A program made the position numbers and the translations under genes. The notes below the pieces were generated by a model that made no database searches, had not been told where the DNA came from, and saw only the letters and a list, made by a program, of their open reading frames with translations. Shown piece by piece: positions 1 to 64,000 of a DNA stretch of 64,000 bases. How positions within the stretch are numbered: the first letter of the stretch is position 1; every line of letters begins with the position of its first letter. Source of the stretch: Pseudomonadota bacterium. Its GTDB lineage: Bacteria > Desulfobacterota > Binatia > UBA9968. Location: NCBI GenBank assembly GCA_021324155.1, contig JAJPJQ010000031.1, positions 1 through 64,000 on the forward strand. The letters are read 5' to 3'.

Positions 1-33
1 AAGTTTTGCCTCCGAATTAGGGTTTTTACCCTA

Positions 34-63
34 TTGGCGTAAATAACAAGATTTCCTTATAAG
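34..63 (+). promoter_or_regulatory. candidate sigma-70 promoter for the first secreted protein
   Basis: TTGGCG at 34-39 and TATAAG at 58-63 are separated by 18 bases and lie about 110 bases upstream of the ATG at 175. A short dyad (TAGGGT TTTT ACCCTA, 18-33) sits just upstream and has no T-run, so it is not an obvious terminator. The assignment rests on sequence match alone. Confidence 0.35.
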
Positions 64-174
64 CCCCATTCATAAATAGCGCAGACGAGTTCTTCTTCGC
101 GGCCACCCCCGACCTCGAAAAAGCGCACGGCTGAACTACTGGCGTTCGCAAAAATCCTGGAAGGAGGAAGGTGT

Positions 175-3100
175 ATGGGTGTGCGAAGATTGCCGGCGAT
201 CTTTGGGATGCTGATCGCAATGACGGTTTTGGGAATTCAGAGGTCAGAAGCGGCCACTACGGAACCGATCAAGCAAGGCGGTTGGATAGAAAAAGCCGAC
301 AGTGACAGGGTTCGAGACCGATTAAATGGCAAAAGCAGCGGGATTCCAAGCTTTATCAACAAGACGCCCCAACGAGGTCGATTCACCTTCAAGGCGCCAT
401 ATAATACTAAAGGCGTCCGGCTTACTATACCTGAGGATTGCACCGGGTTACCAACCGACTGCATTAATTACGTCGGTTATTCGTATTGGCGAAATATGAA
501 CAACCACGACGGCCGCTCCTCTATGTGGATTTTTCTCGGAATAAAACAACCTACTTGTCCTTTTCCGAATCAAAACACAATCCGTAGCCGCGTAGCCCTA
601 TACGCATGGGATAAGGATCAAAGCGTTTCCGTAGTAGGCCGCGACACCGATGGAGAACCGGCGTTGCTAGACGAGAATTCCGAAGCGACTTTAGGTGGGA
701 CAGAAAGTGGAGAAGGTTGGTATTGGAGCGCAAGTAATGCGGACGCAGTGGATGCGAATTTAAATCCTACTCCGATCAATTACGCCACGTTATACATAAC
801 GAATCATGCAAGGAGTTCGACAGATTGCAACCTTGCACCCGTCGAGAAGAGACGAAAGCTATACCGATACGACGTTTACAATCACATCCTCAGTATCGTC
901 GGTACGAGCGCAACGAATATCTTTGACATCAAAAGGCATTTTAATCCTAATGACTCAACCGATGATAAATATATTAATCAAGCGCATTCGAGCAATAACG
1001 ACAACATCCATTCGGCGACGGTTTTTTGTCAGTTTATAAACACAAACACGACATGTACGGATGGTTTTCAAACGACAAACTTTCCCCTCGACAGTCACGG
1101 TAATCGTCCCGATGTGGCGATGGGGTGTATTGTCTATGACGAACCAGCGGATACTTTCACATACTTTCCACGCGAAGGAGCCGGAGATTTCGACGAATGC
1201 CAGATCGACAAAAGCGGGGAGTGGCTTTTGATAAAAGAAAATAGCCGTGTAGTAAACCCCGGGCAACCAAATGAGGAAACAAAAGTTGACAGTCGGATTA
1301 TTAAACGCTCCGACATCGGTAATCCGATCAAATTGCCATATGATCCAGATACCAATACTTCCAACCCCCATCCAAACCAGCAGTTCTGGGCATTCGCGCA
1401 TACCGACAACGGCTTCGGATATGTTGCCGGCGGTGCCCATGAGACGGTAGGACCTTCGGGCAAACAGAGGCAGGTGGATTTTGACCAAACTTCACCCTCA
1501 GGAGAGATACTTGACGGGCCCATCGTCTATCACGATATCGATACTACTGGTGTGCAAATCGCCGCGGGCCACATCAGCCACACAAACGCAAAGGATCCAG
1601 CAATAACAGCGGTCGAACTGCAACATGCCTGCGCCAGTAACATAATCCACGACAACATTAGCAAGCCGCAGCCCCGCTCAGATGAGATCGTCTGTTTCCG
1701 CCTCGATACGAGCAAAGATGTGCTCGTTGTCGCTCCAACAATGGCGAGCCATAAAGCTTCGGGAGGAGGAGACGATTACGGGAAAGACCCGAAAGGGAAC
1801 CTAGATATCACCGGCCGTTATTTCATCTGGACGGCCAATATGTTCGGCAATCGTTTGGACGCTTTTATCGTCGAGGTACCGACGCAGTTGCTCGTCGGTG
1901 AACCGGATACGGGATCGCTGCCATTGCCATGGACGTCTCAACACATCGGGACTACCCCTCCAAATGGGACTACTGAAGCAGCAAACTTCGCTAACGAAAC
2001 TTTTACCGTTACGGCCGCAGGCGCTGGCATCGGCGGCACCTCGGATGATTTTCTGTTTGTCTCTCAGCCGCTCGGCACCAACGACACGATAATTGCCCAA
2101 GTCGGCGGGCTATTGACAAAAGATTCCAACGGCAATCCGCAGAATACTCTTGAAATGGCCGGCGTCATGATTCGGGAGAGTACCGCAGCCAATGCATTAA
2201 GCATCTTTGTGGGCTTTACACAAAACAAGAAAACCGGCGTCTGCATTCAAACGCGAACGTCATCTACGACTTCTGCCAGCAAATGTGTAAAGAACAACGA
2301 GCCCCCGAAATGGGTGAAACTTAAACGCAGTATGGGAAATGTCTTTTTCCCCTATGTTTCCGCAGACGGGAATAACTGGACGCAAATTGGTTCTAAAAAT
2401 GGGTACACTATCAGCATGTCGCCATCGTCAACAATCTTGGCGGGCATTGCCGTCACAAGTCACAATGCGAGCGTACTTACGACAGCCAGCTTTCGTCGAC
2501 CTGTAGTTACTATCGACGCTGCTAATACCGCAAGTTTAGTCGCGTCGGCATCGACGAGAGTGCTAACCGACGACGGCCTAATGGCGTGGCAGGATCAAGA
2601 TATCGGCAGCGTCGGCCTTGCGGGAAGCTCTAGCTTAGCGAGCGGAACCTACACGGTGAAGGGATCTGGATTCGGTCCTACGAATTCCGATCAGTTCCAT
2701 TTTCTCTACCAAACACTCGAAGGTGACGGCACGATAATAGCCAAAGTCACGCAACTCCAAAATACGGCCGACGGATTCTCGGTCACAGCGTTCGCAGGCG
2801 TCATGATCCGAGAAACGCTCGATGCGAACTCGAAATTCGCGATGGCGACAATGCTAAAACCGAGTCTAGGTGCAACCATACCCGCGCTTTGGTACAGAAC
2901 CCTGACCGGCATTTATCGCGCCGGGTCCACTGGCGGTTCCAACAATTTGCCTGTTTGGGTGAAGTTAACGAGAACCGGTTCGACCTTCACCGCTTATAGC
3001 TCCAGCGGCGGCAGTAATTGGACTTCTCTCGGTAGCATAACTATTGAAATGGCTACAACTGTGTACATCGGCTTAGCGGTAAGCTCGTACAACAACACAG

Positions 3101-3711
3101 CTCTCAATACTTCTAAGTTCACGAATGTTGAAGTGTTGCCGAGTGCAGGTGAGTCTACTGACGACGTCGTCCTTACGGATGACTTCGTTCACGGTAATAC
3201 CACAGGCTGGACGTTGAGCCCGACGGGTTATTGGTCCGTGGTAAATGGTCAGCTAAAGGCTACGGGGACTACAACAGCGGGAGCAACGCAAACTTCAACA
3301 ATAGAGCTGCCCGGATCTTCGACCTATTGGGAATCGACCATGGCCGTGCCCACAACGACCTCTTCGCATCACGGTCTAACCGTTGTTAATAACGACAGCA
3401 CTTTCGGCGTAGCTCTGGCGGTTGACAACAACAATAATTTGTTGTGGCAGGTGATGATCGATAGCGTATGGCAAGGATGGAACACCTCAGGGACAGTAAA
3501 TAATAGATCGAATGCGCATCGTTACGCGATTCAGCGGGAAGGCGATGCCACGTTTACGGTTTTAGTCGACGGCGACATCGTTATGACGGCAATCCCCGCC
3601 GGTCCGATGACTGTTTGGTCGGGCGGTGCCGCCTATGGCACGTTGTTTACTGATGCGTCTACAAGTGGACAACATTTAAACACCGTGTTCAGCAACGTGA
3701 TAACGCGATAG
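175..3711 (+). CDS. large secreted protein: beta-propeller-like N-half plus LamG/DUF1349-like repeats
   Basis: 1178 residues with an N-terminal signal peptide (hydrophobic core at about 9-20, ending near SEA-ATT), so it is exported. Residues about 90-590 contain stretches such as KSGEWLLIK and ITGRYFIWTANMFGNRLDAF that resemble PD40/TolB-type propeller blades. Two homologous concanavalin-like repeats follow (about 605-775 and 815-990), each with a GVMIRE motif, a W-V-K-L strand and an IAVTSHN/LAVSSYN strand typical of DUF1349-like domains. A third LamG-like region (about 1000-1178) begins LTDDF. The ATG has a strong AAGGAGGAAGG ribosome site. Codon use is visibly more AT-rich than in the efflux genes downstream. 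The role is probably extracellular glycan or surface binding; no catalytic motif was recognised. Confidence 0.7.
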   Translation: MGVRRLPAIFGMLIAMTVLGIQRSEAATTEPIKQGGWIEKADSDRVRDRLNGKSSGIPSFINKTPQRGRFTFKAPYNTKGVRLTIPEDCTGLPTDCINYVGYSYWRNMNNHDGRSSMWIFLGIKQPTCPFPNQNTIRSRVALYAWDKDQSVSVVGRDTDGEPALLDENSEATLGGTESGEGWYWSASNADAVDANLNPTPINYATLYITNHARSSTDCNLAPVEKRRKLYRYDVYNHILSIVGTSATNIFDIKRHFNPNDSTDDKYINQAHSSNNDNIHSATVFCQFINTNTTCTDGFQTTNFPLDSHGNRPDVAMGCIVYDEPADTFTYFPREGAGDFDECQIDKSGEWLLIKENSRVVNPGQPNEETKVDSRIIKRSDIGNPIKLPYDPDTNTSNPHPNQQFWAFAHTDNGFGYVAGGAHETVGPSGKQRQVDFDQTSPSGEILDGPIVYHDIDTTGVQIAAGHISHTNAKDPAITAVELQHACASNIIHDNISKPQPRSDEIVCFRLDTSKDVLVVAPTMASHKASGGGDDYGKDPKGNLDITGRYFIWTANMFGNRLDAFIVEVPTQLLVGEPDTGSLPLPWTSQHIGTTPPNGTTEAANFANETFTVTAAGAGIGGTSDDFLFVSQPLGTNDTIIAQVGGLLTKDSNGNPQNTLEMAGVMIRESTAANALSIFVGFTQNKKTGVCIQTRTSSTTSASKCVKNNEPPKWVKLKRSMGNVFFPYVSADGNNWTQIGSKNGYTISMSPSSTILAGIAVTSHNASVLTTASFRRPVVTIDAANTASLVASASTRVLTDDGLMAWQDQDIGSVGLAGSSSLASGTYTVKGSGFGPTNSDQFHFLYQTLEGDGTIIAKVTQLQNTADGFSVTAFAGVMIRETLDANSKFAMATMLKPSLGATIPALWYRTLTGIYRAGSTGGSNNLPVWVKLTRTGSTFTAYSSSGGSNWTSLGSITIEMATTVYIGLAVSSYNNTALNTSKFTNVEVLPSAGESTDDVVLTDDFVHGNTTGWTLSPTGYWSVVNGQLKATGTTTAGATQTSTIELPGSSTYWESTMAVPTTTSSHHGLTVVNNDSTFGVALAVDNNNNLLWQVMIDSVWQGWNTSGTVNNRSNAHRYAIQREGDATFTVLVDGDIVMTAIPAGPMTVWSGGAAYGTLFTDASTSGQHLNTVFSNVITR

Positions 3712-3784
3712 CTGCGGGAAAGGATCATCAAAACTAGGGTGAACACCTGATTGAGACAAACGACTCTCATCGTATCCTAGCTTT

Positions 3785-5698
3785 ATGATCAATGTGACGC
3801 CCAGTCGTTCGTTGGCAGTACAACCAGGCGGCGAACGACTGGGCGGCGCTTTAATAGGGCAAATTAAATTCCCTGCATTATCCATCCACGAGACCATTCT
3901 CCGCTACGAGTACTTCGGTGCAGCTCTCGTAGCGCAACATCCGCTTACAGCCGCCTATCAGCAATTAAAGTTGCTTCCTCGAGCAACGCGGCGGGAGTTG
4001 CAGAGAACGGCTGCACGCTCGTGCAGCGTTTCTCACCGCTCCCGTAAATGGCGCCGTAGATTGGCGCAGTCGCTAACCGGCGCGGCGCTGTTGGTGGCGA
4101 TGGCTCAGACAGCAGATGCTGCGACCATTACTGTTACGACGAACAAGCCGGGGATAAAAGCCGACGGAAAATGCTCTTTGATCGAAGCAATCACTAACGC
4201 AAATAGCCACGCGGCAACTTATCCCGACTGTAGCGCCGGCGAGGGGATCGATACAATCATTTTGCAATCTAACTCGACACAGACCTTTACTCAAATCCAG
4301 TATGGGACATGCTGCAATGCGATACCGACCATTACAAGCAGTGTCACCATTGAGGGGAACGGAAGCATTCTGACTCGTAAAAAAAGCAAAGCTCAGTTTT
4401 TCTTAACGGATATTCGAACTGGCGGCAGTCTTACTTTGAAGAATCTTATCCTCAAAGGCTGGCTTGGAGGCGGCCAAGTAGGTGGGGCAATTGACAATGG
4501 AGGGATACTCGCGATCATAGCGACTACGATGACCGGCAATAGCGCGGAGACCGGCGGCGCTATTTTCAATGGGAAAAATGCTTTTATGCGTCTCGAATCG
4601 AGCACGATCTCAGGCAACGCCGGTATATTTGGCGCGGGCATCTATAATTTAGGCACCCTCACAATTTCAAACAGCACGATATCGGCCAATACCGCGCTGC
4701 GCGGCGGCGGCGGGCTGCACAACAACGGCGGCACGGTCACAATCGAAAACAGCACAGTCTCGGGCAACGCAGTCGTCGGGAAAAAATATTATTCCAGCTA
4801 TGCCGGCGGTATTTACAGTATAGGAGGCTACCTCGGTATCGCCGATAGCATCATCTCAGGCAATACCGTCACGGGCGGTTCACGCGGCTTTGGCGCCGGG
4901 GGAGGGATCCATGTTTACCGCGGCAGCGCGGTCATCCGAAACAGCACCATCTCCGGCAACAAGGCTATAGGCGGTTCCGGAAATAACGGTTTTGCCGCGG
5001 GGCTGGAAAATATCCTCGGCAGCTTAGCGATAGAGAACAGCACGATTTCGGGCAACAACGCCACGGGCGGCTCCGGCGGACATGCAAGCGGCGGCGGTTT
5101 TATCAACGTCGGGCTGGCGACGGTACTCAACAGCACGATTTCTGCGAACAGCGCAGCGTCCAAATCGAAAAACAAATCTTCGTCACGAGTAGATGTGGGC
5201 GGCGGGATAAGTAATTTCAGCACGCTTACGATTCAGAACAGCACCATCACCGGCAACTTTGCCAAACATGGCGGCGGTATTTGGAACCAAGACACCGGAG
5301 GACAAGACCACCGCTCGTTTACTCACTTGTACCTCGATCGGACGATCGTTTCGGGCAATCAGGGAGGCAGCGGCTCAGAGATATTTAATTATGACCACTT
5401 TCATTATTTCACTCTGATTACCGCCGACAACTTCAATATCTTTGGCGCCAACAACGACCCGGGTCTATACGCCTTCACTCCCGGCGCCTCCGACATCATC
5501 CCCGCCACGGGCGTAATGATTAATGATATCCTTGCCCCTCTCGCCGATAACGGCGGGCCGACTCTCACGCACGCGCTCGTTGCCGGCAGCCCGGCGATCG
5601 ATGCCGCGCCGGTGGACGCGGATTGCCCCGCGGAGGATCAGCGCGGCACGACGCGGCCGCAGGGCGCGATGTGCGACATCGGCGCGTTCGAGAAATGA
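3785..5698 (+). CDS. secreted CSLREA / right-handed beta-helix protein with choice-of-anchor Q C-terminus
   Basis: The longest frame gives 637 residues. A signal-peptide-like segment (RRRLAQSLTGAALLVAMAQ, about 93-111) follows about 85 residues of unusual N-terminus. The true start may therefore lie near TTG at about 3970, after the leader hairpin. Mature residues begin with a CSLIEAI motif (CSLREA domain, about 133). About a dozen beta-helix coils follow, each with a repeated N-S-T-I-S-G-N or N-S-T-V-S-G-N turn. The end (PAIDAAP...CDIGAFEK) matches the choice-of-anchor Q module. Such proteins are surface or extracellular adhesins or polysaccharide-associated helices. The repeats were read directly; the function is inferred. 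The gene ends just before a strong terminator. Confidence 0.75.
   Translation: MINVTPSRSLAVQPGGERLGGALIGQIKFPALSIHETILRYEYFGAALVAQHPLTAAYQQLKLLPRATRRELQRTAARSCSVSHRSRKWRRRLAQSLTGAALLVAMAQTADAATITVTTNKPGIKADGKCSLIEAITNANSHAATYPDCSAGEGIDTIILQSNSTQTFTQIQYGTCCNAIPTITSSVTIEGNGSILTRKKSKAQFFLTDIRTGGSLTLKNLILKGWLGGGQVGGAIDNGGILAIIATTMTGNSAETGGAIFNGKNAFMRLESSTISGNAGIFGAGIYNLGTLTISNSTISANTALRGGGGLHNNGGTVTIENSTVSGNAVVGKKYYSSYAGGIYSIGGYLGIADSIISGNTVTGGSRGFGAGGGIHVYRGSAVIRNSTISGNKAIGGSGNNGFAAGLENILGSLAIENSTISGNNATGGSGGHASGGGFINVGLATVLNSTISANSAASKSKNKSSSRVDVGGGISNFSTLTIQNSTITGNFAKHGGGIWNQDTGGQDHRSFTHLYLDRTIVSGNQGGSGSEIFNYDHFHYFTLITADNFNIFGANNDPGLYAFTPGASDIIPATGVMINDILAPLADNGGPTLTHALVAGSPAIDAAPVDADCPAEDQRGTTRPQGAMCDIGAFEK
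3798..3845. repeat. perfect 14-bp inverted repeat in the leader of the beta-helix gene
   Basis: CGCCCAGTCGTTCG (3798-3811) is repeated as its exact reverse complement at 3832-3845 with a 20-base spacer. It falls inside the first codons of the longest reading frame of the next gene. That argues either for a structured leader with translation starting further downstream, or for a hairpin ending transcription of the upstream gene. No T-run follows, so a simple intrinsic terminator is unlikely. Confidence 0.6.
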
Positions 5699-5730
5699 GG
5701 CTCAACCGAGCGGTCACAGAGTCCCCAAAT

Positions 5731-5765
5731 AAAAAAAGGGCGGCCAAAAGGCCGCCCTTTTTGTT
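5731..5765. terminator. bidirectional rho-independent terminator
   Basis: GGGCGGCC (5738-5745), an AAAA loop and GGCCGCCC (5750-5757) form a perfect 8-bp GC stem, with a T-run on the right and an A-run on the left. It lies between convergent genes (beta-helix protein rightward, RND pump leftward) and can serve both. Confidence 0.92.
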
Positions 5766-5791
5766 TTATTGATCGCTCTCGCTGTTGGTTT

Positions 5792-8700
5792 TTACTTCCG
5801 CCGGATGCCGAACTTCCTGAACGAGCTCCAGATCGACGGCTCTTCCGCCGGCGTGCCCATCGTCCACTGGGGCTCGGGGGCGGCGACGGGCGCCGGCGCG
5901 GGCTCGCTCCGGCGGGTCCGCCAGCCGCGGACGCGCTGCACGGCGCCTTCGAAGTAGAGATAGATGACCGGGGTAATGTAGAGCGTCAGAAGCTGGGAAA
6001 CGAGCAGACCGCCGACGACGGCCAAGCCCAGCGGCCGGCGCGATTCCGCGCCCGCCCCGTGGCCCAACGCGATCGGCACGGCGCCCATGATCGCCGCCAT
6101 CGTGGTCATCATGATCGGCCGGAAGCGCACAAGGCAGCCTTCGTAGATCGCCTGGAACGGCGTCTTCCCTTCGTTCCGTTGTCCCTCGATCGCGAAGTCG
6201 ATCATCATGATCGCGTTTTTCTTGACGATGCCGATGAGCATGATGATGCCGACGAAGCCGTAGACGTTCAGATCCATGTTGAAGAGCATGAGCGTGAGCA
6301 ACGCGCCCAAGCCCGCCGAAGGCAGACCGGAGAGAATCGTCAGCGGATGGATGAAGCTTTCGTAAAGAATGCCGAGCACGAGATAGACGACAACGACCGC
6401 CATCAAGAGCAGGAACACCATGCTGCGGAGCGAGGATTGGAACTTTTCCGCCGTGCCTTGAAACGCCGTGGAAATGGTCGGCGGCAGCGTCTCGCGCGCG
6501 AGATCGTCGATAATTTGAAGGCCTTCGCTGAGCGCGACGCCGGGCTTCAGGTTGAACGATATCGTAACCGACGGCAGCTGCCCGGAGTGGTTGACCGAGA
6601 GTGGGCCTACGCTCTGCTTGAGATTCGCGACCGCGTTGAGCGGTATCAGCGCGCTGCCGGACGCGAGCGTCGCCTGGGCCGTGTTGTTGCCGGTATTAGA
6701 CCGGATATAGAGCATCGACAATACCGAGGGATCGTTCTCGTAACGGGGGTCGATCTCGAGGATCACCTGGTACTGATTGCTGGGCGTGTTGATGGTGGAG
6801 ATTTGACGCGAGCCGTACGCGCTGTAGAAGGCGTCCTGAATCTGCCGCGGTGAAAGCCCCTGCTGCGTCGCGCCGATCGTCGACGCCTTGTCGCGGTCGA
6901 CGATGATCTCGAGCTGCGGGTTCTTCAGCTGCAAGTCACTGGTGACGTCCTGAAACTTGTCGCTGGCGCGGATCTTCTCTTCGAGCAGCGGAGCGTATTG
7001 ATATAGCTCCTTCGAGTCCGGCGACAGCATCGTATACTGATAGAGGCTGCGCGAAAGCCTGGCCTCGAGTCGGATGACCGGCGGGTTCTGCAGCGACACG
7101 CGCACGCCCGGGATGCTCGAAAGCTTCGGCCGCAGCTTCTGAATGATCTCGTCCGCGCTCAGCGGCTCATGCGAGTGATAGAGGACAAAATTCGTGTACG
7201 GCAGGAAGACCGGCCGCTCTTCCTTCGGCCGTTCCGCTTTGGGCTTCAGCCGTATGAAGATCTGTCCCGCGTTGCCGGTTGCCGATTGGCCGCCGACGCC
7301 GACGCTCGAGCGAAAGCCGTCGACGTTGCCGTCCGCGGCCACGATATCGTTCAACTGTTTCTGCAGCCGCACCATGCTGGTAAACGAGGTGCCCTGCGCC
7401 GACTCGGTATTGATCAGAATCTGACCGGTGTCTTCGCTCGGGACGAAGCCCTTGGGAATGACGATAAAAAGATGCGCCGTCGCGACGAGCAGAACGAGCG
7501 AGATCCCCAGCGTCAGCAGGCGCGCCTTTAGCGCCCATTGAAGCGTCCAGTCGTAAGCGCTGAGCATGCCGTCGAAGAAGCGCCCGACGATCGCGTAGAG
7601 CCTGCCGTGGTGCTCCTCTTTGGCCGGTTTCAAGAACCGGCTGCAGAGCATCGGCGTAAGGCTCAGCGACACAAGCCCCGAGACCAGGATCGAAACGCAG
7701 ATCGTGACCGAGAACTCGCGCAGCAGGCGGCCGAGCATGCCCGACATGAAAAGAACCGGGATGAACGCGGCGACGAGCGAGAACGTCATCGAGAGAATGG
7801 TAAAGGCGATCTCTTTGGCGCCTTGAATGGCGGCGTCGAAAGGCTTCTCGCCTTCCTCGACGTGGCGCACGATGTTTTCCAACACAACGATGGCGTCGTC
7901 GACAACGAACCCGACCGAGAGTGTCAGCGCCATCAGCGAGAGATTGTTCAAGCTGTAGCCCAACATGTACATGACCGCGAACGTGCCGATGATCGACATC
8001 GGCAGCGCGAGACTCGGGATGATCGTCGCCGACAGATTCCTCAGGAACAAAAAGATGACCATGACGACGAGCGCCACGGTGAGGCCGAGCGTGAACTGGA
8101 CGTCCCAGATCGAGTCGCGGATCGAGAGCGTCCGATCGAAAAAGATCTCCAGTTTGACGGACGGCGGAATGTAGGCGTTGAGCGCAGGAAGTATCGCTTT
8201 GACCGCGTCGACGACCTCGACGACATTGGCGCCGGGCTGGCGGTTGACGGCGAGAACGATCGAGGGCGTTCCGTTGTACCAGGCGGCGATCTTGTTGTTC
8301 TCGACATCGTCGAGAACTGTGCCCAACTCGCGCAGCCGAACGGGCGAGCCGTTGCGGTAGGTCACAACCATCGGCTTGTAGTCGTCGGCCTTGACGAGCT
8401 GGCCGTTGGACTTAAGCGTTAGGGTTCGCTGCGGGCCGTCGAGCGTGCCGAGCGGCAGGTCGACGTTACCGCGCTGCACGGCGGCCAGGACTTCGTCGAT
8501 GCCGATCTGCCGGTAGGCGAGCGCCGTCGGATCGACCTGGATGCGCACGGCGTATTTTTGCGCGCCGAAGACGTCGACCTGCGAGACGCCGCTCACCATG
8601 GAGATGCGCTGCGCCAGGACGTTCTCCGCGATCTCGTCCACCGCCGACATCGGCAGCGTTTCGGAAGTGAGCGCGAGCTGGAGCACCGGCGCGTCGGCCG

Positions 8701-9100
8701 GATTGGTCTTTCTGTAGGAGGGAGGATTCGGCATGTTCGGCGGCAGGTCGCGGAGGGTTCGCGCAATCTGCGCCTGAACGTCCTGCGCCGCGGCATCGAT
8801 GCTGCGGTTCAAATTGAATTGCAACGTGATCTGCGTGCGCCCGAGCGTGCTGACCGAATTCATGGACTCGATGCCGGGGATCGTGGAGAACTGCTTCTCC
8901 AGCGGCGTCGCGACCGAGGACGCCATCGTATCCGGGCTGCCGCCCGGCAGGTTGGCGGTGACAACCAGAGTGGGAAAATCGACGGTCGGCATATCGGCGA
9001 CCGGCAGCGAGCGGTACGCCATGACGCCGAAGATCAGGATGGCCGCCATGAGGAGCGTCGTCATGACAGGCCGGTGGATGAATGCTCCGGTAAGGTTCAT
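5792..9100 (-). CDS. RND (HAE1/MdtB-like) inner-membrane efflux pump
   Basis: A 1102-residue proton-driven RND exporter of the hydrophobe/amphiphile family. It spans the inner membrane and forms a tripartite pump with the next two upstream genes. The start MNLTGAFIHRPVMTTLL is typical of MdtB/MuxB-like pumps. The TM4 proton-relay pair is present in VDDAIVVLENI, and the TM10 lysine in GIVKKNAIMMIDF. Two large periplasmic loops and 12 TM segments fit the family. A proline/alanine-rich tail of about 50 residues makes it longer than the usual 1030-1050. Its ATG overlaps the stop of the adaptor gene (ATGA), so the two are translationally coupled. The substrate cannot be read from the sequence. Confidence 0.93.
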   Translation of the reverse strand: MNLTGAFIHRPVMTTLLMAAILIFGVMAYRSLPVADMPTVDFPTLVVTANLPGGSPDTMASSVATPLEKQFSTIPGIESMNSVSTLGRTQITLQFNLNRSIDAAAQDVQAQIARTLRDLPPNMPNPPSYRKTNPADAPVLQLALTSETLPMSAVDEIAENVLAQRISMVSGVSQVDVFGAQKYAVRIQVDPTALAYRQIGIDEVLAAVQRGNVDLPLGTLDGPQRTLTLKSNGQLVKADDYKPMVVTYRNGSPVRLRELGTVLDDVENNKIAAWYNGTPSIVLAVNRQPGANVVEVVDAVKAILPALNAYIPPSVKLEIFFDRTLSIRDSIWDVQFTLGLTVALVVMVIFLFLRNLSATIIPSLALPMSIIGTFAVMYMLGYSLNNLSLMALTLSVGFVVDDAIVVLENIVRHVEEGEKPFDAAIQGAKEIAFTILSMTFSLVAAFIPVLFMSGMLGRLLREFSVTICVSILVSGLVSLSLTPMLCSRFLKPAKEEHHGRLYAIVGRFFDGMLSAYDWTLQWALKARLLTLGISLVLLVATAHLFIVIPKGFVPSEDTGQILINTESAQGTSFTSMVRLQKQLNDIVAADGNVDGFRSSVGVGGQSATGNAGQIFIRLKPKAERPKEERPVFLPYTNFVLYHSHEPLSADEIIQKLRPKLSSIPGVRVSLQNPPVIRLEARLSRSLYQYTMLSPDSKELYQYAPLLEEKIRASDKFQDVTSDLQLKNPQLEIIVDRDKASTIGATQQGLSPRQIQDAFYSAYGSRQISTINTPSNQYQVILEIDPRYENDPSVLSMLYIRSNTGNNTAQATLASGSALIPLNAVANLKQSVGPLSVNHSGQLPSVTISFNLKPGVALSEGLQIIDDLARETLPPTISTAFQGTAEKFQSSLRSMVFLLLMAVVVVYLVLGILYESFIHPLTILSGLPSAGLGALLTLMLFNMDLNVYGFVGIIMLIGIVKKNAIMMIDFAIEGQRNEGKTPFQAIYEGCLVRFRPIMMTTMAAIMGAVPIALGHGAGAESRRPLGLAVVGGLLVSQLLTLYITPVIYLYFEGAVQRVRGWRTRRSEPAPAPVAAPEPQWTMGTPAEEPSIWSSFRKFGIRRK

Positions 9101-10296
9101 GACACCGTCTCTTTTCTGCGCTTGCCGCCCTCTTCTTTGCCAGCGCCGCCCTTCTTTGGACCCTGCGTCGAATCTTTGGCCGTTTTTATCTGAATCCGGC
9201 TCTCCGGACCGAGAAGGAACTGCCCGTCGGTAACGACGCGCTCGCCGGGCTGGATGCCTTGTTCGATGACGGACTCGCCGTTAAGCGAGCGCCCGACGAC
9301 GACAGGACGGACTTCTACCCCCGATTCGCCGCGCACGACGAAGATCTGCTGGCCTTTCTGGCCGGTCTGGACGGCCTCGGACGGAACGACGACCGCATCC
9401 TGATCACCCAGTTTCAGCACGGCTTTGACGAATTGTCCCGGCCAGAGGCGGCGTTCTCGATTGGCGAAGGTGCCTTTCAGTTTGATCGTCCCGGTCGTGC
9501 GGTCGACCAAATTGTCAACGAACGTCAAGTCGCCCTGCTCCGGGCGCTGCTCGTTCTCCGGAATGACCGCTTGCACGCCCAGATTCCCGGCGGCAAGCCG
9601 TCTTTTGACTTCCGGCAGATTCTGCTCCGGCAATGCGAAGGTCACGTAGATCGGGCTGATCTGATTGATCGTTATGAGCGGGGTAGGATCGTTGGTGCGG
9701 ACGACGTTGCCTTCGTTCACCAGCAGGCTGCCGGTGCGCCCCGTCACCGGCGAGAAAATCCGGCAGTAGCTCAGCTGCACCTTGGCGTTTTCTACGTTAG
9801 CCTTGTCCGCCTCGACGGTCGCTTCGATCGAATCGGCGTTGGTCTTGATCTGATCGTACTGCTCCTGTGAGACGTACTGTTTTTTCACGAGCTCGGCGTA
9901 GCGCCGCGACTGCTCGCGCGCGTTGGCGAGGACGGCCAAATCTTTCGCGAGATTCGCTTCCGCCTGCTTGACCGCCGCTTCGAACGGCCGCGTATCGATC
10001 GTGAAAAGGAGGTCGCCTTCTTTGACGTCCTGGCCTTCTTTGAAGTGAACTTTGGTGATCGCGCCCGCCACCTGCGAGCGGATGGATACGGTGGAATACG
10101 GATCCACGGTGCCGACCGCCTCGATCTGCAGCGGCATGCTCTTCTGCGTCGCGGCGACGACCGTTACGGGAATCGCCGGACGGCTGTCGCGGCTGCGGCC
10201 CGGTTCCGGCTTTTTCGCGCCGCTGGACATCTGGCCGTAGCCTACGTAAGCGCCGATCGCGATCACTAAAACTGCCAGCCAGACAAGTCGCTTCAT
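9097..10296 (-). CDS. RND efflux periplasmic adaptor (MFP, MdtA/AcrA-like)
   Basis: A 399-residue membrane-fusion protein linking the RND pump to the outer-membrane channel. An N-terminal signal/anchor (LVWLAVLVIAIGAYVGYG) is followed by the lipoyl half-motif (GTVDPYSTVSIRSQVAG), the coiled-coil hairpin (about 95-165), the second lipoyl half (SPVTGRTGSLLVNEGN) and beta-barrel/membrane-proximal domains. The C-terminus is rich in Lys, Gly and Glu. The gene sits between the TolC-like gene (28-base gap) and the pump (4-base overlap) in a leftward operon. Confidence 0.93.
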   Translation of the reverse strand: MKRLVWLAVLVIAIGAYVGYGQMSSGAKKPEPGRSRDSRPAIPVTVVAATQKSMPLQIEAVGTVDPYSTVSIRSQVAGAITKVHFKEGQDVKEGDLLFTIDTRPFEAAVKQAEANLAKDLAVLANAREQSRRYAELVKKQYVSQEQYDQIKTNADSIEATVEADKANVENAKVQLSYCRIFSPVTGRTGSLLVNEGNVVRTNDPTPLITINQISPIYVTFALPEQNLPEVKRRLAAGNLGVQAVIPENEQRPEQGDLTFVDNLVDRTTGTIKLKGTFANRERRLWPGQFVKAVLKLGDQDAVVVPSEAVQTGQKGQQIFVVRGESGVEVRPVVVGRSLNGESVIEQGIQPGERVVTDGQFLLGPESRIQIKTAKDSTQGPKKGGAGKEEGGKRRKETVS

Positions 10297-10324
10297 TTTT
10301 CTCTCCGGCGACCGGCGCGCCGGT

Positions 10325-11779
10325 TTACGGCGTCCCCACGGCTTTTAACAGCTGCGCCTCGGCGACTTTGTAATTGTAGATCGAGTTGACGTAGTCGACC
10401 TCGGCGCTCGTATAGAGCTGCTGGGCGTCGGTGACTTCGATAATCGACCCGACGCCTACCTGATAACGCCCATTGGCCAAATCCAAATTCTCCTTCGCCG
10501 CATCCTGCGCGGATTTAAAGGAACGAATCCGTTCTTGAGCGCTTAACAGGTTAGCATATCCTTGCTCGACCTCTAAGGCAACTTGTTGTTTTTGTTGATC
10601 GGCCTGCGCGCGGATCGCGTAGTAGGTGCGGACCGATTCTTCTACTCTATTGGTCGTACGAAAACCGTCGAAAATCGGGATATTGATGCTGATCCGGACG
10701 TTGAAACTCGACTTTAGTGGGAAGACAGGGAGGTTATCGTCTTTCGTGAGAAATCCGCCGGGATTATTTGGGTCAGGAATCTTAGTAGTACGCGTAACAG
10801 TGTCATTGCTTACGTGCCTCCACGCCTCGTTTACATCGAGAATAACATCAGGAAGATGCCCGCGGCGATTGGTCGCAATCACCTGATCTTGGGCGCGCAA
10901 TTGGGCTTCGAAGCTCTTCAGCTCCGGGCGGATATCGTACGCCTGCTTACGAGACTGGTCGAGCGTCAGCGGAAAGGAGACGGTCGCGAAATTTTGCACC
11001 TGGTCCGCGCTGAGGTCGGGAACGACGACGTTGTCCGGCAGATCGGGCAGGCCCATCGCGTTCTTGAGCGTCACCCATGCGACTCTTATCGTATTTTGGG
11101 CGCCGATCAGACCGGACTGCGCGTTGTAAAGGTTCGCTTCGGCGCGCGCAACGTCGATTTTCGCGCGCGTGCCGACTTCGAAAAAAGCGCGCGCCTGCTG
11201 CACGATGAGATCGCGGTCGCGCACGGTCTCTTCGGCCACGCGCGCGAGCGCGCGCGCTTGCAGGTACGAATAGAATGCCTGCTTGACGCCGAGCACGACG
11301 GTGTCGGCCGTGGTCTTGAGATTGTAGCGCGTCGCATCGAGGGTTTCGCGCGCCGATTGCACGGCGCCCTCGCGCTTGCCGAAATTATAGAGCGTAAAGG
11401 TGCCCGTCGGGGAGATTTGCACGAAGTCGTTCGCCTGTGCGGCGACTCCGCTGCCGCCGGACTGGTTGCTGCGCGACCACTGGCTGTTCAAGTTTATTGT
11501 CGGATAATACGCGGCGAGCTGCTGCCGGACGACGGCGGCCTGCGCGCCGATTCTCTCGAATGCCTGCTTGATGCTCGGATGATATTCGAGGCCGTTGGCC
11601 ACCGCCTGATCGAGCGTGAGCACCGGGCCGGCATTCGGCGGGGGAACGACGACGGGTCCGGACGGCGGAACGACAGGCTGAGTAGGAGCCGGAGCGGCGG
11701 CGGCGTAAAGCGAAACGCGAAGGCAGATGAAAATCAACAGCGCTGTTAGCAGAGCCGGTGCAATTCTCGTTGCCGCCAT
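10325..11779 (-). CDS. TolC-family outer-membrane efflux channel
   Basis: 484 residues from the ATG at 11779, which has AAGGGGG just upstream and the best signal peptide (ALLTALLIFICLRVSLYAAAA). A TTG 24 bases further upstream is less likely. A proline-rich linker (about 30-55) precedes two OEP repeats of coiled-coil helices, beginning LDQAVANGLEYHPSIKQA and ending in a KVAEAQLLKAVGTP helix. It would provide the outer-membrane exit duct for the adjacent MFP and RND proteins. Bases of about 10540-10870, covering the central barrel/loop part, are visibly poorer in G+C than the rest of the gene. Confidence 0.92.
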   Translation of the reverse strand: MAATRIAPALLTALLIFICLRVSLYAAAAPAPTQPVVPPSGPVVVPPPNAGPVLTLDQAVANGLEYHPSIKQAFERIGAQAAVVRQQLAAYYPTINLNSQWSRSNQSGGSGVAAQANDFVQISPTGTFTLYNFGKREGAVQSARETLDATRYNLKTTADTVVLGVKQAFYSYLQARALARVAEETVRDRDLIVQQARAFFEVGTRAKIDVARAEANLYNAQSGLIGAQNTIRVAWVTLKNAMGLPDLPDNVVVPDLSADQVQNFATVSFPLTLDQSRKQAYDIRPELKSFEAQLRAQDQVIATNRRGHLPDVILDVNEAWRHVSNDTVTRTTKIPDPNNPGGFLTKDDNLPVFPLKSSFNVRISINIPIFDGFRTTNRVEESVRTYYAIRAQADQQKQQVALEVEQGYANLLSAQERIRSFKSAQDAAKENLDLANGRYQVGVGSIIEVTDAQQLYTSAEVDYVNSIYNYKVAEAQLLKAVGTP

Positions 11780-11814
11780 AAACCCCCTTCGAAAACTTGG
11801 CAAAGCCGAATCGG

Positions 11815-11842
11815 GTTATACCTCTTTTTTTCCCCTATGCAA
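11815..11842 (-). promoter_or_regulatory. candidate promoter of the leftward tolC-MFP-RND operon
   Basis: On the minus strand, TTGCAT (11837-11842) and TATAAC (11815-11820) are 16 bases apart, about 36 bases upstream of the tolC ATG. The position within the 130-base divergent region supports it. Confidence 0.5.
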
Positions 11843-11850
11843 AGCAAAAC

Positions 11851-11903
11851 GGCTATTTGACATTCCCACTATCGACCGAGTACACTGAACGCCTATTTAG
11901 CAT
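11851..11903. promoter_or_regulatory. direct repeat flanking the tetR promoter, possible operator half-sites
   Basis: GGCTATTTGACAT (11851-11863) and GCCTATTTAGCAT (11891-11903) match at 10 of 13 positions and are exactly 40 bases apart. The first overlaps the -35 box and the second covers the start of the transcript. This is a candidate autoregulation site for the adjacent TetR. TetR operators are usually inverted repeats, so the call is weak. Confidence 0.3.
11857..11886 (+). promoter_or_regulatory. sigma-70 promoter of the tetR-MFP-RND-MFS operon
   Basis: A perfect TTGACA (11857-11862) is followed 18 bases later by TACACT (11881-11886), about 25 bases upstream of the tetR ATG at 11912. 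Confidence 0.6.
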
Positions 11904-11911
11904 AATGAACT

Positions 11912-12559
11912 ATGATTCAGTCAAGCGCCAAGAACGCCAGCCGCAAGACTGTCCTCAGCACATACCGCACCCGCTCGCTCCTCGAAGCGACGCGAAAAGT
12001 CATCGCCGACGGCGGCTTCGATGCCGTCACGATGGAGCGGGTCAGCGCCGAGGCCGGACTCACCAAAGGCGCGGTCTATCTCTACTTCTCTAATAAGGAG
12101 CAGCTCATCCTCGCCGCCGTCGAAGAGATCTTCTCCGACATGGTCGAGCGCATCGAAGCGCAGGTCGACGCCGAAGCCGGCGCCTGGGAGCGGCTCGTGC
12201 AAACGCTGCGCGCGCAGATCATGATCATGGAAGAGCAGCGCGATCTCATCCGAGCGCTGCTCCTCGACCGCCGCCTCTTCCGCGACAGCCCCGGCGGCCA
12301 ACAGGCGCGGCGTTTGTTCAAATACCGCGACCGGCACGAGGAGCGGCTCAAGCACTGCCTCGACGAGGGCGTCAAAAAGAAAACCTTCCGCGCTATGGAT
12401 ACGTCGCAGGCAGCCTTCTATATTAACGAGATGGCGGTCAGCACCGCATGGCGCCGGATGATCGGCCGGAGCTCGCAGACGCTCGAGCGCGATATAGAGC
12501 AGATGCTCGCGTTTATCGCCCTTTTGATTCACAAACATGCGCGCCATGCGGCCGGATGA
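11912..12559 (+). CDS. TetR/AcrR-family transcriptional regulator
   Basis: 215 residues. The N-terminal TetR helix-turn-helix (about 20-65) reads LEATRKVIADGGFDAVTMERV...AGLTKGAVYLYFSNKEQL, the family signature. The C-terminal half is a variable ligand-binding helical domain. The gene is divergent from the tolC operon and heads its own efflux operon, with the MFP ATG three bases after its stop. By family precedent it probably represses one or both pumps until a toxic ligand binds. Confidence 0.92.
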   Translation: MIQSSAKNASRKTVLSTYRTRSLLEATRKVIADGGFDAVTMERVSAEAGLTKGAVYLYFSNKEQLILAAVEEIFSDMVERIEAQVDAEAGAWERLVQTLRAQIMIMEEQRDLIRALLLDRRLFRDSPGGQQARRLFKYRDRHEERLKHCLDEGVKKKTFRAMDTSQAAFYINEMAVSTAWRRMIGRSSQTLERDIEQMLAFIALLIHKHARHAAG

Positions 12560-12562
12560 AGC

Positions 12563-13807
12563 ATGAAAACGGCCTTCCACACCGGTCTCGGCCTCCTGCT
12601 GCTCGGTGCTGCGCTTTACGGCTGCGGCGGTGACAGCGCCGCCTCGAAGCAGACGCAAGCGGCCAAAACCGAGCCGCCGCTCGCCGTGACCGTCACGCCC
12701 GTGCGCGCGCAGAAAGTCACGCGCTTCGTCGACGTTGTCGGCACGCTCTACGCCAACGAGGAAGTCACGATCTCGAGTGAGCTCGACGGCCGCGTCGCCT
12801 CCATCGGAGCCGACCTCGGCGACCGCGTCGAGCGCGGGCAGACCCTCGCCAGAATCGACGACGCGGAGTTTCGCTTCGCCATCAAGCAGACCGAAAGCAA
12901 TCTACGGGAGAATCTCGCGAAGCTCGGGCTGGAAAAGACGCCGGCGGGGGATTTCGACGTCCAGCAGACCTCGCTCGTCAAACGCGCGAAGGCGGATTTC
13001 GACGACGCCACGCTCGCGCTCAAGCGCATGAAAGTGCTGCACGAGAAGCAGCTTGTCGCGGCGCAGGATTACGACACCGCCGAGACTCGCGCGAAGATGA
13101 GCGGCGCGAACTACCAGTCGAGCATCGAGGAGGCTCGCGCGTCGCTCGCCGCCGCCTTCGCCAAGGAGGCGCAGCTCGACACAGCGCGGAAAAAATTGCG
13201 GGACACGACGATCGTCGCGCCGCTTTCCGGCTCGATCAGCAAGCGGTCCGTCTCGGCCGGCGAGTACGTCAAGATCGGCACGCCGCTTTTCGTCATCGTC
13301 CAGGACAATCCGCTGAAGCTTCGAGGCATGATTCCCGAGCGCTTCGCGCCCGAGGTTCACGCCGATCAGGAGGTTCAGATCCGCGTCGACTCGTTCCCTG
13401 ACAGCGCCTTCAAGGGCAAGCTGACCCGCATCAGCCCTTCTTCGGACGTGACGAGCCGCTCGTTCCTCGTCGAGGGCTTGGTGGAAAATCCCGACCGCCG
13501 CTTGAAGCCCGGCTTCTTCGCGCACGCGGCGGTGACGACGAAAGTCGACCCGAACGCGCTCACGGTGCCGCAGCAGGCGGTGATCTCGTTCGCCGGCGTC
13601 AGCAAAGTCTTCGTCGCCGAAAACAACGTCGCGCGCGAGCGCATCGTTCAGACCGCCGGCAGGGTCGGCAGCAATGAGGTCGAGATCGCCTCCGGAGTCA
13701 GACCCGGCGAACTCGTGATCATCTCGGGCCTCACGCGCGTCACCAACGGCGGCGCGGTCAAAGTCAGCGGTCCGGTAATGCCGCGCGACGGAGCGCCCCA
13801 GCCGTGA
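12563..13807 (+). CDS. RND efflux adaptor (MFP), lipoprotein
   Basis: A 414-residue adaptor with a lipoprotein signal peptide and lipobox (AALYGC, Cys21), so it is probably anchored to the inner membrane by lipid. It has the lipoyl half (GTLYANEEVTISSELDGRV), a long coiled coil (about 105-200), the second lipoyl half (APLSGSISKRSVSAGEYV) and a beta-barrel domain. It is the second gene of the tetR operon. Its TGA overlaps the GTG start of the pump (GTGA), so the two are coupled. No TolC-like gene lies in this operon, so it may share the divergent one. Confidence 0.93.
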   Translation: MKTAFHTGLGLLLLGAALYGCGGDSAASKQTQAAKTEPPLAVTVTPVRAQKVTRFVDVVGTLYANEEVTISSELDGRVASIGADLGDRVERGQTLARIDDAEFRFAIKQTESNLRENLAKLGLEKTPAGDFDVQQTSLVKRAKADFDDATLALKRMKVLHEKQLVAAQDYDTAETRAKMSGANYQSSIEEARASLAAAFAKEAQLDTARKKLRDTTIVAPLSGSISKRSVSAGEYVKIGTPLFVIVQDNPLKLRGMIPERFAPEVHADQEVQIRVDSFPDSAFKGKLTRISPSSDVTSRSFLVEGLVENPDRRLKPGFFAHAAVTTKVDPNALTVPQQAVISFAGVSKVFVAENNVARERIVQTAGRVGSNEVEIASGVRPGELVIISGLTRVTNGGAVKVSGPVMPRDGAPQP

Positions 13808-16800
13808 GTCTCGCCGATATTTGCATCCGGCGGCCGGTTTTCGCGACCATGCTGATCGCGGCGCTGGTCGTGCTGGGAATCTTTTCCTACCGCGGCCTCG
13901 GCGTCGATCTTTATCCCAACGTCGACATCCCGACCGTCACCGTCACGACGACGCTCAAGGGCTCCAGCGTCGAGGAGATGGAGACCGCCGTCACCAAGCC
14001 GATCGAGGACACGATCAGCACCATCGACGGCATCGACGAACTGCGCGCCGTAATAAAGGACGGCATCTCGGTGATCACCGTCCAGTTCATCCTGGAAAAA
14101 AGCGCCGACGTCGCGGCGCAGGAAGTGCGCGACAAAGTCTCGACCATCCTCTCGCAGCTTCCGACCGGCACCGATCCGCCTGTCATCCAGAAATTCCAGG
14201 TCGACGCGATGCCGGTCATGAAAATCGCGGTCTCCGGCAAGCGCAACCTGCGCGAGCTGAGCGAGATCGCGCGCAAGCAGATCAAAGAGGATATCGAATC
14301 GCTCCGCGGCGTCGGCCAGGTGATCATGGTCGGCCGGCAGGAGCGCGCGGTTACGATCGACGTCGACCCCGACCGGCTCACGGCCTACAATCTCTCGATT
14401 GCGCAGGTGAAGCGCGCCGTCCAGGCCGAGAACGTCGAGGTGCCCGGCGGCCGCGTCGATCAGGGGCGCCGCGAGCTCGTGCTGCGCACGATGGGCCGGA
14501 TGCCGAGCGCCGCGGCTTTCAACGATCTCATCGTCGGCAACTTCCAGGGCCGGCCGATTCTCATCCGCGACATCGGCTCGGCGGAAAACGGCGTCGTCGA
14601 GCAGCGGAGCCTCGCGCGCCTCGACGGGGAGAACGCGGTCCAGCTCATCGTCCGCAAGCAGTCCGGGACCAACACCGTCGAAGTCGTCGACCGCGTCAAG
14701 GCCAGGCTCCAGCAGCTCCGCGGCGTGCTGCCGCAGGACATCCGCAGCGAGGTCATCGTCGATCAGTCGCGCTTCATCAAGGCGTCGTACGACGAGGTCA
14801 AGATGCACTTGATCCTCGGCGCGCTGCTGGTCGCGTTCACCGTCTTTCTGTTCATGCACGACTGGCGCAGCACGATCATCGCGTCGGTCGCGATCCCCGC
14901 TTCGATCATCGCGACGTTCACGCTGATGCGGATCATGGGCTTTACGCTCAACAACATCACCATGCTCGGCCTCATCCTCTCGGTCGGCATCGTCATCGAC
15001 GACGCGGTCGTCGTGCTGGAGAACATCTTCCGCCACATCGAGGAGCGCGGCGAAACGCCGGCGAGCGCCGCTTCGAAGGCGACGCGCGAGATCGCGCTCG
15101 CCGTCATTGCGACAACGCTCTCACTGATCGTCATCTTCGTGCCGCTCGCGTTCATGGCGGGGCGGGTCGGGCGCTTCTTCTCGAGCTTCGGCTCGACCGT
15201 CGCCTTCTCCGTCGCCGTGTCGCTGCTGATCTCCTTCACGCTCACGCCGATGCTGAGCTCGCGCTTTTTGAAGCTCAAGCACGGCAACAAGTCTTCAAAG
15301 GATAGCCGGTTCTATTCCTGGATCGATATATCCTACGGCTGGATCCTGCGCTGGTCGCTGCGCTACCGCTGGGTCGTGATCGCCGCCGGCATCTTCACGG
15401 TCTTCTGGATCGTGCCGCTGTTTTCCGCGATCGGCAAAAATTTCATTCCCACCGACGACCAGAGCGAGTTCGAAGTCATCATCCAGACCCCCGGCGGCTA
15501 TACGCTGGCGGAAAGCGACCGCCTGATGCGCGAGCTCGAGAGCCGCATCGCCAAACTGCGCGGCGTGACCAATATCATGACGACGATCGGCGACACGACC
15601 GGCAACATCAAGTCCGGTCAGGGGGACGTCACGACCGCGGATATCTACGTGCGGCTGACCGATCTCTCGCAGCGCGATTACACTCAGTTCGAGGTGATGG
15701 CCGACGCGCGCCGCATGCTTCAGGAATATCCCGACCTCCGCACCAGCGTGCAGGGCGTAAGCTCCTTCAGCGGCGGCGGCGTGCGCCAGACCGATCTCGA
15801 ATTCAACCTCCGCGGCCCGAGCCTCGAGAAGCTGCAGGAGTACACCGATAAGCTGATCGCGCGCATGCGCGACATTCCCGGACTAGTCGACATCGATACG
15901 ACGCTCTCGGTGCGCACGCCGGAGCTGCGCACGCTCGTCGACCGCAAAAAAGCGTCGGAGTTCGGCATCCAGATCGAGGATATCGCCGACACGCTCCAGA
16001 CCTTCGTCGGCGGCGAGCCGATCTCGAAATACAAGGAAGAGGACGAAGAGTACGACGTCTGGCTCCGCGCCGTGAAAGACAAACGCGACGATCAGCAGGC
16101 GCTCATGAACCTGACCGTGCCGGGAAGAAACGGCCAACTCGTCCGCATCGCCAATCTCGTCGACCTGAAGGAAGACCTCGGGCCGTCGGAGATCGACCGC
16201 TACAACCGCCAGCGCAAAGTAACGATCGTCGCTAACCTGCTGCCGACGCTGCCGCTCGGCGAGGCGGTGCAGAAGATCAACGGCTTCGTGGGCGAGCTCG
16301 ACCTGCCGCCGAATTACACGGCCGATTTTACCGGCCGCGCCAAGGTGCTGGCCGAGACCGGCCTCAACTTTCTCTACGCCTTCGGCTTGAGCTTGATCTT
16401 CATGTACATGGTGCTGGCGGCGCAATTCGAGAGCTTCCTCCACCCGGTCACGATCCTGCTCGCGCTGCCGCTGACGATCCCCTTTGCGCTTTTGTCGCTC
16501 ATCCTGCTGCGCCAGCCGATGGACATCTACGCGATGTTCGGCCTCTTCATGCTCTTCGGCATCGTGAAGAAAAACGGCATCCTGCAAATCGATTACACGA
16601 ACACGCTGCGCGAGCAGGGCATGGACCGCGACCAGGCGATCCTCGAAGCCAACCACGCCCGCCTCCGGCCGATCCTGATGACCACGCTGATGCTGATTTT
16701 CGGCATGCTGCCGATGGCGCTCGGGCGCGGCCCGGGCGCGGCGTCGCGCGCGTCGATGGCGAAAGTCATCATCGGCGGCCAAGCGCTCTCGCTCTTGATC

Positions 16801-16962
16801 ACGCTCCTGATCACGCCGGTCGCCTACTCGCTGTTCGACGATCTCGGGCGGATCGGCTGGATCACCGGCGTAAGAGAGAAATTCGCGGTCTGGCGCGGGT
16901 CGCTGTGGGACAAGGCGACCGGAATTTACCAGCGCGCCAACGGCCGCAGCCGCCGCTCTTAA
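13804..16962 (+). CDS. RND (HAE1/AcrB-like) inner-membrane efflux pump
   Basis: 1052 residues from a GTG overlapping the previous stop. The N-terminus (MSLADICIRRPVFATMLIAALVVLG) is typical of HAE1 pumps. The TM4 proton-relay pair lies in VIDDAVVVLENIFRH and the TM10 lysine in GIVKKNGILQIDY. Length and domain order fit AcrB. It is only distantly related to the leftward pump at 5792-9100, so this is a second system and not a simple duplication. Substrate unknown. Confidence 0.93.
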   Translation: MSLADICIRRPVFATMLIAALVVLGIFSYRGLGVDLYPNVDIPTVTVTTTLKGSSVEEMETAVTKPIEDTISTIDGIDELRAVIKDGISVITVQFILEKSADVAAQEVRDKVSTILSQLPTGTDPPVIQKFQVDAMPVMKIAVSGKRNLRELSEIARKQIKEDIESLRGVGQVIMVGRQERAVTIDVDPDRLTAYNLSIAQVKRAVQAENVEVPGGRVDQGRRELVLRTMGRMPSAAAFNDLIVGNFQGRPILIRDIGSAENGVVEQRSLARLDGENAVQLIVRKQSGTNTVEVVDRVKARLQQLRGVLPQDIRSEVIVDQSRFIKASYDEVKMHLILGALLVAFTVFLFMHDWRSTIIASVAIPASIIATFTLMRIMGFTLNNITMLGLILSVGIVIDDAVVVLENIFRHIEERGETPASAASKATREIALAVIATTLSLIVIFVPLAFMAGRVGRFFSSFGSTVAFSVAVSLLISFTLTPMLSSRFLKLKHGNKSSKDSRFYSWIDISYGWILRWSLRYRWVVIAAGIFTVFWIVPLFSAIGKNFIPTDDQSEFEVIIQTPGGYTLAESDRLMRELESRIAKLRGVTNIMTTIGDTTGNIKSGQGDVTTADIYVRLTDLSQRDYTQFEVMADARRMLQEYPDLRTSVQGVSSFSGGGVRQTDLEFNLRGPSLEKLQEYTDKLIARMRDIPGLVDIDTTLSVRTPELRTLVDRKKASEFGIQIEDIADTLQTFVGGEPISKYKEEDEEYDVWLRAVKDKRDDQQALMNLTVPGRNGQLVRIANLVDLKEDLGPSEIDRYNRQRKVTIVANLLPTLPLGEAVQKINGFVGELDLPPNYTADFTGRAKVLAETGLNFLYAFGLSLIFMYMVLAAQFESFLHPVTILLALPLTIPFALLSLILLRQPMDIYAMFGLFMLFGIVKKNGILQIDYTNTLREQGMDRDQAILEANHARLRPILMTTLMLIFGMLPMALGRGPGAASRASMAKVIIGGQALSLLITLLITPVAYSLFDDLGRIGWITGVREKFAVWRGSLWDKATGIYQRANGRSRRS

Positions 16963-16977
16963 GGTTACAAGCATTTC

Positions 16978-18336
16978 ATGCCGGGTCTCTCGTTCACCGC
17001 CTCGCTCGGGCGGTCGCTGCGTCATCGCAACTACCGTCTCTATCTAACCGGACAGCTCGTTTCGGTCTGCGGCACCTGGATGCAGCAGGTCGCGCTCAGC
17101 TGGCTCGTCTATAGGCTCACCGGCTCAGCGGCGCTGCTCGGCGCCGTCGGATTCGCGTCGCAGATTCCCATTTTCGCGCTTAGCCCGATCGGCGGCGTGG
17201 TCAGCGACCGCTATTCGTGCCGGCGCATTCTCCTGCTGACGCAGTCGCTCGCGCTCGTCCAGGCGCTGCTGCTCGCCGCTTTGACGATCACCGGCCACGT
17301 CCAGGTGTATCACCTGCTGCTTCTCGGCACCGTGCTCGGCGTCGTGTACGCCTTCGACATGCCGGCGCGCCAGACCTTGGTCAACCGGTTGGTCTCCGTG
17401 GAGGATCTTCCCAACGCGATCGCGCTCAACTCCTCGATGATCAACGCCGCACGCATCATCGGCCCGAGCCTGGCGGGCATTCTCGTCGCGGTGTTGGGCG
17501 AGGGATTCTGTTTTTTATTGAACGCGGTGAGCTACTTAGCGGTCCTGTGGGCGCTGCTCGCGATGGACGTCTCCGAGTCGGGCCGGCACACCCATCACCC
17601 GTCGATCGCGCACGCGCTCGCGGAAGGCGTCCGCTATATCGCGGGCGACGCGCCGATCCGCACGCTGCTGATACTTCTAGGAACGTTCGGGCTACTCGGC
17701 ATGCCCTATACGACGCTCATGCCGGTCTTCGCCGCCAAGGTGCACAACGGCGGCGCCGACGCGCTCGGCGTCATGATGGGCGCGGTCGGCCTCGGCGCGC
17801 TTACCGGCGCGCTGTTTCTTGCACGGCGCGCGGAGCTTCGCGGCATCGGCAAGGTCATCGTCGCGGCGGCGGTCGGCTTCGGGCTCGGGGTAATGGCGTT
17901 TGCCGCCGCGCCGGTCTTCTCGCTGTCGCTCGCGGTCCTGCTGGTCGTCGGCTTTTGCTGGATGGTCTTGATCGCCGCGGCGAATACGGTGCTGCAGGCG
18001 CTCGCCGCCGAGCGCGTGCGCGGCCGCGTGATGAGCGTCTTCTCGATGAGCCTCGTGGGCATGGCGCCGTTCGGCAGCCTGATAATGGGCTTGCTCGCCG
18101 ACCGCTTCGGCGCGCCGATCGTCGTCGCAGTCGGCGGCGGGTCCTGCGCCGTCGCGGGTCTCTGGTACGCGCGCCTGCTGCCGCGCATCCGCGCCGCGGC
18201 GCTGCCGGTGTTGATCGAGCGCGGCATCATTCCCGACCCCTCGGGACCGGCTGAAACGAGTGACGCGGCGGTGATCGCGGTCGAGGAGACGGAGCCAAGC
18301 GATCCAGCGCCCCGCGAGTCGGACCGATTAGGGTAG
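16978..18336 (+). CDS. MFS transporter (EntS/MFS_3-like)
   Basis: 452 residues with about 12 TM segments. The N-terminal pattern (SLRHRNYRLYLTGQLVSVCGTWMQQVAL) and the loop 2-3 motif (GGVVSDRYSCRRIL) are those of the EntS/MFS_3 exporter family. A hydrophilic C-terminal tail of about 35 residues is rich in Glu, Pro and Ser. It starts 15 bases after the RND stop and is probably co-transcribed, consistent with export of small molecules. Its 3-prime end overlaps the convergent cyclase gene by 9 bases. Confidence 0.88.
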   Translation: MPGLSFTASLGRSLRHRNYRLYLTGQLVSVCGTWMQQVALSWLVYRLTGSAALLGAVGFASQIPIFALSPIGGVVSDRYSCRRILLLTQSLALVQALLLAALTITGHVQVYHLLLLGTVLGVVYAFDMPARQTLVNRLVSVEDLPNAIALNSSMINAARIIGPSLAGILVAVLGEGFCFLLNAVSYLAVLWALLAMDVSESGRHTHHPSIAHALAEGVRYIAGDAPIRTLLILLGTFGLLGMPYTTLMPVFAAKVHNGGADALGVMMGAVGLGALTGALFLARRAELRGIGKVIVAAAVGFGLGVMAFAAAPVFSLSLAVLLVVGFCWMVLIAAANTVLQALAAERVRGRVMSVFSMSLVGMAPFGSLIMGLLADRFGAPIVVAVGGGSCAVAGLWYARLLPRIRAAALPVLIERGIIPDPSGPAETSDAAVIAVEETEPSDPAPRESDRLG

Positions 18337-19095
18337 GATCGCGAAGATCCTCAGCGGCGCGCCCGTGCCGCCTTCGATCTTCATCGGCGCGGCGTAGATC
18401 ATCGCGCCTTTGGCCGGAAGCTTGTCCAGGTTGGCGACGTTCTCGAAGATCGGCACATTCGCGCCGCCGAAGACCTGGTGCACGATGAAGTCGCGCGACG
18501 CGCCGTAGTCGATGCTCGCCGTGTCGATGCCCGCCGCGGCTATCTTGCGCTCCTTCACGAGAAATTCCGCGGCTTCTTTCGAATAGCCCGGGAAGCGGAG
18601 ATTGTCGGTATCGCCTGCTTTGTCGCTGCCGAAATACTGTTGGCGGTCTTTCCAGAATTTTCCCCAGCCGGTGTACATGAGCACGATCGTTCCCGGCGCG
18701 ATGCGCCCGTAGCGCTTTTCCCAGGTCTGCAGATCGGTTACCTGCAAGCGATAGTCGCGGCTCGCCTTGGCCTTGCCGCTTACGTCAACGACGATTCCCG
18801 GACCGATCGTCTTCGACAGCGGCACCTGATCGACCTTCCATTTGCCTTGAGCGAAATGAAACGGCGCGTCCATGTGCGTGCCGACGTGCTCGGCCGAGCT
18901 GTAATCGTACGCAGCGTACCAATGGCCGCCCGTCATGCCTTCGGTGTGCTTTTCGAGCTTGAAGCCGTGCGCGGTCGGCCAGTGCTGCGTCGCTTCGTTG
19001 AAGGGATAGGTCATATCGACGAGCTTTTTCTCGTCGACGGCGAGCGCAGCCGACGCATAGAGTGACATCAGCAGAACAAAAAGCGCCGTTTTCAT
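18328..19095 (-). CDS. secreted cyclase-family (kynurenine formamidase/isatin hydrolase-like) metal-dependent hydrolase
   Basis: 255 residues with a signal peptide (ALFVLLMSLYASAALA), so probably periplasmic. The metal-binding signature HVGTHMDAPFHF (about 89-100) is that of the PF04199 cyclase family (isatin hydrolase, kynurenine formamidase), usually a Mn- or Zn-dependent amide or lactam hydrolase. It is the last gene of the leftward run, and its ATG overlaps the stop of the TPR lipoprotein gene. The context with a Mo-hydroxylase suggests hydrolysis of an oxidised heterocycle or amide; the exact substrate is unknown. Confidence 0.85.
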   Translation of the reverse strand: MKTALFVLLMSLYASAALAVDEKKLVDMTYPFNEATQHWPTAHGFKLEKHTEGMTGGHWYAAYDYSSAEHVGTHMDAPFHFAQGKWKVDQVPLSKTIGPGIVVDVSGKAKASRDYRLQVTDLQTWEKRYGRIAPGTIVLMYTGWGKFWKDRQQYFGSDKAGDTDNLRFPGYSKEAAEFLVKERKIAAAGIDTASIDYGASRDFIVHQVFGGANVPIFENVANLDKLPAKGAMIYAAPMKIEGGTGAPLRIFAILP

Positions 19096-19514
19096 GGTCC
19101 ACCCTGCCCCGGCGCCAATCTCTCCAGCTCCTGTCTTGCGCCGCCGAATTGCGGATTGATGTTCAGCGCGGCCTCGAATTCCTGCCGCGCCTCTTCTCGT
19201 CTGCCGAGCCCGGCGAGAATACGTCCGAGCTCATAGTGCGCGACATCGTCGCTCGGGCAGAGCGCGAGTCCTTCGCGATAAAACGACTCGGCCTCGCGGG
19301 GATTCTTCGCCGCCTGCGCCTGCTCGAAGCTGCGGAACGCGCGGCGGCAGGCACGCTGCTTTTCTTGCTCGGCCAATTCTTTACGCATGCGGTCGATATC
19401 CTCTTCCTGTTGACGGATGATCTCGGCATTGCGACGGATATTCTCGTCTTCGCAGGAGAGCAGTAACAAGCCGAGTAGAGAAACCAGACAAGCGTAAACG
19501 AACCGTCCGCTCAT
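19092..19514 (-). CDS. TPR-containing lipoprotein
   Basis: 140 residues. The lipobox LLLSC ends a clear lipoprotein signal peptide. A charged coiled coil (about 25-55, RRNAEIIRQQEEDIDRMRKE) leads into about two TPR units (FYREGLALCPSDDVAHYELG and ARQEFEAALNINPQ). It is probably an envelope-anchored scaffold. It overlaps both neighbours by four bases (Mo-hydroxylase large subunit before it, cyclase after it), so it is tightly coupled to them. A TPR lipoprotein embedded in such an operon is not a usual component. Confidence 0.8.
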   Translation of the reverse strand: MSGRFVYACLVSLLGLLLLSCEDENIRRNAEIIRQQEEDIDRMRKELAEQEKQRACRRAFRSFEQAQAAKNPREAESFYREGLALCPSDDVAHYELGRILAGLGRREEARQEFEAALNINPQFGGARQELERLAPGQGGP

Positions 19515-21811
19515 TCGCGTTGGTCGCGTTTTTCTTCCAGCGCGAGAAAAATTTTCTCGGCCTTGATCGGCAAATCTTTCACGCGCACGCCGACCGCGTC
19601 GAAGATCGCGTTGGCGATCGCCGGCGCGACGGGAATGAGCGCGGTCTCGCCGATGCCCTTGGCGCCGAACGGGCCTTCCTTGTGCGGCACCTCGACGAGA
19701 ATGGAATCGATCCGCGGCGTATCGCCGAGGGAGGGGATCACGTAGTCGATGAAGTTCGGGTTGATGAGCTGGCCGTTATCGTAAACCAATTCCTCGAAGA
19801 GCGCCTGCCCGATGCCGGTGATCGACGCGCCGGCGAGCTGCTGGCGGCAGCCGAGCACGCTGATCGCCTTGCCGACGTCGACGGCGGTGACGTAGCGGAG
19901 GAGCTTGAGCTTGCCGGTCTCGCTGTCGACCTCGACCTCCGCGGCCCCCGCGCCGACGAACCAGAACGCGGAGGTCGTCTTCTCGCCGCGCTCGTCGACG
20001 GTTTTCGTTTTGACTTGGCCTTGCCCGACGAGCGTGCCGCCGGGCATGCCGAAGCGCTTATGCATCACCTCTTTATAATCGAGCTGCGATTCCGGCAGGC
20101 GAATTTTCCCCTGCGCGAATCCGATCTGCTCGGGCGGCACGCCGAAGTCGTCGATCACGATCCGCTTGAGCTGATTTTTCAAGTCCTGCGCGGCGAGCTG
20201 CACGGCCTTGCCCATGTGGAAAGTCGAGCGGCTCGACGAGGTCGTGAGATCGTACGGCACGACGTCGGTGTCGACGCCGAGCACCTGGATGCGCTCGCGC
20301 GGGATCTCCAGCTCGCGGCCGGCGATCTCGGCCAGCGTCGTCTCGGAGCCCTGCCCCATCTCGATCGTCCCGGCGTAGACCGACGCGCTGCCGTCCTCGT
20401 TGAGCTTGACGACCGCCGAGGAGATCGACGGCGTGATCGTCGCCTTGATGAGGCATGCGATGCCCTTGCCGCGCTTGATATGCTTGTCCTTCGCCGGCTC
20501 CGGCTTTTCGTCCCAGCCGATCGCGCTCGCGACCTCGGTGAGACACTGCTTGAAGCCGATGCTGGTGAGCCGCTCGCCGGTGACGAAGGTGTCGTTCTCG
20601 TCGTAGCCGTTCTTCAGGCGCAGCTTGAGCGGATCGATCTTCAGCGCGTGCGCGATGATGTCCATCTGCGATTCGTGCGCCCAGGCGGACTGCGAGACGC
20701 CGAAGCCGCGGAACGCGCCGGCCGGCGGCTTGTTCGTGTAGATTGACATGGAGTCGATCTTCAGATGCGGAATGCGATACGGCCCCGCGGCGGTGTAGCC
20801 GGATTTCTTCGCGACGCGCGGGCCGATCTCGGCGTACGCGCCGGTGTCGAGCAGCACCTCGCACTCGCGCGCGACCAGTGTGCCGTCTTTCTTGACCCCG
20901 GTCTTCATGCGGATCACCGCGCCGTGCTTGGTGATCGTGTGAAAGACCTCCTCGCGCGAGAGCACGACGCGCACCGGCCGCCCCGCCTTCATCGCGAGCG
21001 CGACGGTGAGCGGCTCGACCTTGGGATAGACTTTGCCGCCATAGCCGCCGCCGAGATACGGCACGACCACGCGCACGCGCGCGACCGGCAGCTTGAAGAT
21101 ATTCGCGAGCTGCGTGCGCACGACGAAGGGGTTCTGCGTCGTCGCCCAGACAGTGAGGCGCTGGCCCGGCTCGACCTGTGCGATGCAGGCGTGCGGCTCC
21201 AAAAACGCGTGCTGCGCCGCGGGGAGCGTGAACGTGTCCTCAAAGATGTGATCCGATTCGGCGAAGCCTTTCTCGATGTCGCCGCGCCGCAGCTTGAAAT
21301 GGGTGCAAATGTTGGTGCCCTCCACGGGACGAAGCTCCGCGAGATCGGCGAAGCCGGCTTCGGGAACTTTCACGTAATCGTGCACGAGCGTCGCGTTTTT
21401 CTTCAGCGCCTCGTGCACGTCGGTGACCGCGGGCAGCTCTTCGTAATCGATTTCAATGGCCGCGAGCGCTTCTTCGGCCGCTTCCGGCGTCAGCGCCGCG
21501 ACCGCGGCGACCGGGTCGCCGACGTGGCGCACTTTGTCGACGGCCACGATCGTCTGGTCCTTGAAGACCGGACCGTAGTAAGGATCGAGCGCCGGATGGT
21601 CGAGAATGTCGTCGCGCGTGAGCGTCGCGACAACGCCGGAAATTTTCGTGGCCTTCGATGCGTCGATGCGGACGATGCGCGCGTGCGGGTACGGGCTGCG
21701 GAGAATGCGGCCATGGCACAGGCCGGGCAGCTTCATGTCGGCGAGATAAGGCGCGCGGCCTGTGACTTTGGCGAGGTAATCGAGGCGGCGGCTGTTCGTG
21801 CGCTCTTCCAT
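19511..21811 (-). CDS. xanthine dehydrogenase-family molybdopterin-binding large subunit
   Basis: 766 residues, the catalytic Mo-cofactor subunit of a three-gene hydroxylase. The substrate loop reads GAFRGFGVSQ, as in xanthine- or benzoyl-CoA-reductase-like enzymes. It is neither the AYRCSFR of form I CO dehydrogenase nor the AYRGAGR of form II. The catalytic glutamate is in GAKGIGETALIPVAPAIANA near the C-terminus. It lacks a Tat signal, so the enzyme is probably cytoplasmic. It follows the 2Fe-2S subunit by two bases. Expected reaction: water-derived hydroxylation of an N-heterocycle, aldehyde or activated aromatic; substrate unknown. Confidence 0.9.
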   Translation of the reverse strand: MEERTNSRRLDYLAKVTGRAPYLADMKLPGLCHGRILRSPYPHARIVRIDASKATKISGVVATLTRDDILDHPALDPYYGPVFKDQTIVAVDKVRHVGDPVAAVAALTPEAAEEALAAIEIDYEELPAVTDVHEALKKNATLVHDYVKVPEAGFADLAELRPVEGTNICTHFKLRRGDIEKGFAESDHIFEDTFTLPAAQHAFLEPHACIAQVEPGQRLTVWATTQNPFVVRTQLANIFKLPVARVRVVVPYLGGGYGGKVYPKVEPLTVALAMKAGRPVRVVLSREEVFHTITKHGAVIRMKTGVKKDGTLVARECEVLLDTGAYAEIGPRVAKKSGYTAAGPYRIPHLKIDSMSIYTNKPPAGAFRGFGVSQSAWAHESQMDIIAHALKIDPLKLRLKNGYDENDTFVTGERLTSIGFKQCLTEVASAIGWDEKPEPAKDKHIKRGKGIACLIKATITPSISSAVVKLNEDGSASVYAGTIEMGQGSETTLAEIAGRELEIPRERIQVLGVDTDVVPYDLTTSSSRSTFHMGKAVQLAAQDLKNQLKRIVIDDFGVPPEQIGFAQGKIRLPESQLDYKEVMHKRFGMPGGTLVGQGQVKTKTVDERGEKTTSAFWFVGAGAAEVEVDSETGKLKLLRYVTAVDVGKAISVLGCRQQLAGASITGIGQALFEELVYDNGQLINPNFIDYVIPSLGDTPRIDSILVEVPHKEGPFGAKGIGETALIPVAPAIANAIFDAVGVRVKDLPIKAEKIFLALEEKRDQRE

Positions 21812-21813
21812 AA

Positions 21814-22275
21814 TTATAGCCCCGCCGCTTTCTTCACCGCCTGCATGATCTCACCGTAGCAGCCGCAGCGGCAGAAGTTGCCCGCGAGATAGTCGCGGAT
21901 CTGCTCCTCGGTCGGACGCGGGTTCTCGTCGAGCAGCGCCTTGGCCGTGAGCAGAAAACCCGAGGTGCAGTAGCCGCACTGGAGCGCCCCCCAGTCCATG
22001 AAGGCTTCCTGCAGCGGGTGCAGCCTGTCGCCGTTCGCGAGCCCTTCGGTCGTGAGAATTTCCGCGCCGTCCGCGTCGGCGGCGAGGTACGAGCACGCGC
22101 TCACGGGCTTGCCGTTTACCAGCAGCGTGCAGGCGCCGCACACCTGCATCTCGCAGCCGAGCTTCGCCGCGGTGAGTCCCAGTTGATCGCGCACGGTATC
22201 GAGCAGCGTCGCGCGCGTGGAGACTTCCAGCTCGCGCTCCAGTCCGTTTACGCGGAGGTGAATCGGTTTCTTCAT
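21814..22275 (-). CDS. 2Fe-2S small subunit of molybdenum hydroxylase
   Basis: 153 residues, the electron-transfer subunit. The plant-ferredoxin cluster motif (CEMQVCGACTLLVNGKPVSAC) lies at about 40-60. The second, helical-domain cluster has CGYCTSGFLLTAKALL and CRCGCYGEIMQAV. Length and motif order match CoxS/XdhC-type subunits. It overlaps the FAD-subunit stop by four bases. Confidence 0.95.
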   Translation of the reverse strand: MKKPIHLRVNGLERELEVSTRATLLDTVRDQLGLTAAKLGCEMQVCGACTLLVNGKPVSACSYLAADADGAEILTTEGLANGDRLHPLQEAFMDWGALQCGYCTSGFLLTAKALLDENPRPTEEQIRDYLAGNFCRCGCYGEIMQAVKKAAGL

Positions 22276-23147
22276 TTAGCTTGGAGCGCGCGCTCGTGCG
22301 CCGTTTCCGCCGCGCGCCGCACCAGCACGCGCACGATGCCGCGCTTGAATTTCTCCGAACCGCGGAGATCGCTCGTCGGGCTGCATGCCTCGGCGGCAGC
22401 CGACGCCGCCTGCGCGATAATATCCGCAGCGAAACGCTTGCCGGAAAGAATCTCCTCCGCTCGACGCGCGCGCAGCGGCGTCGGCGCGACGCAGCCGAGC
22501 GCGACGCGAACGGTATCTAACGTACCGTCGCTTCCGAGCGTCACGCGCACGCAGACGCCGACGCACGGCTTGTCGACGACCGAGCTGCTGGAGAAGCGGA
22601 TGTACTCGACGCCCGAGCGCGGCGGCAGCGCCGGCACGACGACGTGCGTGAGAATTTCCTCGTCGCCGACGCTCGTATGATAAAAGTCCAAAAATAATTC
22701 CTCGATCGGAATCACGCGGCTGCCCGCCGGGCCGGCGATCGCGACGCGCGCGTCGAGCGTCATGAAGACCTGCGCGAGATCCGTGAGGGGCTCGCCGGAG
22801 GCGAGATTGCCGCCGATCGTGCCGACGTTGCGCACACGGATGTTCGCCACGTCGCGCTCGACGTGCGCGAAGATGGGAAATTTCTCGCGCGCGACTTTCG
22901 AAGTCTCCAGCTCGCGATGCGTCGTGAGCGCGCCGATGACGAGGCCGTCTTTCGCATCGGAGCGAATCCCCTTGAGCTCGCTAATCTTTTTAATGTTGAC
23001 GAGGGCCTTAGGCTGGAGCAACCCCTGGCGCATGACGATGGAGAGATACGCCCCGCCGGCGTAAGGCCGCGCCTCGCCGCGATACTCTTTAAGCAAAGCG
23101 CAGGCTTCTGCAATCGTCTTCGGTTCGAGGTATTCGAAATCTTGCAT
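22272..23147 (-). CDS. FAD-binding medium subunit of molybdenum hydroxylase
   Basis: 291 residues from the ATG at 23147; a TTG 21 bases upstream is an alternative but lies inside a repeat. FAD-binding motifs of the CoxM/XDH-B family are present: PYAGGAYLSIVM (normally AGGT/S-L) at about 30-40, and the second loop TIGGNLASGEPLTDLAQ at about 100. It passes electrons from the 2Fe-2S subunit to an acceptor. It is the first gene of the Mo-hydroxylase trio, separated from the upstream UbiD gene only by a heptad inverted repeat. Confidence 0.92.
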   Translation of the reverse strand: MQDFEYLEPKTIAEACALLKEYRGEARPYAGGAYLSIVMRQGLLQPKALVNIKKISELKGIRSDAKDGLVIGALTTHRELETSKVAREKFPIFAHVERDVANIRVRNVGTIGGNLASGEPLTDLAQVFMTLDARVAIAGPAGSRVIPIEELFLDFYHTSVGDEEILTHVVVPALPPRSGVEYIRFSSSSVVDKPCVGVCVRVTLGSDGTLDTVRVALGCVAPTPLRARRAEEILSGKRFAADIIAQAASAAAEACSPTSDLRGSEKFKRGIVRVLVRRAAETAHERALQAK

Positions 23148-23154
23148 TGAAATA

Positions 23155-23222
23155 AGTTCTGGTTTCAAGTTTCAGGTTTTACGTACGGAATTCGTGAAAC
23201 TTTAAACCTGAAACCGGAAACT
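23155..23222. repeat. heptad-periodic inverted repeat, GTTTCAR type, copy 1
   Basis: The left arm carries GTTTCAA GTTTCAG GTTTTAC in 7-base steps. The right arm carries the complementary GTGAAAC TTTAAAC CTGAAAC CGGAAAC, around a 9-base centre. It fills the gap between the UbiD stop and the FAD-subunit start and reaches the UbiD stop codon. Confidence 0.8.
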
Positions 23223-24567
23223 AAATGTATTTGATTTTCTCCACTCCCGGAATCAGCACCTTCTCGTACTTGGAACGATCCGCCACCGGCACGGTCGCGT
23301 CGATTCCCCAACCGGCGGTCGAGCGCGGCTTGGGCACCGAGGGATCGAGCGTCGAACACGCGAGCCGCGGGATGACGATCAGATCGCGGTCGGGCTGCAT
23401 GCGCGTGCTAAGCGCCCATTCGACCTCGGTCGGGTTGCGGATATCGATGTCGTCGTCGACGACGGTCACCTGCTTGAGGCCGATGCCGAGCGCGAGCAGC
23501 GCGAGAATCAAGTTCCGCGCCTCGTCGTCGTGGCGCTTCTTGATCGAGACGACGACGTGGTGGCGGAAGGTTCCCCCGGGCGTGACGTAGACGTCGCGCA
23601 CTTCGGGGACGATCTTCATCGCCTCGCGATAAATCACCGCCGCGTTGGCGTATTCGATGAGCGTATGATTTTCCGTCACCGGCATGCCGGTGAGAGCGGT
23701 CTGATAGATGGGATTCCTGCGCATCGTGATGGCGGTCACTTTGAGCACCGGTGCGGACTTCGCCTCGCTGTAGCAGCCGGGATATTCGCCGTACGGGCCA
23801 TCGGGAACGCGCTCGCCGGGAATCGTCACGCCTTCGATGACAATCTCGGCCATCGCCGGCACTTCCACGTCGATCGTCTCGCAGCGGACAAGCTGGACGG
23901 GCGCGCCGCGGAGCCCGCCGGCGACGTGATATTCGTCGACGCCGTAGGGCACCTTCGCCTGCGAGCCGATCACAATCGCCGGCTCGACGCCGATCGCGGT
24001 CGCGACCTCGAGGCCGCGCTTTTTCTCCTCGGCCTTCAGGATCATCCGCCCGAGATGATGATCCGGCGGCGCCCACAAAGACAGCCGGTCTTTGCCGAGC
24101 AGCAGCATGCGGTGGATCGAGAGATTGCGCGCGCCGTTATCGGGATCTTTGCCGACCTGCACGCCGATCGTGACATAGGCGCCGACGTCTTTTCCCGCGT
24201 GCGTGACGATCGGCAGCTTATGGAGATCGACGTCCGCGCCGGTCCATTTGATTTCCTTGACCGGCCCAGTCGAGACCGTGGCCGGCGCGATGCGCTTGTC
24301 TTCGAGCGTGAGGTAGCGCTCGAGCAGCTGCTCTTCGGGAACGCCGAGACCGAGCGCAATCAGCTTTCGCGTCGCGAAAAGCCCGCCGAGCACGCGCCAG
24401 CCGGCAAAGCCTTTGACGTTTTCGAAGAGCAGCGCCGGGCCTTCGATGTCGGAGGTCTTGCGGATGCCGGCCGCGATCTCGTATTTCGAATCGACCTCTT
24501 CGGCGACGCGCTTGAGCTGCCCGTGGTCTTCGAGATGGTTGAGGTATCCTCTCAAATCTTCAAACAT
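23221..24567 (-). CDS. UbiD-family prenylated-FMN decarboxylase (paralogue 1)
   Basis: 448 residues. UbiD enzymes use prenylated FMN for reversible decarboxylation of unsaturated or aromatic acids. The start MFEDLRGYLNHLEDHGQLKR is typical. The active-site Arg corresponds to R153 (NLSIHRM). The loop after IVIEG reads VPDGPYGEYPG, giving D256 and E261 at the positions of the usual Glu pair. It lies 54 bases after the LLM monooxygenase and upstream of the Mo-hydroxylase genes in the same direction. No UbiX flavin prenyltransferase gene is in this window, so the cofactor must be supplied from elsewhere. Substrate unknown. Confidence 0.92.
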   Translation of the reverse strand: MFEDLRGYLNHLEDHGQLKRVAEEVDSKYEIAAGIRKTSDIEGPALLFENVKGFAGWRVLGGLFATRKLIALGLGVPEEQLLERYLTLEDKRIAPATVSTGPVKEIKWTGADVDLHKLPIVTHAGKDVGAYVTIGVQVGKDPDNGARNLSIHRMLLLGKDRLSLWAPPDHHLGRMILKAEEKKRGLEVATAIGVEPAIVIGSQAKVPYGVDEYHVAGGLRGAPVQLVRCETIDVEVPAMAEIVIEGVTIPGERVPDGPYGEYPGCYSEAKSAPVLKVTAITMRRNPIYQTALTGMPVTENHTLIEYANAAVIYREAMKIVPEVRDVYVTPGGTFRHHVVVSIKKRHDDEARNLILALLALGIGLKQVTVVDDDIDIRNPTEVEWALSTRMQPDRDLIVIPRLACSTLDPSVPKPRSTAGWGIDATVPVADRSKYEKVLIPGVEKIKYI

Positions 24568-24621
24568 GCGGCTTCCTATCTGCCTGGGACGGCACGAAAT
24601 CTTTTAGCCACGTTTGCATCT

Positions 24622-25605
24622 TCACTGCAACTGTAGGAGCGGCAGGACATCCGCGATAAAACGCTCGATCTGGCCGATTTGATCGCGCGAGGTGAAGCGC
24701 AACACAGGCGTCGTGATGCCCATATCGATCCAGCTCTGGATCATCTCGGCGCAGGCCTCAGGCGGGCCGTGCGCGAGCCAAACTTTGATCAGCTCCTCGG
24801 AGGGGTAACCCGGGCTGTAGTAGTGCCTGAAATAATCCTTCGCTTCGTCATACGCCGCGCGCCGGCCGTCGTTGATATTGACCATGCCGTGGATCGACGT
24901 CTCGAACCGCGACAGATCCTTGCCGACCGCGCGCGACGTCTCCTCGATCGTTTCCCAGCGGCGGCGAAACTCGTCGGGCTCGACGCCCATCGTGATGTAG
25001 CCGTCGGCTAGCATCGCGACGCGCTTCATCGCGTTATCGACGACGGCATCGCCAACGATTTTACGATCCGGGCTCACTGCGATCCAGATCGGACAGAATT
25101 TTTGCGCCGGCTTGGGCACGACGCGGCATTTCTCCAAAGCATAGAACCTACCGGCATGCTCGACTTCGTCTTCGCTCCAGAGCTTGCGCAAGAGCTCGAT
25201 GCCTTCAACCATGCGATCGACGCGCTCACTCCGACGCGCGCCGAACGCGCGCAGCTCCGGATCGTGGCCGCCGCCGATGCAGACTCCCAGCACCGTGCGT
25301 CCTTTGGAAAGCTGATCGAGGCTCGCCCATTGAATCGCGAGCAGCACCGGATGGCGCACCGGAAAGCTCGCCATGCACATGACGCCGAGCCGTACCTTCT
25401 CCGTCCGGGCCGCTGCGGCGCTCAGCATGACGATCGACTCGAGCCGCGGCTTGTGGAGGAGACTGTCGCCGAACCAGACGGATTCGAAAACGCCTGATTT
25501 TTCGGCGAGCACTGCGGCCGCCAGGATCGCGTCGATGTCGGTGAGGCCGAAAAGAACGCCGCGATTCGGCAGGCTGAGACCCAACCTGGTAGGCAGCCGG
25601 CGCAT
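24622..25605 (-). CDS. LLM-class flavin-dependent oxidoreductase (luciferase-like monooxygenase)
   Basis: 327 residues with a TIM-barrel F420- or FMN-dependent luciferase-like fold. The start (LGLSLPNRGVLFG), the SVWFGDSLLHKPRLESIVML segment and TVLGVCIGGGHDPELRAFG are typical of the class. It heads the leftward operon ending with the cyclase, and is divergent from another UbiD gene with a shared palindrome between them. It probably oxygenates or hydride-transfers on a small organic substrate; a flavin reductase gene lies at 35257. Confidence 0.88.
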   Translation of the reverse strand: MRRLPTRLGLSLPNRGVLFGLTDIDAILAAAVLAEKSGVFESVWFGDSLLHKPRLESIVMLSAAAARTEKVRLGVMCMASFPVRHPVLLAIQWASLDQLSKGRTVLGVCIGGGHDPELRAFGARRSERVDRMVEGIELLRKLWSEDEVEHAGRFYALEKCRVVPKPAQKFCPIWIAVSPDRKIVGDAVVDNAMKRVAMLADGYITMGVEPDEFRRRWETIEETSRAVGKDLSRFETSIHGMVNINDGRRAAYDEAKDYFRHYYSPGYPSEELIKVWLAHGPPEACAEMIQSWIDMGITTPVLRFTSRDQIGQIERFIADVLPLLQLQ

Positions 25606-25623
25606 GACGATAACCCGGCATGA

Positions 25624-25652
25624 CTGTTAGAAGATGCGGCCCGGGCTGTCAA
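25624..25652 (-). promoter_or_regulatory. candidate promoter of the LLM/UbiD/Mo-hydroxylase operon
   Basis: On the minus strand, TTGACA (25647-25652) is followed after 17 bases by TAACAG (25624-25629). The -35 box is one arm of the shared palindrome at 25646-25664. Confidence 0.35.
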
Positions 25653-25664
25653 CTGCCTTGACAG
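25646..25664. promoter_or_regulatory. palindromic operator candidate shared by divergent LLM and UbiD operons
   Basis: CTGTCAA, five bases, TTGACAG form a perfect 7-bp inverted repeat. Each arm contains a consensus TTGACA -35 box, one per strand. A dimeric regulator bound here would block both divergent promoters. No regulator gene is adjacent. Confidence 0.45.
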
Positions 25665-25688
25665 ATTCGATTGGCCGCAGGATATAAC
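25658..25688 (+). promoter_or_regulatory. candidate promoter of the UbiD/SBP operon
   Basis: TTGACA (25658-25663) is followed by TATAAC (25683-25688) after 19 bases, or GATATA after 17. The UbiD ATG is at 25711, preceded by AGGAGGT (25699-25705). Confidence 0.5.
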
Positions 25689-25710
25689 GCTTGTTTCCAG
25701 GAGGTACGCC

Positions 25711-27147
25711 ATGGCCAAGGACTTGCGCAGCTACATGGACGAATTATTGGAAAAGCGTCCGCAGGACATCGCCGTCGTCGAGCGCGAAATCGATTCGCGT
25801 TACGAGGCGACGGCGATCGTCGAGAAATTCGAGCGCGAGAACAAATTCCCGCTGGTGTTCTTTAAAAACATCAAGGGCTCGAAATTTCCTCTGATCATCA
25901 ATCTCGGCGCGACCTACGAGCGGCTCGCGCTGGCGCTCGGCTCCGCGACGGTGCCGCAGATGGTCAAAGATCTGGCGACGCGCGAGCATAATCCCCTGGC
26001 CGTCAAAGAGATCGCCGCGAAAGACGCGCCGGTAAAAGAAGTCATCCTGAAAGGCGATCAGGTCGACCTCGACCTGCTGCCGGTCTTGACCCACAACGAA
26101 GGCGACGCCGGCAGCTACATCAATGCGGCGGCGATGATCTGCAAGGAGCGCGGCACCGGCGCGGTAAATGTCGGCATCTATCGCCACCAGAAGCAGGGCA
26201 AGCGCCAGCTGGGCGTCATGATCAATCCCGCCAACCACGGCAACTACGTGCGCGCCGAATACGAGGACCACAACGAGCCGATGGAGGTCGCCCTCGCCAT
26301 CGGCCACCACCCGGCGCTCTTCATGGCGGCGGTGAGCAAGCAGGCCGGCATCGGCCAGGAGCTGGAGGTCGCCGGCGCCTTTATGGGCGAGCCCCTGGAG
26401 GTCGTGCGGGCCGAAACGGTGAGCTTGATGGTTCCGGCGCGGTGCGAGATCGTCATCGAAGGGATCGTGCCGCCGCAAAAGCGCCACTACGAGGGGCCGT
26501 TCGGCGAATGGCCGCACTACTATTACAAGGAAGGCGAGCAGCCCTACATCGAAGTGACGGCGATCACGATGCGGAAAAATCCGATCTACCAGAGCATCCA
26601 CAGCGCGCACTTCGAGCACAACATCATCGGCGCTGCGCCTCGGTTGGGCAGCCTGTTCCGCCGCATTCAGGAAGCCGTGCCGAGCCTCGTCGGCGTCAAT
26701 ATGCCGATGTCCGGCGCGGCGCGCGCGCACTGCTACATCGCGCTCAAGAAGCGCGCCGAGGGCGAGCCCAAGCAGGCGGCGATGGCGGCGATCGTGACCG
26801 ATCCCAACATCAAACACGTGATCGTCGTCGACGACGACATCGACGTCTTCAACGAGACGCAGGTGCTGTGGGCGCTGGCGATGCGCTTTCAGGCCGACCG
26901 CGATCTCGTGGTGATTCCGCACGCGCTCGGCTCGCATCTCAACCCGACCGCATACGGCTACGACCGCCTCACGAAGGGGCCGATGGAAACGAAGCTCATC
27001 TTCGACGCGACCAAGCCGCTGCCGCCGTACGACTTTCCGAAGGAGGCGAAGGCGCCGGCCGAGGTTCTCAAACGCGTCGATCTCGCGCGCGATACGCGTG
27101 GCTACGACCCAGCGAAAGACGACCGGATCATGATCGGACGGTCATAA
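25711..27147 (+). CDS. UbiD-family prenylated-FMN decarboxylase (paralogue 2)
   Basis: 478 residues with all canonical active-site positions: R158 (NVGIYRHQ), then E261 and E266 in EGPFGEWPHYY after the IVIEG strand. A strong AGGAGGT ribosome site precedes the ATG. It is followed 42 bases later by an SBP gene in the same direction, suggesting that the bound solute or its product is the acid handled by this enzyme. It shares a divergent control region with the LLM/UbiD operon on the other strand. Confidence 0.93.
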   Translation: MAKDLRSYMDELLEKRPQDIAVVEREIDSRYEATAIVEKFERENKFPLVFFKNIKGSKFPLIINLGATYERLALALGSATVPQMVKDLATREHNPLAVKEIAAKDAPVKEVILKGDQVDLDLLPVLTHNEGDAGSYINAAAMICKERGTGAVNVGIYRHQKQGKRQLGVMINPANHGNYVRAEYEDHNEPMEVALAIGHHPALFMAAVSKQAGIGQELEVAGAFMGEPLEVVRAETVSLMVPARCEIVIEGIVPPQKRHYEGPFGEWPHYYYKEGEQPYIEVTAITMRKNPIYQSIHSAHFEHNIIGAAPRLGSLFRRIQEAVPSLVGVNMPMSGAARAHCYIALKKRAEGEPKQAAMAAIVTDPNIKHVIVVDDDIDVFNETQVLWALAMRFQADRDLVVIPHALGSHLNPTAYGYDRLTKGPMETKLIFDATKPLPPYDFPKEAKAPAEVLKRVDLARDTRGYDPAKDDRIMIGRS

Positions 27148-27189
27148 AAAATTTCGATCGAACGAAAACGAAGAATCACGGGAGGCACC

Positions 27190-28185
27190 ATGAAGCAGCG
27201 CGCTTTCATTAGACTCCTGGCTGTTTTCGCCACATTGTCGATCCTCGCGCCTTCTGCATGGGCGCAAACGCCGGAGAAGCTGCACGTCGCCTATACGGTC
27301 ATCGCGCCCACCCAGCTCAACGTCTGGACCGCCAAGGACATGGGCTTTTACGCCAAATACGGTCTCGACGTTGATCTGGTGCTATTGGTCGGTGCGCCGC
27401 TCGCCGTCGCCGCCCTCGTTGGCGGCGAGACGCCGATCGTCCATACCGGCGCGTCGGCGGTCATCACTAGCAATCTCGCCGGCTCGGGGACGGTGCTGAT
27501 CGCCGGGGCGATCAACCGGTTTCCCTATGTGCTCTTCGTTACCGACGAGATCAAGAAAGTCGAGGACTTGAGGGGCAAGAAATTCGGCGTGAGCCGGATC
27601 GGGAGCGCCGACAACGCCGCGGCGATCACAGTCCTGGACAAATTAGGCGTCAAAGAAGGCGAAGTCGCTTACGTCCAGGCGGGATCGATCCCCGCGCGCC
27701 TGGCTGCGATGCAGACCAACGCGCTCCAGGCGACGCTGCTCCAGCCGCCGGAGACGCTGAAGGCGAAGGAGATCGGCCTTCGCGCTCTACTCGATTTCAC
27801 CAAGCTCGACGTCGAATGGCAGCAAAACGGCGTCGCTGTGACGCGCGACTATATCAAGAAAAAGCCCGACACGATTCGCCGCTTCATGCGCGCCTATGTG
27901 GAAGCGATCCACTACAATCTGACCAACCCGAAGGGGGCGCAAAAGATATTGCAGAAATATCTAGCGATCAAAGACCAAAAGCCGGTGGAAGAGGCCTACA
28001 ACGAAGTGGTCGTCAAATTGACCCGCCGGGTGCCGTATCCCACGGAGCCCGGCATCCAGATCTTCTTGGATCAATTGAAGGTGAGGAATCCGAAGGCCGC
28101 GCAGGCCAAGCCGTCGGACTTTACCGACGTGAGCTTCTTGAAGGAGCTGGAGGCGAGCGGTTTTATCGATCGGCTTTACAAATAG
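27190..28185 (+). CDS. NitT/TauT-type ABC substrate-binding protein
   Basis: 331 residues with a signal peptide ending SAWA-QTPE. The opening (LHVAYTVIAPTQLNVWTAKDMGFYAKYGLDVDLV) and the DLRGKKFGVSRIGSADNAA loop are typical of SsuA/TauA/NMT1-like periplasmic receptors. A GGGAGG ribosome site precedes it. It follows UbiD paralogue 2 and has no permease of its own; the ABC set at 28967-30625 is the nearest possible partner. Ligand unknown; aromatic carboxylates or sulfonates are plausible from context. Confidence 0.88.
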   Translation: MKQRAFIRLLAVFATLSILAPSAWAQTPEKLHVAYTVIAPTQLNVWTAKDMGFYAKYGLDVDLVLLVGAPLAVAALVGGETPIVHTGASAVITSNLAGSGTVLIAGAINRFPYVLFVTDEIKKVEDLRGKKFGVSRIGSADNAAAITVLDKLGVKEGEVAYVQAGSIPARLAAMQTNALQATLLQPPETLKAKEIGLRALLDFTKLDVEWQQNGVAVTRDYIKKKPDTIRRFMRAYVEAIHYNLTNPKGAQKILQKYLAIKDQKPVEEAYNEVVVKLTRRVPYPTEPGIQIFLDQLKVRNPKAAQAKPSDFTDVSFLKELEASGFIDRLYK

Positions 28186-28200
28186 GACGGGCTACCCAGC

Positions 28201-28833
28201 TTACTTGTCATAGATCGTGATCGTGAGCGGCTTGCCGCGCCCGCCCTCTGGGCACGCGCTGATGCCGACGAGGCAATCCATCTCGGCGCGCAGATCCATG
28301 TGATCGCCGCCCGGTCGCGGGCGCGTCATCGCGTAGCGCATCGAGCCCGTTACGCCGTCGATCACCATCGTTTGAAAAATATTCAGCGGGCTCGGCACGT
28401 CGGCTTTCTTGATTTTATAAGACTTCAGCGCCGCGGCGAGATTCTCCCAGCAGCCGTGCTTGGGCGCGACGACTTTTTCACGACCGAGCTTCTTCCAAGT
28501 CTCCCCGTAAATCTCGAAGATCTGATCGCCCCATTTCTTATAGAAGGATGTACTGCACATCCCCTTTTCCATGTCGTGCGTGCCTTCGTAGGTGTCCTCG
28601 ACGATCGTCATCATGACGGTGTTGAATTTCGAGATCAGCAGGTCGCCGGTCGTGACGTAGATTTTGCCCTGGTCGACTTTCGTGCGCGCCTGGTCGAAGC
28701 GCTCGTCGACGTCGCGCGCGTTGAAGACGACGAAGTCCGCTGTCGATTCCCCGTGCACGCGCATGATGCGACCCTTTTTTACGATGAAGGCTTTGCCGCT
28801 GTTTTTCGGAATGACAGTCTCGCTGCTCGCCAT
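28201..28833 (-). CDS. DUF1989 / urea-carboxylase-associated family protein
   Basis: 210 residues from the ATG at 28833, chosen because GGGAGG lies six bases upstream; the longer frame to 28869 lacks such a site. Conserved features are TADFVVFNARDVDERFD, a central MCSTSFYKKWG, KHGCWENL and a C-terminal MDCLVGISACPEGG. Cysteines and His at these places suggest a metal site. The family often accompanies urea carboxylase or amide metabolism, but its molecular role is not known to me. It converges with the upstream SBP gene and is divergent from the ABC operon. Confidence 0.8.
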   Translation of the reverse strand: MASSETVIPKNSGKAFIVKKGRIMRVHGESTADFVVFNARDVDERFDQARTKVDQGKIYVTTGDLLISKFNTVMMTIVEDTYEGTHDMEKGMCSTSFYKKWGDQIFEIYGETWKKLGREKVVAPKHGCWENLAAALKSYKIKKADVPSPLNIFQTMVIDGVTGSMRYAMTRPRPGGDHMDLRAEMDCLVGISACPEGGRGKPLTITIYDK

Positions 28834-28926
28834 GGATCCTCCCGTTGTGTTCAGATGGTCATACGTCATCCGATTCCGGCGATCAAGCGGAGGATTTTAC
28901 AGCGAATTTCAAACCATCGCGCTGTA

Positions 28927-28955
28927 TTGACACCTCTGATTTCATGATAGAGAAT
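28927..28955 (+). promoter_or_regulatory. candidate promoter of the NitT/TauT ABC operon
   Basis: TTGACA (28927-28932), 17 bases, GAGAAT (28950-28955). The ATG at 28967 would leave a very short leader. Confidence 0.35.
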
Positions 28956-28966
28956 GCCCGCGATTC

Positions 28967-29782
28967 ATGGAACCGACCGGCCACGGCGCCCGCTCGCGCG
29001 ACGAGCTCGTCATCCGCATCGAGGGGGTGACCAAAGCGTTCCAGACGCCCGACCGCGGCCGCCTGACCACGCTGGATAACATCAGCTTGAACGTGCCCTA
29101 CGGGCAATTTATCACTATCGTGGGGCCGTCGGGCTGCGGCAAATCGACGCTGCTCAAGCTCATCGCAGGCCTGACGCCGACCTCCGGCGGCCGGATTCTC
29201 TATCAAGGCGCGGAAGTGCGCGATCTCAATACTAAGGTCGGCTATGTACCGCAAGAGAGCAAGCTCTTTCCGTGGCTCACCCTCGAGGAAAACGTCGCCT
29301 TCGGGCTCGATTCCAAGCGCTATTCGCGCGAGGAGCGCGAGCGGCAGCTGAAGTACTTCATCGCGCTCGCCGGCCTAGCGGGCTTCGAGAACTATTATCC
29401 TTCACAGCTCTCCGGCGGCATGAGCAAGCGCGCCTCGATCATCCGCGCGCTCGCGTACGAGCCGCCGGTGATACTCATGGACGAGCCCTTCGGGCCGCTC
29501 GACGCGCAGACGCGCATGGTGCTGCAGGACGAGCTGTTGAAGATTTGGGAGCAGAAGCGCCAGACGATCCTCTTCGTGACGCACGATCTCGTCGAGGCGG
29601 TGGCGCTCGCCGACCGCGTCGTCGTCATGACGCACCGCCCCGCGCACATCATGGACGTGATCGACGTGCCGATGAAGCGTCCGCGCAACATCTTCGCCAT
29701 CCACCGGCAGGAAGGCTTCGACGAGGCCTATACACGGCTGTGGGACATCTTCCGCCACGAGCTGCATATCAAGACGCAATAG
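28967..29782 (+). CDS. NitT/TauT-type ABC transporter ATPase
   Basis: 271 residues. Walker A is GPSGCGKST (about 53-61), followed by the Q-loop (YVPQESKLFPW), the signature LSGGMSKRASIIRALA, Walker B (VILMDEPFGPLD) and the H-loop (FVTHDL). The Ser-Lys after LSGGM replaces the usual Arg/Lys-Gln. It matches SsuB/TauB in length and order and energises the permease encoded three bases downstream. Confidence 0.95.
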   Translation: MEPTGHGARSRDELVIRIEGVTKAFQTPDRGRLTTLDNISLNVPYGQFITIVGPSGCGKSTLLKLIAGLTPTSGGRILYQGAEVRDLNTKVGYVPQESKLFPWLTLEENVAFGLDSKRYSREERERQLKYFIALAGLAGFENYYPSQLSGGMSKRASIIRALAYEPPVILMDEPFGPLDAQTRMVLQDELLKIWEQKRQTILFVTHDLVEAVALADRVVVMTHRPAHIMDVIDVPMKRPRNIFAIHRQEGFDEAYTRLWDIFRHELHIKTQ

Positions 29783-29785
29783 ATC

Positions 29786-30625
29786 ATGACTATCGGAGCG
29801 ACGACCAGCGAACGGACGGCGGCGGTGGAGCGGAGCGGCTTTCTCTCCAAGCGCCGCGTCTGGATCGTCCTGGTCCGCGTCGCGTTCGTCGGCGGCTTTT
29901 TTCTCCTATGGGAGATCGCTTCCCAGCGTTGGATCGACGCGTTTCTTATCAGCAGTCCGAGCCGCATCTTGACCTCGATGATCGCCGGCTTTCGCTCCGG
30001 CGAGCTGATCCAGCACTGCTGGGTCACGCTGCAGGAGATCGCGATCGGCTTTCCCGCCGGCGTCATCCTCGGCATCGGTCTCGGCTACGCCTTCGGCCGC
30101 AGCCGGCTCCTCGCGGAGGTCTTCGAGCCCATCATCATCGCTCTCAACGGCATCCCGCGCACGGCGCTCGCGCCGCTGTTTATCGTGTGGCTGGGAATCG
30201 GAATCTGGTCGAAGGTGGGCGTTGTTTTCCTGCTCACGTTCTTTCTCAATTTCTTTAACACCTACGCCGGCATGCGCCAGCTCGACCAGGAATACGTCGA
30301 TCTCGCCCGCCTCATGGGCGCGCGCGGATGGAAGCTCACGTTCCGCGTCATTCTCCCGGCGATCTCGCCGTACGTCTTCACCGGCATCCGCACCAGCATC
30401 CCGTTCGCGGTGATCGGCGCGATCGTCGGCGAGTTCGTCGCCGCGACCGAAGGCGTGGGGTTCTTCATCCGGCAGGCCGCGGGTCTGTTCCGCACGGCCG
30501 ACGTATTCGTCGGCATCATCGTTCTCATGCTTATGGTCATCGCGATTGATAAAGTCGCGGAGCTGATCGAGCGCCGCGCGCTCCGATGGCAATCCACCAG
30601 CGAACACGTAAGGATTCAAGGTTAA
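29786..30625 (+). CDS. NitT/TauT-type ABC transporter permease
   Basis: 279 residues with about six TM helices. The EAA-like coupling loop is LARLMGARGWKLTFRVILPAI, and GIRTSIPFAVIGAIVGEF is typical of SsuC/TauC. It forms the membrane channel with the ATPase just upstream and is followed by an SBP gene 11 bases downstream, giving a complete importer. Confidence 0.94.
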   Translation: MTIGATTSERTAAVERSGFLSKRRVWIVLVRVAFVGGFFLLWEIASQRWIDAFLISSPSRILTSMIAGFRSGELIQHCWVTLQEIAIGFPAGVILGIGLGYAFGRSRLLAEVFEPIIIALNGIPRTALAPLFIVWLGIGIWSKVGVVFLLTFFLNFFNTYAGMRQLDQEYVDLARLMGARGWKLTFRVILPAISPYVFTGIRTSIPFAVIGAIVGEFVAATEGVGFFIRQAAGLFRTADVFVGIIVLMLMVIAIDKVAELIERRALRWQSTSEHVRIQG

Positions 30626-30636
30626 CAGGAGGCCGT

Positions 30637-31677
30637 ATGAGAAAACGCAATCTCAGATCGATCATCGTCTTCGCGCTGATTCTCGCCTTCATGCCGGCTA
30701 CGGCTCGCGCGCAGCAGAAAGAGATGCCAGAAGTCACCCTTATGACTGCCGTGCCGAACTTCGCCTTTGGCGCGATCTGGGTCGCGGAGCAGCTCAAATA
30801 TTTCGAGCAGGAAGGCGTGCGCGTTAAAATCACGCCCTCGCCCAGCGGCTCAGTGTGCTTGAACGCGGTGGTCGGCCGCTCGACGAATTTCTGCGCCTCG
30901 ACCTCCGAGGGCCTCGTCCTGGCGCGCGTCGAAGGCGCGCCGGTCATGGCGATTCAGGCGCACAATCGCGCGATGACCTTGAGCGTCGTGCTGCGTAAGT
31001 CGATCGTCGACAAGCTCGGCCTCACGCGCCAGAGTCCGCTGCACGCGCGCCTCATGGCATTGACGCAGTTAGGCACCATCGGGGCGACGGGGCCGGGTGC
31101 GGCCTCCGAGCAAATCATTAAATTTTTAGTGAAAAAAGCCGGCGCGGGCTCGACCATTCTCAAGTTCGTTTATATCGGAGCTGCGGAGTTGCCCGCAGCG
31201 CTCATGAATGACGTGATCGACGCTTATGCGCTCTCCCCGCCGTCCGCTGAAGTGACAGAGCCGAGCGGCAAGGGCTACGTCCTCATTCCATTGGGTAAAG
31301 GGGAAGTGCCGGAGCTGACGGATTATCACTACGAGGTCTTGATGGTGCGCCCCGACTATGTCGAAGCCAATCCGAAGATCGCGATGGCGGTCTCGCGGGC
31401 GATCTCACGCGGCGGCGCGCTTTTCCGCACCAAGCCGGAAGAAGCGAAGTCGGCCTTGCGCAGCCATCGATTGTTCAACAAACTGGATCAGCCCGTCTTC
31501 GACTTGTCGTACTCGACCGTTGCCGACGCGATGCCCCCGTGGGGCTCCATGAACGCCGCCGGCTGGCAGAAGGTCATCAATTTCGCCACCGGCGCCGGCA
31601 TCGTCAAAGACTTGGCGCAAGCTCCTTCGAATAAGGAAGGCGTGCTCTGGACGAACAAGTACGTGGGGAAACCTTAG
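30637..31677 (+). CDS. NitT/TauT-like ABC substrate-binding protein
   Basis: 346 residues from the ATG at 30637, chosen for the AGGAGG at 30627-30632 and the signal peptide (SIIVFALILAFMPATARA). The longer frame overlaps the permease. The start EVTLMTAVPNFAFGAIWVAEQLKYFEQEG is NMT1/TauA-like. It is the third gene of the ABC operon and probably its cognate receptor. Ligand unknown. Confidence 0.88.
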   Translation: MRKRNLRSIIVFALILAFMPATARAQQKEMPEVTLMTAVPNFAFGAIWVAEQLKYFEQEGVRVKITPSPSGSVCLNAVVGRSTNFCASTSEGLVLARVEGAPVMAIQAHNRAMTLSVVLRKSIVDKLGLTRQSPLHARLMALTQLGTIGATGPGAASEQIIKFLVKKAGAGSTILKFVYIGAAELPAALMNDVIDAYALSPPSAEVTEPSGKGYVLIPLGKGEVPELTDYHYEVLMVRPDYVEANPKIAMAVSRAISRGGALFRTKPEEAKSALRSHRLFNKLDQPVFDLSYSTVADAMPPWGSMNAAGWQKVINFATGAGIVKDLAQAPSNKEGVLWTNKYVGKP

Positions 31678-31680
31678 GTA

Positions 31681-31756
31681 AGTTTCAAGTTTCAGGTTTC
31701 TAGTTTCACGATCGGAATCGCATTGGATTTCTTAACCTGAAACCAGAAACTAGCAA
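31681..31756. repeat. heptad-periodic inverted repeat, GTTTCAR type, copy 2
   Basis: The left arm has AGTTTCA AGTTTCA GGTTTCT AGTTTCA in 7-base register. The right arm carries AACCTGAAACC AGAAACT AGCAACT. It fills the gap between the convergent SBP and rhodanese genes, so it may end transcription on both strands. Confidence 0.8.
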
Positions 31757-32194
31757 CTATTTTAGTTTAGCGGCAAGGGAGTCGTAGCTGATTCCCTCGC
31801 CGTTTTCTTTGCTCACCGGATAGCCGAGGCCGAGCCAGCCCTCGGCGATGACTTCGCCCGAGGGCGCGCGCATGCCGCCGAATCCGCCCTGCACGCTTGA
31901 GACATCTTTATACCCCGCGTCGCCGAGCAGCCGGGCCGCTGCGTCGGCGCGCGGCCCCACCTGGCAGCCGACGACGAGCTTCTTCTCTTTCGGAAAGTGG
32001 CGCTCGACGACGCGCACGAAGTCCTCGTTCAGCGTCATGCCGCCGGGATTGGGGAACGCGACGGGAATATTCACCGCGCCTTCGGGATGGCCGGCGGTGA
32101 ACTCCCGCACGGTGCGCACGTCGATATAAATCGCATTCGGATCTTCTTCGAGGATGTCGTGCGCTTCTTTTACCGAGATTTGCTTGAAGGCCAT
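31757..32194 (-). CDS. rhodanese-domain sulfurtransferase-like protein
   Basis: 145 residues, single rhodanese domain. The conserved YIDVRTVREFTAGHPEGAVNIP strand and the active-site loop CQVGPR (CxxGxR, Cys at about 80) indicate a functional persulfide-forming site. No signal peptide, so cytoplasmic. It is bracketed by two heptad repeats and transcribed leftward downstream of FabI, probably separately. Confidence 0.88.
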   Translation of the reverse strand: MAFKQISVKEAHDILEEDPNAIYIDVRTVREFTAGHPEGAVNIPVAFPNPGGMTLNEDFVRVVERHFPKEKKLVVGCQVGPRADAAARLLGDAGYKDVSSVQGGFGGMRAPSGEVIAEGWLGLGYPVSKENGEGISYDSLAAKLK

Positions 32195-32213
32195 AAAAAC
32201 TCCTCAGCTGGGG

Positions 32214-32280
32214 AGCATTCAGCGATCAGCTAAAAACAATCGAACAAGTCCGGGCTGATGGCTGAGCGCTGACAGCTTCT
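32214..32280. repeat. heptad-periodic inverted repeat, AGCNATC type
   Basis: The left arm is AGCATTC AGCGATC AGCTAAA. The right arm is GGGCTGAT GGCTGAGC GCTGACA GCTTCT, its approximate complement, around an AT-richer centre. It lies between the rhodanese and fabI genes. It has a different sequence but the same architecture as the GTTTCAR copies. Confidence 0.7.
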
Positions 32281-32282
32281 TC

Positions 32283-33053
32283 CTACATTCCCACTATATT
32301 ATATCCCGCGTCGACGTGAAGCACCTCGCCGGTCACCGCCGCCGAAAGGTCGCTCGCGAGAAACAGCGCCGCGCGGCCGACCTCCTCCGCCTCGATGTTG
32401 CGCTTGAGCGGCGCGCGCTCGGCGGCGTAATGCAGCATGTCTTTGAAGCCGGAGATGCCGGCGGCTGCGAGCGTCTTCACCGGTCCCGCGGAGATCGCGT
32501 TGACGCGGATGTTCTTGGGGCCGAGATCGTAGGCGAGGTAGCGGACGCTCGCCTCGAGCGCCGCCTTGGCGATGCCCATGACATTGTAGTTGGGAACGAC
32601 CTTCTCCGATCCCATGTAAGTAAGCGTTATGACCGAGCCGCCGCGGCCCTCCATAAGCGCCGCCGCCTCCCGCGTGAGCGCGACCATCGAGTAGGTGCTT
32701 ACGTCGAGCGCCAAGTGAAAGCCGGCGCGGCTCGTCTGCGCGTACGGATTGGAAAGGTCCTCCTTGTTGGCGAACGCGATCGCGTGGATCAGAATGTCGA
32801 GGCCGCCCCAGCTCGATTTAAGAGTCTGGAACACGTGCTTGATCTCTTCGTCCTTGGTCACGTCGCAGGGCAGGATGATCTTCGAGCCGATGCCTTCGGC
32901 GAGCGGCCGGACGCGCTTTTCCAGCATTTCGCCGGCGTAAGTAAACCCCAGCTCGGCGCCTGCGGCGTGCAGCGCCTCGGAGATCGCCCACGCGATGCTG
33001 CGCTCGTTGGCGACGCCGAAGATGACAGCCTTTTTCCCGTCCAATAGTCCCAT
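32283..33053 (-). CDS. fabI: enoyl-[acyl-carrier-protein] reductase FabI
   Basis: 256 residues, NADH-dependent enoyl-ACP reductase completing each fatty-acid elongation cycle. The start [24 protein letters not shown] is diagnostic of FabI. The catalytic pair is in [12 protein letters not shown] (Tyr-x6-Lys), and the C-terminus [12 protein letters not shown] is characteristic. It is a housekeeping gene flanked on both sides by heptad repeats. Confidence 0.96.
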
Positions 33054-33071
33054 CGAACCTCCGAATAGAAT

Positions 33072-33146
33072 ACAGGAGCCAGAAATCAGGAGTCAGAAGA
33101 GAATGCGATCCGGAGCTTCCGGCTTCTGGATGCTGACTCCTGGATT
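33072..33146. repeat. heptad-periodic inverted repeat, CAGGAGT/CAGAAAT type
   Basis: The left arm is CAGGAGC CAGAAAT CAGGAGT CAGAAGA. The right arm is CGGCTTC TGGATGC TGACTCC TGGATT, its approximate complement. It lies between fabI and the adenosyltransferase stop. Confidence 0.75.
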
Positions 33147-33149
33147 GTT

Positions 33150-33755
33150 TTACTTTTTCCTTTTTACTTCTTGTAGTCCCCTCTGCCAGAGCGCCTCGGG
33201 CTCGCCGGCCTGCTTCGCCGCCCAGCGCGCCAGCACGAAAAAGAGATCGCTCAGGCGATTGACGTATGTGATCGCCCATTCGCTCACGGGCTCGGAGCGC
33301 GAAAGTCTCAGGAGATCGCGCTCCGCGCGCCGGCAGACCGTGCGGCACTGATGGAGAAACGAACCGACTTTACCGCCGCCGGGGAGCACGAATGATTTGA
33401 GCGGCGCGAGCTCCTTCTGGCAATGGTCCATCGTGGCCTCGAGCCGCCTCACCTCGGCATCGCCGATGTGGTACATGCCGGGATATTCCGCGTCCGGCGG
33501 CGTCGCCAGCTCGCTGCCGAGATCGAACAGCTCGTCCTGAATCTTCGCGAGAACTTCGTCGAGAAAGCGCCGCGCCTTGGCGTTGCGCGAGCGCTCATCG
33601 TTGAACGCGCGCGCGAGGCCGATGATCGAGTTGAGCTCGTCGATCGTGCCGTACGCCTCGATGCGCGGCGAATCTTTCGGCACGCGCCGGCCGCCGACGA
33701 GCGCGGTGTCGCCTTTGTCGCCGGTGCGCGTGTAAACGCGGGTGATCCGGACCAT
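33150..33755 (-). CDS. ATP:cob(I)alamin adenosyltransferase (PduO/MMAB type)
   Basis: 201 residues making adenosylcobalamin. The N-terminal ATP-binding signature TRTGDKGDTALVGGRRVPKD and the DELNSIIGLA helix are diagnostic, as is the C-terminal VNRLSDLFFVLAR. The ATG at 33755 lies 8 bases after the APC permease stop. A much longer open frame continues upstream on this strand but is only the out-of-frame shadow of the permease gene. The organism therefore probably has B12-dependent mutases. Confidence 0.95.
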   Translation of the reverse strand: MVRITRVYTRTGDKGDTALVGGRRVPKDSPRIEAYGTIDELNSIIGLARAFNDERSRNAKARRFLDEVLAKIQDELFDLGSELATPPDAEYPGMYHIGDAEVRRLEATMDHCQKELAPLKSFVLPGGGKVGSFLHQCRTVCRRAERDLLRLSRSEPVSEWAITYVNRLSDLFFVLARWAAKQAGEPEALWQRGLQEVKRKK

Positions 33756-33763
33756 CGCGGCGG

Positions 33764-35131
33764 TTAAGCTTTCTTCGCGCTCCGCCAGTAAAAATAGGCC
33801 GGTATGCCGAGCCCGACGATGAAGAGACCCCAGACCGTCTCGAGCGGCTTGTGACTGAGCGAGCCCCAGACGATCCAAAGGTGCGTCAGAATGAAGACGA
33901 CGGGGACGATCGGATACCCCCACAAGCGGTACGGCCGCTTCAGATCGGGCCGCTTCCAGCGCAACACGATGACCGAGCCGACCGTGAGCGCCGAGAACAC
34001 CGTGATGATGACGCTCACGAACGTGAACAGCGTTCCGAACGTGCCGGTGAGGATCAAAAGGCACGCCCACGCCGCTTGCAAGACGATCGCGCTCACGGGC
34101 GTGCCGAAGCGCGGATGCACGCGCGCGAGACTGTGAAAGAAGACGCCGTCGCGCGCCATCGCGTAATAAATTCTCGGCCCGAGCATCGTGACGACGTTGA
34201 GCGCGCCGAGGACCGATATCGTGATCAGCGCGGTGATCCAGGTCGAGGTCTCGCGGCCGAACAGCGCCGTGGTCGCCACCTCCGAGACGCGCAGCGCGCC
34301 TTTCATCTCCGTCACCGGCACGCCGTAGATATAAATGACGTTGATGACGAGATAGAGCGCGATGACGATCAAGTTCGCCATGAGCAGCGCTCGCGGCAGC
34401 GTTCTTTCCGGCTCTTTGACCTCGCCGGCGATATAGATGATCGCGTTCCAGCCCGAATAGGCGAAGACAACCGGAATGAAAGCAGCGCCGAAGAGGCTGA
34501 AGTTGCCGATCTTCGACCAATCGAAGAGCGGCTTGAAATGAGCGGTGTCGCCGCGGCCGGTGAAAATTGCCAGCAGGATGATGCCGATGAGCGCGCCGAT
34601 CTTGATGACAGTGAGAATGTTCTGCGTGGTCGAGCCCTGCCGCACGCCGAGGCAATGCAGCGCAGAGATCAGAATGACGACAGCAATGGCGAAGATATTG
34701 CCCGGAGTCACATCGATCGAGCCGCCGGGCAGCGCGGCGTGGAAATAGGCGGCTTCCGATCCGAGAACGGGAAAAAAATACGCCATGAAGCCGGTGAAGC
34801 TGACGGCGAGAAAAGCGATCGCGCCTGAAAAGGTAACCAGGAAGGAAGACCAGCCCGAGAGAAAACCCATGAGCTTGCCGTAGGCCTCGCGGATATAGAT
34901 GTAGTCGCCGCCGGCATAAGGCAGGCTCGCCGACAATTCGGCGCAGGAAAGCGCGCCGGTAAGCGCAAGGGCGCCGCCCAACAGCCACACCAGCAGCACG
35001 CCGCCCGCCGTAGGCAGCGTCTCGGCGATCGCACCGGTGGCGAAAAATATGCCGCTGCCGATCATATCGCCGCAGATGATCATCATCGCGTCGAAGAGTC
35101 CCAGCTGGCGCTTGAGCCCGGGTGTTTCCAT
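33764..35131 (-). CDS. APC-family amino acid permease
   Basis: 455 residues, about 12 TM segments. The N-terminal LGLFDAMMIICGDMIGSGIFFATG (TM1 with the GxGI/F motif) and GGDYIYIREAYGKLMGF are typical of the LAT/APC branch. It is an inner-membrane amino acid or amine transporter. It lies immediately upstream of the cobalamin adenosyltransferase on the same strand and may share a transcript. Upstream, bases 35157-35185 contain a half-copy of a heptad-like AAAAGTT pattern without a clear second arm. Confidence 0.9.
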   Translation of the reverse strand: METPGLKRQLGLFDAMMIICGDMIGSGIFFATGAIAETLPTAGGVLLVWLLGGALALTGALSCAELSASLPYAGGDYIYIREAYGKLMGFLSGWSSFLVTFSGAIAFLAVSFTGFMAYFFPVLGSEAAYFHAALPGGSIDVTPGNIFAIAVVILISALHCLGVRQGSTTQNILTVIKIGALIGIILLAIFTGRGDTAHFKPLFDWSKIGNFSLFGAAFIPVVFAYSGWNAIIYIAGEVKEPERTLPRALLMANLIVIALYLVINVIYIYGVPVTEMKGALRVSEVATTALFGRETSTWITALITISVLGALNVVTMLGPRIYYAMARDGVFFHSLARVHPRFGTPVSAIVLQAAWACLLILTGTFGTLFTFVSVIITVFSALTVGSVIVLRWKRPDLKRPYRLWGYPIVPVVFILTHLWIVWGSLSHKPLETVWGLFIVGLGIPAYFYWRSAKKA

Positions 35132-35256
35132 GAGCGCACATTCATAACAGAAACCGCTAAAAAGTTAAAAGCTTAAAGGTCAATGCGCGAAGCAAAGCCG
35201 GTTTCTATTTTTTTGGTTTCCTTTGCCCTTTCGCTTGCCTCCGCGGCTTTCTTCGG

Positions 35257-35964
35257 GTGGGAATCCATGCTAGAGATTTTCCACTAATTGGTCCGGAAAG
35301 AGGCGCCGCTTTGGACTGGAAAGACCCCGATATGTTCGAGCTCGTGAACCACGGCAACAAGCCCTTCGGCGTGCGCGTTCCGTCGCTCGTCGTAAGCCGC
35401 GGCGCGGGCGATGCCATCAATTTTTTGACGGCGATGTGGTTCTCACCGATGGGCGCCGAGCCGTCGCGCATGGTCGTTGCGATTCTGAAGCGCACGCTCA
35501 CCTACAAGCTCATTCTCGAGCGCGGCGAGTTCGTCATGAGCGCGCCGACCGACAAGATGATGGACGTGGTCGTTTTCGCCGGCTACATCTCGGGGCGAGA
35601 CGTGGATAAATGGCAGGCGACCGGCCTGACGGCGGTCGCTCCTGCGAAGTGCACCGTGCCGCTTATCGGCGAAGCGATCGGCAACGTCGAATACCGCTTG
35701 GTGCAGGTGATCCCGTTCGGCGACGAGATGGATCTCTTCGTCGGCGAGGTGCTCGCCACGCACATGCGCAAGGGGTGTACGGAGGGCGAGCTGTTCCGCC
35801 AGGACGCCGACCCGATGCTGTACATGGGAACGAAGTACGGCGAGGACGGCAAGGCGCTCGGAAAATTCTATACACACATGGGGAAGATCGAGCGCGCGCC
35901 CTACGACGATTCTCCCCTGCTTCAGAAGTACTTGAGCCGGCCCAAAATCAAGAGAAAAGCGTGA
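35257..35964 (+). CDS. flavin reductase-like (split-barrel FMN-binding) protein
   Basis: 235 residues from a GTG; a TTG at 35311 with GGAAAGAGG seven bases upstream is an attractive alternative (217 residues). The TAMWFSPMGAEPSRMVVAILK stretch and the following ERGEFVMSAP strand match the flavin-reductase-like domain that binds FMN and supplies reduced flavin to monooxygenases or acts as a flavin oxidoreductase. It is monocistronic: a hairpin terminator follows directly. It could serve the LLM monooxygenase at 24622. Confidence 0.8.
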   Translation: MGIHARDFPLIGPERGAALDWKDPDMFELVNHGNKPFGVRVPSLVVSRGAGDAINFLTAMWFSPMGAEPSRMVVAILKRTLTYKLILERGEFVMSAPTDKMMDVVVFAGYISGRDVDKWQATGLTAVAPAKCTVPLIGEAIGNVEYRLVQVIPFGDEMDLFVGEVLATHMRKGCTEGELFRQDADPMLYMGTKYGEDGKALGKFYTHMGKIERAPYDDSPLLQKYLSRPKIKRKA

Positions 35965-35997
35965 AGCCCGGCCCTCTTGACTCGCAATAATTATCTC

Positions 35998-36020
35998 CAT
36001 AGCTTCGCTATGCTTTTTTG
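35998..36020 (+). terminator. intrinsic terminator/possible attenuator
   Basis: CATAGC (35998-36003), TTC loop, GCTATG (36007-36012), then CTTTTTT. It ends the flavin reductase transcript. Its T-run stops only 14 bases before the next start codon, next to the AGGAG ribosome site. A weak TTGACT-N17-TAGCTT promoter (35977-36005) overlaps it. Confidence 0.7.
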
Positions 36021-36033
36021 CAGGAGTAAATGG

Positions 36034-37053
36034 ATGCGGTTAGTCCGTACGATCAGAGTAGCTCTAGGGGCGAGTTTTCTGCTGGCGGCATTCTGCGCGC
36101 CGGCGATCGCCCAGTCGAACGCCGCCGCCCAGATCATTGAAGGCGCCAAGAAAGAAGGCGCGCTCAGCTGGTACACGTCGATGAGCCTCACCGAGTCGAA
36201 GCCTGTCTCCGACGCTTTCGAAAAAACCTACCCTTTTATCAAGGTAACCGTTTTCCGCGCGAGCGGGGAGCAAGTGCAAAACCGGGCGATCACCGAGACC
36301 CGCGCGGGCCGCTGGGACTTCGACGTCGCGAGCCTGAGCGAGCTCGGCACGCTGATCGAAAATAAGCTCATCACGCAGTACGTCTCGCCGGAGACGATCC
36401 ATTACATCAAGGAATTGCAGGACCCGCAGAAGCGCTGGAGCGCGGTGTACCTCAATTACTACGTGCCCGGCTACAACACGCGCATGGTCGCCGAAAAAGA
36501 CGCGCCGAAGCGCTGGGAGGACCTGCTCGATTCTAAGTGGAAGGGAAAAATCTCCCTCGACCGCGAAGATTATCCCTGGTACGTCACACTGCTCGCCGCG
36601 TGGGGGCGCGAGCGGACCGATAAATTCATGCGCGCGCTCGCGAAGCAGGATATCCAGTGGCGCAAGGGCCATTCGCTCATCGCGCAGCTCATGACCGCCG
36701 GCGAGTTCCCGCTCGGCATCGTCTACGCCCACCGCGTCGAGTCGGACAAAAAGAAGGGCGCCCCGCTCGAATGGGTCAACACCGTCGATCCGATCGTCGC
36801 GTCGCTCCATGCGGCCGGCCTCTCCGCCAAGGCGCCGCATCCCAACGCGGGCAAGCTCCTGATCGATTTCATGCTAACGAAAAACGCCCAGGAGCTGTTC
36901 CGCGGACTCAATCGCGTGCCGGCGCGTCGCGACGTCGAGCCGCCTTCGCCGAAGATGGATCAGAGCAAGCTCAAGATTCGCGTCGTGCCGCACGACACCT
37001 CGACGCGCTACAACGAATACGTCAGCGAATTCCGCACGATCTTCGGGCAGTAA
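36034..37053 (+). CDS. family-1 (iron/polyamine-type) ABC substrate-binding protein
   Basis: 339 residues from the ATG at 36034, chosen for AGGAG at 36022-36026 and the signal peptide (RVALGASFLLAAFCAPAIAQ). Motifs AAQIIEGAKKEGALSWYTS and KWKGKISLDREDYPWYVTLL are typical of FbpA/PotD-type receptors. It is the first of two SBPs preceding a fused permease and an ATPase; ligand unknown (ferric chelate, polyamine or organic acid). Confidence 0.88.
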   Translation: MRLVRTIRVALGASFLLAAFCAPAIAQSNAAAQIIEGAKKEGALSWYTSMSLTESKPVSDAFEKTYPFIKVTVFRASGEQVQNRAITETRAGRWDFDVASLSELGTLIENKLITQYVSPETIHYIKELQDPQKRWSAVYLNYYVPGYNTRMVAEKDAPKRWEDLLDSKWKGKISLDREDYPWYVTLLAAWGRERTDKFMRALAKQDIQWRKGHSLIAQLMTAGEFPLGIVYAHRVESDKKKGAPLEWVNTVDPIVASLHAAGLSAKAPHPNAGKLLIDFMLTKNAQELFRGLNRVPARRDVEPPSPKMDQSKLKIRVVPHDTSTRYNEYVSEFRTIFGQ

Positions 37054-37074
37054 GAACGGGCAAGGAGATTCGCC

Positions 37075-38247
37075 ATGGTTGAAAATAGGATCCGCATCGC
37101 CGCTTTCGCGCTGGCGTCGCTGCTGGCGGCTGCGCCGGCGCTCGTCGGCGCAGCTTCCGCTCCGCTGCCGAAGTCGACGCAGGACGATCTTAAAAAACTG
37201 AAACTCGATCCTTCGATTCTTTCCGATCTCGACAAAGAGCTGACGGTTCCCCAGAGCTGGATCGACGGCGCAAAAAAAGAAAAACGGCTCCGCATTTTCT
37301 CCACCTTCGATCCGCCGCAGGCGGAGGTCGTCCTGCGCGCCTTCAAAGAGCGCTATCCTTACATTGCAATCGAGTACAACCGCGCGAGTCACGAAGACCG
37401 CGCGATCCGCACGCTCGTCGCCTTTAAAAACAAGAAGAGCGTGACCGACGTCCTCACCGGTCTCGGCGGCAGCTTTTTTATGTACCGCGAGATCGGCGCG
37501 ATGGAGGATTTGAGAAATATTCCCAACATCAAGAACAATCCGCCGGGCACCGTCGATCACGAGGGCTTCTGGGTCGGCATGCATATGCGCTACTGGTGCA
37601 TGGCGTACAACACGCGGCAGATCAAGAAACAGGACGTGCCGCGCAAATGGGAGGATTTTCTCGCCAACCCCATATGGCGCAACGGCAACCTGGCGCTCGG
37701 GAACCGCCCGCAGCTTTGGGCGCTCCAGCTCTGGAAAGCCAGGGGGGAGAAATGGACGAAGGATTTCCTCAGCAAGCTCTTCACCGACGTCAAGCCGCAG
37801 CTCCGCCGCGAGGGCGTGAATGCTATACTCGAGCTTCTGGCGGCCGGCGAGTTCTACGGCAGCATTCCCTCCGCCGAGTACCGCACGTACCAGAAGACGC
37901 TTGACGGAGCGCCGGTCAGCTACACCTGCCCCGAGCCGGTGCCGGTCGCGGTCTCGGAAATGGCGATCCTCAAGGGCTCGCCGAACATCAACTCGGCGCG
38001 GCTGTTCGTCAACTGGTTCCTCAGCAAGGAAGGACAGATCTCGCAGTATGTCGCCGACTACGCACCGCCCGTGCATAAAGGATTACAGCGGAAAGAGCTG
38101 CTGCCCTTCGCCGATCAAATAGTCGGCAAGGAAGATGCGTTCCGCGATCCGGCGCTGGAACTCGAGGTGCAGCCGAAGCTCCTCGAGTTCTGGGACCAGC
38201 TCTGGCTCAAAGGCGGCGGCCGCCGCCGCAGCGGCGGACCTGGATGA
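37075..38247 (+). CDS. family-1 ABC substrate-binding protein (second receptor)
   Basis: 390 residues with a signal peptide (AAFALASLLAAAPALVGA). The mature part has an extra charged leader (STQDDLKKLKLDPSILSDLDKEL) before the usual WIDGAKKEKRLRIFSTF strand. NSARLFVNWFLSKEGQ is the family C-lobe motif. It overlaps the permease start by four bases, so it is probably the dedicated receptor of this importer, with the preceding SBP as an alternative. Confidence 0.88.
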   Translation: MVENRIRIAAFALASLLAAAPALVGAASAPLPKSTQDDLKKLKLDPSILSDLDKELTVPQSWIDGAKKEKRLRIFSTFDPPQAEVVLRAFKERYPYIAIEYNRASHEDRAIRTLVAFKNKKSVTDVLTGLGGSFFMYREIGAMEDLRNIPNIKNNPPGTVDHEGFWVGMHMRYWCMAYNTRQIKKQDVPRKWEDFLANPIWRNGNLALGNRPQLWALQLWKARGEKWTKDFLSKLFTDVKPQLRREGVNAILELLAAGEFYGSIPSAEYRTYQKTLDGAPVSYTCPEPVPVAVSEMAILKGSPNINSARLFVNWFLSKEGQISQYVADYAPPVHKGLQRKELLPFADQIVGKEDAFRDPALELEVQPKLLEFWDQLWLKGGGRRRSGGPG

Positions 38248-39965
38248 ACGAATCGCTCCGTATTAGTCTCTGGCAGCACGGAATCTTTCTCCTCGTTCTA
38301 TTCCTCGTGCTCGCGCCGCTCTCCTTTTTAATCCTGGGGAGCTTCAGCACCGCGCGGCTCCCGGGCGATTTTTCGCTCCACACCATGGGTCTCGTGAATT
38401 ACATCAGCGTTTATGCCGACGCTAGCACTCTCGATCTGTTTGCAAATACCATCATTTATGTCGGCGGCAGCGCGGCGCTGGGCATCGTGCTCGCCGTCGC
38501 CCTTGCGTGGCTGGTCGAACGGACGAACATGCCGGGCAAGATTTTTCTTTATGCCGGCGTGCCGACAACGCTCGCGATGCCGGGAATGCTCCAGGCGATG
38601 GCGTGGGTGCTGCTGTTCAGCCCGCGCATCGGCTTCGTCAACACGTGGATGAAGGATATTTTCGGACCCGGCGCTCCGGTGATCGACGTGTACACGCTCG
38701 AAGGTATGATCTGTCTCGAAGGAGTTCGGCTCGTGCCGACGGCGTTCCTGATGCTGGTTCCGCTCATGCGCAGCATGGACCCGTCGCTCGAGGAGGCCGC
38801 CGCCGTCTCCGGTGCGCGGCCGGCGTCGACGCTGCGCAAAGTAACGCTCAAGCTGCTCGCCCCCGCGCTCGTGGCGGTCATGATTTATCAGGCGATGACG
38901 GCGCTGGAGGTGTTCGAGATTCCCGGCATCCTTGGGCTGCCGGCGGGCATCTACGTCTTCAGCACGAAGATTTACGCCATCGTGCGCACGGCGACGTTCA
39001 TGCCGGTCTACGGTCAAGCGAACGCTCTCGCGATGGTCTACGTGTTGATCGCGGTCGCGACGACGGTGCTGTATACGCGGCTGATCAGCCGCGCCGAGCG
39101 CTACACGATCGTCACGGGCAAAGGCTACCGGCCGCGCCAGTTCGATCTCGGCCGGTGGCGAATTCCGGCGTTCATCGCCGCGCTGTTCTTCCTGTTCATT
39201 TCAATTGTTCTGCCGTTCGTGGTTTTTCTCTACGCGTCGTTCCTGCCCTATCTTCAGGCGCCTTCGGCGGCGGCATTTAAGGTAATGACGCTCAAGAACT
39301 ATCGCCTGCTCGCCGAATACGGCGAGGTTGGCTCCGCGCTCAGAAACACTTTTATGATGGTCGTGACCACGGCAACGGCGACTGTCGCGCTGTCCTTCGT
39401 GGTCTCGCTCGTCGTGGTCCGAAGCAAGTTCTGGGCACGGAAGCTTCTCGACCAGCTCGCGTTCGTGCCGCACGCGATTCCCGGCATCGTCATGGGCATC
39501 GCGTTTTTCTGGCTGTTTCTGAAGCTCGACTTTCTGCCGCTCTACGGCACGATCTGGGCGATCTCGATCGGCTTTACGATCAGCTTTCTCTCCTACGGGA
39601 CGCGCTCGATGAACGCTGCGCTGCTGCAGATTCATAAAGAGTTGGAAGAAGCCGCCTACGTGAGCGGCGCGCCGCCGTGGCGCACGATGTGGCGCGTCTT
39701 CGTGCCGCTCATGATGCCGACGTTCGTCGGCGTCTGGATCTGGGTCGTGCTGCACGCCGTGCGCATCGCCGGCATGCCGCTGATTCTCGCCGAAGGACCC
39801 GGCAACCAGGTCCTCGCGATCCTGATATGGAACATGTGGGACGAAGGCTACGTTCCCGCGGTCGCGGCGATCGGGACGCTGTTGATGATCTCGCTCCTGT
39901 TGCTGACGGTCCTCGTCCGCATCATCGGCTTCCGCCGGCACGCGATGCAGATGGTGGGCGGATGA
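38244..39965 (+). CDS. fused two-domain ABC permease (FbpB/ThiP-like)
   Basis: 573 residues, about 12 TM helices in two homologous halves. Each half carries an EAA coupling loop: EEAAAVSGARPASTLRKVTL and EEAAYVSGAPPWRTMWRVFV. The fusion is usual in the ferric-iron importer family. It overlaps both neighbours by four bases, as expected for a tightly coupled importer operon. Confidence 0.94.
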   Translation: MNESLRISLWQHGIFLLVLFLVLAPLSFLILGSFSTARLPGDFSLHTMGLVNYISVYADASTLDLFANTIIYVGGSAALGIVLAVALAWLVERTNMPGKIFLYAGVPTTLAMPGMLQAMAWVLLFSPRIGFVNTWMKDIFGPGAPVIDVYTLEGMICLEGVRLVPTAFLMLVPLMRSMDPSLEEAAAVSGARPASTLRKVTLKLLAPALVAVMIYQAMTALEVFEIPGILGLPAGIYVFSTKIYAIVRTATFMPVYGQANALAMVYVLIAVATTVLYTRLISRAERYTIVTGKGYRPRQFDLGRWRIPAFIAALFFLFISIVLPFVVFLYASFLPYLQAPSAAAFKVMTLKNYRLLAEYGEVGSALRNTFMMVVTTATATVALSFVVSLVVVRSKFWARKLLDQLAFVPHAIPGIVMGIAFFWLFLKLDFLPLYGTIWAISIGFTISFLSYGTRSMNAALLQIHKELEEAAYVSGAPPWRTMWRVFVPLMMPTFVGVWIWVVLHAVRIAGMPLILAEGPGNQVLAILIWNMWDEGYVPAVAAIGTLLMISLLLLTVLVRIIGFRRHAMQMVGG

Positions 39966-41047
39966 TCCGCATCGAAGATCTGCACGTCCGCTACCAGACC
40001 GAGCGCGGCGAGGTCTACGCCGTGCGCGGCATCGATCTCGACGTCAAGCAGGGGCAGTTCTTCACGCTTTTGGGTCCGAGCGGCTGCGGCAAGACCACCA
40101 CGCTGCGCTCGGTCGCGGGCCTTGAGAGGCCCTACCAGGGCGAGATCGTCGTCGGCGACCAGCTCGTGCTCTCATGCCGGCGCAATGTCGTCGTGCCGCC
40201 GTACAAGCGCGATATCGGCATGGTTTTCCAATCCTATGCGATCTGGCCGCACCTGAACGTCTTCGAAAACGTCGCGTTTCCCCTGCGCGAGATGAAAAAA
40301 TCTTCGAGCGGCGACATCCGGAGCCGGGTGCGGAAGGCGCTCGCCCTTGTGCAGCTCGACGGCCTCGAAGACAGGCCGGCGCCGTTTTTGAGTGGCGGGC
40401 AGCAGCAGCGGCTGGCGCTCGCGCGCGCATTGGTGAAAGAGCCGCGTGTCTTATTACTCGACGAGCCGCTCAGCAATCTCGACGCGAAGCTCCGCGAGGA
40501 GACGCGCTTCGAGCTGCGCGAGTTGGTCAAGCGCCTCGGCATCACGACACTCTACGTAACGCACGATCAGCTCGAGGCGCTCACGATGTCGGACGTGATC
40601 GCGGTCATGGACGGAGGCCAAATCGTGCAGCGGGGCACGCCGCACGATATCTACGCCGCGCCCAAGAACCGCTTCGTCGCGAGTTTCATCGGCCTCAGCA
40701 ACTTTCTCGAAGGGCGCGTGAAAGCGCTCGGCGCTCCGGGGGAAGTCGAAACGTCGAGCGGCGTCATCAAGTGCCTGCTGCCCGACGGCGCCGCCGCCGG
40801 CGACGAGGTGATCGTCGTGATCCGCCCCGAAGACGTGACGCTCAACGACGGCGCCGCGGGCGCGAACGAAAACATGCTCGAAGGCAAGATCGAAGCGATC
40901 GTCTTCATGGGCGATGCGCTGGAATGCCAGGTCGCCGTCGGTGCAAAGGCGATCCGCCTGAAGCTCCATCCGTCGTCGGCTGTGGCGAAAGGCTCGACTG
41001 TGCGCCTGAAGCTTCCGGCTGCGAGTTGCCGCGCCGTCCGCGCTTGA
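39962..41047 (+). CDS. ABC transporter ATPase (iron/polyamine type)
   Basis: 361 residues from the ATG overlapping the permease stop. Walker A is GPSGCGKTTT (38-47), followed by the Q-loop FQSYAIWPH, signature LSGGQQQRLALARAL, Walker B VLLLDEPLSNLD and H-loop VTHDQ. A C-terminal TOBE-like domain (about 240-361) with VIRPEDVTL matches FbpC/PotA. It completes the four-gene importer. Confidence 0.95.
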   Translation: MIRIEDLHVRYQTERGEVYAVRGIDLDVKQGQFFTLLGPSGCGKTTTLRSVAGLERPYQGEIVVGDQLVLSCRRNVVVPPYKRDIGMVFQSYAIWPHLNVFENVAFPLREMKKSSSGDIRSRVRKALALVQLDGLEDRPAPFLSGGQQQRLALARALVKEPRVLLLDEPLSNLDAKLREETRFELRELVKRLGITTLYVTHDQLEALTMSDVIAVMDGGQIVQRGTPHDIYAAPKNRFVASFIGLSNFLEGRVKALGAPGEVETSSGVIKCLLPDGAAAGDEVIVVIRPEDVTLNDGAAGANENMLEGKIEAIVFMGDALECQVAVGAKAIRLKLHPSSAVAKGSTVRLKLPAASCRAVRA

Positions 41048-41102
41048 AGGCGGCGGCATCCTTATCTATAGTCAGTTAGTTTCCCCGCAAGGAGGACGAT
41101 GC

Positions 41103-41588
41103 ATGAAGCTCAAGCGCGTGGATCATCTCGCGTTCGTCGTCACCGATCTGGAGCGCTCGGTGAAATTTTACCGCGACGTCTTCGACGGCGAAGTCGGCCG
41201 CAGCCGCGGCCAGAACGAAAAGGACAAGGCGGCGAAACGCTCGCAGCATACGCTCGTCACGGTCGGCAACTTCGGCTTCGATCTGTTCCAGATGGAGCCG
41301 GGCGATCCGCCGAAAACCGACACGCGTCATCTCCACTTCGCCTTCGAGATCGATCCCGCCGACCTCGACAAGGTCGAAGAGCAGCTCAAGCGCATGGGGA
41401 TTCCCTACGACGGCCCGAAGGGGCACGGCGGCGGCTCCGGCCTCTCGATCTATTTCAACGACCCCGACGGCTATCAGCTCGAAGCGACCGCGAAGTTTCC
41501 CGATCCCGCAGCCTACGAGGCTGAGATCCGCCGGCGCGGCGCGAGCTACGGCGGCATGGGCAATCAATACCAGTGGAAAAACAGCTGA
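41103..41588 (+). CDS. VOC-family (glyoxalase/dioxygenase fold) protein
   Basis: 161 residues. The start VDHLAFVVTDLERSVKFYRDVF and the end SIYFNDPDGYQLEAT are the two halves of the vicinal-oxygen-chelate fold. Likely metal ligands are His8, a His in RHLHFAFE and the Glu in QLEAT. AGGAGG precedes the ATG by seven bases. Followed by a strong terminator, so it is monocistronic or ends the ABC operon. It could be a lyase, isomerase or extradiol dioxygenase; the substrate cannot be told. Confidence 0.87.
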   Translation: MKLKRVDHLAFVVTDLERSVKFYRDVFDGEVGRSRGQNEKDKAAKRSQHTLVTVGNFGFDLFQMEPGDPPKTDTRHLHFAFEIDPADLDKVEEQLKRMGIPYDGPKGHGGGSGLSIYFNDPDGYQLEATAKFPDPAAYEAEIRRRGASYGGMGNQYQWKNS

Positions 41589-41610
41589 GCCACTTGTAAA
41601 CAATCACACG

Positions 41611-41645
41611 CAAGGGCGGGTTTGAAACCCGCCCTTGACGTTTTT
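41611..41645 (+). terminator. rho-independent terminator after the VOC gene
   Basis: CAAGGGCGGG (41611-41620), TTTGAAA loop, CCCGCCCTTG (41628-41637), then ACGTTTTT. A perfect 10-bp stem. Confidence 0.9.
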
Positions 41646-41657
41646 AGGGAGTCGAAG

Positions 41658-42878
41658 ATGGCGGAACTTTATCCTTATCCACGTTTTTCGATCGCCGAGC
41701 GCGACCGGCGCTGGCGCGCGGTGCGCGAATTGATGCGCCGCGACCGGCTCGACGTCATCGTCACGCCGCAGAACACCGGCCATTCCATGGATTACCAGGC
41801 GAACACGCGCTATCTCACTCACGTCGGCGGCGGCGGCGACTCGGACATCGCCGCCGTCTTCCCGCTCGAAGGCGAAGTAACCGCGATCGCGACTTCGGCG
41901 GCGCCGCGCTGGCCGACGGTCCAGGACTGGACCACGGATGTGCGCGAGGCGCGGCGTAATTACGGCCCGGTGATCGTACAGCGGCTAAAAGAGCTCGGCG
42001 TGGAGCGCGGGCGCATCGGCATCACCGGCTTGGGCGAGACCGAAGGCACGCGCACGCCCGAAGGAACGATTTTTTACGGCACTTGGAAAAATATCCGCGA
42101 AGGTCTGCCGAACGCGACGCTCGTCGACGCGACGGATATTCTGGCGGAAGTCCGCTACACGAAAAGCCAAGAGGAGATCGACGCTCTGGCAAAGTCGATG
42201 GAGATTGTCGAAAAAGGCATCGAGGCGAAGATCAAGGCCGCGCGGCCCGGCGCGCGCGACTGGGACGTGTGGGCGGCGGCGCAGTGCGCGCTCATGATGA
42301 ACGGCTCGGAGATGCCGGTGCACTGCAACTGGGTCTCGGGAAAAAATCCCGTGCGCACGCTCACGCGCCCGAGCATGCGGCTGCTCGAGCGCGGCGATCT
42401 GATTATCAACGAGATCGAGGCGTCGTGGATGGGCTACCGCTCGCAGGGCGTGCAGCCGGTTTTCGTCGAGGTCGCCGACCCGACGCATATGGAATTGATC
42501 AAAGTCCAGCGCGAAGTCTTCAACCGTGTCGCCGAGGCGCTGAAGCCGGGCGTCACGGTGGCGCAATTGGCCGAGCTCACACGTAAAGCGGGCGCCGAAG
42601 CGGCGCCGAAATCGGGCCCGGCGGCGAACGCCAAGGCCGACCTCACGATGCACGGCCGCGGCGCCGGCGACGACGGGCCGATCATCACCAACCACGCGCG
42701 CAGCCCCAAGCAGCTCGCCGTCGCGCTCAAGGAAAATATGGTCTTCATCTGCAAGCCCTCGGCCGTCACCGCCGACGGCAAATCGATCTGCACGTGGGGC
42801 GACACCGTCGTCGTCACGCCGAAAGGCGCGCGAAGATTGGGAAAGAGGCCGCACGATCTGGCGGTGGCGAAGGGATAA
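41658..42878 (+). CDS. M24 (creatinase/prolidase-fold) protein lacking most metal ligands
   Basis: 406 residues from the ATG at 41658 (AGGGAG upstream); an upstream TTG at 41622 lies inside the terminator hairpin. It has an N-terminal creatinase-like domain (1-160) and a C-terminal pita-bread domain. Aligning without gaps to the metallopeptidase pattern, the two metal Asp become E252 and Q263 (GDLIINEIEASWMGYRSQ). The His is kept (H332, MHGRG), and the two metal Glu become K366 (MVFICKP) and G381 (TWGDTVVVT). It therefore resembles metal-free creatinase-type hydrolases more than aminopeptidases. It may cleave a C-N bond in a small molecule. Confidence 0.83.
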   Translation: MAELYPYPRFSIAERDRRWRAVRELMRRDRLDVIVTPQNTGHSMDYQANTRYLTHVGGGGDSDIAAVFPLEGEVTAIATSAAPRWPTVQDWTTDVREARRNYGPVIVQRLKELGVERGRIGITGLGETEGTRTPEGTIFYGTWKNIREGLPNATLVDATDILAEVRYTKSQEEIDALAKSMEIVEKGIEAKIKAARPGARDWDVWAAAQCALMMNGSEMPVHCNWVSGKNPVRTLTRPSMRLLERGDLIINEIEASWMGYRSQGVQPVFVEVADPTHMELIKVQREVFNRVAEALKPGVTVAQLAELTRKAGAEAAPKSGPAANAKADLTMHGRGAGDDGPIITNHARSPKQLAVALKENMVFICKPSAVTADGKSICTWGDTVVVTPKGARRLGKRPHDLAVAKG

Positions 42879-42896
42879 AAGCTCGCGGAGTCCGAT

Positions 42897-43331
42897 GTGA
42901 GATGTAGCGTTCAGGCGGCGACTATAAGTCTCGTTCTCCTCGCCGCTTCTCTCGCCCTCGCCCAAACGCCCTCTACCGTACCTGCCGGCGCCGAAGTCTT
43001 CATCGGCGCGCCGAAACGAGTGCCCGACGGTCTGGTGACCGCGCTAAAAACCCGGCTGGCGAAAAGTCCCGACGTCGCCGAAGCCTCTCTCGCGATGATC
43101 TATGTGAAGCGCGAGGGAGAGGTGCCGCATTTCCTGCTTTTTCTAAAAATGGATGACACGCCGGATTTCGTCAAAGACTTGATCCGTAACGATCTGGGCA
43201 ACGCCAGCAAAGCGTTTCTCGCCGATGATGAATCGGTCGATATCATGACCGACAACTCGCCGGCCGCTTCGGCGGCGGTCGCACAGGTCGTGAAACCGTT
43301 CTATATCCGTGGGAAAGAAGACAAGAAGTAG
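42897..43331 (+). CDS. small secreted SseB-C-like protein
   Basis: 144 residues from a GTG (no in-frame ATG nearby), with a signal peptide (ISLVLLAASLALA-QTP). The mature part (AEVFIGAPKRVPDGLVTALKTR..., then HFLLFLKMDDT) resembles the C-terminal domain of SseB-type proteins, whose biochemical role is unclear. It lies 18 bases after the M24 gene and is probably co-transcribed with it. It converges with lnt only four bases away. Confidence 0.6.
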   Translation: MRCSVQAATISLVLLAASLALAQTPSTVPAGAEVFIGAPKRVPDGLVTALKTRLAKSPDVAEASLAMIYVKREGEVPHFLLFLKMDDTPDFVKDLIRNDLGNASKAFLADDESVDIMTDNSPAASAAVAQVVKPFYIRGKEDKK

Positions 43332-43335
43332 TTCT

Positions 43336-44880
43336 TTATGCTCGCGTTTTCCACGTCCACGCAAGCAACCCCACGGCGATAACCGTCATCACCCAGCCGA
43401 ACCAGTCGCCGTATTTCACATACGGCGTCTTCCCTTCCAGAATCTCGACTTTCGCCCTCAGCACGCCCGGCTTGAAGATCGGCAGCTCATCCACGATCTC
43501 GCCGCGGGCGTTGATCACCGTCGTGAGTCCCGTGTTGGTCACGCGGACGAGCGTGCGGCGCGTCTCGATGGAGCGAAGCTGCGACAGACGCGCGTGCTGG
43601 TACGGCGCCACGGTGCGGCCGAACCACGCATCGTTCGTCAGATTGACGAGGAGGTCGGCGCCTTTTTCGGCGACGGCCTGACGCGCGAATTCCGGCATGA
43701 TGTCCTCGTAGCAGATCAGCGGCGCGGCTCTGACGCCGCCGGCGGCGAGCGTCACGGGCCCCTCGCCGCGCGTAAAGCCCGCGCCGATCGGCGGCGCGAA
43801 GGGAATTCGGCTCACGATCGGCGCGAACGGGAGGTATTCGCCGAACGCGAGCAGCGCCTGCTTGTGATAACGGCCGAGCGCCCGGCCGGTGGAATCGATG
43901 TGAAACGCGCTGTTGTAGACTTTCATGTCCGGCGTTCGCGGCTCGCCGCTGAAGCTCTGCACGCCGAAAATCAGCGTGCTCCCCGGCGGCAGCGACGGGA
44001 CCAGCTCCGGCGGCAGCTTCTCCGCGTCGTCAGGAATCCACAGCTCGATCGCGCTCTCCGGCCATAGATACAGCGTCGCGCCCGGGGTCGCGCGCGTGAG
44101 ATCGAAGTAGGGCTTCATGTTCTCTTGCATGAGCTCGGGCTTCCACTTGGTCGTGATGTCGACACTTCCCTGGACCGCGGCGACATCCAGCTTCGGCGCG
44201 GCGCTCATCTCCGCAGCGACCTGCCTGAGCCGCACGCCGCCGTAAAGAAGATTGCCTGCCAACACGGCGGCGCAGACGGCGGCGGCGGCGAACGCCTTAC
44301 CGCCGCGCGAAAACAGCAGCGTGTAGACCACGGCGCTCGCCCACGCGAGCAAAAAGCTCGCGCCGTACGGTCCGACGAGGTCGGCGGATTGCAAAAAAAC
44401 CGCGAAGCCGGACTGGCTGTTGGCGAGATGCCACGGGAACAGCTGCGGCGCGAAAAATTCGATGCCGGTCCAAAGAATCGGCGGAAAAAGCCCGAGCGGC
44501 CCGATGCCGCAGAAAAAAAGCAGCAGGCCGAAGAAAGCGATGTAAAGAGAATTGAGCGCGGCGAAGCCGAGCAGCACGATCTCGCTCAAGCCGAGCGGAA
44601 TGCCGCCGAAAACGCGCACGGTGTGATCGACCCAGAAAAATCCGATCAGGTGCGCGATCCCGCCGGCGAGCCACGCGAGCAGAAAAGCCTCGCGCGGCCG
44701 CTTCACACTCAAAACCGCCCAATAGAGCGGAACGAACGCTATCCAGGCGAGCGGAAAGAGAGCCGGCTGAAGAAACGGCGCGGCGAGCAGCGCGCCCGCC
44801 AAGACGGCGGCTATGCCGCTGCGTGCGCGGCGCTCAACCGTGGTTGTCGCGGCGGCCGTGTCAGACATAAATAGCGCCAT
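43336..44880 (-). CDS. lnt: apolipoprotein N-acyltransferase
   Basis: 514 residues from the ATG at 44880; an ATG at 44868 is an equally good start, and the longer frame to 44952 has no support. An N-terminal half of about six TM helices is followed by a nitrilase domain. The catalytic triad is recognisable: Glu in LWPESAI (about 271), Lys in RYHKQALLAFGEYLPF (about 338), Cys in LICYEDI (about 390), at spacing close to the E. coli enzyme. It adds the third acyl chain to periplasmic lipoproteins such as those at 12563 and 19092. Confidence 0.95.
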   Translation of the reverse strand: MALFMSDTAAATTTVERRARSGIAAVLAGALLAAPFLQPALFPLAWIAFVPLYWAVLSVKRPREAFLLAWLAGGIAHLIGFFWVDHTVRVFGGIPLGLSEIVLLGFAALNSLYIAFFGLLLFFCGIGPLGLFPPILWTGIEFFAPQLFPWHLANSQSGFAVFLQSADLVGPYGASFLLAWASAVVYTLLFSRGGKAFAAAAVCAAVLAGNLLYGGVRLRQVAAEMSAAPKLDVAAVQGSVDITTKWKPELMQENMKPYFDLTRATPGATLYLWPESAIELWIPDDAEKLPPELVPSLPPGSTLIFGVQSFSGEPRTPDMKVYNSAFHIDSTGRALGRYHKQALLAFGEYLPFAPIVSRIPFAPPIGAGFTRGEGPVTLAAGGVRAAPLICYEDIMPEFARQAVAEKGADLLVNLTNDAWFGRTVAPYQHARLSQLRSIETRRTLVRVTNTGLTTVINARGEIVDELPIFKPGVLRAKVEILEGKTPYVKYGDWFGWVMTVIAVGLLAWTWKTRA

Positions 44881-44945
44881 GAAGGTTTCAAAATTATCAC
44901 ATGAAAGCCGGCGAAAATAGCGCGACGATTTTGCCTCCATTCGTG

Positions 44946-44972
44946 TTGACACGATGATCGTTCATATATAAA
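44946..44972 (+). promoter_or_regulatory. promoter candidate for the UbiD-cupin-SBP island
   Basis: TTGACA (44946-44951) and TATAAA (44967-44972) are 15 bases apart in a locally AT-rich gap. The spacer holds a near-perfect palindrome ACGAT-G-ATCGT (44951-44961), a possible operator. The SBP ATG is at 44991. Confidence 0.45.
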
Positions 44973-44990
44973 ACTTCAAAGTCGTAAGAA

Positions 44991-46088
44991 ATGAAAATTT
45001 CACACCTCATCGCTTTGCTTGCCGTATGCCTGATCGTCTCATCGCCGGCCTCGGTATCTGCCCAGTCGTGGGAGAAAGTTGTCGAAGCGGCGAAAAAAGA
45101 AGGCAAGGCCGTGGTCTCGATTCCCGCCAGCGCCGAGCTCAGAAAACTGATCGAAGAAGGATTCAAGAAGCGCCACAGCGGCATCGATTTGGAGCTCGTT
45201 CCGGCGCGCGGCACTTCGATCACCCGGCGCATCGTCGAAGAAACGAAGGCCGGCGTGCGCAATTTCGACATTCATATCGGCGGCACGAATTCGATTATCA
45301 ACGGCCTGCTCGACGAAGGCGTGCTCGAGCCGGTCGAGCCTAATTTCATTCTTCCCGAGGTGAAAGATCCGAAGAACTGGTGGGGCGGCCACATGTGGGT
45401 CGATCGCGCGAAAAAATACGTCTACAACTTCCAGGCCTATTTGACCGAGAGCACGTGGCGGAACGAGACGCTCGCGAAGGCGGAGGAATTCAAAACCCTC
45501 GACGATCTCTTGAATCCCAAGTGGAAAAACAGGATCGGGATTCTCGACCCGCGGACGCCGGGAGCGGGCGACTCGAACTGGGCGTTCCTCTGGCAGGTCA
45601 AAGGCGAGGAATATCTCAAAAAGCTCGCGGCGCAGAATCTTTCGCTCGGCCGCGATCAGCGGGTGCTCGGCGAAAGCCTCGCCAAGGGGAAAATCGCGAT
45701 CGTGCTTGGCCTCACCTATTATTCGCTGCTCCCCTTCATCAACGCGGGCCTGCCGGTGAAACCGATTCAGCACCTCAAAGAGGGCACGTTCGGCACCGGC
45801 GGCAGCGGCAATCTCTGCTTGGTGAAGAATCTGCCGCATCCGAACGCCACCAAAGTCTTCGTCAACTGGCTTCTGACGAAGGAAGGCCAGGAAGTCACCA
45901 CGAAGGCGATGGGGCAGGCGACGCGGCGCCTCGACGTCGACACGAAGTGGCTGAACGAAATCGGCGTGCTGCCGGCCAAAGATCACCTCTCCGTCAAAGA
46001 CTATCTCGAAGTGGAAAATCAGTCCGAAGAGAAGCTCGAAAAAGTACGCGAGCCTGCGATCAAGTTAGCGCATAAACTGTTCAATTAA
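44991..46088 (+). CDS. orphan family-1 substrate-binding protein, island paralogue A
   Basis: 365 residues, signal peptide ending ASVSA-QSWE. It belongs to a local paralogue set with the genes at 48801 and 51451. All three share SIPAxxELRK near the N-terminus, a K-D-P-K-x-W-W-G-G-H block, PHPNATKVFVNWLL and ATRRLDVDT. No permease or ATPase is nearby in this operon. It begins the rightward island, 11 bases before a UbiD gene. It may deliver the acid to a shared importer or act as a sensor component. Confidence 0.88.
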   Translation: MKISHLIALLAVCLIVSSPASVSAQSWEKVVEAAKKEGKAVVSIPASAELRKLIEEGFKKRHSGIDLELVPARGTSITRRIVEETKAGVRNFDIHIGGTNSIINGLLDEGVLEPVEPNFILPEVKDPKNWWGGHMWVDRAKKYVYNFQAYLTESTWRNETLAKAEEFKTLDDLLNPKWKNRIGILDPRTPGAGDSNWAFLWQVKGEEYLKKLAAQNLSLGRDQRVLGESLAKGKIAIVLGLTYYSLLPFINAGLPVKPIQHLKEGTFGTGGSGNLCLVKNLPHPNATKVFVNWLLTKEGQEVTTKAMGQATRRLDVDTKWLNEIGVLPAKDHLSVKDYLEVENQSEEKLEKVREPAIKLAHKLFN

Positions 46089-46099
46089 AGCGCGAATTC

Positions 46100-47692
46100 A
46101 TGTCTCAAAGTTATTACGGCGATCTGCGCGATTTCCTCGCCGCGCTCGAAAAGCGCGGCAAGCTCCACCGCTGGACCCGGCCGGTCAATAAAGACAGCGA
46201 GCTGATGCCGCTGATGCGCCTGCAATACCGCGGACGCAGCGACGACGCGCGCCAGGTATTTCTGTACGAGAACGTCGTCGACGGAAAGCAAAACCGCTAT
46301 GCGATGAAGGTCGTGACCGGCATGTACGGCTCGTCGCGCACGATCGTCGGCCTCGGCATGGGCTGCGACGACCCGCAGGGAATTTACGAGAAGTGGCACC
46401 ACGCGGTCACGCATCCCATCGCTCCGGTCAAGGTCGACCGCGCGCCGGTGCATGAAGAGGTTCACGCCGGCGCCGAGCTTGAGAAGACCGGCCTTACGAT
46501 GCTGCCGGCGCCGGTCGAAGAGCCCGGCTTCAGCGGCGCGATCCGCGTCACTTCACCGATCCTTACGCAGGATCCGCAGACGGGCATGCGCAACGTCGGC
46601 ATGTATAGCGGCCACTTTTTTGGGCCGGATAAATTTCTCGCCGGCATCGCGCGCGTGCACGACGCAATGCTCTACCATTTCCCCGTCGCGCGGCGGCGCA
46701 AAGAGCCGCTGCCCGTCGCGGTCTGTCTCGGCGCCCTGCCGGACATCGCCTACGTCGCCGCCGCGAATATTCCCTACGGCGTCGACGAACTCTCCGTCGC
46801 CGGCGCGATCCGCGGCCGGCCAGTCGAGCTGGTGCGCTGCAAGACGATTCCGCTCGACGTGCCGGCGGAGGCGGAGATCATCATCGAAGGCGAGCTTTCA
46901 ACCGAAGAGGCGGTCCGCGAACGCGCCTTCAGCGACTATCCGGGCTATCTTATGGCCGAGCACGCGCTCAAGCAGGTGGTCAAGGTGAAAGCGATCACCT
47001 GCCGCAAAGGCGCCCTGTTTCCCGCGATCCTCGTCGGCCTGCCGCCGAGCGAGTCGAACGGCATCTCGCGCACGTGTCGCGAGATGATGCTCGATAATTA
47101 TCTGAAATACGGCTGCGGCATTCCGGAAGTCCTCGAAGTGAGCTGCCCCGAGATGGGCGGCGGCTGGAACTGGTGGGTGATCCGGATGAAGAAGACTCAC
47201 CCGAGCAAGCCGCAGCAGGTGCTGCACGCCGCGGCGAGCATGGGCACGACGAACAAAGTCATCATCGTCGTCGACGAAGACATCGATCCCAAAGATCCCG
47301 AGATGGTGATGTGGGCCATGAGCTTCGCGATGCAGCCGCATCGCGACGTGCAGATCACCACTGGCAGGTCTCCCCTGCTCGATCCTTCGGCGCATCCACT
47401 CATGACCAAGCCCGAGGACCGCCACTTTCCCCCACCGATCGGCTGCTCGGGCATGCTGATCGACGCGACGCGCAAAGGCCCGTACCCGCCCGTCGGCGTG
47501 CCGAAGAAGCGCTTCATGGAGCGCGCGCTGGAGATCTGGCGCGAAGAGCACATGCCGGAATTGGCCTTGAGAACACCCTGGTACGGCTACCCGCTCGGCA
47601 TGTGGACCGAGGAAGACGACGCCGTAGCCGAAGCCGTCGCCGCCGGCGATTATTTCTACGGCAGAGACCACAAAGAGTCCGGGAAAAAATGA
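46100..47692 (+). CDS. UbiD-family protein with altered active site (paralogue 3)
   Basis: 530 residues, longer than the usual 450-490. The overall UbiD pattern is clear (YGVDELSVAGAIRGRPVELV, EIIIEGEL, VDEDIDPKDPEMVMWA). The position of the conserved Arg is Ser170 (NVGMYSGHF in place of N-x-G-x-Y-R). The E-G-P-F-G-E loop has become ERAFSD (E274 and D279 retained as acids, Gly-Pro lost). Its stop overlaps the start of a bicupin gene (ATGA). It may be a decarboxylase with a different prFMN-maturation requirement, or have lost that chemistry. Confidence 0.85.
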   Translation: MSQSYYGDLRDFLAALEKRGKLHRWTRPVNKDSELMPLMRLQYRGRSDDARQVFLYENVVDGKQNRYAMKVVTGMYGSSRTIVGLGMGCDDPQGIYEKWHHAVTHPIAPVKVDRAPVHEEVHAGAELEKTGLTMLPAPVEEPGFSGAIRVTSPILTQDPQTGMRNVGMYSGHFFGPDKFLAGIARVHDAMLYHFPVARRRKEPLPVAVCLGALPDIAYVAAANIPYGVDELSVAGAIRGRPVELVRCKTIPLDVPAEAEIIIEGELSTEEAVRERAFSDYPGYLMAEHALKQVVKVKAITCRKGALFPAILVGLPPSESNGISRTCREMMLDNYLKYGCGIPEVLEVSCPEMGGGWNWWVIRMKKTHPSKPQQVLHAAASMGTTNKVIIVVDEDIDPKDPEMVMWAMSFAMQPHRDVQITTGRSPLLDPSAHPLMTKPEDRHFPPPIGCSGMLIDATRKGPYPPVGVPKKRFMERALEIWREEHMPELALRTPWYGYPLGMWTEEDDAVAEAVAAGDYFYGRDHKESGKK

Positions 47693-48804
47693 AGCGCGAC
47701 ACCAGCTACGAAGCCTGGATGAAAAAGCAGGGCGTTCCGATCGTCGAGACGCACGGCGTCGAGGACGTGGGCGAGCTACCGCTGAAGCCGTGGGCGCGCA
47801 CCGGCGGGCGCGGCGCGTTCATCCAGCTGAAAGGCATGGAAGGCTTCACCGGCATGTACGTCAGCGAGATCCCGCCCGCAGGCGCGCTCGCGCCCGAGAA
47901 GCACCTCTACGAAGAATTGATTTATGTGCTCCAGGGCGCCGGCTCTACGGAGATATGGAGCGCGGACGACGGCACATCCAAGCTCCACTTCGAGTGGCAG
48001 CAGGGAAGCCTCTTCGCGGTGCCGCTCAATACTTGGCACAGGCTCTACAACGGCAGCCGCGGGCCGGCGCTCCTGCTCTCGGTCACGAGCGCGCCGATCA
48101 TGATCGACCTGCTGCATGACGAAGACTTCGTCTTCGGCTGCGACTATCGCTTCGATCAGCGCTACGACGGCCGCGCGGACTACTTCACCGTCTCGGACAA
48201 GCGCGAGGAGCGCGGCGGGTTCATCTCGTGGGAGACGAATTTCATCGCTGACGCGCGCAGTGCGCTCGTGGATCCGTCCGAGGCGAAGGGCGCGGGCGTG
48301 CGCATCACGTCCTTCGATATGGGCGGCAGCACGCTCGTCGGCCACATCGCCGAGTGGCCGGTCGGCCGCTATCACAAGGCGCACTTCCACCAGGGTGGCG
48401 CGATCCTTCTAATACTGCGCTCACAGGGCTACACGCTCATGTGGCCGCAGGAGGCGGGCGAGCGGCCGTACAAGAACGGCCACAGTAAGGAAGTCGTGCG
48501 CGTCGACTGGCGCGAAGGCAGCGTGCTGAGTCCGCCGACCGGCTGGTTCCACCAGCACTTCAACACCGGCGCCGAGCAGGCGCGCCAGCTCGCGTTCCGC
48601 TACAGCGGCCAGTCGGGCAAATATCTCTTCGGCATCGGCAAGGCGCTCAACCGCGAAGGCGTGCGCACCAACACGCGCCAAGGCGGCACGCTGCTCGAAT
48701 ACGAGGATGAAGACCCGCAGATCCGGCGCGACTACGAAGCCGCGCTCAAAAAAACCGGCGTCGCGATGGAGATGCCGCCGCTGACCTACAGCAACCGATC
48801 ATGA
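47689..48804 (+). CDS. bicupin protein, island paralogue A
   Basis: 371 residues with two cupin barrels. The N-terminal barrel has H72, E75/E76 (EKHLYEELIYVLQG) and H117. The C-terminal barrel has H229, H232 and H234 (YHKAHFHQGG) and H288/H290 (WFHQHFNTG), a likely Fe or Mn site. The tail signature EYEDEDPQIRRDYEAAL recurs in the paralogues at 53641 and 57151. Gentisate/1-hydroxy-2-naphthoate ring-cleaving dioxygenases are bicupins of similar length, so ring cleavage is possible but not shown. It is translationally coupled to UbiD paralogue 3 and to the next SBP. Confidence 0.82.
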   Translation: MKRDTSYEAWMKKQGVPIVETHGVEDVGELPLKPWARTGGRGAFIQLKGMEGFTGMYVSEIPPAGALAPEKHLYEELIYVLQGAGSTEIWSADDGTSKLHFEWQQGSLFAVPLNTWHRLYNGSRGPALLLSVTSAPIMIDLLHDEDFVFGCDYRFDQRYDGRADYFTVSDKREERGGFISWETNFIADARSALVDPSEAKGAGVRITSFDMGGSTLVGHIAEWPVGRYHKAHFHQGGAILLILRSQGYTLMWPQEAGERPYKNGHSKEVVRVDWREGSVLSPPTGWFHQHFNTGAEQARQLAFRYSGQSGKYLFGIGKALNREGVRTNTRQGGTLLEYEDEDPQIRRDYEAALKKTGVAMEMPPLTYSNRS

Positions 48805-49907
48805 CACAACGTATCTTATTTCTCGCGGCTATTTTATTTCTGATCGCGCTCACGCCATCGCTTGCGCCGGCGCAGGCCAAGCCCGGCGAATGGGAGCGCA
48901 TCGTCGAGCTCGGGAAGAAAGAAGGCAAGGTCGTGGTATCGATCCCGGCGACGAGCGAGCTGCGCCAGGCGGTCGAGGACGGGTTAAGAAAACGCTACGG
49001 CATCAACGTGGAATCGGTGCCGGCGCGCGGCACGACGGTCACGCGCCGCATCGTCGACGAGACCAAAGCGGGCATCCAGTATTTCGACATTCACATCGGC
49101 GGCAGCGAATCGATCGTGACCGGGCTCCTCGCCGAGAATGTTCTCGAGCCCGTCGAGCCGTACTTCATCCTCCCCCAAGTAAAAGATCCGAAGCAATGGT
49201 GGGGCGGCCACATCTGGATCGACAACGCGAAGAAATATATTTACGCGTTCCAGGCGTACCAGACCGAGAGCCTCTGGCACAATACCGAACTCGTCAAAGC
49301 CGAAGAGATCCGCTCGTTCGACGATCTGCTGCAGCCCAAATGGCAGGGAAAGATCGCCATCCTCGATCCGCGCACGCCGGGCTCCGGCGCGTCGATGTGG
49401 TCGTATCTGCGCGCCGCGAAAGGCGAGGAGTATCTGAAGAAGCTCGTCGCGCAGAAGCTTCAGGTGGGCCGCGATCAGCGCCTGCTGGCGGAAAATCTCG
49501 CGAAGGGGAAAAGCTCCGTCGTGATCGGCGTCACCTATTATTCCCTCGCGCCGTTCATCAAGGCGGGCCTGCCGGTGAAGCCGCTGCCGAATCCGCGCGA
49601 GGGCGTTTATGTGAGCGGCGGCAGCGGCCATTTGACGATCATCAAGAACCCGCCGCATCCGAACGCGACGAAAGTCTTCGTCAACTGGCTGCTCAGCAAG
49701 GAGGGCCAGGAGGCATTTTCGCAGGCGATCGGCCAGGCGACGCGCCGCCTCGACGTCGACACCCGCGGGCTCAAAGCCTACGGCATGCTCGCGGCGAAGG
49801 ACGGCCTCACGCTCGATCAATATTATAAGCTCGAGAATCAGTCGGAGAAAAAAGTCTACGAGATGCGCGACCCCGGCGCGGATCTGGCAAGGAAATTATT
49901 AGATTGA
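48801..49907 (+). CDS. orphan family-1 substrate-binding protein, island paralogue B
   Basis: 368 residues with a signal peptide (FLIALTPSLAPAQA). Closely similar along its whole length to the SBPs at 44991 and 51451 (VVSIPATSELRQ, KQWWGGHIWIDNAKKYIYAF, PHPNATKVFVNWLLSKEGQ). Its ATG overlaps the bicupin stop. A heptad inverted repeat follows, which probably marks a transcript boundary. Confidence 0.88.
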   Translation: MTQRILFLAAILFLIALTPSLAPAQAKPGEWERIVELGKKEGKVVVSIPATSELRQAVEDGLRKRYGINVESVPARGTTVTRRIVDETKAGIQYFDIHIGGSESIVTGLLAENVLEPVEPYFILPQVKDPKQWWGGHIWIDNAKKYIYAFQAYQTESLWHNTELVKAEEIRSFDDLLQPKWQGKIAILDPRTPGSGASMWSYLRAAKGEEYLKKLVAQKLQVGRDQRLLAENLAKGKSSVVIGVTYYSLAPFIKAGLPVKPLPNPREGVYVSGGSGHLTIIKNPPHPNATKVFVNWLLSKEGQEAFSQAIGQATRRLDVDTRGLKAYGMLAAKDGLTLDQYYKLENQSEKKVYEMRDPGADLARKLLD

Positions 49908-49910
49908 AAA

Positions 49911-49985
49911 ACGTTTCAGGTTTCACGTTTCAAGTTTAAAGATCAAACCTGCCTCCTTGAAACCTGAGCCAGAAACTTGAAACGT
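49911..49985. repeat. heptad-periodic inverted repeat, GTTTCAR type, copy 3
   Basis: The left arm is ACGTTTCA GGTTTCA CGTTTCA AGTTT. The right arm is TTGAAAC CTGAGCC AGAAACT TGAAACGT. The outermost ACGTTTCA/TGAAACGT are perfect complements. It separates the paralogue B SBP gene from UbiD paralogue 4. Confidence 0.8.
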
Positions 49986-50038
49986 GCGCGTCGCAGATAG
50001 GCAGTTCGCGCCGCATCACAGAAAGAATGAGGGCAAAA

Positions 50039-51454
50039 ATGAGTTATACCGATTTGCGCCAATGGATCGATGAAGTGGACAAGCTCGGCGAGCTCTCGCG
50101 CATCGACGGCGCCGATTGGGATCTGGAGATCGGCGCGCTCACGGAGTTCGCCGGCCGCGGGCGCGGAGCCTCGGCGATCCTCTTCGACCACATCAAGGAT
50201 TATCCCGCCGGCCGGCGCGTGCTCGTCGGCATGATCGAGTCGCTGAAGCGCGCCGCGCTCACGACCAATCTGCCGACCGATATCACGCGCGACGGGTTCA
50301 TCGCCGCATGGAAGCAGCGCCTCAATAGTCCCACGCTCATCCCGCCGCGCTTCGTCGACCGCGGGCCGGTAATGGAAAACGTCTTCACCGGCAACAAGAT
50401 CGACGTGCTCTCGCTGCCGGTGCCGCGCTGGCACGACCGCGATGGCGGACGCTACATCGGCACCGCGCACGTCGTGATCACGCAGGACCCCGACGAGGGC
50501 TGGATCAACATGGGAGTCTACCGCGTCATGGTCCACGACCGCGACCGCCTCGCGCTCTACATCTCGCCCGGCAAGCACGCGCGCATTCACCGGCAAAAAA
50601 ACTTCGACCGCGGCAAGCCGATGAAGGTCGTGATCGCCTTCGGCGAAGACCCGCTGCTCTTTCTGCTCGCCTCGCGCGCGCTTCCCTGGGGATCGCAAGA
50701 GCTCGACTACGCCGGCGGTATCAAAGGCGCGCCCATCGACGTGATCCGCGGCGAATTCACCGGCCTTCCGATTCCCGCGACAGCGGAAATCGCCATCGAA
50801 GGCGAAGTCTCGCCGGAAGAGATGAAAGAAGAAGGCCCGTTCGGCGAATGGACCGGCTATTACGCCAGCGGCAGCCGCAACGAGCCCGTGCTGAAGATTC
50901 AATCCTTCATGCACCGCAACGACCCGATCATCACCGGCGCGCCGCCGTTCCGCCCTCAGGCCGGCGCCGATAACTGCCCGGCGCTGCTGCGCGCGGCGTT
51001 TATCATGGACTCGTTGGAAAAGGCGGGTGTCCCGGACGTGCGCGACGTCGCCTGCCACCAGAACCGCTTCTTCACGGCGGTTTCGATCAAACAACGCTAT
51101 CCCGGCCACGCAAAGCAGGCCGCGACAATCGCGAGCCAGTGCCAGACCGGCGCCTATCTCAGCCGCTACACGATCGTCGTCGACGACGACATCGACGTCT
51201 CCGACATCAACGACGTGCTCTGGGCGATCTGCACACGCGTCGATCCGGAGAAATCGATCGACATCGTCCGGCGCTGCTGGAGCGGCCCGCTCGACCCGAT
51301 CATCCCGCGCGCGGAGAAAGGCTTCAGCTCGCGCGCGCTGATCGACGCCTGCCGGCCGTTCGAGTGGATTAAGGATTTTCCGCCGGTTTCCGGCGCGAGC
51401 AAAGAGCTGAAAGAAAAAGTGCTGGAGAAATTCGCCGCATCGCTCAAAAAATGA
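50039..51454 (+). CDS. UbiD-family prenylated-FMN decarboxylase (paralogue 4)
   Basis: 471 residues from the ATG at 50039, chosen because GAGGG lies five bases upstream and MSYTDLRQWI is the usual start; an ATG at 50027 is possible. Canonical active site: R162 (NMGVYRV), E265 and E270 (EGPFGEWTGYY). It is followed by an SBP gene whose ATG overlaps its stop. Of the three island UbiDs it is the only one with the full catalytic set. Confidence 0.93.
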   Translation: MSYTDLRQWIDEVDKLGELSRIDGADWDLEIGALTEFAGRGRGASAILFDHIKDYPAGRRVLVGMIESLKRAALTTNLPTDITRDGFIAAWKQRLNSPTLIPPRFVDRGPVMENVFTGNKIDVLSLPVPRWHDRDGGRYIGTAHVVITQDPDEGWINMGVYRVMVHDRDRLALYISPGKHARIHRQKNFDRGKPMKVVIAFGEDPLLFLLASRALPWGSQELDYAGGIKGAPIDVIRGEFTGLPIPATAEIAIEGEVSPEEMKEEGPFGEWTGYYASGSRNEPVLKIQSFMHRNDPIITGAPPFRPQAGADNCPALLRAAFIMDSLEKAGVPDVRDVACHQNRFFTAVSIKQRYPGHAKQAATIASQCQTGAYLSRYTIVVDDDIDVSDINDVLWAICTRVDPEKSIDIVRRCWSGPLDPIIPRAEKGFSSRALIDACRPFEWIKDFPPVSGASKELKEKVLEKFAASLKK

Positions 51455-52566
51455 GCATCACCGCGAAGATTTTGGTTTGCGCTCTCGCCGCCTTGACGCT
51501 CGCTGCGACGGCGATGGCGGCGGACAGCGGCAAACCCGCCGATTGGGAAGCGACGCTCGAAGCCGCGCGAAAAGAAGGCTCCGTCGTTGCGTCGATTCCG
51601 CCGAACGCGGAGCTGCGAAAAGCGCTCGAAGAAAACTTCAGCAGGCGCTACGGCATCACACTCGAGCCCGTCCCCGGCCGCGGGGCATCGGTTATCACGC
51701 GCATCGTCAGTGAGGCGAAGGCGGGCATCCGCTATTTCGACGTCCATTTCGGGGGGACCGAGTCGACCGTCAAGGGCCTGCTGCCCGAGAACATCCTCGA
51801 TTTCGTCGAGCCGGCGATGATCCTCCCCGAAGTCAAAGACCCCAAGCATTGGTGGGGCGGCCACATCTGGATCGACAACGCGAAGCGCTACATTTACTCG
51901 TTCGCGGCTTACCAGACCCAGTCGCTGAATTACAACTCCGAGCTCGCACGTCCCGAAGAAGTCCGCTCGTTCGACGATTATTTGCATTCGAAATGGCAGG
52001 GAAAAATCGGCATGAGCGACCCGCGGGTTCCCGGCTCCGGCGCTTCGCTGTGGTCCTTCATACTTCAGGTCAAAGGCGAGGATTACCTAAAGAAGCTCGT
52101 CACGCAGAAACTGTTTTTGAGCCGCGACCTCAGGCTGCTCGCCGAGAATCTCGCCAAAGGGCGCCTGGCGCATACGCTCGGCATCGGCTTCACGGAATTC
52201 GCGCCGTACCTCAAAGCCGGTCTTCCGGTGAAAACACTGCCGATGCCGAAGGAAGGTCTCTACGCGACGGCGGGCTACGGCAGCCTCGTCATCCTCAAGA
52301 ACCGGCCCCATCCGAACGCCACGAAGGTCTTCGTCAACTGGCTGCTCGGCAAGGATGGCCAGGAGATTTTCACGCGCTCCATGGGCGAAGCGACGCGCCG
52401 CCTCGACGTCGATACCAAATGGATGAAGGAGTTCGGCGTGCTCCCCGCGAAGGACGGGCTCACCATGGAGCAATATCTCAAGATGGAAAATCAGTCCGAG
52501 GAGCGCATCTACAAAGTGCGCGACCCGGGCGCCGCGCTCGCGAACAAATTACTCGACGGCATGTAA
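51451..52566 (+). CDS. orphan family-1 substrate-binding protein, island paralogue C
   Basis: 371 residues with a signal peptide (ALAALTLAATAMA). Third member of the local set (SIPPNAELRKALEENF, KHWWGGHIWIDNAKRYIYSF, PHPNATKVFVNWLLGKDGQE). It diverges from the other two around the presumed ligand contact (GIGFTEFAPYLKAG in place of G-x-T-Y-Y-S-L), suggesting a different ligand. Coupled to UbiD paralogue 4. Confidence 0.88.
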   Translation: MSITAKILVCALAALTLAATAMAADSGKPADWEATLEAARKEGSVVASIPPNAELRKALEENFSRRYGITLEPVPGRGASVITRIVSEAKAGIRYFDVHFGGTESTVKGLLPENILDFVEPAMILPEVKDPKHWWGGHIWIDNAKRYIYSFAAYQTQSLNYNSELARPEEVRSFDDYLHSKWQGKIGMSDPRVPGSGASLWSFILQVKGEDYLKKLVTQKLFLSRDLRLLAENLAKGRLAHTLGIGFTEFAPYLKAGLPVKTLPMPKEGLYATAGYGSLVILKNRPHPNATKVFVNWLLGKDGQEIFTRSMGEATRRLDVDTKWMKEFGVLPAKDGLTMEQYLKMENQSEERIYKVRDPGAALANKLLDGM

Positions 52567-52609
52567 TTATTTCGGCCGAAGAATACTCATCGCAAAGAAT
52601 CACGCGTTG

Positions 52610-53617
52610 ATGATAGCCAAATTCTCCGTGAACTGCGCTCGTATTGTTTTACTTCTCGTTTCCTTTTTCGCTTTCCTCGGGCTGTCCTATGCCGCCGATG
52701 CCGCGCGCGGCGAGCCCATCAAGATCGGCTACGCCTCGATCAGCGGCAACCGCATCTCGTTCTGGGCCGCCCAGGATGCCGGCTTCTTCGCCCGCCATGG
52801 CCTCGCGCCGGAGCTGGTGTTCATCGCCACATCCGCTCAGGGAATACCGGCGCTGATCGCCGGCGACCTCGCGATGTTCGTAGGATCGCCCGAGACCGCC
52901 GCGCAGGCGGCTGTCCGCGGCGTGGATCTCGTCATCGTCGCGAGCAGCGATCCGACGCAGTATAAGCTGGTCGTCCAGCCGGGCATCAAGAACGTCGCGG
53001 AACTCAGAGGAAAGAAAATCGGCATCGATCGCATCGGCGGATCGAGCTACTACGCCACGCGCCGCATTTTCGAAAAGCTCGGGCTCAAGCCCGAGGAAGT
53101 GGAATTCATGCAGGTCGCCGGCGGCGGCGTGCAGCGCGCCGCAGCGTTTCGCTCCGGCGTGCTGAGCGGCGTAGTGACGACCGTCGAGCGGCTCGACCGG
53201 TCGAATATCCCCTACCACGTGATGGCCGACGCGATAGCCATGGGCATTCGCGTGATCGGCAGCTCGGTCATCGTCACGCGGAGCTTCAGGGATCGCAACC
53301 CCCACCTGATCCTCAGCTTCGTCCGGGCGTTGAGCGAGGCTGCGCATTGGACGAAAAATCCCAAGAACCGCGAGGCGGTGCGGCGCGTGTTCGCGCATTT
53401 TCTCCGGACCGACGATCCGTCGATACTGGACTTGAACTATCGCTTATACGTCGACTCGCAGGTGCTGTTCCCGCACACGAACATCGAAGACCTGCGCTCG
53501 AATCTCTCGGACCTCGGAGACAGCAACCCCAAGCTCCGCGCGTTGAATTTATCTGAGCTCGTCGACAATAGTTTCGTGCAGCGCGTCGAGGCGGAAAGCC
53601 GCGCGACGCGCCGATAA
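52610..53617 (+). CDS. NitT/TauT-type substrate-binding protein
   Basis: 335 residues from the ATG at 52610 (a TTG codon directly precedes it). The signal peptide is IVLLLVSFFAFLGLSYA. The opening KIGYASISGNRISFWAAQDAGFFARHG and LRGKKIGIDRIGGSSYYATRRI are NMT1/TauA-like, a different fold family from the three preceding SBPs. It lies between SBP paralogue C and a bicupin, all co-directional. No permease nearby. Confidence 0.87.
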   Translation: MIAKFSVNCARIVLLLVSFFAFLGLSYAADAARGEPIKIGYASISGNRISFWAAQDAGFFARHGLAPELVFIATSAQGIPALIAGDLAMFVGSPETAAQAAVRGVDLVIVASSDPTQYKLVVQPGIKNVAELRGKKIGIDRIGGSSYYATRRIFEKLGLKPEEVEFMQVAGGGVQRAAAFRSGVLSGVVTTVERLDRSNIPYHVMADAIAMGIRVIGSSVIVTRSFRDRNPHLILSFVRALSEAAHWTKNPKNREAVRRVFAHFLRTDDPSILDLNYRLYVDSQVLFPHTNIEDLRSNLSDLGDSNPKLRALNLSELVDNSFVQRVEAESRATRR

Positions 53618-53640
53618 ACTTTTGAACTGGGAGTGACGCA

Positions 53641-54732
53641 ATGGCGAAGGCGCCGAAAACATTCGAGGAATGGTACGTTAAAAGCGCGTACCAGAATTTC
53701 GTCCGGCAGGAAGGCGCGCCGCTCTACGAGGGCAGTGCGCTGGAAGATCTCGGCAGTTTGAAGCTCGCCGACTGGGAGCGGCGCGGCGGCAAGGTTGCCT
53801 ATACGCGTCTCGGCGATCAGGAATTCTATAACCTCCAGATCGTCGAGATTCCGCCCGGGGGCGAGCTCAAGCCCGAGCGGCACATGTACGACTCCGTCAT
53901 GTACGTCATGAAGGGCCGCGGCGCGACGACGATCTGGCAGCCGGGCGAGCCGCGCACCACCGTCGAATGGGAGGAAGGCGCGCTGCTCGCGATCCCGCTA
54001 AACGCGTGGCACCAGGAGTTCAACAGCGCCGGCAGCGAGCCGTGCCGGATTCTCTTCGGCACCAACATGGCCCACGTGATCAACCTCTACGGCAATCTCG
54101 ACTTCGTCTTCAATAATCCGTTCGTCTTCAGCGACCGCTACAGCCACTCGATGCAGAATTTTTTCTCCGACAAGGGCAGGCAATGGAACCTGCGGCTTTA
54201 CGAGACGAATTTCATCCCCGACATCCGCACGTTCCAGCTCGATCCCTATCCCGAGCGCGGCAACCGAACATCGATCATGCGCCTCTCGATGTCCAACACC
54301 TCGGTCGGCATGCATGTGATGGGTGTCTCGCCGGGCACCTATGTCACCGCGCACCGCCACGAAGCGCGCGCGCACGTGATCGTCATCGCCGGCGAAGGCT
54401 ACGAGCTCATGTTCATGCCCGACGAGGAAAAGCGGCGCAAAGTACCGACGGTTCCCTACGCCGTCGTCGCGCCGCGCCACAACGAATACCATCAGCATTT
54501 CAACACCGGCAAAGGCGAGTACCGCATGCTCGCGTTTCGCGGCAGCGGGCTGCGCCAGGGCGGCGGCCGGTCCTTCGATCCCGCGCGCACGGCCCAGGAT
54601 AAAAATCCGTACGCCGAGTCCTTCAAGATCGCGTACGAAAAGGAAGACCCCGCGATCCGCGAGGAATATTATAAAGAGCTGGAGAAAAACGGCATCGATT
54701 TACGCCTGAAGCCTCTCGACCAGAGAGGATAA
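53641..54732 (+). CDS. bicupin protein, island paralogue B
   Basis: 363 residues, two cupin barrels. N-terminal ligand candidates are H81 (ERHMYDSVMYV, with Asp84 where the paralogues have Glu) and H124. C-terminal candidates are H238/H240 (YVTAHRHEARAH) and H284/H286 (YHQHFNTG). The tail is a weaker version of the shared signature (YEKEDPAIREEYYKEL). A good ribosome site (GGGAG) precedes it. It lies 15 bases before UbiD paralogue 5 and repeats the UbiD-bicupin pairing seen at 46100-48804 in reversed gene order. Confidence 0.82.
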   Translation: MAKAPKTFEEWYVKSAYQNFVRQEGAPLYEGSALEDLGSLKLADWERRGGKVAYTRLGDQEFYNLQIVEIPPGGELKPERHMYDSVMYVMKGRGATTIWQPGEPRTTVEWEEGALLAIPLNAWHQEFNSAGSEPCRILFGTNMAHVINLYGNLDFVFNNPFVFSDRYSHSMQNFFSDKGRQWNLRLYETNFIPDIRTFQLDPYPERGNRTSIMRLSMSNTSVGMHVMGVSPGTYVTAHRHEARAHVIVIAGEGYELMFMPDEEKRRKVPTVPYAVVAPRHNEYHQHFNTGKGEYRMLAFRGSGLRQGGGRSFDPARTAQDKNPYAESFKIAYEKEDPAIREEYYKELEKNGIDLRLKPLDQRG

Positions 54733-54747
54733 GCGAAGGAAGCGAAC

Positions 54748-56211
54748 ATGAGCACACCGGCGAAGGATCTCAGAACTTTTCTCGCGCAGGTCAAAGAGCG
54801 TTTTCCGGATGAGCTGGTGCACGTGCGCCGCGAGGTCGATCTGAAATTCGAGATCTCGGCCGTGCTCGTGAAGCTCGACCGCGCGCACAAATTTCCCATA
54901 GTGATCTTCGACAATCTCGCGACCGCCGCCGGCGGCCGCTCGGCTTTCCCGCTGCTCTCGAATCTGTTCGCAAGCCGCAATCTCTGCGCGCTGTCGCTCG
55001 ATTCTACCGTAGAGAAGGTCGGCCTGGATTATGACCGCCGCACGCAGAACGCCAAGACGCCGGTCGTCGTCGGACGCGACCAAGCGCCGGTCAAGCAGGT
55101 CGTGAAAAAAGGCGCCGAAGTCAATCTGTTCGATTTTCCCGTGCCGCTGCCCTACCACATGGAGGGCGGAAGGACGATTCTAGGTTCCGTCATCACGACG
55201 GTCGACAATCACGAAGGCACGATCTACAACTGCGCCTACCAGACGCTGCGTTTGCTGGAGCCGAGAAAAGCGACTGTCGGCCTCGGCGAGCAGACCGGCA
55301 ATTGGGAGCGCTACCGTGAGCGCATCGCCGAGACGGGCGAAGGGTTGCCGGTCGTCGCGTGGATCGGCCATCACCCCGCCGCCTGCATGGGCTCGCTCAC
55401 GCGCGTGTCGCTCGACATCGACGAGTACGGTGCGATCGGCGGCGCGCTCGGCGAGCCGTTGCGCGTAACCCCGTCGGAAACCTGGGGCGATAAATTTCTC
55501 GTGCCGGCCGATGCCGAGATCGTCATCGAGGGCGTGATCCCGCCGAAGGAGCGCGGGCGCCACGGTCTCCGGGCCGACTTCGCGCGCTACTATTCGCCCG
55601 AGACGCTGCGGCCGGTGATCGACGTCAAGGCGATCACGTACCGCCGCGACGCGATCTATCACGACATCCATCTCGGCGGCCGCGATCAGGACCATCTCGG
55701 CGGCATTCCGCTCGAAGGCTCGATCTACCGCGCGGTCAAGCAGGCAGTGCCGACGGTAAAAAATGTCCATCTCCCCTCCTCCGGCTGCAGCCGCTTTCAC
55801 GCATACGTGCAGATAAAGAAAACCGGCGCGGGCCAGGGACGCGAAGCGATCGTCGCGGCGCTCTCGGTCGATCGCCGGTTAAAGCATGTCGTCGTTGTCG
55901 ATGAAGACATCAACGTCTTCGACGACGCGGAAGTCTTATGGGCCGTGGCGACGCGGAGCCGCTGGGACCGCGATATCCTCGTGCTGCCGAACATGGCCTC
56001 GACGACGCGCGACCCGACTGCCTACGCGTCGGGCTCGTCGGAGCTCGCCTATCATTCGTATACCGTCGCGAAAGGCGGCATCGACGCGACGATGCCGGCG
56101 CCGCCCGAGCCGTTCGAGATCAGGATCAAAGTGCCGGACGAAGCGATGCGAAAGGCCGAGCTGAAGGATTATATCGGCGACACGCTCGCGAAGATTCCGC
56201 TCGACGCTTAA
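54748..56211 (+). CDS. UbiD-family protein with altered active site (paralogue 5)
   Basis: 487 residues. UbiD fold features are present (DAEIVIEGVIPPKERG, VVVDEDINVFDDAEVLWAVATR). Ungapped alignment of the 20 residues after the IEG strand places H272 and D277 where canonical enzymes have Glu and Glu/Asp; the E-G-P-F-G-E loop reads H-G-L-R-A-D. The conserved Arg is replaced by Gln165 or Thr166 (NCAYQTLR). It is followed 10 bases later by a tiny zinc-ribbon gene. It may act as part of a multi-subunit (de)carboxylase or have a new function. Confidence 0.86.
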   Translation: MSTPAKDLRTFLAQVKERFPDELVHVRREVDLKFEISAVLVKLDRAHKFPIVIFDNLATAAGGRSAFPLLSNLFASRNLCALSLDSTVEKVGLDYDRRTQNAKTPVVVGRDQAPVKQVVKKGAEVNLFDFPVPLPYHMEGGRTILGSVITTVDNHEGTIYNCAYQTLRLLEPRKATVGLGEQTGNWERYRERIAETGEGLPVVAWIGHHPAACMGSLTRVSLDIDEYGAIGGALGEPLRVTPSETWGDKFLVPADAEIVIEGVIPPKERGRHGLRADFARYYSPETLRPVIDVKAITYRRDAIYHDIHLGGRDQDHLGGIPLEGSIYRAVKQAVPTVKNVHLPSSGCSRFHAYVQIKKTGAGQGREAIVAALSVDRRLKHVVVVDEDINVFDDAEVLWAVATRSRWDRDILVLPNMASTTRDPTAYASGSSELAYHSYTVAKGGIDATMPAPPEPFEIRIKVPDEAMRKAELKDYIGDTLAKIPLDA

Positions 56212-56221
56212 AGGAGAAGGT

Positions 56222-56392
56222 ATGGCCAGCTCGATGCGTGTGGTCTGTCCCGGTTGCGATCAGGAATTTCTCGTCTCGCCGCAATTCGAGCGGCTGAAGA
56301 TCGACGCGAAATGCCCGTTTTGCGACAAAGAGTTTCCCGTTGCCGAGGCCAAAAAAATCGTCCGGCCGAGCCCGATGCTTTTAGTAAAATAG
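56222..56392 (+). CDS. 56-residue zinc-ribbon protein next to UbiD
   Basis: Read directly: ATG at 56222, TAG at 56390, with AGGAG upstream. Cysteines at 9, 12, 31 and 34 form CPGC...CPFC, a rubredoxin/zinc-ribbon-like site. The C-terminus is basic. It begins 10 bases after UbiD paralogue 5 and ends the rightward island operon. In three-gene phenolic-acid decarboxylases (BsdBCD/VdcBCD), a small Cys-rich subunit accompanies the UbiD-like protein. This gene may play that part, although its sequence is only generally similar. Confidence 0.75.
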   Translation: MASSMRVVCPGCDQEFLVSPQFERLKIDAKCPFCDKEFPVAEAKKIVRPSPMLLVK

Positions 56393-56410
56393 ATTCCGCG
56401 CGGTACTTTC

Positions 56411-57127
56411 CTACAGAGAAATCTGATTCATCGCGAACGCGAGGCCGGCGCGATAGGCGCGGTCGATCACCAGCGTCTTTCTGAGCGCGGCGATCACGGT
56501 GTCGCGCTCGCGCTCGGTTTTTACGTGGCGCGAGAGCACCTTGTCGAGCATGAGCGCGTGCTCCTGGTCCGCCTCGACGTGGACATTGCGATTCTTGAGC
56601 GATTCCTTCGCGAGCCCCAGGTCGGCGATCAGCCGGTCGCGCGAGCGGGAGGAAAAGCCGCCGGTTGCGATGATCGCGTTGGAATTGATCGCCTCGACCA
56701 TCGAGACTGCGCAAAACGATTCGAGCCAGCTCTGTTTCCCGAGATGCAGCCATGCCTCCAGCGCGGCGGCGACTAACGGGTGCGGCTCGGAGCGCGCCAT
56801 CTCCTCCGCGCTGACGCCGAGAAGCGCCGCTTCCTTCGTCGTCAGCGTGAAGTGATCCTCGCCGCCCGCGCGCGGATCGCCGATCAGCTCGTCCTGCTCG
56901 TGAAGCCAGATCTCGCGCTTGACGTCGAGCGGTGCCTGTCCCATGGCGAGCGCCCAGCAATCGCGCCGGTTGCGCACGAAGTGCGCCTGGTTGATGGTCC
57001 AAACCTTCGCCCGCGCCGGCGTGAAGCGCGTCTCGAAGAGATATTGCACCTCCGGCGTTGAATGATGTTCGTTGGCCATGCGCCGGATCGCGTTGGAGAG
57101 CTCGCCGCTGTCGATCGCCTGTCCCAT
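56411..57127 (-). CDS. heme-oxygenase-like diiron (TenA/PqqC-fold) protein
   Basis: 238 residues from the ATG at 57127, chosen for GGAGG seven bases upstream; an ATG at 57154 overlapping the bicupin stop is the alternative. All-helical; candidate metal ligands are a Glu in YLFETRF, His/Glu in IWLHEQDE, Glu in SMVEAIN and the HVEADQEH cluster near the C-terminus. These match the iron-containing redox enzymes of the PqqC/HDO superfamily. Last gene of the leftward part of the island, converging with the zinc-ribbon gene. Possibly an oxygenase or oxidase; substrate unknown. Confidence 0.8.
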   Translation of the reverse strand: MGQAIDSGELSNAIRRMANEHHSTPEVQYLFETRFTPARAKVWTINQAHFVRNRRDCWALAMGQAPLDVKREIWLHEQDELIGDPRAGGEDHFTLTTKEAALLGVSAEEMARSEPHPLVAAALEAWLHLGKQSWLESFCAVSMVEAINSNAIIATGGFSSRSRDRLIADLGLAKESLKNRNVHVEADQEHALMLDKVLSRHVKTERERDTVIAALRKTLVIDRAYRAGLAFAMNQISL

Positions 57128-57150
57128 AAACGCGCCTCCGCTGACTTCAT

Positions 57151-58215
57151 TCATTTTCGATTCATGCCCGACGGGATGCCGCGCTCGGCCAGCTGCGCCT
57201 CGAAATCGCGGCGGATCGCCGGGTCCTCGTCCTCATACTCGATCTGCGTGCCGCCCTCTTTCACGCTGCGGTCGATGATGTCCTTGAAGACTTTGTATTT
57301 TTTGCTGTTCCAGCGGATTGCGAGATAGCGCGTCTGCGTCCGGGATAAATTGAAATGTTGGTGGAACCACTGGTCCGGCGGCGAGATGATGCTGTTGGGC
57401 TTCCAATCGCAACGCCGCGGCGGCGTGCCCTCGGGCCACAGCAGCGAATAGCCGTCGCCCTCGAGGATGATAATCTGCGCCCCGGCGGCGTGGCGGTGCG
57501 CCTTCTTGTAGCGCCCGACGGCGAACTGCGAGATATGGGCGACCAGCGTGCTGCAGCCGATCTCGAAAACAGTGGTGCGATTGCCGACGCCGCGCCCTTC
57601 GCTCGCTATGACGTTCAAATCGTGGACGTTCGCGACGAAGTTGACGTCCCAGAAGCGCTCCTGGTGGATCGTCCCGTTGCCGGAAAAGTAGTCTTCCTCG
57701 CCGTCGAAGCGGTCGCGAAAGAGATGCGGGCAGTTGAAGATGAACTCGTTGTCGTTGAAGAGGTTCATCATCAGCGGCGCGGTGGTGAAAGCGATGAAGC
57801 GCGCCGGGCGGTCGCCGCGGCCGTTGTAAAGGCGCGACCAGGCGTTGAGCGGGATCGCGAAGAGACTCCCGCGCTGCCATTCGAAAGTCCGCCGCGCGCC
57901 GCCCTCCTGCCAAACCTCCGTCGCGCCGTGGCCGTCGAGGACGAACACGAGCTCCTCGTAGAGATGTCGCTCGGGCTCGAGCTTGCCGCCGGGCGGGATC
58001 TCGCAGATATACGCGTCGTCGGTGTCGCCAGTGCCTTCGAGGTTGATGATCGCGCCTTTCCCGCCTTTCCGCGCCCAGGGCGCGAGCGCGACCTCGTTCA
58101 CGTCGGAGATGAAGAACGCGCGCGTGACAGGCACGCCCTGTTTCTCGACCCAGCGCTCGTACGACGATTTGCCGTCGAGCAGCGCCCCTAGCTTCGCCGT
58201 TTGATCGGCCATCAT
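57151..58215 (-). CDS. bicupin protein, island paralogue C
   Basis: 354 residues from the ATG at 58215 (ATG at 58212 and GTG at 58218 are also possible). The N-terminal barrel keeps a His and two Glu (ERHLYEELVFVLDG), but the third ligand is Ser (LNAWSRLYN, paralogues have His). The C-terminal barrel keeps the HRH pair (KAHRHAAG) and WFHQHFN. The tail signature EYEDEDPAIRRDFEAQL is nearly identical to paralogue A. It lies directly downstream of the hydratase-aldolase gene with a one-base overlap, an arrangement recalling the PhdI-PhdJ ring-cleavage pair. Confidence 0.82.
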   Translation of the reverse strand: MMADQTAKLGALLDGKSSYERWVEKQGVPVTRAFFISDVNEVALAPWARKGGKGAIINLEGTGDTDDAYICEIPPGGKLEPERHLYEELVFVLDGHGATEVWQEGGARRTFEWQRGSLFAIPLNAWSRLYNGRGDRPARFIAFTTAPLMMNLFNDNEFIFNCPHLFRDRFDGEEDYFSGNGTIHQERFWDVNFVANVHDLNVIASEGRGVGNRTTVFEIGCSTLVAHISQFAVGRYKKAHRHAAGAQIIILEGDGYSLLWPEGTPPRRCDWKPNSIISPPDQWFHQHFNLSRTQTRYLAIRWNSKKYKVFKDIIDRSVKEGGTQIEYEDEDPAIRRDFEAQLAERGIPSGMNRK

Positions 58216-59192
58216 CACCTGGCCGCGGACGCCTTGGCCGGCGCGCTTTGCAATGGATATTTCCGGCAGAGCGCCTTCCAGTTCTCCGCCATCTTCTTAC
58301 TGTGATCGATGATCTCCTGCGGCACGTGTCGAAACGGCGGACGGAGCGGCCCCGCGTAGCAATAGCCGGTCTCGTTGATGACGAGCTTGTGCGAGTTCTC
58401 GCGCCAGAAAAGATCGCCCGGGCGGCCGGGCCCGCGGTATGCCTCGCTCATGTCGATGGCGATCTGCTTCGCGGTCTCCCAATCGCCGGCGAAGCAGGCG
58501 TCACGCAGGCGGATGAGCGGCGACGGTCCCATCCACGCGCAAATCGACCAGCAGCCTGACGCGCCGAACGTAATATAAGGATAGAGTTGGAGCTGCATGA
58601 CGAAGACCGCGATTTTATCCTTCACGATGTTCATCAGTTTGTAGAAGTCGAGCGGCGTGCGATGGCTGTCCTTCATGAAGACGATGTTCGGCCGCGTGAC
58701 GAGCTTCTTGAAAGCGTCGACCGGGATCGTCACGCGGTGGATCGGCGGATTATGGTAGATCCCGATACCCATCCTGGGAAACGCGTCGGCGAGGTCGAGG
58801 TAGAACTGCGCGGCGTTGTCCGCGGTCGACGGATAATAAAACGGCACGCCGCAGAGCACGCCGTCGGCCCCCGCCTCCTGGGCGAAGCGCACCTCGCGCA
58901 TGGTGTCGCGCGTATTAAGCGTAGTGCAGCCGATGAGCACCGGCACGCGCTTTTTCACCGCCGCGATCGTCGCCTCGGTAAGCTTCTTCTTCTCCTCCCA
59001 GAGGAGCGTATGGCATTCGCCGAAGCTCCCCATTGTGGCGATCGCGTCGACGCCGTCGCGGATGATCTTGTCCACAGCCGTCGCGCACGCGTCCGCGTCA
59101 ATCGTGTCCTCGGCCTCCGGGTCGCCGCCGTTTTTCGTCGTGAACGCGGGCATCATCGCGACGACGCCCCTCAAATCCTTCGCTGTAAGCAT
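58215..59192 (-). CDS. DHDPS/NAL-family aldolase, NahE/PhdJ-like hydratase-aldolase
   Basis: 325 residues. The Schiff-base lysine is K174 (FMKDSHRTP) and the catalytic Tyr is Y146 (IYHNPP). The N-terminal MLTAKDLRGVVAMMPAFTT and GSFGECHTLLWEEKKKLT closely resemble trans-o-hydroxybenzylidenepyruvate and carboxybenzalpyruvate hydratase-aldolases, which release pyruvate and an aromatic aldehyde. AGGAG lies upstream. It is followed by a bicupin and preceded by two SBP genes on the same strand. The aldolase fold is certain; the substrate subclass is inferred. Confidence 0.85.
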   Translation of the reverse strand: MLTAKDLRGVVAMMPAFTTKNGGDPEAEDTIDADACATAVDKIIRDGVDAIATMGSFGECHTLLWEEKKKLTEATIAAVKKRVPVLIGCTTLNTRDTMREVRFAQEAGADGVLCGVPFYYPSTADNAAQFYLDLADAFPRMGIGIYHNPPIHRVTIPVDAFKKLVTRPNIVFMKDSHRTPLDFYKLMNIVKDKIAVFVMQLQLYPYITFGASGCWSICAWMGPSPLIRLRDACFAGDWETAKQIAIDMSEAYRGPGRPGDLFWRENSHKLVINETGYCYAGPLRPPFRHVPQEIIDHSKKMAENWKALCRKYPLQSAPAKASAAR

Positions 59193-59210
59193 GCATGTCT
59201 CCTTTCGCCG

Positions 59211-60164
59211 TTACTTCATCGCTTTGATCAGGGAAAAATCGAACAGCCGGTCGCGCGCGATTTTCTTCTCCGCACCGATCGTCTTGAGCTCGAATTCGAG
59301 CACGCGGTCCTGGAAATCCGCTGAGATCGTCCCGTCGGAGACGAACGCGGGCGTCGTCTCGTCATAGACGCGCGCCGCCTTATCGGCGGCCAGCTCGAGG
59401 TATTTCGCCATGATCCGCACGGTGCCCTCGCGGTTCGTTTTGAAATACTTCAGCCCCTTCAGCGTTGCCCGGTGGAGTTTCTCGGCGGCGCTTCTGTGAT
59501 TCTGCAGAAATCCCGCCGTCGTCGATACGCCGCCCTGGAGCGCCCCGACCTCGTTGATGAAGTCGGCCAGCGGATAGAAGCCGAATTCCTCAGCCTGAAA
59601 GCTCGCCGGCGGCGTCAGCGGCGCGCCGTCGATCGACCCGGCCTGGAGCGCGCGGAAGACGACGTCGGACGTGCCGATATAAATGATGCTCAGGTCCTTG
59701 CGCCAGTCGACGCCGTTTTTCTCCAGGACGACTTTCAGCAGCCGGTCGTTGGTGCTGCCGGGCGTCGAGCTGCCGATTTTCGCGCCCTTCAGATCGGCAA
59801 ACGACCGGAAGCGCTTCTTGACGTAAAGTTTGAACGTCGGCTTGTCGTTGAAGACCATCGTCACCTTGAGCGGCGCGCCGCCGAGCACCGCCGCCAGCAC
59901 CGTCGGGCCGACGATCTGGCTCGCGTCGACGGCGCCGGCGATCATAGCCTGGATTCCCGCGCCGGTGCGGATGCGGGTAATCTCGATGCGGATGCCCTCG
60001 TCGCGGTAAAAGCCGAGATCGTCGGCGATAAGATAAGGCAGCGAGCTGGTCGAGTAGCCCGGCAGATGGAGCCGTACGACCGGGCCGTTGTCGGCCGCGC
60101 GCACCGTCGCCGCCGCGAGCAACAAAATCGCAGCGCAAAGCCGAAAAACCGAAGTGGGGCTCAC
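59211..60164 (-). CDS. NitT/TauT-type substrate-binding protein
   Basis: 317 residues from a GTG. The signal peptide (LCAAILLLAAATVRA) is followed by LHLPGYSTSSLPYLIADDLGFYRDEGI, typical of NMT1/TauA receptors, and DLKGAKIGSSTPGSTNDRLL. It lies between another SBP (11-base gap) and the hydratase-aldolase (18-base gap). No permease nearby. Confidence 0.88.
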   Translation of the reverse strand: MSPTSVFRLCAAILLLAAATVRAADNGPVVRLHLPGYSTSSLPYLIADDLGFYRDEGIRIEITRIRTGAGIQAMIAGAVDASQIVGPTVLAAVLGGAPLKVTMVFNDKPTFKLYVKKRFRSFADLKGAKIGSSTPGSTNDRLLKVVLEKNGVDWRKDLSIIYIGTSDVVFRALQAGSIDGAPLTPPASFQAEEFGFYPLADFINEVGALQGGVSTTAGFLQNHRSAAEKLHRATLKGLKYFKTNREGTVRIMAKYLELAADKAARVYDETTPAFVSDGTISADFQDRVLEFELKTIGAEKKIARDRLFDFSLIKAMK

Positions 60165-60175
60165 GAGGCGGAATC

Positions 60176-61159
60176 CTACCTTTTCGCTTCGTACTCTTTA
60201 ATCACCGCCCTGACAACCGAGAAGTCGCTCACGTCGGCGGGAGCGACGTTGCCGCTCAGTCTACCGGCGGCCTTCGCCTCCTCGATGGAGGCCATCATCG
60301 CCTTGTCGCTTGCGGTGCCGTCGCGGCTCAGAATCTTGACCGCCACATCGTACGTATCGGTCGCGGTGCGCTGGTCCATCTTGAGCCAGCGCGCGAAGAC
60401 ATCGATCGTCTCCTGCCGCCGCGTGCGCACGAACTGCAGCGCCTCGTATACGGCGCGCAGCATCCGCCTCACCTCGTCGGGGCTTTCCTTGAGCTTCTTG
60501 ACCGTCGCACCGAGGCCGGTGAGCGGCAGATCCAGATAATCGGCAGAGTCGAGCAGCAGGCGAAAGCCTTCGTTACGCATGATGACGCTCATCGGCGGAT
60601 TGATCATCGCAGCGTCGAGCTGCTTCGCCCGCATCTGCTGCGCGCGAAAACCCTCGTTGCCGACGTTGATCATCTTCACATCTTTTTCCGGATTGATCCC
60701 GACGGCCTTCAGCACCTCCGCCGTTACCGTGTGCTGGGTGCCGCCGAACGAGCTGATGCCGATGACTTTGCCTTTAAGATCCGCCACCGTCCGGATCTCC
60801 GGCTGGACGACGAGGGAGAACATCTGCTTCTCCGCCGTGGAAAAAATCACGCGCGCGGGAAGACCCCTGACCCCGGCGCGCACGAGCGAGCCGAAGTGCG
60901 TATCGTAGTCGATATCGCCCGAGATGAGCGCCGGGATCGCCGCGTCGGCGCGCATTAAAACCGGCTGGACCGAGAAGCCGTGTTTCTTATAGAAGCCTTT
61001 TTCAAGCGCGACCTGAAACGGCAGGAAGCTGAAGTTCAGTCCCGCCATGCCGATGATCGTGTTCTTTTGCGCGCGGCATGGCGGCGCGAAGGTCGCCGAG
61101 AAAAGCAGCAGCAGGAGACAGAATATTATTGCTTTGTCGGCCGATTTTCGGTTGTCCAT
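60176..61159 (-). CDS. NitT/TauT-type substrate-binding protein
   Basis: 327 residues from the ATG at 61159, chosen for AGGAG eight bases upstream and a normal signal peptide (IIFCLLLLLFSATFAPPCRA); the frame is open further but has no signal there. Motifs LNFSFLPFQVALEKGFYKKHGF and DLKGKVIGISSFGGTQHTVTAEVL place it in the NMT1/TauA group. First gene of the leftward half of the island. Confidence 0.88.
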   Translation of the reverse strand: MDNRKSADKAIIFCLLLLLFSATFAPPCRAQKNTIIGMAGLNFSFLPFQVALEKGFYKKHGFSVQPVLMRADAAIPALISGDIDYDTHFGSLVRAGVRGLPARVIFSTAEKQMFSLVVQPEIRTVADLKGKVIGISSFGGTQHTVTAEVLKAVGINPEKDVKMINVGNEGFRAQQMRAKQLDAAMINPPMSVIMRNEGFRLLLDSADYLDLPLTGLGATVKKLKESPDEVRRMLRAVYEALQFVRTRRQETIDVFARWLKMDQRTATDTYDVAVKILSRDGTASDKAMMASIEEAKAAGRLSGNVAPADVSDFSVVRAVIKEYEAKR

Positions 61160-61215
61160 CCCGAAGGCTCCTCCCGCGCTCGCTTGATCGTCCAATGATC
61201 CGGCGAAACCGGACG

Positions 61216-61244
61216 ATTCTAGCCAAGTGAATCTTACAAGTCTA
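61216..61244 (-). promoter_or_regulatory. candidate promoter of the leftward SBP-aldolase-bicupin operon
   Basis: On the minus strand, TAGACT (61239-61244), 17 bases, TAGAAT (61216-61221), about 57 bases upstream of the ATG. A small dyad TCCGG-N5-CCGGA (61199-61213) lies just downstream, within the presumed leader. Confidence 0.4.
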
Positions 61245-61308
61245 CTCACGGCTCGAATAGGCCCGAACATCCGGCAAAATACTGATTTCACGATGATGAT
61301 AACTATGA

Positions 61309-61893
61309 TTACTTTTCGATGCGATAACCGTAGGCAAGCTCCAACAGCTGTAGGATAATCCGCGCCGTCGCGCCCCAGATATCCCATCTTTCGTAATAAA
61401 AATGATAGATCGGATCGCGGCGCGTCGGAGGAAGGCGGCGCGGCTCCGCTTTGAAGCAGCCTTCGGCAATCAGGGCGTCCAATGGAACCGAAAAGAGCGC
61501 CGCGGTTTCGTGTGGATTGAGCCGGAACTCGTACGGATACGGCAGCACGCCGACGAACGGCGTGACGAGGTAATCAGACGCCGCCGTGACCTGATCGAGC
61601 TGGCCGAGGACGCGCACATGCTCGGGCGCGACACCGATCTCCTCGTGACTTTCGCGGAGCGCCGCCGCCTCCGCGCATGGATCGAGCCGCTCGATTTTGC
61701 CCCCGGGAAACGCCACCTGCCCGCGGTGAGAGTTGAGCGTCTCCGTTCTCTGCGTCAGGACCAGATGGACGCTCTCATCTTTCTGCTGAATCGGCACCAG
61801 AACGGCGGCCTCCTTGAAGCCGGGCGCCTCCAATGTTTGCGGCGAGCGCGCCGCGAGCGCCGCAGCGATCCTGTCGATAATCGGAGCGTTCAT
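61309..61893 (-). CDS. Nudix hydrolase, CoA pyrophosphatase (NudL-like)
   Basis: 194 residues from the ATG at 61893; an upstream TTG would add 16 residues. The Nudix box GGKIERLDPCAEAAALRESHEEIGV (pattern Gx5Ex7REUxEExGU) is complete and preceded by HRGQVAFPGG, the CoA-pyrophosphatase signature. It hydrolyses CoA or acyl-CoA to 4-phosphopantetheine and ADP, a housekeeping role in CoA turnover. It is divergent from the histidine kinase. Confidence 0.93.
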   Translation of the reverse strand: MNAPIIDRIAAALAARSPQTLEAPGFKEAAVLVPIQQKDESVHLVLTQRTETLNSHRGQVAFPGGKIERLDPCAEAAALRESHEEIGVAPEHVRVLGQLDQVTAASDYLVTPFVGVLPYPYEFRLNPHETAALFSVPLDALIAEGCFKAEPRRLPPTRRDPIYHFYYERWDIWGATARIILQLLELAYGYRIEK

Positions 61894-61932
61894 GATCGGA
61901 AAGTGTATTCGACGGTTAGGAAAAAATCCATT

Positions 61933-62019
61933 CGATGACAAGAAGCGACAAAACGGGTCCGCGATTTTTCAACGTAATTTGTCATCGTGCGGTGTCGCGA
62001 TTTTCACTGGGAAAATTCG
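61933..62019. promoter_or_regulatory. dyad-rich divergent region between Nudix and histidine kinase genes
   Basis: CGATGACAA (61933-61941) has its exact complement TTGTCATCG at 61979-61987. GCGACA (61945-61950) matches TGTCGC (61993-61998), which would cross the first stem. GCGATTTT occurs at about 61961 and 61997, the latter forming an imperfect hairpin with GAAAATTCGC. Possible regulator sites or a structured leader; nothing more can be said. Confidence 0.4.
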
Positions 62020-62072
62020 CTCAGAAAATCGTTTAGATACAACTTTCTTTTTCTTAAAAATATTTTCGCACG

Positions 62073-63620
62073 ATGGCACACTCGTTGCTTCGATATTTAT
62101 CGGGTCGACCGGTCGCAGCCCTCTCCGCAGACATGAAACTGACGATTTACCGCAAACTGGTTCTCGGCTTTACGATCGTCATCGGCATCGTTATCGCAGC
62201 GCAGGCGTATATGCTTTACGAGCTGCACGCACTGTCGGAAGAGGCGCAGACGACCCTGACGTTGGAAGTTCAGTCGCTCGATATCTCCAAGCGGCTGAGA
62301 ACCCTGCTGGACGACGAAGAAAGCTACGCGCGAAAATACCTCATCACCGGAGACCCGGTCTATTTCAAGCTTTTCAAGGACAGCTCGAGCGAATTCCAGC
62401 GACTGCTCTCGTCCCTGGTCACGACGGAGGCGAAACGCGGCGAGATTCTGCATCAGGTAGCCCAGCGGCACCATTCGTTCGCGCTCTCGCTCCCCGTAAT
62501 CGACTCGGAGAATAAAAAGCTACTGGGGCCGCTCCAAGCCTCGGACCAGGAGGAGCGGCAAGATCATATCGATTTTATCGACCGGTCGCTCAAAGGGCTC
62601 ATCCGCTTGAATCAGCTTTCGATCGACAGCGCGATGTCGACGTTCGTCGAGGCCACGCAGCGCTCGATGCTCGTCGCCGTCTCGCTGACTCTGCTGACGA
62701 TCCTCGTGGCCTCGGCCGCCGCGTGGATCATCTCGCGCACGATTACGCGTCCCATCGCGAGACTCGTACGCGCAACACAGGAAATCGCCCGCGGCCGCTT
62801 CGAGCCGATCCGGATCCGGTCGCACGACGAGACTCGGCTGCTGGCCGAAGCCGTAAACGACATGGGCGCGCAGATCAAGAAGGCGAACGACGCCAAGGCC
62901 GATCTCATGCACGAAATCATCCACGAGCTCCGGAATCCACTGCAGGTGATCTTCTTCGCCCGCAACCTTCTTGCCGAGCAGGAGCTGGGCGATATCAACG
63001 GCAAGCAGCTCGAAATGCTCGAGCTCATCGGCTCGAACGCCGATAAGCTCATGAACTTCACCGATCAGTTTCTCGATCTCGCGAAGTCCGACGCGGGCAT
63101 GATGGAGTACCAGCGGCGGCCCGCCGACGTGTCGGCGCTCGTCGCCCGCGCCGTGGACGAGGCGCGCCCGGTCGCTTATTCCAAGAACATCGCGATCAAG
63201 CTCATGGCCGAGCCGGTGCCGCAGACCGTGGCGGACGGCGCGAAGCTGGGGCAAGTGTTCGCGAACCTATTGAGCAACGCGGTCAAGTACACCGAGACAG
63301 GCGGCTCGATCGGGGTTGCGGTTTTCTGCGTCGATCGCAAGGTGTACGTCGCCGTCAAGGATTCCGGCATCGGCATCGCCGCCGACGAGCTGCCCAAGCT
63401 CTTCACGAAGTTCTACCGCGCAAGCAATTCCACTAATACGGAGGCGAAGGGCACCGGCATCGGGCTCGCGCTCGTGAAGACGATCGTCGAAGCTCACGGC
63501 GGGACGATCTCCGTATCGAGCAAGCTCGGGGAAGGATCGACGTTCGTCGTCGAGCTGCCGCTGGCGCATACCGGGGAGACGGCGGTGTCGCCGAACGGCG
63601 CGGAACACGCGGAACAATAG
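62073..63620 (+). CDS. membrane sensor histidine kinase (CHASE3-like, HAMP, HisKA, HATPase)
   Basis: 515 residues, or 495 from the ATG at 62133, which begins the usual MKLTIYRKLVLGFTIVIGIV transmembrane start. TM1, then a periplasmic CHASE3-like helical sensor (about 45-190) and TM2 (about 195-218). The HAMP domain is followed by the phospho-acceptor His in IIHELRNPLQ (about 284). N-box (NLLSNAVKYTE), G1 (DSGIGIA), F-box and G2 (GTGIGLALVK) are all intact. No response regulator lies beside it in the window, so it is an orphan kinase. Confidence 0.94.
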   Translation: MAHSLLRYLSGRPVAALSADMKLTIYRKLVLGFTIVIGIVIAAQAYMLYELHALSEEAQTTLTLEVQSLDISKRLRTLLDDEESYARKYLITGDPVYFKLFKDSSSEFQRLLSSLVTTEAKRGEILHQVAQRHHSFALSLPVIDSENKKLLGPLQASDQEERQDHIDFIDRSLKGLIRLNQLSIDSAMSTFVEATQRSMLVAVSLTLLTILVASAAAWIISRTITRPIARLVRATQEIARGRFEPIRIRSHDETRLLAEAVNDMGAQIKKANDAKADLMHEIIHELRNPLQVIFFARNLLAEQELGDINGKQLEMLELIGSNADKLMNFTDQFLDLAKSDAGMMEYQRRPADVSALVARAVDEARPVAYSKNIAIKLMAEPVPQTVADGAKLGQVFANLLSNAVKYTETGGSIGVAVFCVDRKVYVAVKDSGIGIAADELPKLFTKFYRASNSTNTEAKGTGIGLALVKTIVEAHGGTISVSSKLGEGSTFVVELPLAHTGETAVSPNGAEHAEQ

Positions 63621-63680
63621 GCTTCTCCGCCGCCCGCGAATTTGCTATCGTGCACGGATTGCGGCGCCAGTCGCATTCGG

Positions 63681-64000
63681 ATGACCGACGAGCAAATCCA
63701 CAGCGCGATTCGCATCCTGCGCCGCGAAGTGCCGAAATGGCAGACGCCTATCGTCACGCTCGTGGCGGAAAATTCCGAGAGCCCGTTTCAGGTCCTGATC
63801 TCCTGCATCCTGAGTCTCCGCACGCAGGACACGACGACGGCCCAGGCGAGCCGGCGGCTCTTTGCGCTCGCGGACACGCCCGAGACGATGGCGCGGCTCT
63901 CCGTGCCCAAGATCGAGAAGGCGATCTTTCCCGTCGGCTTCTATCACACCAAGGCGAAAGTCATCCGCAACATCTGCCGGACACTGCTGAAGGATTACGG
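63681..64000 (+). CDS. nth: endonuclease III (partial, runs off the window)
   Basis: The first 106 codons are readable from the ATG at 63681. The sequence aligns well with the N-terminal half of bacterial Nth, with SPFQVLISCILSLRTQDTTT corresponding to the helical domain (SxQTxD motif as SLRTQD) and KIEKAIFPVGFYHTKAKVI to the helix before the HhH. The catalytic Lys, Asp and 4Fe-4S cluster lie beyond the window end. It repairs oxidised pyrimidines. No clear ribosome site precedes the ATG. Confidence 0.9.
   Translation, partial: MTDEQIHSAIRILRREVPKWQTPIVTLVAENSESPFQVLISCILSLRTQDTTTAQASRRLFALADTPETMARLSVPKIEKAIFPVGFYHTKAKVIRNICRTLLKDY

Follow-up and report, generated by a model that had tools for sequence, protein, structure and literature searches.

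The motif RXnEX4(E/D) is called highly conserved in the UbiD family in the excerpts of PMC5818171, which also report that the Fdc1 variant R173A retains only low activity and that activity was undetected for R173K; in the excerpted literature consulted for comparison, the Glu-Arg-Glu/Asp network is treated as the signature of UbiD catalysis. VdcD, the small subunit that accompanies the UbiD-type large subunit in VdcCD, is described in excerpts of PMC8379154 as a Zn protein with two CXXC motifs and a tail rich in proline. The Bug/TctC orphan receptors of Bordetella, Cupriavidus, and Rhodoplanes combine many receptors with few membrane partners (PMC5812351, in extract), and SAR202 exhibits lineage-wide paralog expansions for recalcitrant organic matter (i.e., monooxygenases, enolase-family racemases, and Rieske dioxygenases; PMC6946804, in extract). 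A term search of the main text of the SAR202 paper found neither "UbiD" nor "cupin." Searches of the open-licence PMC literature yielded no title on UbiD-bicupin clusters or Arg-less UbiD proteins, nothing combining Binatota with UbiD, and nothing on 7PDA.

Positions 44991 to 61159 of the window (i.e., the whole 64-kb stretch of DNA analyzed) hold two convergent, densely packed runs of 15 genes overall, among them three UbiD, three bicupin, and six solute-binding protein (SBP) genes. Every gene of both runs is an open reading frame, and families were assigned by Pfam. The gene content predicted originally (i.e., the UbiD, bicupin, and SBP genes, a zinc ribbon, a diiron-like protein, and an aldolase) was confirmed, the zinc ribbon by sequence. 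UbiD2 starts at 50027 (its first in-frame ATG) rather than at the predicted 50039, and SBP4 is placed from 52607 (predicted, 52610). The features are as follows.

35977..41047, plus strand: ABC transporter (two SBPs, fused permease, and ATPase) upstream of the runs
44991..46088, plus strand: SBP1, extracytoplasmic solute-binding protein, SBP_bac_1/8/11 type (PF01547/PF13416/PF13531)
46100..47692, plus strand: UbiD1, UbiD-fold protein with Ser170 at the catalytic Arg position (UbiD_N/UbiD/UbiD_C)
47689..48804, plus strand: BC1, bicupin, candidate ring-cleaving dioxygenase (Cupin_1/2)
48801..49907, plus strand: SBP2, solute-binding protein, SBP_bac_1/8/11 type (Pfam; 61% identity to SBP1)
50027..51454, plus strand: UbiD2, with canonical R-E-E residues (UbiD_N/UbiD/UbiD_C and motif)
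51451..52566, plus strand: SBP3, solute-binding protein, SBP_bac_1/8/11 type (Pfam)
52607..53617, plus strand: SBP4, NMT1-type solute-binding protein (PF09084)
53641..54732, plus strand: BC2, bicupin (Pfam)
54748..56211, plus strand: UbiD3, UbiD-fold protein whose R/E/E positions hold Thr166/His272/Asp277 (UbiD_N/UbiD/UbiD_C)
56222..56392, plus strand: zinc-ribbon protein of 56 aa with two CxxC; may be a small partner to UbiD3 (sequence)
56411..57154, minus strand: HO, heme-oxygenase-like iron-containing redox enzyme, diiron-like (PF14518)
57151..58218, minus strand: BC3, bicupin (Cupin_2; 45% identity to BC1)
58215..59192, minus strand: DHDPS-superfamily aldolase or hydratase-aldolase (PF00701)
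59211..60164, minus strand: SBP5, NMT1-type solute-binding protein (PF09084)
60176..61162, minus strand: SBP6, NMT1-type solute-binding protein (PF09084), start uncertain since the frame extends to 61387

The genes are spaced at -4 to +40 b, with the sole exception of 119 b ahead of UbiD2, and the 4-b overlaps are genuine. Pairwise identities are only 26 to 28% among UbiD1 to UbiD3 and 33 to 45% among BC1 to BC3; these values indicate old paralogs and rule out recent local duplication. The original label of accessory island is not supported, since relatives in the family share most of the plus-strand set and the composition is ordinary: the G+C content of the runs (0.60 to 0.63) matches that of the window beyond its first 6 kb. 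A mobile or foreign origin is not supported by this G+C content, and there are no tRNA genes within the window. An Rfam scan of the window returned nothing at the gathering score. Promoter-like sites (5 versus 3.4 expected) and terminator-like sites (30 versus 17.2 expected; standard deviation, 4.7) carry no weight as evidence. All 10 plus-strand genes are under purifying selection (dN/dS, 0.04 to 0.20 versus the family genome G004).

We propose, with a probability of about 0.5, that the plus-strand run comprises two conserved modules that break down carboxylated compounds of aromatic (or related unsaturated) type, with altered sites in UbiD1 and UbiD3 and ring opening by the bicupins; the gene sets of this uncultured bacterium probably serve feeding on aromatic acids. 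Module A would be SBP1-UbiD1-BC1-SBP2, to which relatives often add SBPs and another UbiD, and module B would be SBP4-BC2-UbiD3-zinc ribbon, with UbiD3-zinc ribbon as its fixed core. Several periplasmic receptors with different ligands would feed one or a few ABC permeases, and a prFMN-dependent UbiD step would add or remove a carboxyl group, by normal chemistry in UbiD2 and, in UbiD1 and UbiD3, at an altered active site with Ser or Thr for the catalytic Arg and Asp as the acid. The bicupin would open the ring with O2 at a metal bound by C-terminal histidines, and the aldolase would then cleave the ring-opened product. We infer the catabolic role, as the original prediction did, together with the metal, cofactor occupancy, substrates, step order, and transport partner of the modules; the gene content, synteny, selection, folds, and residue changes are what the analysis shows.

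All three UbiD proteins are members of the UbiD superfamily (UbiD_N, UbiD, and UbiD_C each above the Pfam cutoffs), and the two that are paired with bicupins, UbiD1 and UbiD3, depart from RXnEX4(E/D), a feature beyond the reach of the original prediction. Ser replaces Arg in 22 of the 22 measurable sequences among 23 UbiD1-type genes. In an alignment that used 51 of 61 picked UbiDs (one dropped row was of the Ser type), Ser was found in 16/16 UbiD1 sequences versus Arg in the other 36 UbiDs, which were chosen by profile score. UbiD1 retains N165 and E230, which are invariant across all 52 aligned UbiDs; this retention suggests persisting cofactor binding, given the roles that the equivalent residues presumably play. 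The AF2 model of UbiD1 (pLDDT, 87.5) had its best Foldseek matches in E. coli UbiD, HmfF, and VdcC. UbiD3 has Thr at the Arg place (five residues past the invariant Asn) and His for the first Glu, both conserved among its orthologs, while in an alternative alignment with a gap R168 falls in the Arg column instead and the His is unchanged. UbiD2 retains the full motif, and its closest solved relative is 7pda (384 bits). When the UbiDs of this genome were aligned (39 of 41 UbiD places extractable), 34 of 38 were canonical, plus one R-E-A. The dN/dS values of UbiD1 (0.11) and UbiD3 (0.09; both versus G004) rule out pseudogenes.

The best reading of these replacements is that UbiD1 and UbiD3 perform an altered prFMN chemistry or serve as subunits; given the low activity of R173A and the undetected activity of R173K in Fdc1, they may not decarboxylate at all. 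We tentatively raise the possibility that they are two new functional classes, prFMN dependent without the Glu-Arg-Glu network and each coevolved with a bicupin, that catalyze a reaction other than standard decarboxylation (e.g., ring activation, with the product handed to the dioxygenase). It is rather unlikely that both are noncatalytic or regulatory subunits that form a hetero-oligomer with canonical UbiD2 (or another UbiD), on the pattern of multi-subunit UbiD-like carboxylases, in which case the canonical subunit alone would perform the prFMN chemistry. Such an arrangement is suggested by the presence of UbiD2 in the same run, by its best NCBIfam match (phenylphosphate carboxylase beta, TIGR02724; 298.1 bits, below the cutoff of 468.95), by the nine genes of naphthalene carboxylase, four of them UbiD-like (excerpts of PMC12016498), and by the purifying selection on two proteins without the catalytic residues. 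However, among the clusters fetched, only those of G004 and G017 had a UbiD2 ortholog (82 to 87%) in the vicinity of UbiD1; G022 had a 54% relative, and in the other clusters, some of them on short contigs, the UbiDs were more distantly related or no UbiD was close by. The retention of N165 and E230 in all 16 aligned UbiD1 sequences also argues against it.

The catabolic-module reading draws on conservation in relatives. UbiD1 is present in 17 of 25 family genomes and adjoins a bicupin in 16 of these, across 11 genera; the SBP-UbiD1-bicupin arrangement recurs within the same family, and a relative of SBP1 precedes UbiD1 in several genomes. At the level of genes, 7 of the 23 UbiD1-type genes have no neighboring bicupin (one at a contig end). 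UbiD3 is present in 7/25 family genomes and adjoins the zinc-ribbon gene in 7/7 and BC2 in only 4/7. Bicupin-UbiD neighbors also recur with other UbiD subfamilies, including in Chloroflexi metagenome-assembled genomes. The refuting condition set beforehand, that UbiD and bicupin homologs never adjoin in other genomes, is thus contradicted, and the original interpretation is supported in part.

This genome (4.8 Mb) contains 41 UbiD matches, 24 bicupins (one split into two open reading frames), and at least 151 NMT1 matches, with one apparent UbiX gene (216 aa) seemingly common to the 41 UbiD matches. UbiD matches range from 19 to at least 80 per genome across the 25 family genomes, and all 35 genomes of the order, presumably UBA9968 in GTDB (its class, Binatia, is taken from a single record of the order), are UbiD rich. 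Neighborhoods were compared with 2,000 random sets in this genome with the locus left out (NMT1 and permease matches were used in part, and the lengths of 13 contigs were estimated). Bicupins lay near a UbiD in 2/21 cases at 3 kb (random mean, 1.0) and 3/21 at 6 kb (random, 1.8), and UbiDs lay near a bicupin in 2/37 cases at 3 kb (random, 1.0) and 6/37 at 6 kb (random, 1.9; reached by 22 of 2,000 sets). The coupling outside the locus is thus absent at gene-neighbor range and weak and one-sided at 6 kb, which argues against a general pairing rule. UbiDs lay near another UbiD (10/37 at 3 kb; random, 1.7) and near NMT1 (22/37 at 6 kb, random, 10.7; 11/37 at 3 kb, random, 6.5, 88 of 2,000 sets), as did bicupins near NMT1 (8/21 at 3 kb; random, 3.7; 26 of 2,000 sets); proximity of either family to a permease was at chance level in the same test. 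The idea that each module joins a receptor, a decarboxylase, and a cupin was contradicted both by this chance-level pairing and by the minus-strand set, which has no UbiD.

The minus-strand set (SBP6-SBP5-aldolase-BC3-HO) is apparently a third, private set. No close orthologous copy of it was seen, and the 13 kb past the G004 plus-strand set held no match to any protein of the window. HO scored 31.1 bits against PF14518 (cutoff, 28.9), with the closest relative among the 25 family genomes at 44% identity, and the aldolase fell below the cutoff of every NCBIfam model listed. In the loci scanned (window included), 5 of 12 unique HO frames lay within 500 b of a bicupin, three of them on the same strand; the corresponding proportion for the aldolase in the loci scanned was 2/8. 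The numbers of UbiD, bicupin, and NMT1 matches, the chance-level proximity outside the locus, and the lack of a close copy of the minus-strand set would all fit the view that old paralogs of expanded families (UbiD, bicupin, SBP, and HO) merely sit side by side without a joint pathway, but the UbiD1-bicupin pairs across 11 genera and the invariable UbiD3-zinc ribbon pair are unexpected from random crowding and make this view improbable. Biosynthesis or detoxification of a specialized metabolite is very improbable: some UbiD proteins are biosynthetic (the NCBIfam BagN/FevL model for bagremycin/ferroverdin biosynthesis matches all three UbiDs, below its cutoff), as HO-type enzymes often are, but the six SBPs point to uptake and there is no carrier protein, synthetase, or exporter among the 15 genes.

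For the catabolic modules, BC1 is a candidate ring-cleaving dioxygenase on the basis of modeled structure. The BC1 AF2 model (pLDDT, 92.5) matched 2phd (Z, 21.2; rmsd, 3.2; 256 aligned) and 3bu7 (Z, 21.1; rmsd, 3.7; 268 aligned) best (VIA), with salicylate/gentisate 1,2-dioxygenases top-ranked (Z, 20.2 to 21.2) versus 19.6 for oxalate decarboxylase; with Foldseek alone, MncA and vicilins outranked the dioxygenases. The bicupin fold is common to gentisate/salicylate dioxygenases, oxalate decarboxylases, and seed globulins. In a structure alignment using 66 of 70 picked bicupins, the C-terminal site residues H232, H288, and H290 were present in 67/67 and H234 in 64/67, and BC2 has a dN/dS of 0.044 (versus G004). 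A bicupin homolog in a cultured Phyllobacterium (38% identity) lies within 9 kb of genes for a ring-hydroxylating dioxygenase alpha subunit, an oxygenase ferredoxin, class II aldolases, an RraA-family protein, and an SBP.

The original statement that permease and ATPase are missing is correct for the two runs, but SBP, permease, and ATPase genes occur together in each of two ABC systems farther upstream, at 28967-31677 and 35977-41047. The second is a possible uptake core common to the orphan SBPs; its own SBPs are 23 to 31% identical to SBP1-3, which are mutually 56 to 63% identical (SBP4-6, 25 to 29%).

Natural, conserved, and selected Arg-less UbiDs offer a direct route to asking what prFMN does without Arg and how a UbiD fold turns into an accessory subunit. 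The large UbiD set, with one apparent prFMN maker in the genome examined, would amount to a library of aromatic (de)carboxylases provided by nature, and the UbiD-rich lineage hints at how an uncultured group lives on aromatic carbon.

Like E. coli UbiD, HmfF, VdcC, and Fdc1, the UbiD proteins described here carry three UbiD domains, and UbiD2 has R-E-E; unlike the RXnEX4(E/D) motif, UbiD1 and UbiD3 have conserved replacements at the Arg place. The 56-aa zinc ribbon resembles VdcD, as excerpted, in its two CxxC motifs, its proline-containing C-terminal tail, and its position directly after a UbiD gene, but this very short protein had no NCBIfam or PDB match to VdcD, and UbiD3 is missing two of the ERE residues, the Arg and the first Glu, on the loops that VdcD touches. 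BC1 shares with gentisate/salicylate 1,2-dioxygenases the two-cupin fold, the best structural rank, and conserved C-terminal histidines, but the bicupins are only 10 to 16% identical to these enzymes and scored 17 to 29 bits against the NCBIfam models TIGR02272 and NF049978 (gentisate and aminosalicylate dioxygenase; cutoffs, 442 and 650). The working iron of those dioxygenases is generally assigned to the N-terminal cupin, whereas the conserved site of the bicupins here is in the C-terminal cupin. The many-receptor pattern is that of the excerpted Bug/TctC accounts, although the SBPs here are of other families (NMT1 and SBP_bac_1/6/8/11 rather than the TctC type) and come from another lineage. 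As in the SAR202 account, in the part consulted, a few catabolic enzyme families have grown lineage-wide, and here these families are UbiD and the bicupins instead.

Two dense gene runs, which are convergent and meet at 56.4 kb of the window, carry genes for solute-binding proteins (SBPs), UbiD proteins, bicupins (BC), a zinc ribbon, an aldolase, and a haem-oxygenase-like protein (HO; PF14518):

44991-56392, plus strand: SBP1-UbiD1-BC1-SBP2-UbiD2-SBP3-SBP4-BC2-UbiD3-zinc ribbon
61162-56411, minus strand: SBP6-SBP5-aldolase-BC3-HO

All of these genes are open frames with confirmed family matches, which bears out the gene composition of the original prediction (i.e., an accessory island of UbiD, bicupin, and orphan SBP genes); this composition is real and, for the most part, conserved. 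The intergenic gaps are -4 to +40 b (exception, 119 b 5' of UbiD2), and the runs are bordered by Lnt-like and Nudix genes. On the basis of the pairwise identities (UbiD1 to UbiD3, 26 to 28%; BC1 to BC3, 33 to 45%; SBP1 to SBP3, 56 to 63%), the enzymes are ancient paralogues assembled at one place, and SBP1 to SBP3 look like an older tandem family. Terminator-like sites at 44700-61500 numbered 30 versus 17.2 (sd 4.7) in shuffles and were mostly intragenic.

The term "orphan" for the receptors needs qualification, since two ABC systems (SBP, permease, and ATPase each) occur upstream of the runs at no great distance (28967-31677 and 35977-41047), so that the receptors are not remote from a permease. 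The SBPs of the nearer system are 23 to 31% identical to SBP1 to SBP3. A second UbiD site (19511-31677) has the following genes, with NMT1 receptors and an ABC system after them:

19511-21811 and 22272-23168: molybdenum hydroxylase subunits
23221-24567, minus strand: UbiD
24622-25605, minus strand: luciferase-like monooxygenase
25711-27147, plus strand: UbiD

At 5792-16962, a TetR-type regulator is flanked by two RND efflux systems that are divergently oriented.

The motif RXnEX4(E/D) is described as highly conserved in UbiD, and the Fdc1 variant R173A retained low activity, with activity not detected for R173K (available text of PMC5818171). In the genome that contains the window, 39 of the 41 UbiD places could be extracted, and 34 of the 38 measurable ones have the canonical residues (i.e., R, E/D, E/D). 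The other four are UbiD1, UbiD3, one R-E-A, and one K-Q-E relative (Lys-Gln-Glu; G000:C15:28971, locus L155). UbiD1-type genes (E value, 1e-150 or better) were detected in 17 of the 148 class genomes, all inside the 25-genome family, and UbiD3 in 7 of the 148; the thresholds for both groups are strict and place weaker relatives outside these counts. Ser occupies the Arg place in all 22 measurable UbiD1-type genes (of 23), Asp replaces the last Glu in 16/16, and the first Glu position is variable, with N165 and E230 (UbiD1 numbering) invariant across all 52 aligned UbiDs. UbiD3 has Thr at the Arg place, counted from the invariant Asn, in 7/7 genomes, and His replaces the first Glu in five of five aligned copies; a Natrinema relative (38%) is R-E-E. 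Near residue 184, UbiD3 of the window reads GEQTGNW versus GEGTHNW/GEGSHNW in four aligned orthologues, whose conserved His is Gly here. The dN/dS values of all ten plus-strand genes against the related genome G004 (Deltaproteobacteria RIFCSPLOWO2_12_FULL_60_19) are 0.04 to 0.20, which indicates that UbiD1 and UbiD3 are maintained, with no decay.

A same-strand bicupin adjoins UbiD1 in 16 of the 17 genomes (BC1-type in 15, BC2-type in G021; preceding UbiD1 in G013); in the 17th (G008), the contig stops after UbiD1. Counted by gene, 16 of 23 UbiD1-type genes have such a neighbor, and genes with Ser at the Arg place (S-type) but no bicupin in the fetched stretch were found in G004. SBPs of the SBP1 to SBP3 type adjoin the pair in most longer contigs. 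The complete plus-strand set recurs in G004 (loci L005/L110; 72 to 90% identity) with one extra UbiD inserted, and the minus-strand set is absent from these loci. The zinc ribbon follows UbiD3 in 7/7 genomes (on a separate contig fragment in G014), BC2 precedes UbiD3 in four of the seven, and an SBP4 relative (59 to 65%) does so in G007, G014, and G017.

We surveyed active sites against bicupin proximity in 118 unique UbiDs drawn from the window plus 137 loci (138 sources in all). Among 37 measurable UbiDs directly beside a bicupin (400 b, same strand), 17 were canonical, 16 S-type, and 4 T-type (Thr), while 39 of 40 measurable UbiDs without a nearby bicupin were canonical; within 4 kb of a bicupin, 23 of 30 measurable UbiDs were R-E-E. 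The S- and T-type UbiDs fall into two clades, the loci were picked for bicupins or UbiDs, and some genomes are represented by two or more loci (identical copies merged); the S- and T-type UbiDs therefore represent fewer than 20 independent events. Very dense UbiD clusters occur in L176 and in L178 (G004:C14:50001-68000), where about 14 kb contain six UbiD-like matches, the latter including one S-type (NVGLYS) and one Asn (N-type; NVGTYN) variant at the Arg position. UbiD1-like proteins with Asn at the Arg position are also encoded 1.2 to 1.9 kb from a bicupin (L027:3522-5169 and L029:4603-6316; NAGMYN, NVGMYN).

The predicted BC1 model (pLDDT, 92.5), compared with 998 aligned chains, ranked salicylate and gentisate 1,2-dioxygenases at the top (Z = 20.2 to 21.2), followed by oxalate decarboxylase (19.6) and then MncA and seed globulins (about 19). 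By Foldseek alone, MncA and vicilins came out above the dioxygenases, with gentisate dioxygenase at rank 14; thus, the dioxygenases lead by only a modest margin. In 67 bicupins, four C-terminal histidines show full or nearly full conservation (N-terminal candidate ligands are more variable), and a cultured Phyllobacterium relative has an aromatic-type gene set in its neighborhood. Fold rank, histidines, and gene set together favor, but do not prove, ring cleavage by the bicupins. HO belongs to a multicopy family, with 9 matches in the genome and at least one match in 14 of the 25 genomes of the family. Of 12 unique HO cases (that of the window counted), 5 have a bicupin at a distance of 500 b or less. 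The fetched loci yielded no close orthologue of the HO-BC3-aldolase set. Four HO-like matches cluster on one strand at G000:C29:38498-42363.

The genome (4.80 Mb; 98% complete) contains 41 UbiD matches, probably 40 genes with one spanning two contig ends, and 24 BC-type bicupins, a count that leaves out weaker cupin matches. One bicupin is split into two adjacent ORFs (G000:C20:139237-140267; L168) with an HO-type gene adjoining. There are also at least 151 NMT1 matches (150 of 264 candidates scored), 80 permease-domain matches, and two PF02441 flavoprotein-family matches with open frames of 216 and 403 aa, read by size alone as UbiX and CoaBC. All 25 family genomes have UbiD matches (19 to at least 80; median, 35), the top count coming from 80 of 126 candidates scored. 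Across the class, where counts per genome are lower bounds, each of the 35 genomes of the order has at least 16 UbiDs and bicupin matches at E below 1e-117. Of the 113 class genomes outside the order, any UbiD at all is present in 7, and 14 gave weak bicupin matches, the best at 1.7e-7. UbiD is present in 16 of 17 named genomes with a bicupin (G160, one of the 17, has matches identical to those of family genome G012), and two Chloroflexi MAGs have 35 each. The Chloroflexi genome Centralia_MAG_115 (L018, L022, and L036; 35 UbiD matches) has several bicupin-UbiD neighbors and may represent another lineage that shares this arrangement.

No description of the UbiD-bicupin-SBP composition was found in the searchable literature, and a term search of the main text of PMC8262859 (Binatota genomes) returned none of "decarboxylase," "aromatic," or "cupin." The zinc ribbon encoded next to UbiD3 has CPGC and CPFC motifs, with a C-terminal tail kept in four orthologues. 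VdcD, described as a Zn subunit, has two CXXC motifs and interacts with the ERE loops of VdcC (available text of PMC8379154); a sequence match to VdcD was sought in NCBIfam and PDB and not found, and the two proteins are alike in layout alone. The zinc ribbon may work in the manner of VdcD. Orphan receptors and paralogue expansion have parallels that are already known; what appears to be new is the two UbiD subfamilies that are without the signature Arg, yet tied to a bicupin or zinc-ribbon partner.
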